A stretch of 40,267 bases of DNA from a virus. Shown piece by piece: positions 1-40,267 of this stretch (its first letter is position 1; every line of letters begins with the position of its first letter). A program made the position numbers and the translations under genes. The stretch covers positions 77,578-117,844 of IMG/VR virus record IMGVR_UViG_3300042352_001190; one strand, written 5' to 3'. The notes below the pieces were generated by a model, which was given only the letters and a program-made list of their open reading frames with translations, ran no database searches and was not told the DNA's origin.

Positions 1-270
1 TTGATTAATTTTTAGATTGGATATACCAAGCTTTTCATGTAATTCTGTATCAAGATGCCACTTTTCTGTAAAGTAGTGATTTACGGCTTTAATTGAAAAC
101 TTGATAAGGTCTTGGCCTTGAAGAGTAATCGACTGTGCAATATCTGTATCGTGAAAATAGAAATATTTGTTACCGAAGGCTCCATAAAACGAGTTAATCA
201 AGATTTTTAGAGCATTTTGCTCAAGATTAAGACGTTTGATCTCTTTGTCTAATTGTTCTTTAGTTTGCAT
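1..270 (-). CDS. 43B: DNA polymerase, C-terminal half (gp43B-like), partial at left edge
   Basis: This is the palm/fingers half of a T4-type family-B DNA polymerase. Only its first 90 residues lie in the window; the frame stays open through base 1. After ATG at 270 and about 16 charged helical residues (TKEQLDKEIKRLNLEQ) comes family-B motif B, read as ALKILINSFYGAFGN, matching KLLINSLYGALGN of T4/RB69 gp43. It is followed by a T4-like stretch with DIAQSITLQGQ. Motif C (YGDTDS) should lie left of the window. The protein starts just before the fingers P-helix, and the piece ending at 38540 stops just after the N-helix. The two therefore look like complementary halves of one enzyme. No intein residues precede the motif. 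The gene upstream (345) is divergent. Function is very likely; activity needs the other half. Confidence 0.9.
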   Translation of the reverse strand, partial: MQTKEQLDKEIKRLNLEQNALKILINSFYGAFGNKYFYFHDTDIAQSITLQGQDLIKFSIKAVNHYFTEKWHLDTELHEKLGISNLKINQ

Positions 271-312
271 ACATAAGTGTTTTACTCGGTTGGTGTTCTT
301 AGTTTAACCTAC

Positions 313-338
313 TAGTATAATACTAATAAATAATAAAA
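313..338 (+). promoter_or_regulatory. Candidate promoter: TATAAT-like box plus late-type AATAAATAA box
   Basis: The gap between divergent genes at 270 and 345 holds the near-palindrome TAGTATAATACTA (313-325), which contains TATAAT. It runs straight into TAATAAATAATAAAA (324-338), which resembles the T4 late box TATAAATA and the boxes before 9166, 14338, 21747, 25518 and 27590. The start codon follows within 7 bases of the box, so a late transcript would be nearly leaderless. The assignment rests on motif similarity only. Confidence 0.45.
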
Positions 339-344
339 ATTAGC

Positions 345-959
345 ATGGCATTGGTAGCACAAGACAGAACCCTATCTAAAGTTTACGCAAATTATCCCTT
401 TTTGCGAAATTTTCCATTCCAGGACTTTCAAATTGAGGCAGAGGAGCTAAAAAGACCCCAATCTGATGACGGGGAGTTTGCTTCGGCACCTTCTTCTATC
501 ACAAACCCATTTGTTATTAACTTTGTCTATACAAGAGAGAAACAAAAGACTGCAATTTCAGTTTTTGATAGAGAATTGGACTGGTTGAGCACTAGAGCTG
601 ATCTAATTACTGAACTAGATGATATTGTTCATATTATAAATGAGTCCTTGCCATCTGGAGACATTATTAAGAAGAGGGATGCTGTACTTGTGATTGAACA
701 TTGGCTCAAAAAGATCGCAGACGATCGTGCCACCCTAAATTATAGTACATTTAATGATATTTTGATGCGCTTGATCGGCGTAACACAGCTCAAGGAGACT
801 GTTCAATTGATAAATAATATTAATAAGCTATCCTCTGGTGCAAATGTAATAAAAATGGATAAAAAGCAATACGATATTATTATGACGTATTATGATTTCC
901 AAATGATTTATTGCAAATTGGTGCTTGGGATAATTATTGCAGCAAAAATATCGCTTTAA
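345..959 (+). CDS. Unrecognised phage protein, 204 aa
   Basis: I do not recognise this protein. It starts with ATG at 345, seven bases after a late-type box, and is the first gene of a plus-strand trio (345, 961, 1227). It is soluble, with mixed charge. Residues 25-31 read FQDFQIE followed by A, fitting the spacing [FY]-x-x-[FY]-x-x-E shared by the capsid-targeting tags in this window. Here the element lies 25 residues in, and the residue three before the would-be cut is Gln rather than Leu/Ile, so a protease site is doubtful. The last 25 residues become hydrophobic (LVLGIIIAA), unlike the rest, and could be a membrane-touching tail. The stop is one base from the ATG of the next gene, implying coupling. 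Confidence 0.7.
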   Translation: MALVAQDRTLSKVYANYPFLRNFPFQDFQIEAEELKRPQSDDGEFASAPSSITNPFVINFVYTREKQKTAISVFDRELDWLSTRADLITELDDIVHIINESLPSGDIIKKRDAVLVIEHWLKKIADDRATLNYSTFNDILMRLIGVTQLKETVQLINNINKLSSGANVIKMDKKQYDIIMTYYDFQMIYCKLVLGIIIAAKISL

Positions 960-960
960 T

Positions 961-1227
961 ATGTCGCAAATCGACCAGTTTTTAAATTACCTGTCCACGA
1001 TTAACGAATCAACGATTCAATTGACCAAACAGGACTACCAAAAAATTTGTGCGATTAGAGATAAGGTTACTGAACTAGCGGTTAAGGTATCTCAAAGCCA
1101 AACTATCATACATGGTACCTCAACTCAAATAAAGGAAACTAAAAAGGTTTCAATATATCAAAAAATGAATGAGTCTGGTGTTCTTCAATTTGAAGAATAT
1201 TCTAATTTACGCAAGCCTACTAACTAA
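961..1227 (+). CDS. Unrecognised small phage protein, 88 aa
   Basis: This is a helical protein of unknown function. I chose ATG 961, one base after the upstream stop. A TTG at 937 in the same frame would add eight residues but overlap the upstream gene. The N-terminus reads QFLNYLSTINES, which combines an aromatic pair with the protease-type site I-N-E before Ser17. It is a stretched version of the capsid-targeting tags seen elsewhere in the window. The middle is rich in Lys, Gln and Thr and probably helical. Its stop overlaps the next ATG (TAATG at 1225-1229), so the two are translationally coupled. Packaging in the head is an inference from the N-terminus. Confidence 0.7.
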   Translation: MSQIDQFLNYLSTINESTIQLTKQDYQKICAIRDKVTELAVKVSQSQTIIHGTSTQIKETKKVSIYQKMNESGVLQFEEYSNLRKPTN

Positions 1228-2009
1228 TGAAGCATATTAAACTATTTGAAAATTTTAGCAGAGAATATCTAAAGACTAATAATAATTCTTTAGTTTCCTT
1301 TTATGCAGATAAGCTTGGAGATTTTTGGTTAGAAAAAGAATTACTTGAAAAACTAGAACAGTTTGAAGCAAGAGTAGATTCGCTTTTTTCAAATGACTGG
1401 AATCTAAATAGAGGCCGTAATCACTACAATGGAGACTTCTTTGCCCTAAATGTAAAAGTTTATAATTACCCAGATGAAGATGAAGTTCAGGCAAAGGTTG
1501 GCATTGAACTTGATGAGGAACGACTTTCTGATATTTGGTATAGATGGTTGCAAGATCAAGCTGAAATGTTTCAAGAAGATATTGAACAGTCTTACGATTG
1601 GGTTGGTCATGTTGGTTGGGGCGGAAATAGCGGCGGATGGCTACACCTTTCACCAGACAATGGCGCAGATAGATTATTAGAATATGCTGAAGAGACTATT
1701 CAAATGTATTTAGATACTAAAGAATGGTATGAAGAAGATGTTATTGCTGATGTAGCAAAGGCAATCAATAGTCCTGAATGGAAACGCCTTGCTGAACTTG
1801 GTTTGGTTGAAGACGAAGATGCAGTAAAAGAAATTACTGATAAATTAACTGAATCTATTAATTGGTTTAAGGCTGAACTTGCTAAACTCAATCAAATCGA
1901 AGAAGATCTTAAAGATATTCAGCGTCAACACAGATCATTTGAACAAAATGCAAAGAAATATTTTCTAGAATTCTTAGAAGAAGAGATTGCAGATGGCCAC
2001 TTAGGTTAG
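1227..2009 (+). CDS. Acidic helical protein with tag-like N-terminus, 260 aa
   Basis: I recognise no domain. The N-terminus MKHIKLFENFSREY has the [FY]-x-x-[FY]-x-x-E spacing (F7, F10, E13) of the capsid-targeting tags. The residues before E13 are Ser-Arg, so an [L/I]-x-E cut is not predicted there; LTE followed by Ser occurs later, in the helical C-terminal half. The middle (about residues 120-150) is rich in Trp and Gly (DWVGHVGWGGNSGG), and the C-terminal 80 residues are very acidic, helical and likely coiled coil. The start overlaps the upstream stop. The TAG stop (2007-2009) interlocks with the uvsW stop on the opposite strand, so the two transcripts converge with no spacer. Confidence 0.75.
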   Translation: MKHIKLFENFSREYLKTNNNSLVSFYADKLGDFWLEKELLEKLEQFEARVDSLFSNDWNLNRGRNHYNGDFFALNVKVYNYPDEDEVQAKVGIELDEERLSDIWYRWLQDQAEMFQEDIEQSYDWVGHVGWGGNSGGWLHLSPDNGADRLLEYAEETIQMYLDTKEWYEEDVIADVAKAINSPEWKRLAELGLVEDEDAVKEITDKLTESINWFKAELAKLNQIEEDLKDIQRQHRSFEQNAKKYFLEFLEEEIADGHLG

Positions 2010-3568
2010 CCTTTAATAAACTTACTTAAATCATAATTGTGCTTAGACACAATCCATTTTTCCTTTTCATAAATTTTCTCACGAACCTTACCGTGTTTTA
2101 CAATATAACCATTTAGATCGTCAATTAGATCATAAATCGTTACTTTGCTTTTTCCAGCCAATTTACGCATGCCACGACCTACTGCTTGGCGAATAGTAAT
2201 TTCAGACTTATAACTTTCTGCAAAAATAATGCTCTGCACATTTTTTAAGTCAATACCAGTTGCAAAGGTTGCATAGCTTGCAACTAGAGTTACGTTAGAA
2301 CCTGCTTCCATTGCATCTTTATATTCAGCTCGGTCATCTCCGCTTACTTCACCATCAATATAGAATGAGTTTGGATTCCACTCAGAAATTCTCTCTTTAA
2401 TTCGTTGACCGTATTTGTCTTTCACATTAATAAAAAGAATTAGGGTATTTCCACCTAGCTTTTTAACTAGTGATGAAATAAAATCTACACGAGGTTCGTA
2501 TGAAATAATAAAATCCTTTTCCATTTGGAACATATTCTTTCCATAGTCTTCAATACGATGGAATTGACTTTTACCGTGTTCCTGCATATATTTGTAGTTT
2601 TGAATAAAAGGCTCGTTCTCTGGATATTTTAGGGAAAGTATCTTAATAAACACGTCTGGCGAGTGTTTGTTTTCAATTAAGAAACTAGATTTAAGAGTCA
2701 TGCTTAGAGGGCCAATGTACTCTTGGATTTTATAGAAATCAGAAAAATCCTCATCGACTTGAATTGTACCAGAAAGTCCTAACTTATATTCAACATTAGT
2801 TGAAGCTAAGAGAATATCTTTAATAGTATCACCTCTTGAAGTATGACACTCATCTACACAAAGCACAGTAAATTTTTTAAAGAAGTCTCCATCGCGTTTA
2901 GCTAAACTTTGATAAGTTGAGATAACTAGATCCGCCTCTTCAAATTTCTTGTCTGAATATTTGTTCTTACCGCCAACTTCTAAAATATTCCAGTTAATTA
3001 GGCCAGTATGATAGTCCTTTACAAATTTTTCTGCAGTTTGACCAACTAATGAAATATTAGGAACTACAATAAGGGCTTTTTTATCTTTACCATTGATAAT
3101 TCCCTTACGCTTAAGAAAGCTTAAATATAAAAATAGGATTAGAGTTTTACCAGCAGAGGTTGCCAATTCCTGTGCACTAAACTTAAATTTAAGAGCACGG
3201 TATGCAGCTTCCATTTGATAATCATATGGAGTAAGATCGACTCCATCTAATAGGACACTTGCAAATTTATCAAGTTGATCCTTTGTAAATTCAAGATTAA
3301 GTAGAGAATCTAATCCATCTAATTCAATCTCATGACCGTAGATTTGACTAAACTGTTTGATTTGATACCATAAACCGACTCCGATTCGATTTTCGCGATC
3401 TATAAACTTATCATAGCCATCCCAAAGACGACGCTGAAATAGTGGACTAAAGTGATAGCCCTTGGCTCTTTTCTTAAAGAAGTTCTTAAGATCGACTACC
3501 TCTTTCTTAAGATCATTATGTATTAATTGAAAATATCTTTTATCTGGTGTTAACTTAAACTTTAGCAA
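2006..3568 (-). CDS. uvsW: UvsW-like recombination DNA helicase
   Basis: In T4, UvsW is a superfamily-2 helicase that unwinds R-loops and branched DNA and drives strand annealing and fork regression. All core motifs are visible: motif I ATSAGKT (residues 136-142; T4 has PTSAGRS), motif II DECH (239-242), motif III SGT (266-268), VASYATFATGIDLKNV before motif VI, and QAVGRGMRK near residue 480. The N-terminal domain also resembles T4 UvsW, including a substrate-loading region with RRLWDGYDKFID. Length 520 aa compares with about 503 in T4. The start is TTG at 3568; an in-frame stop a few codons upstream leaves no ATG option. It is the last gene of a three-gene minus block behind the uvsY-like gene, the T4-style neighbourhood. 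T4 uvsW is a late gene, fitting the late-type box at 4551-4561. Confidence 0.93.
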   Translation of the reverse strand: MLKFKLTPDKRYFQLIHNDLKKEVVDLKNFFKKRAKGYHFSPLFQRRLWDGYDKFIDRENRIGVGLWYQIKQFSQIYGHEIELDGLDSLLNLEFTKDQLDKFASVLLDGVDLTPYDYQMEAAYRALKFKFSAQELATSAGKTLILFLYLSFLKRKGIINGKDKKALIVVPNISLVGQTAEKFVKDYHTGLINWNILEVGGKNKYSDKKFEEADLVISTYQSLAKRDGDFFKKFTVLCVDECHTSRGDTIKDILLASTNVEYKLGLSGTIQVDEDFSDFYKIQEYIGPLSMTLKSSFLIENKHSPDVFIKILSLKYPENEPFIQNYKYMQEHGKSQFHRIEDYGKNMFQMEKDFIISYEPRVDFISSLVKKLGGNTLILFINVKDKYGQRIKERISEWNPNSFYIDGEVSGDDRAEYKDAMEAGSNVTLVASYATFATGIDLKNVQSIIFAESYKSEITIRQAVGRGMRKLAGKSKVTIYDLIDDLNGYIVKHGKVREKIYEKEKWIVSKHNYDLSKFIKG

Positions 3569-3583
3569 ACTCTTTGGATGTTT

Positions 3584-4033
3584 TTACACACCCAGCATCT
3601 TTTCAATATCAAGTCTAGTTTTAATTCCGAAAAGAGCGGCGTCTACTGTCTTGATTGTGTCTTGATAAAATTGAGTTTGGCTTTCGATCTGATCGATCGT
3701 TTCTTTGATGTTAGACGTTTTTCCGTCGACGATAGTAGTCTTTTCGTTAGAGTTGTATCTTAGCTGGGATGTTCTGGAGACTGCTTCCCACTCGTCTCCT
3801 TTTTGTTCTCTATATTTCTTTTTATAGCGATTGTAGTGTTCAATTAGGGTATGGTTTTCCTCAAGCAATCTTTGGCGTAAGCTTAAAAAGTAAACCTGAG
3901 CATCAGCAAGGCGCTTTATATTATTCATATAACCAACTCCTTCCTGTACCTCTTCAGACACAGCTTTACGCTTTGCCGAAAAAACGTCAGACAAACTCTT
4001 TTTAACTTCTGGTGATTGTTGTTCGAATTCCAT
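3584..4033 (-). CDS. Probable UvsY-like recombination mediator
   Basis: UvsY loads the UvsX recombinase onto gp32-coated single-stranded DNA. This 149-residue protein (T4 UvsY has 137) is basic and helical, with a long helix around KKKYREQKGDEWEAVSR, a middle rich in polar and charged residues, and a C-terminal helix DTIKTVDAALFGIKTRLDIE. That helix is similar in pattern to the T4 segment ending GALDAIKSRGFAIKHI. Its position directly upstream of uvsW on the same strand matches the T4 uvsY-uvsW association. ATG 4033 is the start. Overall identity to T4 is weak by eye, so the call rests on size, pattern and neighbourhood. Another coiled-coil protein is possible. Confidence 0.6.
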   Translation of the reverse strand: MEFEQQSPEVKKSLSDVFSAKRKAVSEEVQEGVGYMNNIKRLADAQVYFLSLRQRLLEENHTLIEHYNRYKKKYREQKGDEWEAVSRTSQLRYNSNEKTTIVDGKTSNIKETIDQIESQTQFYQDTIKTVDAALFGIKTRLDIEKMLGV

Positions 4034-4064
4034 ACCTTCTTTTACTTGGTACTGGACCTAAGGT

Positions 4065-4526
4065 TTAGACAAAAGTGTAACAAGTACTCTCAACTTTAAA
4101 GTAATAACTTTCAAATTCTTTGGGATCTAGCGTTGTGTAAATATCAGTTCCGATTGAATGGTGGTCGCCATTTTTATAATATGAGCTAATTTGACCCGCA
4201 TAGAGGCAAATAATTGAATCAATATGGTACTGTTTTAAACTACCAATTATCATATGTTTAAAATCTGAATCAGGAACGTCAGATCCAACATTTGTAACAA
4301 AGATACTTGGGTATATTAATGGATAGCCTCCCATCATATGATTTGTCATAAATGTTTGACGTACATAAGGTAAGGCTCCGAATTTAGAAAGATCGGTTAA
4401 GAATTGGCGGTAAATCTTTGGGTTACTGAAAGTAAAGACGGCAAAGGGCTGCTTTCTCTGGACAGTTTCTCTAACCAGATTAACTCTGTTACCCTCGTAT
4501 TCGCCTTTTATAAACTCTAAGTTCAA
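4065..4526 (-). CDS. Unrecognised protein, 153 aa, in the uvsW/uvsY block
   Basis: This is the first gene of the minus-strand block leading into uvsY-like and uvsW. I do not recognise it. It looks like a compact alpha/beta fold: strands such as PFAVFTFSNP and SIICLYAG alternate with helices, Tyr/Phe content is high, and no membrane segment is seen. The start is TTG at 4526, preceded on the minus strand by GAAATAAATAA (4551-4561), a late-type promoter box. The block as a whole is therefore probably transcribed late, which suits the known late timing of T4 uvsW. No catalytic motif is evident. Confidence 0.7.
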   Translation of the reverse strand: MNLEFIKGEYEGNRVNLVRETVQRKQPFAVFTFSNPKIYRQFLTDLSKFGALPYVRQTFMTNHMMGGYPLIYPSIFVTNVGSDVPDSDFKHMIIGSLKQYHIDSIICLYAGQISSYYKNGDHHSIGTDIYTTLDPKEFESYYFKVESTCYTFV

Positions 4527-4529
4527 TTT

Positions 4530-4541
4530 TAGTATAATAAT
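4530..4541 (+). promoter_or_regulatory. Candidate TATAAT-type promoter for the repair cassette
   Basis: TAGTATAATAAT lies in the divergent gap 4527-4563, about 30 bases before the plus-strand start at 4564. The same TAGTATAATA core occurs at 313-322, the only other divergent gap in the left part of the window. The motif looks like a sigma-70-type -10 element. No confident -35 element was found. Confidence 0.3.
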
Positions 4542-4550
4542 ATTTCAAAG

Positions 4551-4561
4551 TTATTTATTTC
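4551..4561 (-). promoter_or_regulatory. Candidate late promoter for the uvsW block
   Basis: On the minus strand the sequence is GAAATAAATAA followed by CTTTGAAATA. This is close to the box at 25352-25370 (AGATAAATAACTAAAATA) and to T4 TATAAATA. It sits 25-35 bases before the TTG start at 4526, a usual late-leader distance. Late control of uvsW is established in T4; the site itself is an inference. Confidence 0.45.
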
Positions 4562-4563
4562 AT

Positions 4564-5094
4564 ATGGAGCAAGTTTTAAATGTCGTAGATTTTGATGAAA
4601 CCTTATTTAGGGTTCCCCCATTTACCCACGCCGGTACTGAGTTTACAAAACCTTACGAGTGGTTTGATAATCCAAAGTCTCTAAACACCAATTTATACAG
4701 ATTACAGCTAATTGAGTCTGTTTTTAATAAACTTGACAAAAACCATACGACTATTATCTTAAGTCACCGGGTTGAGGCAACCAGAAAAGCAATGGCTGCA
4801 GTTTTAGATAAGTTTGGAATTACCAAAACATTTGATCAAATTATCCTTTGCGAGCGTAATACAGATAAACCACAAATGTTACTTGAATATTTGGATAAAG
4901 TTGGTCCTAATTTTGATAAAATCAGAATATTTGAAGACTCTCTTGTTCAAATAGACCGATATGTTAAAAATCCCTATTTAAGTAAGATCACCAATTCAAT
5001 TGAATATTGGTTTGTTGATAAGACCGAATTACTCCAAATTGACGGAAATATTGGTATATTAACAAGAGAAAGAATACAACTTAAATACTCATGA
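4564..5094 (+). CDS. HAD-superfamily phosphatase
   Basis: HAD hydrolases remove phosphate through an aspartyl-phosphate intermediate. Motif I is VVDFDETLF (nucleophile D9, general acid D11, then T13), motif II the Ser of TTIILSHR, motif III a Lys in the NTDKPQ region, and motif IV the acidic pair in RIFEDS. The short cap and the LSHR segment resemble HAD domains of nucleic-acid repair proteins, including the 3'-phosphatase domain of T4 polynucleotide kinase. Substrate cannot be read from sequence. The TGA stop overlaps the ATG of the P-loop kinase by four bases (ATGA at 5091-5094). Phosphatase and kinase are therefore co-translated as separate chains, where T4 Pnkp has one. A role in nucleotide or end healing is inferred from this context. 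Confidence 0.8.
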   Translation: MEQVLNVVDFDETLFRVPPFTHAGTEFTKPYEWFDNPKSLNTNLYRLQLIESVFNKLDKNHTTIILSHRVEATRKAMAAVLDKFGITKTFDQIILCERNTDKPQMLLEYLDKVGPNFDKIRIFEDSLVQIDRYVKNPYLSKITNSIEYWFVDKTELLQIDGNIGILTRERIQLKYS

Positions 5095-5690
5095 TAATCT
5101 TTATTGAAGGCACACGTCACTCTGGCAAAACCTATTTGCTAAATCAATTAATTAAAAAACACGGTGCTGAATTAAATCTATTTTATTATAAATTTTACCT
5201 AGCTGATGAATATTCAGCAATTGTTAAAGAATGGGATAAATCCGATTCAGGCATTCACTATTTTAGTATGGGTAATATTATGACAATCTTAGATCTACAC
5301 GAACATTTTCCAGAAAAGATTTTTGTATTTGATCGAGCTCATATTACAGCTGCTACTTGGGCAACCATTTGGAATCGATTAGAATTTAATCAAGCCCAAT
5401 CTGAATTATATGGTTTAATTAAACGCCCAGGCTATCAAAATTGCAAAACTGTCATGATTGATGCACCAGATGAATTTAAACAGGACCAGGCTCGTAAAAA
5501 AGATTTATGGGATGGTCTAGTTTCAGCAAAAGAAGAAAAGCTACTTATGACTAAACTTATTGAATCTGCTCCATTTAGATTCAAAGATGGTCGCGAAGGT
5601 AATTCATTTGATCAATTTACAAATAATTTTACGCCAGACTCAGTTGATGAGTTCTGTGATCTAATACAAAAATTGGTTCGGGATAAATAA
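5091..5690 (+). CDS. P-loop kinase (nucleotide or polynucleotide kinase-like)
   Basis: This is a 199-residue P-loop NTPase. Walker A is GTRHSGKT (residues 7-14), directly after strand MIIFIE. A DRAH motif following strand KIFVF resembles the DR[YFH] element of deoxynucleoside and thymidylate kinases, and a basic region QDQARKK could serve as a lid. Polynucleotide 5'-kinases of the T4 Pnkp type share this size and fold, so the substrate may be a mononucleotide or a nucleic-acid 5' end. It overlaps the HAD phosphatase by four bases and is followed, after one small gene, by a ligase-containing giant protein. That context favours an end-repair role. The family assignment is firm, the substrate is not. 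Confidence 0.75.
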   Translation: MIIFIEGTRHSGKTYLLNQLIKKHGAELNLFYYKFYLADEYSAIVKEWDKSDSGIHYFSMGNIMTILDLHEHFPEKIFVFDRAHITAATWATIWNRLEFNQAQSELYGLIKRPGYQNCKTVMIDAPDEFKQDQARKKDLWDGLVSAKEEKLLMTKLIESAPFRFKDGREGNSFDQFTNNFTPDSVDEFCDLIQKLVRDK

Positions 5691-5711
5691 TCAGAAATAG
5701 GCAACTATAAA

Positions 5712-6212
5712 ATGACAAAACGTATTATTGGAGACTTTAGCCAGTTCCTAAACGAGGCAGAAGAATCAGCACCACTTAAAGGATTACCTTTTCAAGAGCT
5801 TATGGATCAGTTGGTTAAATTAACAGATCTTACATCAGATAGTTTAAGCATCGGAACCCCAGCTGATATCTATGGTCACTCAACTTCATATAAAACAGAT
5901 CTTTCTGAGGTTCAAGCTAGATTAGCTGATGTTGACCACTACTATGCAACAAAAATGAAGCAAGAAGTTAGATTCTTTTGTTGGAATATCAATTGGAAAG
6001 ATTACTCTTCAGGTAGAGAGCTTGAAAAGAAGCTTCCTGAAGGAACTATCCAGGCATATCAAAATATCGATTTAGCAAAACTTATTACCTATTTTGAAGA
6101 AAATCCAGAAGATGCTGGTTTGTTAAAAGGAATTAACCTTAGCGTTTCTTCAAAAGCTGGACAAGAGTTTGCGAAAGATATGGGAGCAGGAAAATACGGA
6201 TCTTTAGACTAA
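5712..6212 (+). CDS. Capsid-targeted small protein of unknown function, 166 aa
   Basis: The N-terminus MTKRIIGDFSQFLNEAEE carries a T4 internal-protein-like capsid-targeting sequence. F9-x-x-F12-L13-N14-E15 is followed by Ala, and cleavage after E15 would fit the [L/I]-x-E rule of gp21 proteases. T4 internal proteins begin similarly with Y-Q-E-F-I-x-E-A. The rest is soluble and helical, with no recognised domain. A Trp/Cys-rich stretch (RFFCWNINWKDYS) falls near residue 100. The gene lies between the kinase and the ligase fusion on one transcript, raising the possibility that part of the cassette is packaged. An A-rich leader precedes ATG 5712. The targeting inference is good; the mature function is unknown. 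Confidence 0.75.
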   Translation: MTKRIIGDFSQFLNEAEESAPLKGLPFQELMDQLVKLTDLTSDSLSIGTPADIYGHSTSYKTDLSEVQARLADVDHYYATKMKQEVRFFCWNINWKDYSSGRELEKKLPEGTIQAYQNIDLAKLITYFEENPEDAGLLKGINLSVSSKAGQEFAKDMGAGKYGSLD

Positions 6213-6228
6213 TAACAATTTAAATTTT

Positions 6229-9123
6229 ATGGCAGGATTAAACCACTTAAAAGACATTTACGAAAAGAAGGGCAAAGAATTTTTAGAAGCTCTTCTTAAT
6301 AAAGAAGTTATCGTTAACGAAAAAATGGACGGTGCATTTTTTGGTGCACAAAGAAACTGCGGAAACTCAGAAGAACCATTTGACTTTTTTAAACGTAATA
6401 CTAAATTAACTGGAGTTGATCGTGTCCTAAGTTCATACTATAATCCAGCACTTAAACATTTTGATGAGTTATCATCAGAAGTAACTGAAAAACTTCCATG
6501 TAACTATCACTTTGGGATGGAATATTTCAGTTCCCCAACTGCTCAATCAATCCAATATGATAGACTACCAAAAAATCACTTAATCTTAAGCTATATCCAT
6601 ATATTGGACGAAGCTGGCGAACAGGCTGAAACTATTCAAGATAAAGCAGATTTGGACAAGTGGGCAGATATTTTAGATATTGAGCGCCCTCCAATTATTT
6701 TTCAAGGAAAACTAACAGACGATCAAAAAGAGAAAATTTTAGATTTTGTCTATACTCCACTTGATGAATTAGTTGGAAAATTTAAGACTGCATCATTTAC
6801 AAAATACATTATTAATGTCTTAAATCCTGAACTTAAAACCTCTTTTTTAAGAGATACTGCAGATAAAGATATTGAAGGAATTGTATTTAGATTTTATGAG
6901 CCAGGCGGAGAAGATTCAGTATTTTTGGCAAAGTTAGTGGACCCAGTTTTCCAAGCAAGAGCAAAAGAAAAGGCTCAAGCTAGAGTTGAGGCACCAAAGA
7001 CTGATGATTATATTTGGATCATGACTGCAGACCTAATGAATTTTATTGAAACCTATTCACAAGCAGATCTTGATGCAATTAAACCAAATGGTACAACATT
7101 TGAAAGACGTTATATTCAAATTATAAATGCAATTTTTAAAGATTTTGTTCAAGAACATGGTAGCAAATATCGCGGACTTGAAATTACAACACCAGAATTC
7201 CTAAATAAGCCAGAATTTGACGTTAACCGAGCATTAATTAGTGATGATATGGTTATCAACCTAATTGATTCTGATAAAACTCTTAAAGAACTCTATCGAG
7301 TTTTCTTAAATACTTTTAGAAAAAAGAATATTAGAGTTAGCTCAACATTTTTCAATAAAACTATGAAAGAAACTCTAAAGTCCCAAATTGCTAAGGTTCA
7401 ACTTGCAGCAGAGGACAAATTAAATGAAGCGTTCTTCCCTACCTTTAATCAATTTTTTGGAACAGATGAAGATGCAACTGATTTTTTCAGTCAATTTCAA
7501 ACTGACCAAAATAAAAAAAAAGATATTGAGGTAGTTGTCTATTTAGACAAATTTCAGCCATTAAGTAAAGAACACGAAAAGGTTGCCTCAAGTATCAAGG
7601 GAAAATACGATGTGCCTTGTTTAATGATTGCATATCACCCAGGTCAAAGAAGTTCAGCCTTTCCAATGTCACCAGAAACTGTTAAAAGTTCAATTGATAG
7701 GTTAACTAAAACTTCAGACTATGTAGTTGGTGGAGGAACAACTGATTCAATCGGAATAGATGAATTAATTAAGTCAGCTGGACAGGGATATTCAATTAAA
7801 GCAATTGCAACAAATTCTGAGTTTGTGCCAGATTTAGTAATCGATCTTAACCGAATTAACAAAAAAGCTCCATATGCAAAAATACCATCTCAACTTAGAG
7901 TGGTGGAGGTTCCTAAAATCGAATTAGAAAGCGATCTTATTAATTCAGTTAAAAACCAAGATTTTGTTCAATATAAAAATCTAACAAGTAAACCTTTACA
8001 TTCAGAGTTTTATAATATGACAAAGGAGATTGAAGAATCCCTTTTAAATGAATCAATATCAGCTGCAGATTTGGATAAAAGAAAAACTGATTTGCTTGAT
8101 TTGATTATTGATGCTCCATACAATGAAGTTCTTTATAAAAAGATTGAAAAGCTTTTAAAGAGAACGCATAATGATTTAACTAAGGATTTGTTTGATATTC
8201 TTAGCAAAACTAAAGGTTATAAAGATTTAGCAAAAACTATTGTTTCAATTGCTGATGATTTAGATCAAGATGATGAACTCCTTGCATATCTAGAAAATCC
8301 AACTGTTACGTTTGAAGATGTTATAAAATCGCCAAATGGTAATCTAAAAACCCTATTTAATACAACTGGCCTTAGCACAGAACTATATGATCAATTATTC
8401 AATTTAATTGGCTCAGTTGGTAGTGTAAATATTGGTCGTGGAGAAATTTTAATGTCAATCCTAATTAAAGATGCAATAAATGCAGATAATAAAACTAAAG
8501 GCGACGTTAAAATTGGATCAGACTCTATTGAAATTAAATCAAGTGGAGATAATTTTAGATTAACTGGTCAAAGTGGTACTGGAATGGGAGCCGATACTGG
8601 AAACTATATTAGAAAAGGTCTATCTGACCTATTTACTGCAGCCAAGCAGGAAGTACCAGAATATTTTGAAAATTCTACGGCATTTGCGCCATCAGCATCA
8701 GCAAATCCACGAAAGGAATATTTTAGCCAAGGAATCACAGCAGCAGTTCAGGCATCAAATAAAGCCGAGGTTGTTGAAATTTTAGCTTCTGGTTTTAATT
8801 TAATTTACAAAAACTATAAAGAAGAACTGGTTTCAGTTTTTAATGCTGCAGTTGCCGAAGATGGCGCATTCAATAATAGAGCATATTTAGATGGTGTTCT
8901 AAAGATTGAATTTGACCGTTATTTACAAGATGGCACATATTTTATGGCTGTAAGTAAGCACACTGGCGACTATGTCTTGATTAATGGAAAGATTACAGAT
9001 GATCAGCTTAAATACTTTAAAGTTGAGCAAGCTAATAATATTAGACCTAAATCAACTTCTTCTGACTCTCTATTGGGAATCGATATTAATATGGATTCTT
9101 TCTCTACAGCTCCTCAAGAATAA
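6229..9123 (+). CDS. Ligase / nucleotidyltransferase / nuclease-like fusion, 964 aa
   Basis: Three modules can be seen. Residues 1-245 look like a covalent nucleotidyltransferase of the RNA/DNA ligase superfamily: motif I EKMDG with nucleophile K32, motif III FGMEYF (E98), motif IV DIEGIVFRF (E216) and motif V FLAKLVDP (K235). Residues about 433-590 resemble an HxGH-type adenylyl/cytidylyltransferase, but the signature is degenerate: DKFQPLSKEH (440-449) where family members have GRFQPxHxGH. Residues about 730-800 fit a PD-(D/E)xK nuclease core: GRGE (E739), KGDV (D759) and IEIK (E768, K770). LNE sites followed by Ala or Ser lie in both inter-domain linkers (E400, E608). Upstream genes encode a phosphatase and a kinase, so an end-healing and sealing pathway is plausible. 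Ligase is the surest part, the middle domain the least. Confidence 0.75.
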   Translation: MAGLNHLKDIYEKKGKEFLEALLNKEVIVNEKMDGAFFGAQRNCGNSEEPFDFFKRNTKLTGVDRVLSSYYNPALKHFDELSSEVTEKLPCNYHFGMEYFSSPTAQSIQYDRLPKNHLILSYIHILDEAGEQAETIQDKADLDKWADILDIERPPIIFQGKLTDDQKEKILDFVYTPLDELVGKFKTASFTKYIINVLNPELKTSFLRDTADKDIEGIVFRFYEPGGEDSVFLAKLVDPVFQARAKEKAQARVEAPKTDDYIWIMTADLMNFIETYSQADLDAIKPNGTTFERRYIQIINAIFKDFVQEHGSKYRGLEITTPEFLNKPEFDVNRALISDDMVINLIDSDKTLKELYRVFLNTFRKKNIRVSSTFFNKTMKETLKSQIAKVQLAAEDKLNEAFFPTFNQFFGTDEDATDFFSQFQTDQNKKKDIEVVVYLDKFQPLSKEHEKVASSIKGKYDVPCLMIAYHPGQRSSAFPMSPETVKSSIDRLTKTSDYVVGGGTTDSIGIDELIKSAGQGYSIKAIATNSEFVPDLVIDLNRINKKAPYAKIPSQLRVVEVPKIELESDLINSVKNQDFVQYKNLTSKPLHSEFYNMTKEIEESLLNESISAADLDKRKTDLLDLIIDAPYNEVLYKKIEKLLKRTHNDLTKDLFDILSKTKGYKDLAKTIVSIADDLDQDDELLAYLENPTVTFEDVIKSPNGNLKTLFNTTGLSTELYDQLFNLIGSVGSVNIGRGEILMSILIKDAINADNKTKGDVKIGSDSIEIKSSGDNFRLTGQSGTGMGADTGNYIRKGLSDLFTAAKQEVPEYFENSTAFAPSASANPRKEYFSQGITAAVQASNKAEVVEILASGFNLIYKNYKEELVSVFNAAVAEDGAFNNRAYLDGVLKIEFDRYLQDGTYFMAVSKHTGDYVLINGKITDDQLKYFKVEQANNIRPKSTSSDSLLGIDINMDSFSTAPQE

Positions 9124-9137
9124 GTCTAGACTCGCTC

Positions 9138-9150
9138 GAATAAATATCTT
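9138..9150 (+). promoter_or_regulatory. Candidate late promoter box
   Basis: GAATAAATATCTT lies just after the stop of the ligase fusion and 16 bases before the GTG of the 59-residue gene. It matches the AATAAATA form of the late-type boxes at 324-338 and 27561-27577. It would start the late run of small head-type genes. Confidence 0.4.
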
Positions 9151-9165
9151 AAAAGGGCGAAACTT

Positions 9166-9345
9166 GTGAATTCTTCTCAGAAAAACTATAAAGATTATAT
9201 CCAGGGTAAAGCTAGATTGGAAAATGCAATCATACAGCACCCAAGCGGAGAAAATCCAATTATGGATCTTTTAAAGAAGGAAACCAATAGAACCTTCTGG
9301 GTTAAACCATTCGCCGATTGGAAAAAACAAACTACAAAGAAATGA
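9166..9345 (+). CDS. Small basic protein, 59 aa
   Basis: This is a short gene with GTG start at 9166. The frame reads MNSSQKNYKDYIQG at the start and ends NRTFWVKPFADWKKQTTKK. It is basic and soluble, with aromatic residues clustered at the C-terminus. Its reality is supported by a late-type box immediately upstream and by a four-base ATGA overlap (9342-9345) with the ATG of the Dps-like gene, a hallmark of coupled phage genes. No family is recognised. The basic tail may bind nucleic acid or the neighbouring ferritin-like protein; this is only a guess. Confidence 0.6.
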   Translation: MNSSQKNYKDYIQGKARLENAIIQHPSGENPIMDLLKKETNRTFWVKPFADWKKQTTKK

Positions 9346-9761
9346 TTCCATTTGAATTACAAAGCGGAATGGACGAGCCTCAAACTGAGGGCATGGACGT
9401 ATCAACGTTTATGTTAAGTCTATTACAAATCAGGGACCAGGCACATATTTTACACTGGCAAACAACTAATGAAGCTCAGCACAATGCATTTGGAGCTTTT
9501 TATGATGATTTCTTAGGATTAGTTGATGAAATTGCTGAACAAGTTATTGGAAAATACGGCAGATTTAAAGTTGGAGGTTGTGCTATTTTGGTTATGGACT
9601 ATGATCAAGCAATGCCAATTTTTATCCAAAATATTGAAAAAGTATTTCAACAAGATTTTTGTGAAATCTTTGATCAAGAATCAAATACTGAATTGTATAA
9701 TTTAAGAGATGAATTTTTATCACTTAAAAACAAATTAGCTTACAGATTAACCCTAGACTAA
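9342..9761 (+). CDS. Dps/ferritin-like protein
   Basis: This is a four-helix ferritin-like protein of the Dps kind. Dps shells bind DNA and oxidise iron, protecting against oxidative damage. The N-terminal helix carries the Dps signature: RDQAHILHW with H35, H38 and W39, then H47, then acidic D55/D56 and D62-E63 with E66 in VDEIAEQ. These correspond to the ferroxidase pattern H-W ... H ... D-x-I-x-E of Dps. Length 139 aa is near the family norm. I chose ATG 9342, which overlaps the upstream TGA; an in-frame TTG at 9318 is less likely. Phage ferritin-like proteins of this type are known. The stop overlaps the next ATG (TAATG). Iron oxidation depends on residues that need a structural check. 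Confidence 0.75.
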   Translation: MIPFELQSGMDEPQTEGMDVSTFMLSLLQIRDQAHILHWQTTNEAQHNAFGAFYDDFLGLVDEIAEQVIGKYGRFKVGGCAILVMDYDQAMPIFIQNIEKVFQQDFCEIFDQESNTELYNLRDEFLSLKNKLAYRLTLD

Positions 9762-11374
9762 TGCTTAAATTTAAACACATAAATATCCTTGAACAGCTTC
9801 TATTAGAATCTGAATTAATTATTATTGGAAATGAAGTTTCTGATATTATTGCATTTGCAAAAAGTGGCGGTCAGAAAGAAGAGGATATTATGAAAAAGGT
9901 TGATGAGTTTTTATCAAAACTTATTGAGAACGACCTTTTAAATAAAGCTAAAACTGATCCTCAGGTTCTTCAACAATTAAGCCAAACTTTCCTTAATAAA
10001 GAATGGATTGATATTCTAAATAAGTATATCGATTTTGTATCTCAAGTTCTAAAATACGAAACTGAAATTCTTGATGAAATGATTAAGAATGGAGATGATG
10101 TTGAATTACAATTAGAAAGAATTAGAGCATATAAAGGAAGAATGGGTATTGTATGGGAAGCCTATCATACAATCGAAGAAAGTAATTGGACCGAAGAGGT
10201 TAACAGTCTACTTGATAAAATCAAAATTTCATTTACTGGTCAAAAGAAAAATGAATCTGAAGTTTCTAAAAATCTTATTGCTGCGGCAAAGGAAAAAATG
10301 GAAAATACTTCAGCTGATTCCGAAGATTTTAAAAAGACCGTTGATGATACAATAAAGGTTGCCTATATCATCTCAGATTTTTCAAACAAAGATGAAGATA
10401 AAAAGAAGCCTGAGCCAGATGTAATCGACGTTGAATGGGAAGATGTTAAGGAAGAAATGGACAAGGACGTTGATGATTTTAGAAAATCTACTGATGACTT
10501 TAATAAAAGAACTGAAGGTAAAGCCGAAACCATTACTAAGCGTGATGTTATTATCAAAAATGCAATTGAAGAATTAAGAAACTGGACTGATTTAAATACG
10601 CTAGAATCTCAATTTGTAAAGGTTCGTATTATGATTATGACAGACGAACGAGGTGAAGTTGATCCTATTACTAAGCGTAGAATTCCATTAGTTAAATTAG
10701 ATGACTCTGCTAAGAAACAATATATGGTTGAGGCAATTGAGGCATACTTAGAAGCAAGAGCACGTCTTGGAAAATATAAAACTGATCTTGATCTAAAGAA
10801 ATATAAAGGAGTTTCATATTCACCTTCAATATCTCTTCCTCTATTTGAAAGAACTAAAATTCCTATTACATCTAAACAGATGTTAGATTCAAGTAGAATT
10901 AACTACTTATTAAAGATTGGAAATTATTTAGGAACAATTTTAGCCGATGTTGAATGGCTCGGAGACGAACAAAAACATTTAGGAGCACTTATTGCAAAAT
11001 TTAGAAAAGCCACTTTACCTATTGTTGGAAGAACTATTTCAAGAACTGCCAAAATAACTGGCGGCAAAGAAGCTCAATTAAAAGCTGAAAAATGGACTAG
11101 ATTTCTATTTACAAGTCAAGAAAGTGGATTAGACGCTCCACAAAGTAAAATTAAAGGAGCAACTAAAGTTGGGTCAGGAACAGTTAAAGAAGATGCAATG
11201 GCGCCTGGCGTAGCGTTTCAAACTCCAGCAAGTATAGGTGGAATGGGAGATGCAATTGCACCAACTCAAACAACACCTGGTTCTGGTGATAATTTCCAAC
11301 CAAGAAAATCTAAAAAGTCAAATAAGAATATTATGGACTTTGCAAGTTTTTATAAAAATTTAGGTAAAAAATAA
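9761..11374 (+). CDS. Large helical, probable virion-internal protein, 537 aa
   Basis: I do not recognise a family. The protein is highly charged and mostly helical, with an acidic Lys/Asp/Glu-rich middle (residues about 205-245, including PEPDVIDVEWEDVKEEMDKD) and a Ser/Gly/Thr/Pro-rich, disordered-looking C-terminus that ends in a basic patch (RKSKKSNKN). The N-terminus HINILEQLLLESE offers an LLE site before Ser and loosely resembles the capsid-targeting tags. The start overlaps the Dps-like stop (TAATG), and the next tagged gene begins one base past its stop. Size, low-complexity tail and neighbours suggest an internal head or ejected protein, which is inference. Confidence 0.7.
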   Translation: MLKFKHINILEQLLLESELIIIGNEVSDIIAFAKSGGQKEEDIMKKVDEFLSKLIENDLLNKAKTDPQVLQQLSQTFLNKEWIDILNKYIDFVSQVLKYETEILDEMIKNGDDVELQLERIRAYKGRMGIVWEAYHTIEESNWTEEVNSLLDKIKISFTGQKKNESEVSKNLIAAAKEKMENTSADSEDFKKTVDDTIKVAYIISDFSNKDEDKKKPEPDVIDVEWEDVKEEMDKDVDDFRKSTDDFNKRTEGKAETITKRDVIIKNAIEELRNWTDLNTLESQFVKVRIMIMTDERGEVDPITKRRIPLVKLDDSAKKQYMVEAIEAYLEARARLGKYKTDLDLKKYKGVSYSPSISLPLFERTKIPITSKQMLDSSRINYLLKIGNYLGTILADVEWLGDEQKHLGALIAKFRKATLPIVGRTISRTAKITGGKEAQLKAEKWTRFLFTSQESGLDAPQSKIKGATKVGSGTVKEDAMAPGVAFQTPASIGGMGDAIAPTQTTPGSGDNFQPRKSKKSNKNIMDFASFYKNLGKK

Positions 11375-11375
11375 A

Positions 11376-11729
11376 ATGCAAAAAATTAAAACATTCGAAT
11401 CATTTTCGCAAGAAGATTTCGAACCTACTCAAATACAGCCTTTTCAAGAAAAGCCTGAAGTCGATCATACTGAAGATTCATACAGCGATGGTGCAGAATA
11501 TGAGCACTATATGTTCTTTAATAATTTAAAGACTATCCAAAGAAATATTGAAGAATTACTTCAATTGGATGCGCATGAAGTAAATGAAATATTGTCAAAT
11601 GGTCATGCATGGGCAGATGATCATATTGCAACTTCATCGGATGATATCGAAGAAGTTAAAAACTTTTTGGTTAATGAATTAAGCGGCTCTAGTGAGAACT
11701 TAATTCAAGAAGAACCAACTCAATACTAA
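11376..11729 (+). CDS. Small conserved-looking phage protein with tag-like N-terminus, 117 aa
   Basis: The N-terminus MQKIKTFESFSQEDF has the F7-x-x-F10-x-x-E13 spacing of the capsid-targeting tags, though not the Leu/Ile expected three residues before the cut. A disordered acidic linker follows. A compact helical domain (residues about 45-105) then reads NNLKTIQRNIEELLQ, LDAHEVNEILSNGHAW and ADDHIATSSDDIEEV. To my recollection this domain type recurs as an uncharacterised protein in T4-like phages, but I cannot name it. It contains several His residues (HAWADDH). It starts one base after the previous stop and belongs to the same late transcript. Confidence 0.72.
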   Translation: MQKIKTFESFSQEDFEPTQIQPFQEKPEVDHTEDSYSDGAEYEHYMFFNNLKTIQRNIEELLQLDAHEVNEILSNGHAWADDHIATSSDDIEEVKNFLVNELSGSSENLIQEEPTQY

Positions 11730-11759
11730 ACCAAAAACAAAAATAAAATAATTTTAATT

Positions 11760-11978
11760 ATGACACAACATCCATCAGATTTAGCATTAGCTAGAGGACT
11801 TAAAGTAGTAACGCCAGCTGTTATCACAGCAGATGTAGAAAAGGCAGTTAAAGCAGCTGAAAAAGCAGCAAAAGACGCACAGAAAGCGGCTGAAAAAGCA
11901 GCTAAAGAAGCAATTGCAGTAGCAGAAGCTGCAGCAGAAGCAATCGTAGAGGCAACAGAAACTAAAGACGCAGAATAA
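11760..11978 (+). CDS. Ala/Lys/Glu-rich single-helix protein, 72 aa
   Basis: After about 25 ordinary residues the protein is one long amphipathic helix built from A-A-E-K-A-A-K-type repeats (residues 28-65), with almost no other residue types. It could be a rod, a histone-H1-like DNA binder or a head-filling protein; charge is close to balanced, so DNA binding is not obvious. An A-rich leader (AAAAACAAAAATAAAATAAT) precedes ATG 11760, and the next gene starts three bases after its stop. The low-complexity composition makes homology searches unreliable. Confidence 0.65.
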   Translation: MTQHPSDLALARGLKVVTPAVITADVEKAVKAAEKAAKDAQKAAEKAAKEAIAVAEAAAEAIVEATETKDAE

Positions 11979-11981
11979 TTA

Positions 11982-12509
11982 ATGTCGCCTAACCTCCAAT
12001 ACCATTTAAATGAAAATTTGTGTATCGCTGAATCGGTTTTTAGACCAGGCAGCGATGCACATATTTCTTTATTGACTGAGGCTAGGTTTCATTTTGAAAA
12101 TGGGGTTAAATTAGACCCAATTACAGAAGAATTATTCATAAAAACTGATTTAGGTTTTATTGGAGAATATCATGGAGAACCAGTTCCACTAGATTTTCCA
12201 ATTGAAGAGATTAATGAAGCTGAATACCATGGCAAAGAAGTTGATCTTAATTATCCACGAAGAGGTGGTACTAAGAAATACCATGTCTATGTTAAAAATC
12301 CAAAAACTGGTAAAGTCCTTAAAATTGCATTTGGCGATATTCATGGAGGACTTACGGCAAAGGTAAGTAATCCAAAGGCTAGAGCAAGTTTTGCAGCTAG
12401 GCACCAATGTCATCTTAAAAAAGATAAAACCAAAGCCGGTTATTGGGCATGTAGAATTAATAGATATGCTCACCTATGGGGAGGTAAAACTTATCCAGGT
12501 TATTGGTAA
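11982..12509 (+). CDS. Phage protein with Cys/His C-terminal domain and protease-type sites, 175 aa
   Basis: The C-terminal 85 residues form a domain I recall from many marine phages as uncharacterised. It begins KKYHVYVKNPKTGK, continues with GDIHGG, and has a Cys/His cluster ARHQCHLKKDKTKAGYWACR that could bind metal. The N-terminal 90 residues have three potential head-protease sites: CIAE before Ser18, LLTE before Ala34 and INE before Ala. They also hold a short internal duplication, EYHGEPVPLDFP and EYHGKEVDLNYP. The protein probably enters the prohead and loses its N-terminal part. ATG 11982 follows the previous stop by three bases. Function of the C-terminal domain is unknown. Confidence 0.72.
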   Translation: MSPNLQYHLNENLCIAESVFRPGSDAHISLLTEARFHFENGVKLDPITEELFIKTDLGFIGEYHGEPVPLDFPIEEINEAEYHGKEVDLNYPRRGGTKKYHVYVKNPKTGKVLKIAFGDIHGGLTAKVSNPKARASFAARHQCHLKKDKTKAGYWACRINRYAHLWGGKTYPGYW

Positions 12510-12517
12510 TTAATATT

Positions 12518-12802
12518 ATGAATAAAGTACTTTCATATTCAGAATTTATCACAGAAGCAAGAAAAACCAAAAACTCACCAGATTGGCATGACTCAGATGC
12601 TCCTGATGCAAATGGTAAATTTAAAAGCCTTGGAATTAAAGCCCTAGCTTCATGGTTAATTAAAACCAGAAAGGGTGATATGAGAAAAATTACAGGTAGC
12701 CTTAACCAACAAATTGTTTTTAACCGCAATGACAATCCATCCTATGCTAAAAAGATGGAAAAGGTTAGAGAAGAGGTAAAAAGACAACTTAATAAAAAGT
12801 AA
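12518..12802 (+). CDS. Capsid-targeted small basic protein, 94 aa
   Basis: This is the clearest capsid-targeting sequence in the window: MNKVLSYSEFITEARK, with Y7-S-E-F10-I11-T12-E13 before Ala14. It matches the T4 internal-protein pattern Y-x-E-F-I-x-E-A position by position, and cleavage after E13 would be predicted. The mature part is basic, with a conserved-looking middle (IKALASWLIKTRKGDMRKI) and a Lys-rich C-terminal helix. Nucleic-acid binding is possible. I chose ATG 12518; an in-frame TTG at 12503 overlaps the previous gene and would bury the tag. It sits in a run of tagged genes on one transcript. The mature function is unknown. Confidence 0.78.
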   Translation: MNKVLSYSEFITEARKTKNSPDWHDSDAPDANGKFKSLGIKALASWLIKTRKGDMRKITGSLNQQIVFNRNDNPSYAKKMEKVREEVKRQLNKK

Positions 12803-12808
12803 TATCAT

Positions 12809-13285
12809 ATGTACGTAAAGCCATTTAGCGAATATGTAAGTTTGCTTGAGAAAAAGTCAAACCCAGAAAATCCTGCACAATATAAAGCTCCAGAAGGAAG
12901 TTCTAGAGATAAAAAATTGGATAAGGCTAAACGTTTATTGGATAATGGCAAAAAAGAGGCTGCTTATAAACTTAGAGATGAGATGGAAGCAGCGGAAAGA
13001 AAAAAATCTGGTTGGAAAAATACCCCAAGACCAGATTCAAAAGTAACTGAGGCCAGCAAGAAAAAATCATCTAATCTTAGCAAAGAGACCCTAGCTAAAA
13101 TTAAGGCAGTTGCTGATAAAAAAGGTTATTCATTTGCCGATTTAAAACGTGAATACACCAAAGGTCTAGGTGCATTTTACTCGTCTGGTTCCAGACCAGG
13201 AATGACTGCTCATCAATGGGCAATGGCTAGAGTAAATGCGGCAAGTCCAAGTAAATCTTGGGCCGATGTCAAAAAGACTAAGTAA
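12809..13285 (+). CDS. Capsid-targeted basic protein (DUF5824-like C-terminus?), 158 aa
   Basis: The N-terminus MYVKPFSEYVSLLEKK is a variant capsid-targeting tag, F6-x-x-Y9 followed by LLE before Lys15. The rest is strongly basic. A helical Lys/Glu/Arg region spans about residues 35-75. A C-terminal domain with YTKGLGAFYSSGSRPGMT and HQWAMARVNAAS resembles a domain found in virion and accessory proteins of other phages, recalled as DUF5824; that name is from memory. Basic charge and tag suggest a DNA-associated internal head protein. It begins six bases after the previous stop, and the next gene starts one base after its own stop. Confidence 0.75.
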   Translation: MYVKPFSEYVSLLEKKSNPENPAQYKAPEGSSRDKKLDKAKRLLDNGKKEAAYKLRDEMEAAERKKSGWKNTPRPDSKVTEASKKKSSNLSKETLAKIKAVADKKGYSFADLKREYTKGLGAFYSSGSRPGMTAHQWAMARVNAASPSKSWADVKKTK

Positions 13286-13286
13286 C

Positions 13287-13553
13287 ATGCATCCATACAA
13301 AGATATATCATCTGGCGATAACTGGGTAATACGAGAATTCACCCAAGCGGTCGACCCAATTGAACTATTATGGCATAGAGATGATGAAGACCGTGACCTT
13401 GAATTAATTGAGGGAAGTGGTTGGAAGATCCAATTAGACAATAGCCTACCTATAGAGTTAACACAAACCCAAAGAATAAATATTAAAAAGCACGATTGGC
13501 ATCGATTAATTAAAGGCGATGGTAATCTGGTTGTAAAAATCTATAAATCATAA
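13287..13553 (+). CDS. Small cupin-like protein, 88 aa
   Basis: The pattern is that of a minimal cupin or double-stranded beta-helix: short strands with LLWHRDDEDRDLELIEGSG near residue 30-48, KIQLDNSLPIEL, and HDWHRLIKGDGNLVVKI at the end. Cupins often bind a metal through His/Glu residues; H30, H68 and H71 are candidates, but the classic motif is incomplete. Similar short proteins are common in T4-like phages without known function. I chose ATG 13287, one base after the upstream stop. The gene lies between two tagged genes but has no tag of its own. Confidence 0.62.
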   Translation: MHPYKDISSGDNWVIREFTQAVDPIELLWHRDDEDRDLELIEGSGWKIQLDNSLPIELTQTQRINIKKHDWHRLIKGDGNLVVKIYKS

Positions 13554-13554
13554 A

Positions 13555-14274
13555 ATGGCATTCGAAATCGGGGATAAAGTTAAGCTTAGATTATCTAAAG
13601 ATACAATGGATCGTCTTAACCTAGTTGGCGCTCCAATTGATAATAAAATTGTTACTATTGGCAAAGTTTATAAAATGGATTATGCTCCAGATCAAACTCT
13701 TTATATGGTCGATTTAGACGAGCCAATTAGATTTGAAGAAACTACCTTTGATGAAATCTACGATCTCCGCGATGCAGATCTAGACCTAATTGATGCGAAT
13801 GAGACTCTTCCAGAAAATAAAGTATTAAGATTTTCTTCCTTTTTAAATGAAGCAAAGGAGCCAGCCAGCTGGTACTTTGGAATTGCCGATTGTCACGGTA
13901 TAGAATCTTTTAATAAAGAAAATATCGATCATACATATTTAAATCAATTAGACAGAATTCACGATTTAGGGTTAGCTGACGAAACAGCTCCGACCAGAAA
14001 AAGTGTAATGAAAGAATATAATGGTCAATTGAATATGATGATGATGCGTTGCAGATTCAATGAACAACGTCACCCAGTAGTTTATAGAGTTTTATTAACA
14101 GATGATGTTGCTGACTATATTCAATCATTAGTTGATCAACGCGATTATATTGGCGCACTAAATGCAATCAAAGATCACTCAACAGAGATTCAATTAGCAC
14201 GAGGTCAAGGCGCAAACCTAGAAAGACGCTGGAATATGATTCCTAATCCAGATCTTGATCCATTCCACGGATAA
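13555..14274 (+). CDS. Two-part protein with an internal capsid-targeting sequence, 239 aa
   Basis: Residues 1-88 look like a small beta-barrel (FEIGDKVKLRL, then TIGKVYKMDY, then LYMVDLDEPI), similar in feel to SH3/KOW folds. Residues 88-103 read NKVLRFSSFLNEAKEP, almost the N-terminus of the protein at 12518 (NKVLSYSEFITEARK), with F93-x-x-F96-L97-N98-E99 before Ala100. The C-terminal domain (about 100-239) is alpha/beta, unrecognised, with WYFGIADCHGIESF and an Arg/Met-rich MMMMRCRFNEQRHP. The gene therefore looks like a fusion of an upstream small gene with a tagged internal-protein gene. The head protease could cut it in two at E99. It starts one base after the previous stop. Function is unknown. 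Confidence 0.72.
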   Translation: MAFEIGDKVKLRLSKDTMDRLNLVGAPIDNKIVTIGKVYKMDYAPDQTLYMVDLDEPIRFEETTFDEIYDLRDADLDLIDANETLPENKVLRFSSFLNEAKEPASWYFGIADCHGIESFNKENIDHTYLNQLDRIHDLGLADETAPTRKSVMKEYNGQLNMMMMRCRFNEQRHPVVYRVLLTDDVADYIQSLVDQRDYIGALNAIKDHSTEIQLARGQGANLERRWNMIPNPDLDPFHG

Positions 14275-14310
14275 TCCATTACTTAGTATTACGAACTCTC
14301 CAACTATCAC

Positions 14311-14325
14311 AAATAGATAATAAAA
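14311..14325 (+). promoter_or_regulatory. Candidate late promoter for the baseplate genes
   Basis: AAATAGATAATAAAA lies 13-27 bases before ATG 14338, in a 63-base gap after the tagged-protein run. It is one change from the AATAAATAATAAAA form at 324-338. It probably starts the baseplate and hub operon. Confidence 0.4.
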
Positions 14326-14337
14326 AAGAGAGTTACA

Positions 14338-16203
14338 ATGGCAGGTAATGAAATTCCAGTAATAAACACTAAAACCGGTGCTCCGCAATCTTCTGGCGCA
14401 TCAACATCTCTTCTTAATGCGTTCTATGTATTTAAGTACAGTGGTGGTGTTCAACAAATTACAGCGGAAAACTATACTACTAATGCTATAACTAGACACG
14501 GCGCAGCCCCTAAAGTTATAAGTAATCCAACTGCTAATGCAATCGTAGAATGGTCAAAGACACTACCCGAAACAACAGAAAACTTATATGGACTAAAGGA
14601 CTCTCCTTATACATGGTCTGATTTTTTATTTTGTAAATGGTATGGAATTATTCCAAATAATCGATTACTAACACTAAGAAAATTTCCTCTTGCAGTAAAT
14701 GATGCAGCAAGCGTTAAGCGAGCAGACAATCCACAAAACGTTCCAATTGCACAAGCTGTAACCTGGTTCGGCGGTCCTAGCGGAAATGATTTAAACTCTA
14801 TTTGGCAAAATACCTGGGAATTGGCCTGGAAAAAAGATACAGTTGATGCAAAAAACGTACAAGGAAATGAAATTGTAAACTTTACACAACAACTAGCAAA
14901 TGCACTTCCTGAAGGTACTGATAAATTTGTTAAGCAAGCTGTTTCAACACTTAGCGCAGTTGTTGATGCAAAGTCAACTGCCGGTGGAAAAACAAAAGAT
15001 GAATTAAGAAAAGATTGGATATTAAGTGTAGGTAAGGGAGAAATTGAAAAAATGAAACAGGATTTTCAGAAAAGTCTATTTACTGATACTGGTGCATTTT
15101 GGAATCAAATTAATGGGCCAGTAAATGTTAAAAATACATTTTTAATTAGAGATAGAGGATTAAGTTCAAGAGCAGTTGATGACAATTGGAAACTTGTATT
15201 TGAATATAGAACAGATTCATATTTTGGAATGAGTCAACGTAGAATTGCATTAGATATTATTGCAAATATGCTAGAATTGACATACTCTTCTGGTGAATGG
15301 CTACAATCATTAAACATTTATTATAAAAATATTGGTCTTGAGCTTGGAGCAGATGACCAAGCACTAATTGAAGGCTGTTTCGTAGATGGTACTCTTAATG
15401 CAGAAGAACTTGCAAAGAATTTTATTAAAATCGCAGAGACAAAGGTTGATGGTATTATCCAAGAAGCTATTAAATTATCAGCTGCAGCAGGAAAGGCTCT
15501 TGCAAATGGAGTATTCCAAGGCGGAGCAGCTATTTTAGCAGGTTCAGGTAAGGTTGATTGGAACTTATACAATGGAATGTCCGATGCACAAAAAGGAACG
15601 CTTAAGGATGCTATTCAAATTGAATTAATAAAGGCCTTAGCTGGAGCATTTCCGAAGTTTGTTCAACAAAGAGCAAATGTTGCAGATATTGAAACTGGAA
15701 ACTGGCACCTTACCGTAGGTAATCCAATGAATCCTATTATGAGAATTGGTAGCTTAATTGTAAGAAGCTGCGTAATGGAATTTGGAGAAGAACTTGGACC
15801 AGATGATTTTCCAATTGAAATGAAGTTTACTGTAACACTTTCACCAACTAGACCAAGAGATTCAAGAGATATTAGACAAACATTTAATACTGGTAGAATA
15901 GACTATGTTGAAAGTTATATTGGACATACGTATGATCAATCAAATACTTATGGAGTTATTAATTCAAGACATAGCGCAATAAGCTCAGGTAATGGCGGTC
16001 AAGCTAATATAAAAAATCAACAGGCCTCCACTAACCCAGCACACGATAGCATTAGAAACTGGATAAACACTAGATATGGTACAAATACGGTTAAGGAGAA
16101 TGATAAATTTTTTAATGATGTATATTTCTATGTACCTAAGGATAGCGAAACCTATGGTCCAGCTTTTGGTGGAAATGCAAAAACCACTCCAACAAATCCC
16201 TAA
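14338..16203 (+). CDS. Probable baseplate or tail-tube-junction structural protein, 621 aa
   Basis: The N-terminal 120 residues include SPYTWSDFLFCKWYGIIPNNRLLTLRKFP written as a strand-turn-strand block. The middle (about 330-430) is helical and Ala-rich. The C-terminal part has WHLTVGNPMNPIMRIGSL and MKFTVTLSPTRPRDSRDIR, patterns of tube-fold and baseplate-plug proteins. I cannot assign a T4 gene number; gp48 or gp54 analogues (tube initiator and cap) are possible. Context is strong: it is followed within 7 bases by a gp53-like wedge, then hub and spike genes. ATG 14338 follows a late-type box. It carries no capsid tag, as expected for a tail protein. Confidence 0.65.
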   Translation: MAGNEIPVINTKTGAPQSSGASTSLLNAFYVFKYSGGVQQITAENYTTNAITRHGAAPKVISNPTANAIVEWSKTLPETTENLYGLKDSPYTWSDFLFCKWYGIIPNNRLLTLRKFPLAVNDAASVKRADNPQNVPIAQAVTWFGGPSGNDLNSIWQNTWELAWKKDTVDAKNVQGNEIVNFTQQLANALPEGTDKFVKQAVSTLSAVVDAKSTAGGKTKDELRKDWILSVGKGEIEKMKQDFQKSLFTDTGAFWNQINGPVNVKNTFLIRDRGLSSRAVDDNWKLVFEYRTDSYFGMSQRRIALDIIANMLELTYSSGEWLQSLNIYYKNIGLELGADDQALIEGCFVDGTLNAEELAKNFIKIAETKVDGIIQEAIKLSAAAGKALANGVFQGGAAILAGSGKVDWNLYNGMSDAQKGTLKDAIQIELIKALAGAFPKFVQQRANVADIETGNWHLTVGNPMNPIMRIGSLIVRSCVMEFGEELGPDDFPIEMKFTVTLSPTRPRDSRDIRQTFNTGRIDYVESYIGHTYDQSNTYGVINSRHSAISSGNGGQANIKNQQASTNPAHDSIRNWINTRYGTNTVKENDKFFNDVYFYVPKDSETYGPAFGGNAKTTPTNP

Positions 16204-16209
16204 CTGATA

Positions 16210-16779
16210 ATGATAAATCTAAAAAGTTTAATAACTAAACCGTTTTTTGAAGAAAGTTTTACTAGAAAGGTCTTAAGCAAACAGACTGTAAATTTTTCTG
16301 ATTCACCATCAACCAATGATTTTTCATGGCATACTGTTGATATTAGTGAAGAAATGCGACCAGATATTATAAGTGCTCAATATTATGGGACTGGAAACTA
16401 TGTTGATATTCTATGTAAATATAATAATATATCAAATCCATTTAGTTTAGAAAGAGGACAGGTTCTTAAAATTCCAAAATATCCAGATTCGTATTATGTT
16501 ACAACTGATGACATTATTGATAAGGGCTCAATTAAAGCATCACCTAATCTAATTCCAGTTAGCAACAGAGATACTTCTAGACTTAATTATTTAAAATCGT
16601 TAGGAACATCTTTAACTCAGCCAAACTTAAATTTACCTAATGATAAAAATATTAAGGTTGCAAATGGAAAAATACTATTTGGTGCAGATGTTACTAAAGT
16701 TAGTAAGGCAGATTGCCCTACCCCAATATCAAGGTCTAATGTATTAAAAAATCTAATTGAATCAAAAATATTTAAATAA
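16210..16779 (+). CDS. 53: gp53-like baseplate wedge protein
   Basis: T4 gp53 (196 aa) is a baseplate wedge subunit with a LysM-like fold that links wedges into the hexagonal baseplate. This 189-residue protein has the characteristic core (residues about 34-90): SWHTVDISEEMRPDIISAQY, then YGTGNYVDILCKYNNISNPF, then ERGQVLKIPKYPD. This is the LysM-type sequence used by gp53-like proteins. The C-terminal half is less structured and contains a Cys in KADCPTP. The stop overlaps the next ATG (TAATG at 16777-16781), tying it to the hub gene. The fold call is good; the exact T4 equivalence is likely. Confidence 0.75.
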   Translation: MINLKSLITKPFFEESFTRKVLSKQTVNFSDSPSTNDFSWHTVDISEEMRPDIISAQYYGTGNYVDILCKYNNISNPFSLERGQVLKIPKYPDSYYVTTDDIIDKGSIKASPNLIPVSNRDTSRLNYLKSLGTSLTQPNLNLPNDKNIKVANGKILFGADVTKVSKADCPTPISRSNVLKNLIESKIFK

Positions 16780-18305
16780 TGGCAACTGATCCAAATTCAA
16801 TATTGGCAATTACTCAACCTAGGTTAGAAATTAAGACGATTTCCCATACAGATATTGATAATCTTAATGCTGGAATGAATCCAAATCGGCCTAACAATGC
16901 TGGTCTTGCAACCACACTAGGTTACATTGCGCCGTATATTGAAATCGACAATTATATTATTCAACAGGCTAATATACATTCAATTTCTATACATCAAAAT
17001 GGGTTTTTGCCAGAAATAACTGTAAACTTTTTAGATTCAACTGGAGCATTTTCTGGAAGATATTTTCCAAAAACCAATCCCATTATGAAAGTTTATATTA
17101 AGTCTCTTTCACCAACAGTTAAGCCAGTTAGATCAGACTATTTAATTACAAATATATCAAGTTCAGAAATAGGAAATAGCTATACAAGCGAGGAATACAC
17201 TCAAACTATGTATACGGTTTCTGGCACACTCTATATTCCAGGAATATATGGAAATAATATCCAAAGTATTCCAAATAAAAAATCATGGGAAGCTCTTAAA
17301 TATATTGCAGATTCTCTTAAATTAGGATTTGCAACCAATGAAACCGCAACTGATGATTTAATGACTTGGATTAATCCAAATGATAGTGTTGAGCAATTTA
17401 TTAAAAATATATGTAGTCGTGCATATAAAAATGATAAAAGTTTTTTTGATTGCTTTATTGATATTAACTACATTTTAAATTTTGTTAATTATGAAAAGTC
17501 ACTAAGCAAAGAAACTAAGAATATGGAAGCACCGACTGATTCAAATGTTTATCAATTGAGTGATATTGGTAGTACTGATCCGCTTGTAACTAAAGACAAT
17601 GCGCCAAATTCTTATGCTATGCAGCCAGTTATATTAAAATCATCTATGCAAAATTCTGGAACTGGATTTAATATTGTATATTATTCAATGCACTCAGAAC
17701 ACGGTGAAATTTTGGCAAATCAACTTTTTAGAAAAAGTATCATTTGGCACGATCGAAAATATTATCTAGAAAATAAAAAGGAGCTTGAATTTTATCTTGA
17801 GCCGCTTAGCGAAAAAACAATCGATAGTAAAGACACAGTTTATCAAAAACCTAAGCCTACTAATTTTGAATTGGAAAAATCTAGTAGATGGGTAGGAATA
17901 GACTATAATAATGGACACACTAATTATAAATTTTCTAGACTATTAAATTATCATAATTTAACTGAACTTAGTAAAAATTACTTAACCGTTAAACTTCCAG
18001 GAGTAGTTCAATCAATATACAGAGGTGGAAAGCTTACAGTTATTATTAGTAGATTGGCCGATGCTAACATAACTGGTATTACTGCTGATTCAAAGTTTGG
18101 TACAAACTCCAGTAACTTAACAGATAACCAAGAAGAGATTGATCTATATGCATCTGGCCCATATGTTGTAAAAGATATTATGTATGGCTTTGATTCATCG
18201 CCAATTGTTAGCGAACTTAGATATTATACTGAATTAGTATTAGTTCGTAGAGAGTGGGTTGAATTGGGAGATGGTAATAAATTACAATCTGAAATAACTA
18301 AATAA
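16779..18305 (+). CDS. Probable baseplate hub protein (gp27-like)
   Basis: The baseplate hub forms the ring onto which spike and tail tube dock. This 508-residue protein has the layout of gp27/gpD-type hubs. First comes a beta-rich N-terminal domain (YIEIDNYIIQQANIHSISI, then LPEITVNFLDSTGAF). Next is a helical insert with SWEALKYIADSLKLGFATN and MTWINPNDSVEQFIKNI, the usual signature of hub proteins around the second barrel. Further beta segments then reach LTVIISRLAD. T4 gp27 has 391 aa, so this one is larger. It lies between the gp53-like gene and the structural gene at 18310, two genes before the spike. The family call rests on pattern and context. Confidence 0.62.
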   Translation: MATDPNSILAITQPRLEIKTISHTDIDNLNAGMNPNRPNNAGLATTLGYIAPYIEIDNYIIQQANIHSISIHQNGFLPEITVNFLDSTGAFSGRYFPKTNPIMKVYIKSLSPTVKPVRSDYLITNISSSEIGNSYTSEEYTQTMYTVSGTLYIPGIYGNNIQSIPNKKSWEALKYIADSLKLGFATNETATDDLMTWINPNDSVEQFIKNICSRAYKNDKSFFDCFIDINYILNFVNYEKSLSKETKNMEAPTDSNVYQLSDIGSTDPLVTKDNAPNSYAMQPVILKSSMQNSGTGFNIVYYSMHSEHGEILANQLFRKSIIWHDRKYYLENKKELEFYLEPLSEKTIDSKDTVYQKPKPTNFELEKSSRWVGIDYNNGHTNYKFSRLLNYHNLTELSKNYLTVKLPGVVQSIYRGGKLTVIISRLADANITGITADSKFGTNSSNLTDNQEEIDLYASGPYVVKDIMYGFDSSPIVSELRYYTELVLVRREWVELGDGNKLQSEITK

Positions 18306-18309
18306 TATA

Positions 18310-19950
18310 ATGGCAAAATCAAGATCTGCAGTAAGTTCAATATTAGATAAAGACACAAAAAGTCTTCCTAATATTATTGGTGCATTTAGAAATGGTAGAA
18401 CTGACCAGGTAGGGTATGACGATCCAACTTATTTTGGATTTGCAATCGATATTCATAGCACGGAAGAAGAAGCAAAGGGCACATATAATCCATGGACAGG
18501 CCTACGAGGCAGTCCGTTATTTTATTTGCCAACTTGGGCAACAGCTGGCTTAAATAAGGATAGTGGGATTATGGCAAAAAATGACACAGGTAAGAACTTT
18601 CCAGAACTATTAGCTGATGCAAGCGAAGCCTGTGCAATACAATATTTAAATAGTTTTGGACTTGATTTAGCGGAAACCCCTGATGAATTTGAACCAAACC
18701 GAGTAATATTAAATTCTGCAGCAGCAACTTTAGCAAACGGTAAGAGACCAGGCGGAAAGTTAAATAGAGGCTTCTATTTAATGGAATTTATTAAAATACT
18801 AAATTTAATACAGGATAAAACTCCATGGATATTTAAAGAAGTAGATGGAATTTCTGAATTATGGAAAGCCAGCCATGAAGCAACAGATCTAAAACCAGTA
18901 TCATTGGGAATTACTTGTGATGAAACTGTCGATCTTAGAATAACTCGTCTTGCTGAGGCATATCGAATGCTAAGTTATGATGCATTTAATCACAGAAAGG
19001 TATTACCACCTAATCTTGAAAAATTTTCAATGGATGTTTATTTTATAGATCTTAGATTTCTAAGAAACGCTAAAAATACTTCAGATGGATCAAACCCACT
19101 AATTGGTGGAGGAGGCGCAATTGATTATGACAATGAGTTTAGCGCACAAGTAAATTTTGGTGGAATTGCATTTAGATGTTTTGGTTGTAAGTTTGATTTT
19201 TCAAATTTATTAGAATCATCAACTGCTGTAAAATCTTCACTTAGTGATTCTTCTGGGTTTCAACCTAAATTTAAGATTAATATTGATAAAGTAATGCCAG
19301 CAAGTTATTTTGGAGATTTGGCATTTGGAACAAAGGGTCTTACTGAAGATATTAACTTTATGGACGGTGGCATGGGTAATGCACTAGGTGGAGCATTGGA
19401 CTTAGGACCTTTTACTGGAGGAATTACTAGAGTACTATCAGCCGGAAGAAGAGCCTTAACTAATATTTTAGGAAAACCGCAAAGAGCCCTAAATGATGCA
19501 CTTCTTGGGATAGAGCGAAAATTTGATGCATATATTGATAAAACACTCGATGAAAGTGGATTAAGTTCAAGACCATTTGATAGATGGACACCTACCACTC
19601 TAGAGTCAGTTGTTGCTGAACGAGGAGGTAGTGTCGCAAGCGAGGATCTTTATCCTGGAACAGTTTTTCAGCAGATACAACAAAGAAAAGCTGGCGGTAA
19701 AATCAGTAGAGATATGTTCCCCGGAACAGATAATAGAACTACACTTCCTATTAAAAACGATATTTTTCCCGGAAAAGATACTAGAACCAAAGCTCCAATT
19801 AAAAATGATATTTTCCCTGGACCATCTACTCAGCCAACTGGTAATATTGACAATGATGTTTTTCCTGGAGATGTGCCAATTTCATATGTGCTAAACCAAA
19901 GAAAATCTGGAGGTAAAATAACTAGTCAAAACCCATTTAAGAAACCATGA
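18310..19950 (+). CDS. Structural baseplate/tail protein with C-terminal FPG repeats, 546 aa
   Basis: I recognise no T4 homologue with confidence. The N-terminal half (residues 30-250) has YDDPTYFGFAIDI and later LEKFSMDVYFIDLRFL, patterns common to tube-fold tail proteins. A beta-rich segment with FGGIAFRCFGCKFDF follows at about 280-300. The C-terminal 105 residues are disordered-looking and contain five [YF]-P-G motifs (DLYPG, DMFPG, DIFPG, DIFPG, DVFPG). They are flanked by two near-identical basic elements, QQRKAGGKIS and NQRKSGGKIT. The gene starts four bases after the hub stop and overlaps the spike start by four bases (ATGA at 19947-19950). A tube-baseplate junction role is inferred. 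Confidence 0.65.
   Translation: MAKSRSAVSSILDKDTKSLPNIIGAFRNGRTDQVGYDDPTYFGFAIDIHSTEEEAKGTYNPWTGLRGSPLFYLPTWATAGLNKDSGIMAKNDTGKNFPELLADASEACAIQYLNSFGLDLAETPDEFEPNRVILNSAAATLANGKRPGGKLNRGFYLMEFIKILNLIQDKTPWIFKEVDGISELWKASHEATDLKPVSLGITCDETVDLRITRLAEAYRMLSYDAFNHRKVLPPNLEKFSMDVYFIDLRFLRNAKNTSDGSNPLIGGGGAIDYDNEFSAQVNFGGIAFRCFGCKFDFSNLLESSTAVKSSLSDSSGFQPKFKINIDKVMPASYFGDLAFGTKGLTEDINFMDGGMGNALGGALDLGPFTGGITRVLSAGRRALTNILGKPQRALNDALLGIERKFDAYIDKTLDESGLSSRPFDRWTPTTLESVVAERGGSVASEDLYPGTVFQQIQQRKAGGKISRDMFPGTDNRTTLPIKNDIFPGKDTRTKAPIKNDIFPGPSTQPTGNIDNDVFPGDVPISYVLNQRKSGGKITSQNPFKKP
19644..19931 (+). repeat. Five-copy [YF]PG peptide repeat inside the structural gene
   Basis: The coding repeat consists of five D-x-[YF]-P-G motifs. 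The inner copies are spaced 16 residues apart and share the [KD]-N-D-[IV]-F-P-G core; the outer copies are followed by [QN]QRK[AS]GGKI. DNA copies have diverged at silent positions, so this is an old, selected repeat and not recent slippage. Confidence 0.75.
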
Positions 19951-20750
19951 TTTTAAATCGTGACATAGATATTAGACGTAGGTCTGACTCTACCGTAGAT
20001 TATTTTATTAAAAAATATATGGGAACAGTCGTAGATGCAAATGATCCATTAAAACAGGGTCGTTGTAAAATTATGATACATGGAATTTTCGATACTCTTA
20101 AAACTGAAGATCTTCCATGGGCAAATCCTGCAACAAAGCCTACTTTTTTTGGAAAGGAGGGTGCTGCAAGTATTTCTATTCCAAAAAACGGTGCACTTGT
20201 AGTTGTAACATTTGACCAAGGTGATATTTACTCTCCGGAATATTCTCAATTACAGGAACTTGCAACAGATTTACAAGAAGAATTAAAAAAGGATGGCGAA
20301 TATCTAGGTTCGCATTTTATTCTATGGGATGGTGATGAACAACTTAAATTGTGGTTTACTGTTGGAAAGGGCTTAACCTTTGAAAATAAGAAATCAAGAA
20401 TCAATATTGCCCAGGATTCAACTATTACAATTGAACACAAAGATACCGAATCAATTATTGAATTAGAGGGTCCAACCATTAAAATTGTTGCAAATTCCAC
20501 TGTCGATATTACTGCAACCTCTGAGGTTAGGGTAACTTCTGAACAGGTGTGGCTCCGAGGAGACTTTACTCGTCTTGGTGCAAGCGGTTTAACTGAACCT
20601 GCTGTTATGGGAGATGCACTTATGGCAACAATTGAATCCCTAGCCTCTATGATTGATGGTAAACTTCCATCTACCCCAGGCCTAGCTAAAGGCGTCGTAA
20701 GTTTAGCAAAACCGTTAATTTTATCAGATACTGTTACAGTAGGTAAGTAA
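19947..20750 (+). CDS. Central spike/needle protein (gp5-like, no lysozyme domain)
   Basis: The spike punctures the outer envelope. Residues 20-100 form a gp5/gpV-type OB-fold: [19 protein letters not shown], then [19 protein letters not shown], then [18 protein letters not shown]. Residues about 150-215 are a short-repeat beta-structure ([34 protein letters not shown]) typical of the triple-stranded beta-helix needle. Unlike T4 gp5 (575 aa), there is no lysozyme domain between the two, so peptidoglycan digestion must come from another protein. ATG 19947 overlaps the upstream stop. The C-terminus ends in a hydrophobic, Ser/Thr/Val-rich tail. The family call is firm. Confidence 0.82.
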
Positions 20751-20769
20751 TTTAGGTATATTAATTATA

Positions 20770-21633
20770 GTGAAAGACTATTATAATATACTAGGCATAG
20801 AGCGTGGATGTAGTCAGGATGATATTAAAAAAGCTTACCGAAAGTTAGCAATTAAATACCACCCTGATAAAAATCCCGACGGCGATTCCAAATTTAAGGA
20901 AATCGCTGAAGCATATGGTGTATTAGGAGATCAGGAAAAAAGGGCCAGTTATGATCGAGGAGGTTCGGCAGGGTCTACATTTGAAGATCTTCGAGATATG
21001 TTTGGCGGATTTGGTGCAAATGATATTTTTACCCAAAACTGGGGAATTGACCTGGATATTGTAGTTAACCAAAAGATTGAACTTAAGGATCTTTTAGTTG
21101 GAAAAACTATTGAGGTAGTTTATAATAAAAAAGGTGATTCTACTCCAAATAGATTTAGTGTAGATATTAAACCGGATCAAACTAAGCATCAACTTATTTT
21201 TGATGGTAAGCGAGTATTTTCCAGACTAACTTTCCAAAATATGGGTAATCAAGGTAAACTTGGTGGAGGTAGTATGTTTAATAGAACATTTATTGGAAAT
21301 CTATACGTTTTATTAGAAATTGTATTGCCAGCTGGAATTGAAATTGACTCAGTTGGAAATATTGTAGATAATAGAAGTGTAACACTTGATGAATTAATTA
21401 ATATCGAAAATCTAATCTTCGAGTCTGTTTCTGGAACAAAGTTTAAAATTAAATCTCTTAACGCTAAGTCCTTTAGTGATATTCAAATAACTATTCCTGG
21501 TCGAGGATTAGGCTCTCCTGCTGTAAATAAAGGTTCGTATATCTTTAAAATTCACACAAATGTGCCTAATTTTGATAAACTAACTGATCTCGAGAAGCAA
21601 GATCTAATAAGCCTAATAAATAAGACTAAATAG
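20770..21633 (+). CDS. DnaJ-like (Hsp40) co-chaperone
   Basis: Residues 1-65 are a canonical J-domain: [20 protein letters not shown], then the HPD motif at H31-P32-D33 that stimulates Hsp70 ATPase, then a YDRGG end. A Gly/Phe-rich linker ([10 protein letters not shown]) follows. The C-terminal 200 residues look like the beta-sandwich substrate-binding domains of class-B DnaJ ([20 protein letters not shown] is the usual start), with no CxxCxGxG zinc fingers. GTG at 20770 is the start. The gene sits between the tail spike and the head protease-scaffold gene. A role in folding capsid or scaffold proteins with the host DnaK is therefore inferred; T4 itself encodes no DnaJ. Confidence 0.88.
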
Positions 21634-21674
21634 GTGTCAACTTGTCACTTGTTGCGAATTATTTGTATCAATAC

Positions 21675-21690
21675 GATATAAATAATAAAA
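21675..21690 (+). promoter_or_regulatory. Candidate late promoter, exact TATAAATA
   Basis: GATATAAATAATAAAA contains a full T4-type TATAAATA late box. It lies 57 bases before ATG 21747 and inside the longer frame that opens at TTG 21642. Its position argues that the protease gene starts at 21747. Confidence 0.6.
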
Positions 21691-21746
21691 AAAAATCAGG
21701 CAACGTGGTCCTTACAGGCGTAAACGAAATTACAAATACTTCAGAT

Positions 21747-23738
21747 ATGCTCTTCATTATTGAAAGAGTAAATGAAGGTTTAAACACAGCTAAGTTAGAA
21801 AACGGAGACATTGTTATGGAAGGTGTTTGTGCAGTATTTGACACAAAGAACAATAACAACCGTATCTACGAAAAAGCTGAGTATCTTCCCCACCTAGAAT
21901 ACCTAAACGAGAAAATCGAAAGAGGTCAATTATTTGGTGAGTTAGACCACCCTCAAAATTTTGACGTTTCACTTAAGAATGTTTCTCACGTAGTTGAGAA
22001 ATTATGGTACGATCAAGATTCTAATAACGTAAAAATTAAAGTACGTCTGCTAAATACACCAGCTGGCCAGATTGCAAAAACTCTAGTTGAGTCAGGCTGT
22101 ACTATTTCAACTTCTTCAAGAGCTGCTGGTCAGGTAATGAATGAAGGTAAAGTAAAAATCCAAAGAATATTCACATATGACTTAGTAGCTGAACCTGGTT
22201 TCAGTGAAGCAGTTCTTAGAAGATCAGTTAACGAGAGCTTCCAAAGCAATTACTCTATGCTTTTTGAATCTTTGGACAATATTAAATCAACCTCAATTAT
22301 AAACAAGTTAGTCGATATCTCTGAGAGCTTAAACCTCGCAGAATCGATCAAAGTTTATAAGATAAATAATGAAGAGATAGTAAAACCTATGGAAAATAAT
22401 AACAAACACATGACTAATGAGTTTGTAACGAAAGAAGCATTCAACCAATACTCTGAACTTGTTAAGAGCAAGTTCGACGCGCTTAAAGAGAGCGTAGATA
22501 AGATGGTTGATAACTTCGCAGTTACCGAAGACGACCAACCTACTGATGCTCCAGTGGTTGAAGATCCAAATGCTGAAAAAGAAGAAGAAAACGCACCTGC
22601 TACCAACGAACAGTTGGTTGAGTACGTTAACTATCTTTCAAGCGAGCTTGGCAAAGTAATTGAATATAACAATTACCTTTCTGGCATGTTAAACAAATCT
22701 ATTAATTATTCTGAGCATGTTGCTGAGAAAGTTAATAAGGTAATTGATTACTCTGATTATCTTGCAGAAAAAGTTGAACAAGGTATCGGTTACTCTGAAT
22801 ACGTTGCTGAAAACTTAAATAGTGCAATTGACTATTCTGAGCATATCGCAGAAAACGTAAACAAAAATATTAAATACACAGAGTACTTAGCAGAAAACCT
22901 TGATAAAGGAATTCAATATTCTGAGTATGTTGCTGAAAAATCAGAACAAGGTATCAGATACACTGAATACGTTGCTGAAAACTTAAAGCACTCTATTGGT
23001 TACGCTAACTATCTTGCTGAGAACCTTGAAAGAGGAATCAAATATTCTGAGTATATCGCAACTGAATTAAATGAAGGTAAAGTAGGTCTTTCTACTAAGT
23101 CTGCCTCTGCATTTAGCCAAATCGAAAAATTAGACGAATCTGTAAACTACCAAGTTTCTGAAGGTTCTAATGTTAATGATATTGTTGGTTCAGTTAATGC
23201 AATTGTTAAGCATATCAAAGATAATTCAGCTAAATCTGTATTAGAAAGCAGATATCCTTTCTTAAAGCTTCTTAACGAAGATAATAAATCAAGATTCTTT
23301 AATTTAGATCAAACTCAAAAAACTGCTATCATTGAAGCTCTTTCTGGAGCAGTTTACTTCAAAGAAGAAGATGTTATTCAAATTATTGAATCAGTTCTTA
23401 ATAAGCAACAAGAAAATATTCCTAACTTAATTAAGTTCATGCCTGCTAAATTCAAAGATATTTTTGAAAGCATGACTCCTGCTGAAAAGAGCCGTTTAGA
23501 AGCACAAGCTTCTTTAACTGTTCTTAATACTCCTTACCAAGTTAAAAACTTCTGGGAGAGCAGAGATTTAAGAGGTGTTAATGAAAGAATTTATTTCGAA
23601 AAACAAAATAAAAATGCGCAACATATCAACGAAAGCCAAGGTAGAGAAGGTTTTATCTCGATTGAGAAAGTTGCGGAACATCAAAGAGGTTATGGTAATG
23701 CATACCTCGACGCTCTAAAAAGAAGAGCACAAAACTAA
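21747..23738 (+). CDS. Prohead protease fused to head scaffold (gp21-gp22-like), 663 aa
   Basis: The N-terminal 160 residues are a gp21-type serine protease: NRIYEKAEYLPHL, GELDHP with catalytic H68, and ISTSSRAAG with the Ser at 123 or 124. After a linker, residues 293-446 are eleven 14-residue helical repeats (type YSEYVAENLNKGID), then a helical tail. T4 makes protease (gp21, 212 aa) and scaffold (gp22) from separate genes; here one frame encodes both. An in-frame ATG at 22389, behind a late-type box, may give scaffold alone. The C-terminal part contains many [L/I]NE sites (LNEG, LNED, INES), consistent with self-digestion at maturation. ATG 21747 is preferred over TTG 21642, because an exact TATAAATA lies between them and homology begins after 21747. 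Confidence 0.85.
   Translation: MLFIIERVNEGLNTAKLENGDIVMEGVCAVFDTKNNNNRIYEKAEYLPHLEYLNEKIERGQLFGELDHPQNFDVSLKNVSHVVEKLWYDQDSNNVKIKVRLLNTPAGQIAKTLVESGCTISTSSRAAGQVMNEGKVKIQRIFTYDLVAEPGFSEAVLRRSVNESFQSNYSMLFESLDNIKSTSIINKLVDISESLNLAESIKVYKINNEEIVKPMENNNKHMTNEFVTKEAFNQYSELVKSKFDALKESVDKMVDNFAVTEDDQPTDAPVVEDPNAEKEEENAPATNEQLVEYVNYLSSELGKVIEYNNYLSGMLNKSINYSEHVAEKVNKVIDYSDYLAEKVEQGIGYSEYVAENLNSAIDYSEHIAENVNKNIKYTEYLAENLDKGIQYSEYVAEKSEQGIRYTEYVAENLKHSIGYANYLAENLERGIKYSEYIATELNEGKVGLSTKSASAFSQIEKLDESVNYQVSEGSNVNDIVGSVNAIVKHIKDNSAKSVLESRYPFLKLLNEDNKSRFFNLDQTQKTAIIEALSGAVYFKEEDVIQIIESVLNKQQENIPNLIKFMPAKFKDIFESMTPAEKSRLEAQASLTVLNTPYQVKNFWESRDLRGVNERIYFEKQNKNAQHINESQGREGFISIEKVAEHQRGYGNAYLDALKRRAQN
22359..22370 (+). 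promoter_or_regulatory. Candidate internal late promoter for a nested scaffold start
   Basis: AAGATAAATAAT lies inside the protease-scaffold gene, 19 bases before the in-frame ATG at 22389. It matches the AGATAAATAA box at 25352. It falls at the junction between protease and scaffold parts, where a separate scaffold product would be expected. Confidence 0.35.
22623..23084 (+). repeat. Eleven tandem 42-bp coding repeats (14-residue helical repeat)
   Basis: There are eleven consecutive 14-residue units of consensus Y-[ST]-E-[YH]-[VLI]-A-E-[NK]-[LV]-x-x-x-I-x. Examples are YSEHVAEKVNKVID, YSEYVAENLNSAID and YTEYLAENLDKGIQ; the first two copies and the last are more diverged. Apolar residues recur at positions 1, 5, 9 and 13 of each unit. 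That gives a 3.5-residue average period, suitable for a long coiled coil of about 154 residues. Confidence 0.88.
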
Positions 23739-23755
23739 AAAATTTTTAAAACAAA

Positions 23756-25288
23756 ATGTCTACAAAAGTATTTAAAAGACTAAACGATTCTTCTGTTAAG
23801 TCAACTTGGACTCCGGTTTTAGAAAGCTATGGTGTAAACGCAGATTCACGTCCTTGGTTAGTAGATTATTGCCACTATCACGCAATGTTCGAAAACGCAG
23901 GTGCAATCAACGAAGCTGCTGTTGCTCCAGGTTTATTCTATCAACAACCAGGTTCTATCAGTTCAATCGGTAACCCATTAGCTCCTACAACAGGTGCAAA
24001 CGGTTCTGGCGATAAATTCCCTAGCTTATTGCCTGTTGCTATTCAAGTAGCAGCTAAAACAATTGGTTTCGACCTAGTTGGTGTAGTTCCTATGGATTCT
24101 CCAGTTGGTTTCTTACCTTATTTGGATTATGTTTACCAAGGTGGTAACGTTGGATCTGAATTCGAACCGTATTTGATCAAAACTAACCTTGACGTAGCTA
24201 ACCCAGCTGCAACTGCAAACGGTACAGACTTTATCCAAGTTGGTAAATCTCGTTTAGATGGTAAATTCATCTACAAAGTTGTTACTGGTACTGACGCTAG
24301 CGTTACTGTAGCTCAAGAAGCTGTTACTGCATCTATCGCTACTGCTGTTAGTGATGTTGAATTAGTATCTGCTTTAGAAAACCACATCTCTGGTTTCACT
24401 TCATTAAGTGATGCTGATTGGGCTGATGGTTCTCCTGCAGTAACTGGTCCTTTCTTAGCTGGAACTGAGTACACTCAGTCTATGTCAAGAGGTGCTGGTG
24501 AAACTTCTAAGTTTCGTCAAATGGGTCTTAAAATGTTCACTAAGTTTGTTGAGGCTAAAACTTCTCAAGTTTCTATCTCTGCAACAGTTGAGCAAATCCA
24601 AGACCTTAACCGCGTTTGGAATTTCGACGCAATCTCTATGTTAGAGAATGTTGCTGTTAACGAGCTTGCTCAAACAATCAACAAAGAAATCGTTTCTAAA
24701 GTTAAAAACTTAGCAACAACTCACGCAACTGCAGCTGCTTCAGCTGAAGGTTACGTTAATAAAGTTTTCGTTCAACCAGGTACTGGTACTTTCGAAAACG
24801 TAACGACTTCTCAAAGAAAATTAGTTACTAAGATTCTTGAATCTGCTAACTTAATTTACCACAGAGCTCGTTTCGGTGCTGGTACTTTCGCAGTAGTTTC
24901 TGCTAAAGTTGCATCTGCTATGGCTGATGCTGCTGGTTACTCTATCGCTCCATTCAACAATGATTTAGGTTCTGCTGCTGGAACTCTTTACCCTGCTGGT
25001 AAAGTTCACGGTTTAACTATCTATGTTGATCCAAACTTACGTTTCGATGACAACACTGTTCTTATCGGTCGTAAAGGTGCAGACGAAGAGCCAGGACTTA
25101 AATTCATGCCTTATATCATGGCTGAATCTCTTCAAACTATTTCTGAGGGTACATTCTCTCCGAAAATCGGTATGAAGTCAAGATACGCATTGGTTGAAGC
25201 TGGATGGCATCCACAAACTCAGTATGTTCAGTTTAGCATCCTAAACAACTCAACTGATAACACAACTGGTATCTCTTTCTTAGGTTAA
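23756..25288 (+). CDS. 23: Major capsid protein (gp23-like)
   Basis: This HK97-fold capsid protein of T4 type forms the head lattice. Its length of 510 aa is close to T4 gp23 (521). The N-terminus holds a propeptide ending GAINE before Ala54, an [L/I]-x-E protease site at a place similar to the T4 cut after residue 65. Beyond it come GLFYQQPGSISSIGNPL and DLVGVVPMDSPVGFLPYL, matching the T4 segment with GVQPMNSPTG. The C-terminal part has GRKGADEEPGLKFMPYIM and KIGMKSRYALVEAGWHPQ, also typical. Codon use differs from neighbours (many GCT, GGT, TCT, AAC, TTC), as expected for the most highly expressed gene. A strong terminator follows. ATG 23756 has an A-rich leader. Confidence 0.93.
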   Translation: MSTKVFKRLNDSSVKSTWTPVLESYGVNADSRPWLVDYCHYHAMFENAGAINEAAVAPGLFYQQPGSISSIGNPLAPTTGANGSGDKFPSLLPVAIQVAAKTIGFDLVGVVPMDSPVGFLPYLDYVYQGGNVGSEFEPYLIKTNLDVANPAATANGTDFIQVGKSRLDGKFIYKVVTGTDASVTVAQEAVTASIATAVSDVELVSALENHISGFTSLSDADWADGSPAVTGPFLAGTEYTQSMSRGAGETSKFRQMGLKMFTKFVEAKTSQVSISATVEQIQDLNRVWNFDAISMLENVAVNELAQTINKEIVSKVKNLATTHATAAASAEGYVNKVFVQPGTGTFENVTTSQRKLVTKILESANLIYHRARFGAGTFAVVSAKVASAMADAAGYSIAPFNNDLGSAAGTLYPAGKVHGLTIYVDPNLRFDDNTVLIGRKGADEEPGLKFMPYIMAESLQTISEGTFSPKIGMKSRYALVEAGWHPQTQYVQFSILNNSTDNTTGISFLG

Positions 25289-25313
25289 TCTTAATTGACT
25301 TAATAATAAAAGT

Positions 25314-25343
25314 AAAGCCCTCTTCGGAGGGCTTTCTTATTTT
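25314..25343 (+). terminator. Rho-independent terminator with UUCG loop after the capsid gene
   Basis: A perfect 9-bp stem AAAGCCCTC / GAGGGCTTT encloses a TTCG tetraloop (25314-25335) and is followed by CTTATTTT. UUCG-loop terminators are typical of T4-type phages. It separates the highly expressed capsid gene from the next late unit. Confidence 0.93.
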
Positions 25344-25344
25344 A

Positions 25345-25415
25345 AGAGGTCAGATAAATAACTAAAATAATTGTCTAATTAGGTAATTATAAAAAGTATT
25401 TACTCTGAGACCTCT
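25345..25415 (+). promoter_or_regulatory. Late promoter within a long inverted repeat, upstream of the small ORF and 25518
   Basis: AGATAAATAACTAAAATAA (25352-25370) is a late-type box. It is bracketed by the 7-bp inverted repeat AGAGGTC (25345-25351) and GACCTCT (25409-25415). The right arm would lie in the transcribed leader. The box is supported by similarity to the other late boxes; the bracketing may be chance. Confidence 0.4.
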
Positions 25416-25438
25416 GTCGGCCTTAATTTCTTTTTAAT

Positions 25439-25516
25439 ATGAATACTCATATTGCAAGATTGAAGAGACCAGGAGTGATCAGGGAAGATCGAGTAATTAA
25501 AAAAACGAAACAATAA
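25439..25516 (+). CDS. Possible 25-residue basic peptide
   Basis: ATG 25439 opens a short frame, MNTHIARLKRPGVIRE plus a Lys-rich end (KKTKQ), stopping at 25514-25516, one base before ATG 25518. It is strongly basic (net charge about +6). It may be a small head protein or merely a leader that couples translation into the tagged repeat protein. The size makes it uncertain, but spacing to the next start and composition favour a real gene. Confidence 0.4.
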   Translation: MNTHIARLKRPGVIREDRVIKKTKQ

Positions 25517-25517
25517 A

Positions 25518-25871
25518 ATGGCAAACCCAGTATTGTCTTACACAGAATTCCTAAACGAAAAAGTTAACCAAAACTTAGCAGTTATGCCTGCAGCAGGTGC
25601 TAGATTAGGAAAAAGCGTTGATCCTAAAATGGCTAAATTAGATATGCCTAAAGGTTCTAGCATTAAAAAATCAGTTGATGCAAAAATGACTGATCTTAAG
25701 GCTGCTAAAGGTTCTAAAATCTCTAAGTCAGTTAATTCTAACTTTGCTGAAGCAACCCCTAAAGGTAAAGCTATCACTAAGTCAGTTGATCCTGCATTCG
25801 GTAACTTAGTTATCAAAGGAAAGGCTATCTCTAAGTCAGTTGACGCTCAGATGGCTAAGAAACAAAAATAA
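25518..25871 (+). CDS. Capsid-targeted lysine-rich repeat protein, 117 aa
   Basis: The N-terminus MANPVLSYTEFLNEKV is a capsid-targeting sequence, Y8-T-E-F11-L12-N13-E14 before Lys15. The remainder is five repeats of 18-19 residues of type G-x-x-I-x-K-S-V-D-x-x-[MF] (KSV at residues 32, 51, 70, 88 and 106). Each repeat brings 2-4 Lys, and the protein has very few aromatic residues. After removal of the tag the protein would be highly positive, suggesting that it binds packaged DNA or lines the capsid interior. It directly follows the capsid gene and its terminator, and has its own late-type box. No homologous family comes to mind. The internal-protein role is inferred but well supported by the tag. 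Confidence 0.78.
   Translation: MANPVLSYTEFLNEKVNQNLAVMPAAGARLGKSVDPKMAKLDMPKGSSIKKSVDAKMTDLKAAKGSKISKSVNSNFAEATPKGKAITKSVDPAFGNLVIKGKAISKSVDAQMAKKQK
25596..25868 (+). repeat. Five coding repeats of the KSVD motif
   Basis: Five units begin at residues 27, 46, 65, 83 and 101 of the preceding protein, with spacing of 19, 19, 18 and 18 residues. They share G-[KS]-x-I-x-K-S-V-[DN]. The fourth and fifth (GKAITKSVDP, GKAISKSVDA) are closest to each other, suggesting the most recent duplication. Confidence 0.82.
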
Positions 25872-25882
25872 TTAAAAACTCG

Positions 25883-26362
25883 ATGAGGATTACATTAAGT
25901 ATACCTCGCAGCATTGTTCAGTACATGGACGAAGTTGGCGTGCCAATGCAAGAAAGAGCAGATCTTTATGAAAGATTTGTATCGTATTCTATCGGTCTAA
26001 TGACTGGGGATGAGCTTGATCGCTTTGAGTCATATGCATCTGATCATGAATCAGAATATGCTGGCGAATCAATGACATTCGAGTCTTTTGTTGCAATCAA
26101 TGAAAAATCTAGAAATTCTCTTAAAGAATTAGTAGGTAAAGATGATGAAGAAGAACTAGATCTTGATGATGCACGTCGTATTGGAAAGAAAGTTTCTAGA
26201 ATGACTGGAGATGATCGTAAGAAATTCGTTGGAATTATTAATTTCATGGGTGCAAGCTGTAGAATATACAATGAAATTTGGGCAAACTATAAACCAGTTG
26301 ATCCAGAAAGAAAAGATTCCAATAAAGGTAAAGCCTTTAGAGGAGAAAAACCACAAGCATAA
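25883..26362 (+). CDS. Unrecognised protein with internal capsid-tag-like site, 159 aa
   Basis: Residues 1-60 form a small helical domain (SIPRSIVQYMDEVGVPM, then LYERFVSYSIGLMTGDEL). Residues 64-75 read MTFESFVAINEK, a tag-like F66-x-x-F69 followed by INE before Lys75. The C-terminal 80 residues are helical and highly charged (KDDEEELDLDDARRIGKKV), ending in a basic tail. Protease cleavage at E74 would release this second half. The arrangement resembles the gene at 13555, where a tag is also internal. It starts 11 bases after the repeat-protein stop. Function is unknown. Confidence 0.72.
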   Translation: MRITLSIPRSIVQYMDEVGVPMQERADLYERFVSYSIGLMTGDELDRFESYASDHESEYAGESMTFESFVAINEKSRNSLKELVGKDDEEELDLDDARRIGKKVSRMTGDDRKKFVGIINFMGASCRIYNEIWANYKPVDPERKDSNKGKAFRGEKPQA

Positions 26363-26366
26363 TTAA

Positions 26367-27554
26367 ATGAGCGTTATTTGCGAAATTTTCCAAAGTCACG
26401 AGATTAAATGGCAAGTTAAAGACTGCGAGCCAAAATGGAATCAAAACGAACAAAAAACCGTTTTGCATAACTTTAATGTGTACCCTGATCTAGATTTCGT
26501 AGATGCATATGGTAATTCAACCTATGTCAAATATACTGGTGCTGATAAAATTAGAGAGCTTCTTCTTGAAATCCACAAAGTAATTTGTGGTCATGTTAAT
26601 TCAAAGAAGAGTACAGATTCTACTAAAAATGAAGCATTGGAACTTCCAGCAGGTGGATCAAATTTGCCTGCAGTTCAAGGAAGTAGAGAACTTGCAACTA
26701 CACAAAAGCCAGGATTACCTGCAGTAACACAAAAGCCTGGACTACCAGCAGTTACACAAAAACCAGGTTTACCTGCAACAATTCCATACGATGCAAGCCA
26801 ATATGCAAAGGATCCTGAACCAGAAGAGCAAAAACTCCTACCTGCTCCAAATGAATCTGCTTTCTACTGTTTAACAATGGAAGACGATTCTAAAGTAATT
26901 CACACAATTGAGTTTGAAGCTGGAAAAGCTGCACCGACCGCAGATTCCCTAATAGGAACTGAAATTGAAGAAAAAGGAAAGGTTAAACTTGCTTCAGGTC
27001 CTTATAAAACCTTAGAAGAGGTTGAAAAGGAGTGTACAATTGAAGAAAAGCCGGAAGAGGATTGTTGTAACTATTATGTAACAATTAAAACTGATAAACT
27101 CAGAATGATTGAAGAAGGTTCTGGCGAAAAGAATATTAAGTTTAGATACTTAATGTCTAATAATATGTTAAAGGACCTTGGTGATGATAAATTATCAAAT
27201 GCTGATAAATTCACAATAACAGTTACTCCAGCATCAACTGGTTTAACTAAATTATTTGGAGCAAGCTTTGATATGAAATTGGAAGATTTTCAAATTGACG
27301 ATCCTAAATATCCAGGTAATTTAATTGTTGCAGTTATTCCAACACTAGATCTAGAAATAAGCGGTAATGAATCGCTTGCTGCAACTCACTCAGCTAAAAC
27401 TTATAATGAAGTTAGTGCTAGAGAATTAAGACGCAGAATAAGTGAATTGGAATTTAGCGATAGAGCTAAAACCATGACACAAGAACAAAAAGATGCTGAA
27501 TTTAGAAAGCTTCTTACCAAATGGGAGGAAGACGAACGTCGAGATAAAGCATAA
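26367..27554 (+). CDS. Probable virion structural protein with TQKPGLPAV repeats, 395 aa
   Basis: I do not recognise the family. Residues 1-80 are a compact domain with conserved-looking Trp/Tyr (IKWQVKDCEPKWNQNEQK). Residues 95-165 are a Pro/Gly/Ala-rich linker that includes three perfect 9-residue repeats, TQKPGLPAV or TQKPGLPAT. Residues 165-230 form a second small beta-domain beginning AFYCLTMEDDSKVIHTIEF. Another beta-domain with a CC pair (PEEDCCNYYVTIKT) follows, then a charged helical C-terminus. This bead-on-string layout suits a virion protein that spans distances. It sits between head-type and tail-tube genes and starts four bases after the previous stop. A structural role is inferred from position. 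Confidence 0.65.
   Translation: MSVICEIFQSHEIKWQVKDCEPKWNQNEQKTVLHNFNVYPDLDFVDAYGNSTYVKYTGADKIRELLLEIHKVICGHVNSKKSTDSTKNEALELPAGGSNLPAVQGSRELATTQKPGLPAVTQKPGLPAVTQKPGLPATIPYDASQYAKDPEPEEQKLLPAPNESAFYCLTMEDDSKVIHTIEFEAGKAAPTADSLIGTEIEEKGKVKLASGPYKTLEEVEKECTIEEKPEEDCCNYYVTIKTDKLRMIEEGSGEKNIKFRYLMSNNMLKDLGDDKLSNADKFTITVTPASTGLTKLFGASFDMKLEDFQIDDPKYPGNLIVAVIPTLDLEISGNESLAATHSAKTYNEVSARELRRRISELEFSDRAKTMTQEQKDAEFRKLLTKWEEDERRDKA
26700..26780 (+). repeat. Three tandem 27-bp coding repeats (TQKPGLPA[VT])
   Basis: There are three consecutive 27-bp units, each beginning ACACAAAA and encoding T-Q-K-P-G-L-P-A-[VT]. They are nearly identical in protein but differ at several third positions. They lie within a proline-rich linker and are likely to vary in copy number between relatives. 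Confidence 0.88.
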
Positions 27555-27560
27555 TTCAAT

Positions 27561-27577
27561 GAATAAATAAACAAAAA
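27561..27577 (+). promoter_or_regulatory. Candidate late promoter for the tail tube gene
   Basis: GAATAAATAAACAAAAA lies 12-29 bases before ATG 27590 in the short gap after the preceding gene. It is the AATAAATAA late-type box seen elsewhere, and the tube protein is expected to need strong late transcription. Confidence 0.5.
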
Positions 27578-27589
27578 GGTCCAATATAA

Positions 27590-28180
27590 ATGGCAGGTTT
27601 ACCACATTTTAAAAATTCAACAGTAGGTCGTAATCTATTTGAACCGTTATACCTTAACCAGTTTACGGTAATTATTACTCCTCCTAACTCAATCAACAAC
27701 GGTGCAATTACTCCGCTATTGGTTGAACACGTAAAAGATCTATCTGGATTGCCAGAACAAGCAGGTACAGGTACTTTAGCAGAACAAAAGTATAGATTTA
27801 CTAAAAGATATTTTGCTGCAGCTGCTCCTAAAGAAACTGGTGCTAAACTAACAGTAACATTTGAAGTTAACTTAAATGATGCAAATGAAATGTATGTTTA
27901 TAACCAATTTAGAGCTTGGGCGAACCTAGTATACGATCCATTGACTGGTCGTCAAGGTCTTAAAAAAGACTATGCTCCAAACGGTGCCAACATTTATGTA
28001 GGTGTACACAATAGAGCTGGTGATATCTACAGAGAGTTTACATTTTCTCCAGTATTTGTTTATGGAGATAGTAACCTAACTGAAGAAATGAAATTGGATT
28101 ATAGTTCAGACGGTATCTACACTGCTAAGTTTAACTTTGTTGCTGATAGCTACACTGAAACTAGAAATGGACAATTCTAA
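27590..28180 (+). CDS. 19: Tail tube protein (gp19-like)
   Basis: The tail tube protein stacks in hexameric rings around the DNA channel. This 196-residue protein (T4 gp19, 163) has the expected layout: an N-terminal strand NLFEPLYLNQFTVIITPP, a loop with EHVKDLSGLPEQ, then a long beta segment KLTVTFEVNLNDANEMYVYN. A central helix follows (NQFRAWANLVYDPLTGRQG), then terminal strands SPVFVYGDSNLTEEMKLDYS and IYTAKFNFVADSY. That strand-helix-strand order is typical of contractile-tail tube proteins. It has its own late-type box. The sheath gene is not adjacent in the window. Tube is the best call, though tube-fold baseplate plugs are close relatives. Confidence 0.72.
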   Translation: MAGLPHFKNSTVGRNLFEPLYLNQFTVIITPPNSINNGAITPLLVEHVKDLSGLPEQAGTGTLAEQKYRFTKRYFAAAAPKETGAKLTVTFEVNLNDANEMYVYNQFRAWANLVYDPLTGRQGLKKDYAPNGANIYVGVHNRAGDIYREFTFSPVFVYGDSNLTEEMKLDYSSDGIYTAKFNFVADSYTETRNGQF

Positions 28181-28200
28181 AAATTTAAAACCAAAGCCAA

Positions 28201-28779
28201 ATGGATATTTTTAACCTAAAAAGTAACGACGTTAAAGACTTTAAAAGATTTATGGACATGAAAGCTCCTGCATTCGGTGGACCTAATGAAACTGAGCCAT
28301 TCGATAAATCAAAAAGAAAATCTTTAAAAGAGTGGACTAATATCGCAAAAAGAGACGCTAATTTTGAAAATGGCGGTAAAAACCATAATAATGATGGTTA
28401 TTGGAAAGCATTTCATAGTGATGTACCAAGTCGTGCTGCCAAAATTAAAATCGAAGAACCTTTAAATACACCTCCAGCAATGGGAGTTACTATTGTAAAA
28501 GAAAGTCATGTTCCTCAATTTGAAAATTATATGTTTGAAGAAGAAGTTGATGATTTAGATGATGCACAAGTAGAAGATCAACCAGAAATCGACGAAGAAG
28601 CTCTTGAAATGTTTATTGAAGAGTTTAGCGATGAACTAAAAGAAATTTTAGAAATTGCTTGCGAAAAGATGGAAATCGAAAAGGATGAGTGCGTTGAAAT
28701 ATTTAAAGCAGCTATTCAGAAAGTTTCAGAAATGCCAGAAGAGGACGAAGAAGAATCGACTGACGAAGACGAAGAATAA
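28201..28779 (+). CDS. Acidic late protein with tag-like internal motif, 192 aa
   Basis: This is the last gene of the plus-strand late region. Residues 1-95 are basic to neutral, with KDFKRFMDMKAPAFGG and WTNIAKRDANFENGGKNH. Residues 104-114 read VPQFENYMFEE, matching the [FY]-x-x-[FY]-x-x-E spacing (F107, Y110, E113). The C-terminal 80 residues are extremely acidic and helical, ending EEDEEESTDEDEE. Possible roles are a chaperone-like or DNA-mimic tail, or an assembly factor for the preceding tube protein; no homology supports a choice. ATG 28201 follows the tube gene by 20 bases, so the two are co-transcribed up to the terminator at 28802. Confidence 0.68.
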   Translation: MDIFNLKSNDVKDFKRFMDMKAPAFGGPNETEPFDKSKRKSLKEWTNIAKRDANFENGGKNHNNDGYWKAFHSDVPSRAAKIKIEEPLNTPPAMGVTIVKESHVPQFENYMFEEEVDDLDDAQVEDQPEIDEEALEMFIEEFSDELKEILEIACEKMEIEKDECVEIFKAAIQKVSEMPEEDEEESTDEDEE

Positions 28780-28801
28780 TATTAAAATCTATTTAAATTA
28801 C

Positions 28802-28829
28802 AAAGGAGATCAATGATCTCCTTTTTTTA
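28802..28829. terminator. Bidirectional-looking terminator between convergent operons
   Basis: A perfect 10-bp stem AAAGGAGATC / GATCTCCTTT with a three-base AAT loop (28802-28824) is followed on the plus strand by TTTTT. It lies 23 bases after the last late gene. The stop codon of the minus-strand gene (28810-28812) is inside the stem, and the minus strand reads into an A/T-rich tail. It ends the plus transcript and may also stop the minus one. Confidence 0.9.
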
Positions 28830-29211
28830 TGTCTTTTAGAACGGATTGAAATTCCTTATCTGGATCAATTACAGTAAAGTCAAAATCAACCCAACTGTAT
28901 GTAGTTTTTAAGAAATTAATTGAATTTAGAATTCCAGTTGGAGAAAGCTCAGTATTTAAATAAATCAATCTAGAATATTTCTGATTTTTTATTTTTATTA
29001 CTTTATCAATTAATTTAGAAATTTCATAATTTAATAAGAATGCTTGAACTTTATTTGGAATAAAGACTTCTGTTTGAAATTTTTCTTTCATGATCTTATT
29101 AATATTAAGAACATAGTCACTTTTACATTTTTTAGAAAAGTGTTCAACGAACGTTTTATAATCTCTTACAAAAACAATAGTTAATTCTCTGGTTGCAATA
29201 TCTTCTGTCAA
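28810..29211 (-). CDS. Unrecognised protein, 133 aa, at the end of the replication operon
   Basis: This is the last gene of the long minus-strand operon. I do not recognise it. It is rich in Lys, Ile and Phe, with alternating strand and helix segments (ELTIVFVRDYKTFVEHF, SRLIYLNTELSPTG, VDFDFTVIDPDKEF). That suggests a small alpha/beta fold of the Rossmann or receiver sort, without a visible catalytic motif. The start is TTG at 29211; no in-frame ATG exists nearby. Its stop codon is embedded in the shared terminator stem. Nucleotide metabolism genes precede it, but a functional link is not shown. Confidence 0.65.
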   Translation of the reverse strand: MTEDIATRELTIVFVRDYKTFVEHFSKKCKSDYVLNINKIMKEKFQTEVFIPNKVQAFLLNYEISKLIDKVIKIKNQKYSRLIYLNTELSPTGILNSINFLKTTYSWVDFDFTVIDPDKEFQSVLKDIKKGDH

Positions 29212-29228
29212 AATATAGATAACTTTTT

Positions 29229-29675
29229 TTATTCAGAATCTGGAACGATCTGAACTACATCAACCCCTGCCTTTTTTAAGAGATCGAGACCGGCAGAGTC
29301 TCTATATGATTCTGAATAAACTACTCTTTTAATTCCAGCTTGTAGAATTAATTTACTACATTCTCTACAAGGAGACATTGTAACATATAGAGTAGAACCC
29401 TCAGAAGATTGTGTAGATTTTGCAACTTTAGCTAAAGCATTTGATTCAGCATGCAAAACATACCATTTTGTTTCATAATTTAAAAAATTACCCTCTTCAT
29501 CGAATACTGGATTTTCACACTCATTTTCAAAACCAGATGGAGTTCCATTATAACCATCGGCAATAATAGTATTATTCTTTACAAGAAGGGCTCCAACCTT
29601 TTTTCTTCTAGCATTAGATAACTGTCCCCATTCTGAGGCCATTTTCATGTATACAATATCGTATCTAGTTATCAT
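29229..29675 (-). CDS. cd: Deoxycytidylate (dCMP) deaminase
   Basis: This enzyme deaminates dCMP to dUMP, feeding thymidylate synthesis. The zinc site is complete: HAE at H75-A76-E77 and SPCRECSK with C103 and C106. The N-terminal segment SARR-type NARRKKVGALLV and the GYNGTPSGFENECE loop are characteristic of dCMP deaminases and distinguish them from cytidine deaminases. Length 148 aa is somewhat shorter than T4 Cd. The ATG at 29675 overlaps the stop of the upstream thymidylate-synthase-family gene by four bases (ATGA), so the two enzymes are co-translated. Allosteric control by dCTP/dTTP is known for the family but cannot be read here. Confidence 0.92.
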   Translation of the reverse strand: MITRYDIVYMKMASEWGQLSNARRKKVGALLVKNNTIIADGYNGTPSGFENECENPVFDEEGNFLNYETKWYVLHAESNALAKVAKSTQSSEGSTLYVTMSPCRECSKLILQAGIKRVVYSESYRDSAGLDLLKKAGVDVVQIVPDSE

Positions 29676-30550
29676 GCTTCAAATTGATTTACAATCCAAG
29701 TTAATAGATCATCTTTTTCTTGTAAAATTAAAATATCATCTTGACCCTCTTCGATAAATTCAAAAATATCCAAAAACTCTTGTGTTGGATGGCCTGACAT
29801 AGAAACCAGATTTGTCTTAATTGAAGGAAGTCTGCTTGGAACAAACTCTCCTAATAACATACGACTAACTAAATCATAGTGCCTATCATAAATATGATAA
29901 GAATTTGCATGATGAGTATATGTACCTAATTCCAATTCTGGATAAAATTCTCTAAGATGAGCAAGTGCTTGCATTTGAAGTGAACAGAAAAATGCAACAT
30001 CAGTTGGCGTACCCCAAATTGCATCATTAGATCTCATATAAACACTAAAATTTAGCTTATTATGTCTAATATGAAAGATTCCATACATTGTACACACAAA
30101 ATCTTTATTTCCATTATATTGATGCTCTGGTGTATTAAAGTGTAAAATTGCTTGACGGCTATCTTTATCTTTAGCCAAAGACGCAATTGCCCATTCATAT
30201 TGAGTAATTCCGCCTAGTGATTTAGGTTTAAAGATTAGATTGCCATATGCAGAATTTGCAGTTCCATTGGGATTTTGGATTTGTTCCCAAAATTTTGCAT
30301 ATTTTGAAATAAATGCTACATCATTACGACCAGCATAATACCATAAAAATTCAGCTGCAATATATTTAGTCTGGGTAGATCTAGACATATTTGTATACAT
30401 GCACTGGCTTGGGTCAGTTATTTCAAGAGAAACATTTAATAATTCTCTACTAGTCGTTCCTCGTGTTTCGCACAAGTCACCGTTATCCATTAAATCAATT
30501 AATGACTTTTGATAAGCTTCCGCAAATGATGTTCCTTTGTAAGTATGCAT
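29672..30550 (-). CDS. Thymidylate synthase-family enzyme, likely dCMP hydroxymethylase type (gp42-like)
   Basis: The fold family is clear: catalytic Cys153 in KDFVCTMYG, phosphate-binding R173-S174 in YMRSNDAIWG, D176, and HANSYHIYDRH near the C-terminus. Position 184 in GTPTDVAFF is Asp. Thymidylate synthases have Asn here (LGLPFNIASY), whereas T4 dCMP hydroxymethylase gp42 has Asp (FGFRNDYAW). Cys-to-Asp spacing is 31 residues in both. The T4 gp42 text DFMCT and MRSNDVVFG is also closer than bacterial ThyA. A dCMP-directed methyl or hydroxymethyl transfer is therefore favoured, implying modified cytosine in the phage DNA. Length 292 exceeds gp42 (246). A dUMP-specific synthase is the alternative, since it is coupled to dCMP deaminase. 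Confidence 0.8.
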   Translation of the reverse strand: MHTYKGTSFAEAYQKSLIDLMDNGDLCETRGTTSRELLNVSLEITDPSQCMYTNMSRSTQTKYIAAEFLWYYAGRNDVAFISKYAKFWEQIQNPNGTANSAYGNLIFKPKSLGGITQYEWAIASLAKDKDSRQAILHFNTPEHQYNGNKDFVCTMYGIFHIRHNKLNFSVYMRSNDAIWGTPTDVAFFCSLQMQALAHLREFYPELELGTYTHHANSYHIYDRHYDLVSRMLLGEFVPSRLPSIKTNLVSMSGHPTQEFLDIFEFIEEGQDDILILQEKDDLLTWIVNQFEA

Positions 30551-30559
30551 AGTTCTATA

Positions 30560-32224
30560 TTAATTTACTCTTATATCAGAAAAATGGTCTTTGTTTTCGA
30601 CAAATAACTTAATATCGAAAAACTCTTCTGGTAATGGATCATGGGAGATCACAAATACTGTCATGTTATGCTTTTTAGCAAATGTTTTTAATAAATCAAC
30701 TACTTTGTAAATACTTACAGAATCTAGAGAAGAAAAGATCTCATCTAAGAAGAGTAGATTAATTTTATTATTTTTCATTTTAATTAATTCCAATATACAT
30801 AAAAGAACAATTAGATTCATTTTCTTTTGTTCGCCAGCTGATAGAGATTCTGGTGAAATCTGCATACCAAGGTGAGTAATAATTGGATTAAATTCAAGAT
30901 CAAACTCAAATGCAAATTTAAACTCAAGCAATTTAGAAGTTCTTAAAATATTCTTATTAAGAAGTGGAATAATTTGATTCATTAGGATTCGTTTCATTCC
31001 ATTATCAGAAAGAATTACTTCAAGCTCCTGATTAACTGATAGTTCCTTTTCTAGATCTCCAATTTCAGTTTTGGTTGTTTCAATTTCTTCATTTAACTGA
31101 TCAATAATTTTTTGAAGATATTGTGTCTGTTTTTCTGAATCTTGAGATTGAGTTAGCGAATCAAGTTCTCTTTTTGCTGAATCTATTGCTGATGATAATT
31201 TAGCATGATCATTTCTAAATTTTTCTTGAGATGATTCAAGTTCTCTAGAGCTAGATTCGATTTCAGCAATCTTAGTTGCAATTGGGGAAAGATCTTCTTG
31301 AAAGCGCGATCGATTTTCCTCTAATTGCTGTTTAATTCCTGCATGTACAGTATCGGTAAGATCACTTAAACAGTGCGGGCATTTATTCTTTGCATAGATT
31401 GCTAGTTTCTTATCGATTTCTGCAATATTAAAGGTGCAAGACGATTTAGATTCCCTAGCAGTTTTTAATTCATTTTTAGCAGAGTCTAATTTTGTTTTAA
31501 GATCAGCATACGAAACCTTAACCTCATCCTGTTTAGTTTTGGCTCTAGTTAAGATATCAGTTAATTGAATAATTCGATTTTCCTTTTCTTGAGTTAAGTC
31601 TTCTTGTAAATTAGATAACTGTTGTACTGACTGTTCTAATAAATGTTGATTTTTAGTAAGAGCAGTTTGGCTAGCCGTCTGTTTTCCTCTAACTGTTTTG
31701 GCATCTTCCTTAACCAATTGATTCATATCATTAACTAAGTCTAAACCAAAAATCTTATCAATAATTTTACGCTTGTCGGCTGGGCTCAGCTTAACAAAAC
31801 TTTTAAAATCATTTACAGAAAGAGAAATTGTATTAGAAAAAACGTTAAATGGAATTTTAACTAGTTCTTCTTCAATAAATTCATCAACTCGTCTTTTATC
31901 TGGTAAATTATAATCATTGCCATTAATTAATATCTTAGAAAAGTTAGGTTCAATACCTCTTTCTATTTCAACTTCATCTCCATTGTTTGCAACAAATTTT
32001 ACTGAAGTATAAGCATTCTTATTAATTCGATTAGGTATCTCTTTGATTTTCCTAATACCAGATTTTCCATAGATTGATACAGTTAGGGCATCTGATATAC
32101 TAGACTTACCCGATCCATTTGTACCCTGGACTAAAATTAAATTTGGATCATCTGAAAATTTAAAAGTCTGAACCTTATTTCCATATGAGCAAATATTCTT
32201 AAATGCAAATTCCTTTATTTTCAT
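30560..32224 (-). CDS. 46: Recombination exonuclease subunit gp46 (Rad50-like)
   Basis: gp46 is the SMC/Rad50-type ATPase of the gp46-gp47 complex, which resects DNA ends for recombination-dependent replication. Seen here are Walker A GTNGSGKSS (34-42), a Q-loop region, two coiled-coil arms, and a zinc-hook CPHC within NKCPHCLSDL at the arm tip. Signature LSAGEQKKMNL and Walker B LLFLDEIFSSLD follow near the C-terminus. Length is 554 aa, against about 560 in T4. Its ATG overlaps the stop of the SET-like gene (ATGA), and gp47 is just upstream of that gene. A TCATGG-type D-loop His is present (VISHDPLP). The function is secure. Confidence 0.95.
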   Translation of the reverse strand: MKIKEFAFKNICSYGNKVQTFKFSDDPNLILVQGTNGSGKSSISDALTVSIYGKSGIRKIKEIPNRINKNAYTSVKFVANNGDEVEIERGIEPNFSKILINGNDYNLPDKRRVDEFIEEELVKIPFNVFSNTISLSVNDFKSFVKLSPADKRKIIDKIFGLDLVNDMNQLVKEDAKTVRGKQTASQTALTKNQHLLEQSVQQLSNLQEDLTQEKENRIIQLTDILTRAKTKQDEVKVSYADLKTKLDSAKNELKTARESKSSCTFNIAEIDKKLAIYAKNKCPHCLSDLTDTVHAGIKQQLEENRSRFQEDLSPIATKIAEIESSSRELESSQEKFRNDHAKLSSAIDSAKRELDSLTQSQDSEKQTQYLQKIIDQLNEEIETTKTEIGDLEKELSVNQELEVILSDNGMKRILMNQIIPLLNKNILRTSKLLEFKFAFEFDLEFNPIITHLGMQISPESLSAGEQKKMNLIVLLCILELIKMKNNKINLLFLDEIFSSLDSVSIYKVVDLLKTFAKKHNMTVFVISHDPLPEEFFDIKLFVENKDHFSDIRVN

Positions 32225-32730
32225 TCTTCTTTAGGTTTAGGTAAGTTAATTATTTGATCTGGTAAAATTTCAGTCGTTGCAACCACTTGCCAAGTTTTTA
32301 TAGATTCATTCCATTCAACATCGGCATTTGGAAAGTCTGCTACTGTATACAGAGAAACAAACCCAGTCAAAAAGTCCATCCAATGGAACTCATTTAATTT
32401 TCCAATAACTTCTTCACTTTGAGTAAGATTTTCTAAATCTTCTTGAGAAACAAGTTCACCCGACTCTAAAAGTTCTTTTCTTTTAGCAGAGACTATTTCC
32501 TCTAATGTAGAGTTTAGTTTTTGAATTTTTACTGGATTGGGTTTAAGACAGTTTGCAAATGCACGAGATATTTTAAATATCATTGCACCCTCTACTAGAT
32601 TTACGTCATGGGCACAAACTGTTTCAATCGGTTCCCCTTGAAGAATTCGACTTGTTGCAATCGCACGAGGAAAACCGTCGGTTGTATTTAGTTCAAATTT
32701 AACCTTATTTGAAAGTCCTATATTAAGCAT
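32221..32730 (-). CDS. Possible SET-domain-like protein between genes 47 and 46
   Basis: The sequence has the outline of a SET lysine methyltransferase core. An opening GFPRAIATSRILQGEPIETV resembles the G-x-G ... I-x-x-G-E-x-I entry. Near the end, SLYTVADFPNADVEW is in the place of the L-x-N-H-S-x-x-P-N motif, followed by TWQVVATTEILPDQIINL. The catalytic-type N-H-S is not preserved, so the protein may be inactive or only share the fold. I chose ATG 32730, which overlaps the gp47 stop; a longer ATG start at 32766 would overlap gp47 by 44 bases. Lying between 47 and 46 suggests a link to the nuclease complex. The fold is tentative. Confidence 0.5.
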   Translation of the reverse strand: MLNIGLSNKVKFELNTTDGFPRAIATSRILQGEPIETVCAHDVNLVEGAMIFKISRAFANCLKPNPVKIQKLNSTLEEIVSAKRKELLESGELVSQEDLENLTQSEEVIGKLNEFHWMDFLTGFVSLYTVADFPNADVEWNESIKTWQVVATTEILPDQIINLPKPKEE

Positions 32731-33844
32731 AATCTTTCTCTTGTTTTGCTCTCTCCTGTATTTCAAAGAATTTAGTAACTAGATCCTTTTTCATACTTTG
32801 AGTGTATTGTTTTGAATTTAAATATGTTTTAAAGATCTCAAATGCATCAAATTTATCTGAACTTGATAGATCTAGAGAAATTTCAGTTGGTGTAGTATCA
32901 GACGAATCGCTAGTGTATGTAAAAAATTCAACCTTTCTATACTTAACTTGTTCTAAAACAGTTAAGAACTGGCTGATTGGAATCTTATTGGATAGATTAA
33001 TTTCAATCATAACATCAACAAAATTATTAGTCAAAAGAGAAGTTAACTGATTAAGATTCATATCTAATAATTCGCAGATATCGTATTTGACATAATTTGG
33101 TGATGTCTGGTTCTCTATAAAGGTTTCTTTAAAGTTATCTTTAGCATCTATTATGTAATAACCCTTAGTGTTCCCACGATCACCCCTGTCCATCTGGTAA
33201 GGAGTTCCAGTATACAATATATTATCTTGTTCTTGCCTATGATGGATGTGACCAGAGTAAACCCTATCATACTGGGATAGTGCAGTAATCTCTAATCCAT
33301 GCTCAACTTTAGTCCATCTATTAAACTTAAGGCCTTTAATATCTGCATGGCAAACAATACGCTTACACATACCTGCATAATCTGCAACATAACTACCTAA
33401 AGTTTTGGTGTCTTCAACCCAAGGAAGCATTAACCAATTTTCAGTATCGTTTATAGTTAAGATTTCTGGGCTCTCAAACACATGAATATTTTCAGAAAGG
33501 TGTTTTAGGTGTCTAACTGAATTAACTTGGTTAGAATCTTTATAATAAACATCATGGTTTCCTAAAATAATGAAAATACCTCTTTTAAATACCTTAGAAA
33601 GTTTTTCAAAAATTTCCATTGAATCGTTTTGAATACGAACATTAATAGATTCTCTGGAATGAAAAATATCTCCTTCTAAAATAAGGATATCTGTTTCTGG
33701 ATTAAACCCATTTTCTTGAGCAGTCTTAGGCAAAACCTCCAAAAGAAATTCTTTTTGGATATCTGCCCACTCTACTGAATTATTTCTAATTCCTAAGTGT
33801 AAATCTCCTACTAAAAATATTTTGTTTATATTGTTTAACTTCAT
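32723..33844 (-). CDS. 47: Recombination nuclease subunit gp47 (Mre11-like)
   Basis: gp47 is the metallophosphoesterase nuclease partner of gp46. The five phosphoesterase motifs are visible: VGDLHLG (D14, H16), LEGDIFH, ILGNHDVYY, VCHADIKG, and YSGHIHHRQ. The order and spacing match Mre11/SbcD. Length 373 aa compares with about 339 in T4. The C-terminal 100 residues should carry the gp46-binding region. ATG 33844 overlaps the stop of the preceding gene (TAATG), and its own stop overlaps the next start, so the 47 / SET-like / 46 trio is translationally coupled. Confidence 0.94.
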   Translation of the reverse strand: MKLNNINKIFLVGDLHLGIRNNSVEWADIQKEFLLEVLPKTAQENGFNPETDILILEGDIFHSRESINVRIQNDSMEIFEKLSKVFKRGIFIILGNHDVYYKDSNQVNSVRHLKHLSENIHVFESPEILTINDTENWLMLPWVEDTKTLGSYVADYAGMCKRIVCHADIKGLKFNRWTKVEHGLEITALSQYDRVYSGHIHHRQEQDNILYTGTPYQMDRGDRGNTKGYYIIDAKDNFKETFIENQTSPNYVKYDICELLDMNLNQLTSLLTNNFVDVMIEINLSNKIPISQFLTVLEQVKYRKVEFFTYTSDSSDTTPTEISLDLSSSDKFDAFEIFKTYLNSKQYTQSMKKDLVTKFFEIQERAKQEKDYA

Positions 33845-34515
33845 TAAAATAGTTTTTTAAATCGAACCTTACCGTCTAGTATTCCAAATTTATTATTAAG
33901 TTCTAATAGGAGAACTTCTTTGTGCTCATATTCAAGAGATTCAAATAATCTTTTAAAATCCATTTGAGAAATCATTGAAACAAAATCTAATACATCAATT
34001 GGTCCAATAAACGTAGTTTTATTATTTTCTCTAACTAGAGTACATAATCTAGAAAAAGCAAGATTGATTTCAGGTTTTGTAAACTTTCTGCCCTCAAGTG
34101 AAATTCCCATTAGGTTAATTAGAACTTCATCATTATTTGCAATAGTATTTAGATCCCTTTCAATAATAACTTTATCCATGTACTTATCATATGAAGCCCC
34201 ATCTAATAGGTGGCTATCAGTATGACCAGGATCCAACCGAATTCCAGTGTTATGATACATTTCATCGCTTAAACCCTCTCCACTATTCCAAGAGTTATTA
34301 AAGATCTTATCTTCTCTCTTTAGTTTTAAGTGTTGTTGGTATCGAGCCTCATCTTCATCATCAATTGACTCTTGATCGATATGACCAAGCTCATCAGAAT
34401 CTTCATCATCTCCTTCAACTTGATCCAATCCATCAAAATCATCTCCATCTAAAGCTGACCACTCATCGCCTTCGTTGATGAATAGATCCTCTTCTTTAGT
34501 TTTTTTCTTCCACAT
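33844..34515 (-). CDS. Unrecognised acidic protein between gp41 and gp47 genes, 223 aa
   Basis: The N-terminal 75 residues are extremely acidic and low-complexity (ALDGDDFDGLDQVEGDDEDS), probably disordered. Residues 100-223 form a helical domain (YMDKVIIERDLNTIANNDEV, KPEINLAFSRLCTLVREN, DVLDFVSMISQMDFKRLF). Such an acidic tail plus folded domain is reminiscent of replication accessory or single-strand-binding-interaction proteins, but I find no motif. It starts at ATG 34515, 15 bases after the helicase stop, and its stop overlaps gp47. The context implies a role in replication or recombination. Confidence 0.68.
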   Translation of the reverse strand: MWKKKTKEEDLFINEGDEWSALDGDDFDGLDQVEGDDEDSDELGHIDQESIDDEDEARYQQHLKLKREDKIFNNSWNSGEGLSDEMYHNTGIRLDPGHTDSHLLDGASYDKYMDKVIIERDLNTIANNDEVLINLMGISLEGRKFTKPEINLAFSRLCTLVRENNKTTFIGPIDVLDFVSMISQMDFKRLFESLEYEHKEVLLLELNNKFGILDGKVRFKKLF

Positions 34516-34530
34516 AGTATTGTAGTTTTT

Positions 34531-36018
34531 TTATAAATCTCCTAAAATATCTTCATGTTCACCAAACGTTTTGATACTAGGAGCAACTGTCAACTGTGGT
34601 TTAACTTGGACATTTGCATATTGTTGACGCAAATCATCTTCAATTGAAGAAATATCGTCGTCATCAGAGTAGTATTCGCTTGCTGGATCAGTTTCTTCTA
34701 CAAGTCTAGAAAAATCATAGAACATTCGATACATTTTAAAGCTTTCTGTGTAGCCTTCATCACGGTTAGCAATAACCTTGATTTTAATTCTTTTTTCCAT
34801 TGGACCTCTCATCAATCCATAGAGAGAGTCAACTGTGTGAACCAGACCAAATGATTCAGCAATATCTGACATTCCAATATCTTGATCATCAACCGCATCA
34901 CGTTTAATTTGGGTTGCAGTAATAATAGTCCATTCATTTCGTTGAGCAACTGCACGCAATTCTTCAGAAATTACTTTAATCTTTTCATAAGTATTTCCTT
35001 GCTCACGCATAGGTCTCATCAAGTTAATATAGTCAACCACTACAACTTGTAATCGTTTGCCTGTACTCTCTTGAACTTTTAAGAAATAGTTTTCGATATC
35101 AACTGCAGTTGCACTACCTGTTGCAAACTCCTTAACCCAAAGTTCTCCTGGCTGAGATCCACTTTGCTTAAACTGTTCGATCTTTGCTTCAATTAATTGA
35201 GTTCGATCAGTTGAGGTAATTTCATTGTATTGATTATATGGGATATTTAAGATGTTTGATCCTAAACGTTTCATGTATTTAGTATCAGCTAATTCAAGTG
35301 TTGCAACGCCAGTTTGACAACCTGACATAAATGCTCGAGCTGCAATATTTGAAAGAACCATCGACTTACCTACTTTAGGACGACCTTGGAAAACAACTAA
35401 TGTTTTTGGGTTCCATCCACCGCCTAGGGTTTTATCAAAGAATGGAAATCCAGTTGGAGTACCAGTTTTAGAAACCTGAACGTGATCGACTGCATTAAAG
35501 AAGTTTAGACCTGATTCAGCATTACTAAAAGATACATTTAGGTTTGTATTTAATTTAGTTCTTACCTGATCCGTAATAATATTAACGTTCTCTGGACTAA
35601 TTTCAGTAGTCTTTAAGAAAGATAAAATATCAATAATTGAAGAGTTAAGATTCTTAATTAAGATAAAAGACTTTGTGTATTTAGTTAAAAACTCGTAATT
35701 GTATTCTCCTAGATTTACACCAAGCAAAGTATTAAAACTATCATCTGAAATTTCATAACCAGTTAAGTTAAGCATCTCACGAATTTCAGTTTTAGATGGA
35801 ACTTTATGATATTCCTTATAGTAGTTTTTTACAACTTTAAAGATATTACCAAGATCATCGTTATTAAAGTATTGAGTCTTCATTTTAGGAATTACTTCCC
35901 TTATGTCTAGCGCCTCCACATTCTTTGGACGAATCAGGGTCTCATTATTATCATCCATTAGAATAAAGTTAAGAATAACTTTCTCTAGTAACTCAATGTT
36001 TTCTTTAAAGTCTATCAT
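34531..36018 (-). CDS. 41: Replicative DNA helicase (gp41/DnaB-like)
   Basis: This is the hexameric 5'-3' helicase at the replication fork. Walker A is GRPKVGKS (212-219), after TLVVFQ. Walker B is VVVDYINLM. The RecA-type core continues with an Arg/Gln element (ITATQIKRDAVDDQDIGMSD) matching DnaB motif 4 (QLSR-like), then KIKVIANRDEG. The N-terminal 190 residues are helical, as in gp41/DnaB N-domains. Length 495 aa is near T4 gp41 (475). The C-terminal 50 residues are acidic and probably flexible. The downstream neighbour is the acidic 223-residue protein. Partners such as the gp61 primase are not seen in the window. Confidence 0.93.
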   Translation of the reverse strand: MIDFKENIELLEKVILNFILMDDNNETLIRPKNVEALDIREVIPKMKTQYFNNDDLGNIFKVVKNYYKEYHKVPSKTEIREMLNLTGYEISDDSFNTLLGVNLGEYNYEFLTKYTKSFILIKNLNSSIIDILSFLKTTEISPENVNIITDQVRTKLNTNLNVSFSNAESGLNFFNAVDHVQVSKTGTPTGFPFFDKTLGGGWNPKTLVVFQGRPKVGKSMVLSNIAARAFMSGCQTGVATLELADTKYMKRLGSNILNIPYNQYNEITSTDRTQLIEAKIEQFKQSGSQPGELWVKEFATGSATAVDIENYFLKVQESTGKRLQVVVVDYINLMRPMREQGNTYEKIKVISEELRAVAQRNEWTIITATQIKRDAVDDQDIGMSDIAESFGLVHTVDSLYGLMRGPMEKRIKIKVIANRDEGYTESFKMYRMFYDFSRLVEETDPASEYYSDDDDISSIEDDLRQQYANVQVKPQLTVAPSIKTFGEHEDILGDL

Positions 36019-36023
36019 ATTTT

Positions 36024-36368
36024 TTAGTTATACAGTTCGTTAAATACTGCTTGGTTAATATACAAAAATTCTCCTTTTTTAAGCAGAGTTTCTGCATCCA
36101 TTAATTTTTTAATTACAATTCTGAGTTTATCCTTAAATCCAGGAGTTACCTCATTTTCATTAAATACGTACTTAAGAGTTTTTGCAGAAAATTTCAATTC
36201 AGAAGGATTAAATTCTTTATTTTTTATTTCGCAAACCTTAATAATATATTGAATAATATCAACTACGAAATCGGTTTCCGTAGGATAACTTGGTAGCACC
36301 CTATGTAAACCTAATTCGTACTTAATTGGTAACTCTGGCTTAAGTTTATAATTAATCTTCTGATCCAT
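36024..36368 (-). CDS. Small unrecognised protein between uvsX and gene 41, 114 aa
   Basis: The protein is helical and basic with a winged-helix-like feel: helices LPSYPTETDFVVDIIQYIIK and VTPGFKDKLRIVIKKLMDAE, then a short wing KKGEFLYINQAVF. ATG 36368 overlaps the last 17 bases of uvsX; a TTG one codon earlier is less likely. It lies five bases before the gp41 helicase gene, so it could be a helicase or recombinase accessory (loader-like) protein. It does not resemble T4 gp59 in length or sequence as far as I can tell. Confidence 0.65.
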   Translation of the reverse strand: MDQKINYKLKPELPIKYELGLHRVLPSYPTETDFVVDIIQYIIKVCEIKNKEFNPSELKFSAKTLKYVFNENEVTPGFKDKLRIVIKKLMDAETLLKKGEFLYINQAVFNELYN

Positions 36369-37545
36369 CAAATTCAGTCATTTCGTTTAATTCATCTGTT
36401 TCCATATCATCAATACCATCCTGAGTTTCAGGGAACTTAAAGGTCGGTTTGATAATTTTTTCATCCAATTCTTTTAGGACCTCATCAGTAAAGAGTCTTG
36501 ATGAGAAGAATTCCTTAACTGGAACAGCATCACCGTTATGACGAACGATATAAGATTTGCCGAGCTTTTTAGGATAGAAATAAACCTGCTCTCCATTTAA
36601 CTGAAATGGCGATAGTATTTCCTGCTCGTCAGCTTTCATTTTTTCAAATTCCTTTTGTGTTACAATAACACCACGACCAACTCCGCAAGTTTCCCAACTT
36701 ACATATTGTTCCAATCCAACAAATGGATTCATACCTTTATGGAATGAAATATGGAATTCAATATCAAGAGGGCGAGCTAAACGATTCTTTTTGGTTTTAC
36801 TACGAACAATAATACCAGTAGTCGTTTTGTTTTCATCACGAAGAGTTCCTTTGCTTAACATTAAGATAATTGAAGCAGAGAATTCTGGACCACCTCCACC
36901 TGACATTCCTTTTGGAGTGTATTGGTCCATTGATGCATAGGTGTGGTTTGTAAAAATAAATGGAACTTTGTGATTTGAAAGGTCTAGCGTTAGAGATTTA
37001 AATAAGGATCTCATCTCTTTTGCACGAAGACCCATATCCGCTGCATTTTTACCCTTGTCCATGTCAGTTTTACTTTTATCAGTATCTAACATTCCAACAG
37101 AGTCAACGAATAGTGCAATTTTAAGACCTGGATTTTCTTTGATTGTATCAATTAGGTCATTAACGAAGAATTTTACTTCACTAATAAGACCCATACGCAA
37201 GTACTTAAGTTTAGTTAAGTCTACACCAAATTTTACATAGTCTGAAGAGTCAATTGCACCCTCAGTATCAATGTAAAATACCATGTAATCTTTTTTCTGT
37301 AACTCACGAACAGCGTTTAAACATAAGAAGGTTTTACCTGCTCCTGAATCTCCAGCGATTCCAATACTTCTTGTGTTTGGATATCCACCAAATAGAGAGC
37401 CTGACATTTGGGCGTTTAGTAGATAATTTCCGGTTGGAATATACTCCTCAATATCGGAGAAGCCACGAATTTCAATTTTAGATTTTACTTTCTTTTCAAG
37501 TAAATCATTAAACTTTGCGAATGCATCTAATGTAGATTTTGCCAT
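36352..37545 (-). CDS. uvsX: RecA-like recombinase UvsX
   Basis: UvsX forms filaments on single-stranded DNA and performs strand invasion. Walker A is GDSGAGKT (65-72), preceded by RSIGIA. The catalytic Glu region is VFYIDTEGAID, and Walker B is IALFVDSVGML. The FTNHTYASM block matches RecA motif 3 (TNQ-type). Length 397 aa is close to T4 UvsX (391). The acidic C-terminus (MTEFDGSED) is common in phage recombinases. In the leader, AAAGGA appears about 12 bases before ATG 37545, one of the few ribosome-site-like sequences seen. It is part of the operon running from 43A to the terminator. Confidence 0.94.
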   Translation of the reverse strand: MAKSTLDAFAKFNDLLEKKVKSKIEIRGFSDIEEYIPTGNYLLNAQMSGSLFGGYPNTRSIGIAGDSGAGKTFLCLNAVRELQKKDYMVFYIDTEGAIDSSDYVKFGVDLTKLKYLRMGLISEVKFFVNDLIDTIKENPGLKIALFVDSVGMLDTDKSKTDMDKGKNAADMGLRAKEMRSLFKSLTLDLSNHKVPFIFTNHTYASMDQYTPKGMSGGGGPEFSASIILMLSKGTLRDENKTTTGIIVRSKTKKNRLARPLDIEFHISFHKGMNPFVGLEQYVSWETCGVGRGVIVTQKEFEKMKADEQEILSPFQLNGEQVYFYPKKLGKSYIVRHNGDAVPVKEFFSSRLFTDEVLKELDEKIIKPTFKFPETQDGIDDMETDELNEMTEFDGSED

Positions 37546-37599
37546 AAATATTTAATCCTTTTGTTATACCCTCTTTTACACAGCAGGGGATAAAGGATC

Positions 37600-37950
37600 T
37601 TAGGCAAAGTATGATATAGTTAGGAAGCTAGCCGCAAGTAATTTTGAGTTTGAGTATTCGCCTTGCATTACTTTATAGAAAGGAACTCTGGTTAAATCTG
37701 AGTCGTGTTTTAGCCCGCTAATATTAACAGCGAAACAAATATCCTTATCTATTTTTCCTAATTTAAATATTCTAGATTGTTCTAAGTCTTCTACCCCAAG
37801 CTCTTGATACATGCGTTTGATTGCAGAAAAGCTTGATGCATCTTTAGCATGATCGATTTTTATTGTAACTGGTTCACCATCTGGTGTACAGTAAATTGCT
37901 CGTAATTTTTCTGAGTCAGAAACTTCAATTGGTAAAATAATTAGCTCCAC
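37600..37950 (-). CDS. Unrecognised protein, 116 aa, upstream of uvsX
   Basis: This is a small alpha/beta protein with an opening strand MELIILPIEVSD, then LRAIYCTPDGEPVTIKID, and a hydrophobic C-terminal helix KLLAASFLTISYFA. No motif is recognised. Its GTG start at 37950 shares one base with the TAG stop of the gene before it (TAGTG), so the two are coupled. It sits in the replication operon between the linker protein and uvsX; the 54-base gap to uvsX holds no clear promoter. A replication accessory role is possible but unsupported by motif. Confidence 0.62.
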   Translation of the reverse strand: MELIILPIEVSDSEKLRAIYCTPDGEPVTIKIDHAKDASSFSAIKRMYQELGVEDLEQSRIFKLGKIDKDICFAVNISGLKHDSDLTRVPFYKVMQGEYSNSKLLAASFLTISYFA

Positions 37951-38540
37951 TATTTAGAATCAAGTTTTTTCAGCAAGGCATCTTTAATATGATCTGCTGT
38001 TATTTGATTATTTATATGGTTTGCTAATTCTGTTAAAAATTCTGATTTGTTCTGTGAGCTCTTGTACATCATCTTCAATAGGTTAATTGAAGGAAGATTT
38101 ACTCTTAAATTTAAGTTTAGGAGAGACTCTTCAGTTGCAAACATCTCAAAAATGCCTGCAGATTTTGGATTTGGTTGAATTACTACTTGAGCCGGAGCAG
38201 CCTGTGGCGTTTCTTGAACTGGAGCAGGTTTAGTTTGATCTATAACTGGGCCTCTAATTGACATACATTCAGCTTTAGTTAAAGGATCTTGTCCATCCAT
38301 AATTGCCATTAGTTTAGTATTAAGTTCATCTAAACTTACACTAGAACCATCTGCTAATTTAACAGCCATTAGGCCACCTCTACTAAATACATCAACTACT
38401 CTAGTAACTGTTGAAATTTTAGTATCATCTGGGGTATTTACCCATTGGTAATCTTTGCCCATAATGAAATCTCTAGTTTGGGCAAGTGCATCAATATCGT
38501 ACATATATTTGTTTATTTTGTTTTTTAACCATTTTATCAT
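37950..38540 (-). CDS. Two-domain linker protein coupled to the polymerase N-half, 196 aa
   Basis: No family is recognised. Residues 1-95 include a basic start (WLKNKINKYM) and a small beta-domain (STVTRVVDVFSRGGLMAVKL). Residues 100-125 are a Pro/Ala/Gln linker (PAPVQETPQAAPAQVV). Residues 130-196 are a helical domain with LLNLNLRVNLPSINLLKMMY. ATG 38540 overlaps the stop of the polymerase N-half (TAATG), the tightest possible coupling. A flexible two-domain protein directly behind a split polymerase could help hold the polymerase or connect it to partners; this is speculation from position. Confidence 0.62.
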   Translation of the reverse strand: MIKWLKNKINKYMYDIDALAQTRDFIMGKDYQWVNTPDDTKISTVTRVVDVFSRGGLMAVKLADGSSVSLDELNTKLMAIMDGQDPLTKAECMSIRGPVIDQTKPAPVQETPQAAPAQVVIQPNPKSAGIFEMFATEESLLNLNLRVNLPSINLLKMMYKSSQNKSEFLTELANHINNQITADHIKDALLKKLDSK

Positions 38541-39919
38541 TAGTTTGCTGCTTTTTTCGCTGCTTGTTTTAATTCGGTAATATGACCTTTAATATTCATA
38601 CGGCGGTCATACATGTTCTTTAAGATAACTCGAGCGGCTGAATCTTTTTTCTTAGTAAAAAGAGTACCATTTTTTGTATAGACTTCATCTTCTTTAAGAA
38701 CATGGCCGGGTTTCATTTTACCTAGATAGGTATCTGGGGAAATATTAAATTGGATCTGAACGTTAGGGTACATTGAAGAGAAGTCAAAGCATGAAACATA
38801 CTTATGGTGACCTGGAATTGGCTTACTTACATAAGCACCTTCATATGTTACCTGTTCAGCCAAATCGCGTTTATCTGAAGCCATTTTCTTGCCATCACGT
38901 AAAAAGTGGCGACACATTAGGGATTCAGTAATAAACACTGCGCTAAAGACTTTTGATACATCAACTTGTGCAGTTTTAGAAATTGCAAACGCAACTTCAA
39001 GAAGACTTAATTTGTCTTCGATTAATTTAACAAGCATAACGTCAATTGCGTTATACTTTACGAAGTTTTCAACATCTTGTTGAGCTTCCATCATTGAACC
39101 ATAATCATGATGTAATTTACTTACTCCAAGTACAAGTTGAGAAATATAGTCGAGTTTGTAATTTTCAACAACTTTAATTGGCTTAAGGTTTGTAAATACT
39201 TCAAGGTAATCGAGCAAACCTAAGTGGACTGGTGATTGACCTTTGCCGATTAACTTGTCACAAACCATAGATTCCATAGGTTTGATATTAAGGCGTTTAC
39301 AACGATTAATTAAGTATTTCCAGTCGAATTCAATTACGTTCCAGCCAGTAATAAAAGGAAGTTTAGGAAGTATTCTATGAAAAAAGGTTGCCATTAAGTC
39401 TTCTTCTTTTTCAAAGAACATATACTTAATAGTAAATACTTGACCTTGTGCACTTAAATACTCATTGATTTCAGATTCCATTTTAGAAATAGCTGCATCA
39501 TCGAGCTTTTTCATAGTAGACAAAATGTAGGTCACATTATCTGGACCACAAAATGAAATAAGGTTTACTGGCATTGCAGCTTTAGCTGGATCAGGAAACT
39601 CGTTTGAAGTTAACTGAATCTCGATATCGAGAAAGTATTTCTTAGGATTATGATCAGAATAGATTTGAGCAAGCTCTTCTTCAGAAAAACGGGTCTGAAT
39701 CAACTCTTCAATTCGGAATCGACTTAACCATTTACTTTTGCTTTTATCAACAAACTTATTATCCCAATTTCGATACTCTGAGGGGCGACCTGTGAGCTTC
39801 CAATTAAATTGATCAGCATCATGAATATGCTTTACTGCGTATGCAACATTACCGGCTTCATCATAATATGAAACTACTAGTTTAGAATCGTCTTGTTTAA
39901 ATTCAGAGCTTATTATCAT
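38540..39919 (-). CDS. 43A: DNA polymerase, N-terminal half with 3'-5' exonuclease (gp43A-like)
   Basis: This is the N-terminal and exonuclease part of a T4-type family-B polymerase. Exo I is FLDIE (D98, E100), Exo II GWNVIEFD (N194, D199) and Exo III KYNAID (Y289, D293). Polymerase motif A is CFDFSSMYPN with D379. The chain stops at residue 459, just after MYDRRMNIKGHITEL, which matches the fingers N-helix of RB69 (QRKEHKGYMLAA). Motifs B and C are absent. The frame starting at 270 on the same strand supplies motif B. The TAA stop overlaps the next ATG (TAATG), so this is a settled gene end, not a sequencing frameshift. The proofreading half could be active alone; polymerisation requires the other half. 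Confidence 0.93.
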   Translation of the reverse strand: MIISSEFKQDDSKLVVSYYDEAGNVAYAVKHIHDADQFNWKLTGRPSEYRNWDNKFVDKSKSKWLSRFRIEELIQTRFSEEELAQIYSDHNPKKYFLDIEIQLTSNEFPDPAKAAMPVNLISFCGPDNVTYILSTMKKLDDAAISKMESEINEYLSAQGQVFTIKYMFFEKEEDLMATFFHRILPKLPFITGWNVIEFDWKYLINRCKRLNIKPMESMVCDKLIGKGQSPVHLGLLDYLEVFTNLKPIKVVENYKLDYISQLVLGVSKLHHDYGSMMEAQQDVENFVKYNAIDVMLVKLIEDKLSLLEVAFAISKTAQVDVSKVFSAVFITESLMCRHFLRDGKKMASDKRDLAEQVTYEGAYVSKPIPGHHKYVSCFDFSSMYPNVQIQFNISPDTYLGKMKPGHVLKEDEVYTKNGTLFTKKKDSAARVILKNMYDRRMNIKGHITELKQAAKKAAN

Positions 39920-39948
39920 TTTTATCTTACTTTGGGTTAATATACCAA

Positions 39949-40267
39949 TTAATTTGTTCCAGTGGAACCAAATCCGCCAGAACCTCTTTCGGATTGAGAT
40001 GGAAATACTTCAGATTCGGCTTGACACTCAATTAACTTTGCTTTAATAATTGGAGTTAAAATAAACTGCACAATTTTATCTCCTGGGGAAATTATTTGAT
40101 CAATTGTTCCGCAATTGTAATGATGTAAATGAATTTCTCCTTGGTAGTCGCAATCTACTACTTGGGCACCAACCTGGAGTCTCTTTTTTGTAGCAACCCC
40201 ACTCTTGTTAAATGCAATTAGAGCTGTATGCAAAGGTAGCCTGGCACGAATACCGCTTGGAATTAAA
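39949..40267 (-). CDS. dut: dUTPase (dUTP diphosphatase), 5' end outside window
   Basis: dUTPase hydrolyses dUTP to dUMP and diphosphate, keeping uracil out of DNA and supplying dUMP. Trimeric dUTPase motifs are present: LIPSGIRARLP (motif 2) at the window edge, NKSGVATKK, then GAQVVDCDYQGEI (motif 3, with catalytic-type D), GDKIVQFIL (motif 4) and SERGSGGFGSTGT (motif 5, the Gly-rich flap). The frame is open to 40267, so the true start lies beyond the window; an internal TTG at 40233 would cut motif 2 and is not used. It lies 29 bases before the polymerase N-half and probably shares its transcript. It fits with dCMP deaminase and the gp42-like enzyme in nucleotide supply. Confidence 0.92.
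   Translation of the reverse strand, partial: LIPSGIRARLPLHTALIAFNKSGVATKKRLQVGAQVVDCDYQGEIHLHHYNCGTIDQIISPGDKIVQFILTPIIKAKLIECQAESEVFPSQSERGSGGFGSTGTN

Follow-up and report, generated by a model that had tools for sequence, protein, structure and literature searches.

The window, a 40,267-nucleotide stretch of a viral metagenome record, carries a family-B DNA polymerase divided between two genes: the break falls at the tip of the fingers hairpin, and 38,270 bp separate the stop of the N-terminal half (N-half) from the start of the C-terminal half (C-half). This split state is common to a large clade of phages and is not special to the one sampled here. In our judgment, it is very probable that the two products form a two-subunit replicase whose palm is assembled in trans, and that the gene was fractured once, long ago, in a clade of jumbo phages.

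The two genes and their breakpoint

An earlier note on this DNA had proposed a polymerase split in the fingers, with halves about 38 kb apart and no intein at either break. The two open reading frames, their Pfam matches and the position of the break bear this out. The features of the window that bear on the split are the following.

1..270, minus strand: start of the 476-aa C-half, 90 codons carrying the fingers P-helix and motif B; the gene extends left to G000:C1:76417, with motif C and the thumb past base 1
271..344, no strand: C break edge, the short intergenic segment that separates the C-half (minus) from a divergent gene on the plus strand (345-959)
2006..3568, minus strand: UvsW-like helicase, between the halves
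4564..28779, plus strand: opposite-strand block with late genes, between the halves
19947-20750, plus strand: baseplate gene, in this block
21642-23738, plus strand: head protease, in this block
23756-25288, plus strand: major head protein, in this block
29672..30550, minus strand: thymidylate synthase, between the halves
30560..32224, minus strand: gp46/SbcC-like subunit, between the halves
32723..33844, minus strand: gp47/SbcD-like nuclease subunit, between the halves
34531..36018, minus strand: DnaB-type replicative helicase, between the halves
36352..37545, minus strand: UvsX-like recombinase, in the N-half's operon
37950..38540, minus strand: 196-aa gene after the N-half, no family match
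38538..38542, minus strand: N break edge, where the TAA stop of the N-half and the ATG of the following gene share bases (TAATG), without intein or spacer
38540-39919, minus strand: N-half of the polymerase, 459 aa, with Exo I-III and motif A, terminating after the fingers N-helix
39949..40233, minus strand: dUTPase-like gene, upstream of the N-half

The N-half matched PF03104 and positions 30-147 of PF00136. Its predicted structure aligned with residues 4-501 of RB69 gp43 (Z 29.5), and by sequence it is equivalent to residues 100-490 of that protein. The exonuclease domain is complete in this half alone and was well modeled; the residue pairs D98/E100, N194/D199 and Y289/D293, which we take to be Exo I, II and III, are invariant in 22 N-halves, as is motif A (D379..YP385). 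The modeled chain ends in a helix, and the translation of 39919-38540 (minus) closes with ...ITELKQAAKKAAN-stop.

The C-half, read from position 270 (minus), opens with MQTKEQLDKEIKRLNLEQNALKILINSFYG, 25 residues upstream of the asparagine of motif B, and its model begins with a helix. The 90-aa piece inside the window matched PF00136 144-206. The earlier note had advised reading past base 1 for motif C and the thumb; the frame indeed stays open to 476 aa (L002:12418-13848 minus, equal to G000:C1:76417-77847), and it carries the thumb, YTDTDS (motif C) and KKKY. Motif B (K22..NSxYG), motif C (YxDTDS) and KKxY are invariant among 15 C-halves. By sequence, this half is equivalent to RB69 gp43 553-789, the palm part by sequence only, and its thumb aligned to residues 734-895 by fold (Z 16.2). 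The C-half model as a whole was only fair (mean pLDDT 66.6 from a 15-sequence alignment, with the palm part weakly predicted); a Foldseek search with it gave weak matches (best E 7e-4, TM 0.28), while the thumb alone aligned well. The shallow alignment could explain the weak palm prediction as well as the absence of a partner chain could. Together, the two genes supply exonuclease, palm, fingers and thumb (the C-half palm by sequence), with motif A in the N-half, motifs B, C and KxY in the C-half, and PF00136 in both.

Could a split intein, or trans-splicing at the RNA level, rejoin the halves into a single chain? Precedents exist: motif C of the C-half is the site of a split intein in Lak phages, LR756500, the phage of locus L116 and PTm1, and the PolB of Nanoarchaeum equitans is rejoined by an intein (accessible text of PMC4104785). 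Against this, the N-half ends in its own helix and a stop that overlaps the next start, and the C-half starts 25 residues before motif B, thus leaving no room for intein sequence. Intein halves flanking the fingers break were not found, the one in relatives being at motif C, and a search of 56,268 bases (window plus left flank) returned neither an intron nor any other Rfam match. Rejoining is therefore very unlikely, although trans-splicing of some novel type is conceivable. Non-covalent association, which the earlier note regarded as obligatory, is the best reading, its "must" being too strong.

Evidence for a probable joint action of the halves

Both halves are under purifying selection, as judged from sequence: dN/dS was 0.033-0.047 for both in six pairs (dS exceeded 1 in two of these). 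Pairwise distances for the N- and C-halves correlate across 35 genomes, with r of 0.955 vs. a permutation maximum of 0.189. The E-values, the N-half fold match and the dN/dS ratios show that the split is not a chance likeness.

It might be argued that the halves function apart, the N-half as a free exonuclease, for example, while another polymerase copies the genome. The complete and well-modeled exonuclease domain of the N-half would suit such a role. However, every catalytic motif is retained in its respective half, the two halves diverge together, and no rival replicase emerged. The window's record (117,844 bp, probably incomplete) has two PF00136 matches, which are the N-half and the C-half; it and nine relatives (10/10 records) yielded no second PolB and no PolA, and the nearest full-size relatives have no intact PolB copy. 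The lack of a second gp43 in these records is what the earlier note's reading called for. A split Pol III was considered as the true replicase: PF07733 gave one match below the cut-off (G023, E 0.008) in 10 records, and PF17657 gave none in 6. Independent functions are thus very unlikely, although copying by a host polymerase is conceivable, and we infer that the two chains associate physically and are active as one polymerase.

Gene order and recurrence of the arrangement

The halves probably lie in different transcription units, because opposite-strand genes intervene, and the C-half is probably the head of its own unit. The earlier note had placed the late region and the replication operon between them, in agreement with the gene strands and with the head, baseplate, UvsX and helicase genes found there. 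Four of the nine plus-strand proteins scanned had a PHROG match; for one of these four, the matched family has no known function. Adjacent halves within one operon, a feature of the T4-like split genes, are not seen here.

The record that contains the window was assembled from a metagenome, and two of its borders have a polymerase half nearby; mis-assembly could in principle have broken and displaced an intact gene, a prospect that the earlier note had itself raised. That explanation is already refuted and its probability is practically nil: order, strand and a gap of 38-48 kb are repeated in independent assemblies. These include G001 (gap 38.3 kb), four circularly permuted genomes of ~271 kb (G002-G005; about 43 kb) and a MAG contig belonging to a different collection (about 38 kb). 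The pair spans the record ends in two of G002-G005, as circular permutation predicts. Among 30 further large contigs searched, a C-half was found in 26, and all 26 have N then C on one strand, as do 13 short-gap loci. Moreover, the cultured phages PAU, PTm1, pT24 and MA9V-2 carry the same break.

The earlier note had also suggested a search for a shared break point and a conserved distance. The former was found in many phages; the latter was not, the gap ranging from 1 kb to >100 kb across the clade. In short-gap relatives, both halves reside inside one replication operon, whereas in the window's clade the C-half is outside it, beside primase. A single, steadily widening gap does not describe the gene order, which shows two processes instead: in the group with gaps of 10-21 kb, an insertion between reductase-like genes and the gene preceding the C-half, and in the window's group, relocation of the C-half out of the operon. 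The branching order of the subclades is only partly supported.

A gene of ~250 aa directly precedes the C-half in short-gap phages. Its profile was found in one of seven records searched (G029) and not in the window's record. Its size and place had suggested a sliding clamp; we leave it unnamed because neither PHROGs, Pfam nor PDB sequences supported this, and hhalign with gp45 of T4/44RR returned a probability of 0.4%.

Phylogeny and origin of the fracture

A quick tree was built on 73 rows (93 N-half frames, which came down to 56 at 90% identity, with references added) and a careful tree on 48, 25 rows having been dropped by hand after the quick tree, four with a known gap among them. In the N and C trees, phages with the same break form one clade (support 100/98-100/100), which points to a single origin within it; members include the Lak megaphages, phages of 462-735 kb, Sphingomonas phage PAU, and Tenacibaculum and Chryseobacterium phages. 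The trees do not unite this clade with the fractured genes of Aeromonas and Acinetobacter phages: 44RR and Apostate group with intact T4. By the sequence evidence, T4-like phages evidently split the gene independently, at the same place. The fewest intact/split changes numbered three on the 48-row tree, two without XacN1 and four on the C tree with Apostate; because this minimum varies between trees, Atu_ph07 is likely to have had a fracture of its own, although the case is not firm. The tree programs gave long-branch warnings for MA9V, XacN1, SenALZ1, Atu_ph07, PAU and pT24, and given the long outgroup branches we are unsure of the exact count of independent fractures.

Endonuclease genes are over-represented at break edges, with nine matches, five of them near, albeit from queries that were first noticed at breaks and with two near matches (L215 and L226) in related phages. 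The match at L214 could not score because that locus has no complete half. Was the fracture made by a homing endonuclease, or did such genes arrive later at an open site? The later-arrival account is a real possibility, somewhat short of even. Most loci have no endonuclease match at the break, and the edges in the window have none; ordinary genes separate the halves in short-gap phages, and for Aeromonas phages the accessible text of PMC2988022 does not decide the matter either. Set against it, several kinds of endonuclease genes sit at the edges in separate branches.

Comparison with known split polymerases

The gp43A/gp43B pairs of Aeromonas phages 44RR and 25 and Acinetobacter phage Apostate represent the same enzyme with the same fingers-tip break by alignment (some rows' chain ends scatter), and no intein is described for them. 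Their spacing differs from that of the window: the 44RR halves are adjacent (50 bp), and those of Apostate are 3.0 kb apart with MobE between. According to the accessible text of PMC2988022, the halves of phage 25 gp43 co-purify and are active.

Within the window's clade and sharing its break, Tenacibaculum phages PTm1/pT24, Sphingomonas phage PAU and Chryseobacterium phages MA9V-1/2 have halves only 1.2-3.5 kb apart, and PTm1, unlike the window's phage, has a second cut in its C-half, where a split intein sits at motif C. The depositors of PTm1 named one piece an intein-containing split polymerase precursor. The Lak megaphages and the 462-735-kb LR records likewise have separate halves: in Lak-C1 and four LR records these are on opposite strands at least 100 kb apart, order and strand are rearranged (Lak-B2 has C about 10 kb upstream of N), and the C-half of Lak and LR756500 additionally contains a split intein, which the C-half described here lacks.

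Archaeal split PolB (Methanobacteriales PolB3; N. equitans) is also a family-B enzyme from two genes, although cellular; in N. equitans, the halves are non-adjacent and trans-spliced by an intein (PMC4104785, accessible text). In group 2.2 jumbo phages, Pol III alpha is split into two distantly located genes (PMC7824862, accessible text); it belongs to another polymerase family, with no match above the cut-off in the records searched here. The moraphages, jumbo phages from freshwater, have genomes of 200-307 kb. Two VOGs for DNA-directed DNA polymerase (27 and 25 genomes) appear in their core list beside dUTPase, uvsW, ClpA and primase; the paper that describes them (PMC12619734) does not contain the word "split". 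Compared by the paper's text only, these two VOGs may be the two halves.

Discussion

We propose a heterodimeric replicative polymerase, its two chains encoded by separate genes. From the N-chain would come the exonuclease for proofreading, the fingers N-helix and the side of the palm that bears motif A; from the C-chain would come the thumb, the side of the palm that bears motif C, and the P-helix of the fingers together with motif B. Because the fingers hairpin is cut at its turn, the chains could pack against each other as they do in the uncut enzyme, with no covalent link needed. The metal-binding aspartates of motifs A and C would come from different chains, and the active site would form only when both meet. 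The fracture may have arisen at a homing-endonuclease insertion; both halves would at first have shared one replication operon. Some branches would then have gained insertions that pushed the halves further apart, and in the branch of the window the C-half would have moved into its own unit beside primase.

We regard it as unlikely, though worth stating, that the separation is a control device and not a relic, production of the N-chain from the replication operon and of the C-chain from its own promoter near primase setting both the timing and the amount of replicase assembly, and surplus N-chain serving meanwhile as a free 3'-5' exonuclease. If true, a one-chain replicase would have been replaced by a regulated two-subunit enzyme, active only on assembly.

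Split family-B polymerases were previously known as isolated instances among certain T4-like phages and archaea. The jumbo-phage lineage described here is broad, counts some of the largest phages among its members and has the split as its normal condition, with halves that are free to drift into separate operons. PHROGs holds N-only and C-only polymerase families, and marker-gene work counts one such enzyme as two. Cultured members, PAU above all, make the two-subunit reading testable. Gaps from 1 kb to >100 kb offer a natural series for the survival of an essential enzyme cut through its active site, a series that also bears on the stoichiometry of unlinked genes and on how gene fractures begin.

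Two frames that divide the polymerase at the fingers

The family-B DNA polymerase (PolB, gp43-type) of this phage is encoded in two pieces, termed here the N-half and the C-half, and both frames lie where the earlier note had placed them. The window spans positions 77578-117844 within a virus record of 117,844 bp:

39919-38540, minus: N-half ORF, 459 residues; exonuclease domain and motif A, terminating just past the fingers N-helix
from 270, minus: C-half ORF, starting 25 residues upstream of the N of motif B

Extended into the left flank, the second frame yields a complete C-half of 476 aa with KKKY and YTDTDS, the motif C that the earlier note had expected beyond base 1. A primase-like gene comes next. 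No further gp43 was found in the record, whose PF00136 matches are the N and C pieces only. Left of the C-half operon, L002:2238-4229 (same record) was recognized by eye as a ClpA/B-like ATPase gene.

By sequence, the N-half aligned to residues 100-490 of the intact RB69 gp43 and the C-half profile to 553-789. By fold, the N-half model matched residues 4-501 (Z 29.5, 432 residues, rmsd 4.3), and in the C-half model the thumb matched 734-895 (Z 16.2, 155 residues, rmsd 2.6); the mean pLDDT values of these AF2 models were 87.7 and 66.6, respectively. The terminal element of the N-half is a helix (428-458), as is the initial element of the C-half (4-27); in the models, these are both helices of the fingers hairpin. 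When aligned to T4 gp43, the polymerases of the window, Aeromonas phage 44RR, Acinetobacter phage Apostate and Agrobacterium phage Atu_ph07 are all broken at the same fingers turn, which is similarly short in intact S-PM2; in several rows the chain ends are scattered at the break, making single residue numbers unreliable. Among 122 C-half ORFs (repeats included) in which motif B could be read, 118 have their first start codon 21-48 residues ahead of it. The C-half of the phage LR756501 (L066:4770-6470) has a longer N-terminal extension, ~90 residues ahead of motif B vs. the usual 21-48.

Motifs A and C reside on separate chains; therefore, by analogy to the known RB69 enzyme, we infer that neither chain alone could hold the polymerase site. 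Confidence in the N-half model (22-row alignment) is lowest at residues 352-363 and 377-380, around motif A, and the C-half model (15-row alignment) is weak in its fingers/palm part. These weak spots fit a site shared between chains, but the shallowness of the alignments could also explain them.

Recurrence of the distant arrangement

Is the distance between the halves an assembly error, as the earlier note had allowed? It is not an artefact: order, strand and distance repeat in independent records. In G001 (a relative of 216,815 bp; N-half 95% identical), the N-half (140057-141430) and C-half (179705-181132) are both on the plus strand, with a gap of 38.3 kb. Four ~271-kb relatives (G002-G005; N-half 63% identical) have about 43 kb between halves, and two of them, G004 and G005, have the pair straddling the record ends, as predicted for circular permutation. 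A C-half was present in 26 of 30 further contigs searched, always downstream of the N-half on the same strand (26/26; 10.5-67 kb); the four contigs lacking it have 44.4, 46.3, 42.7 and 3.5 kb remaining on the downstream side. Close pairs (1.0-5.1 kb apart) occur at 13 loci.

One relative of the window phage, a 254-kb contig (L256, CAIWBA010000291.1) with halves about 38 kb apart, was binned in a MAG carrying the label uncultured Bacteroidetes bacterium. The label is a weak hint at the host, as binning can err.

Breadth of the split and a second cut

An alignment search with N-halves matched at least 598 stretches, at least 358 of them encoding relatives; in the best 80 of these (all ≥32% identity), the N frame ends after the fingers helix in 80 of 80. 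Complete ORFs with the N part numbered 114 among 239 loci (repeats included): 105 measured 450-519 aa, one measured 300-309 aa, and eight measured 831-837 aa, the last being the intact outgroup (L029-L036; 26-29% identity). Phage-collection records in which the break was read directly are LR756500 (462 kb), LR745206, LR756504, LR756502 and LR756501 (635-735 kb), the megaphages Lak-B2 and Lak-C1, Chryseobacterium phage MA9V-2, Sphingomonas phage PAU, and Tenacibaculum phages PTm1 and pT24; match positions in other Lak records and MA9V-1 are consistent with the same break. Lak-C1 and four LR records carry the halves on opposite strands, separated by ≥100 kb; the C-half lies about 10 kb upstream of the N-half in Lak-B2 and about 10 kb downstream in LR756500.

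In LR756500, Lak-B2, Lak-C1, the phage of L116, and PTm1, a split intein at motif C makes a second cut, this time within the C-half.

Second-cut loci (split intein at the DTD/S boundary)
L058:26712-30112
L068:4881-8188
L069:4313-8077
L177:93-1836
L265:12390-15196

These relatives have their polymerase in three genes, the products of two of which are expected to be joined by protein splicing. The space between the intein parts is occupied by an endonuclease-like gene in LR756500, by an annotated VSR endonuclease in PTm1 and by an ORF without a Pfam match in Lak-C1; in the phage of L116 it holds nothing.

Number of fractures

The 39 split rows of the N tree (48 parts) occupy a single branch (100/100), with at least 3 intact/split changes; the 33 split rows of the C tree (43 rows) do likewise (100/100; 4 changes). 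With PAU, PTm1 and pT24 added and XacN1 omitted, 42 split rows group together (100/98; 2 changes). 44RR and Apostate group with intact T4. Atu_ph07, split at the fingers with halves 18 bp apart (L245:2156-5125), groups with intact XacN1 in trees containing it, and its sequence probably represents a separate fracture. From these placements, the fingers tip has been opened repeatedly: at least twice, and probably three or more times.

In the passages surveyed from open-access PMC papers (including PMC7824862, PMC8346664, PMC2993671, PMC4104785, PMC9123017 and PMC8228797), we found no description of the fracture as characterizing a clade. Two core polymerase VOGs are listed in PMC12619734. Other papers tabulate both MA9V-1 halves as polymerases (PMC10537231) and describe Jug phage polymerase genes split by endonuclease sequences (PMC12363816), a PolB of phage MIJ3 that contains a split intein (PMC6892783), and split polymerases in OM43 phages (PMC10580990).

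Gene order and possible origin of the break

Gene orders
L115: N-half, 250-aa gene, C-half, UvsX, small gene, DnaB helicase, small gene, gp47, gp46
Window: N-half, two small genes, UvsX, small gene, DnaB, small gene, gp47, small gene, gp46

L139, L120, L130, L134 and L147 have extra reductase-like genes (named by eye) after the N-half, and the 10-21-kb group has further genes between these and the 250-aa gene. The window keeps the operon, but its C-half is 38 kb off, past an opposite-strand late block and immediately ahead of the primase. The cultured phages PAU, PTm1, pT24 and MA9V (gaps 1.2-3.5 kb) branch first in the clade in the tree without XacN1, which would make a short gap the likelier ancestral state.

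In short-gap phages, a ~250-aa gene stands directly ahead of the C-half; despite its sliding-clamp size, nothing in PHROGs, Pfam or the PDB matched it:

L115:3271-4035
L120:14721-15470
L139:13641-14396

Endonuclease genes flank several breaks. In LR756500, an endonuclease-like gene (DUF7487, weak MTES_1575 match) overlaps the N-half end by 4 bp. Related matches were located 152 bp past the N-half in Lak-C1 and ahead of the C-half in L215 and L226 (71 bp) and in the relative G037 (about 110 bp). Also at break edges are an HNH match in L114, 66 bp past the N-half; TnpB in MA9V-2, 87 bp ahead of the C-half; and MobE in Apostate, 59 bp ahead of 43B. Across 180 IMG/VR loci, five of nine endonuclease hits fell within 1.5 kb of a break edge vs. 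0.73 expected from random placing (P 0.00027), for queries taken from phage-collection records only and first noticed at breaks; the near hits in L215 and L226 are from related phages, and the hit in L214, a locus without a complete half, could not be scored. It is plausible that the fingers break originated with an endonuclease.

Function of the two chains

Estimates of dN/dS were 0.033-0.047 for three pairs per half (dS exceeded 1 in two of the six), and N-half and C-half distances agree over 35 genomes (r 0.955; maximum of 2000 permutations 0.189). In all 10 records searched, PF00136 matches were confined to the N and C pieces, and PF00476 had no match in any of the 10. Six phage records searched whole held no polymerase piece beyond the two halves, except one 38-position below-cut-off match (LR756502). 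The split polymerase of Aeromonas phage 25 was reported active (PMC2988022). Together with this reported activity, the low dN/dS, the agreeing distances of the halves and the lack of another polymerase piece in the records searched, the likeliest reading is that the N-half and C-half would together form a working two-chain replicase.
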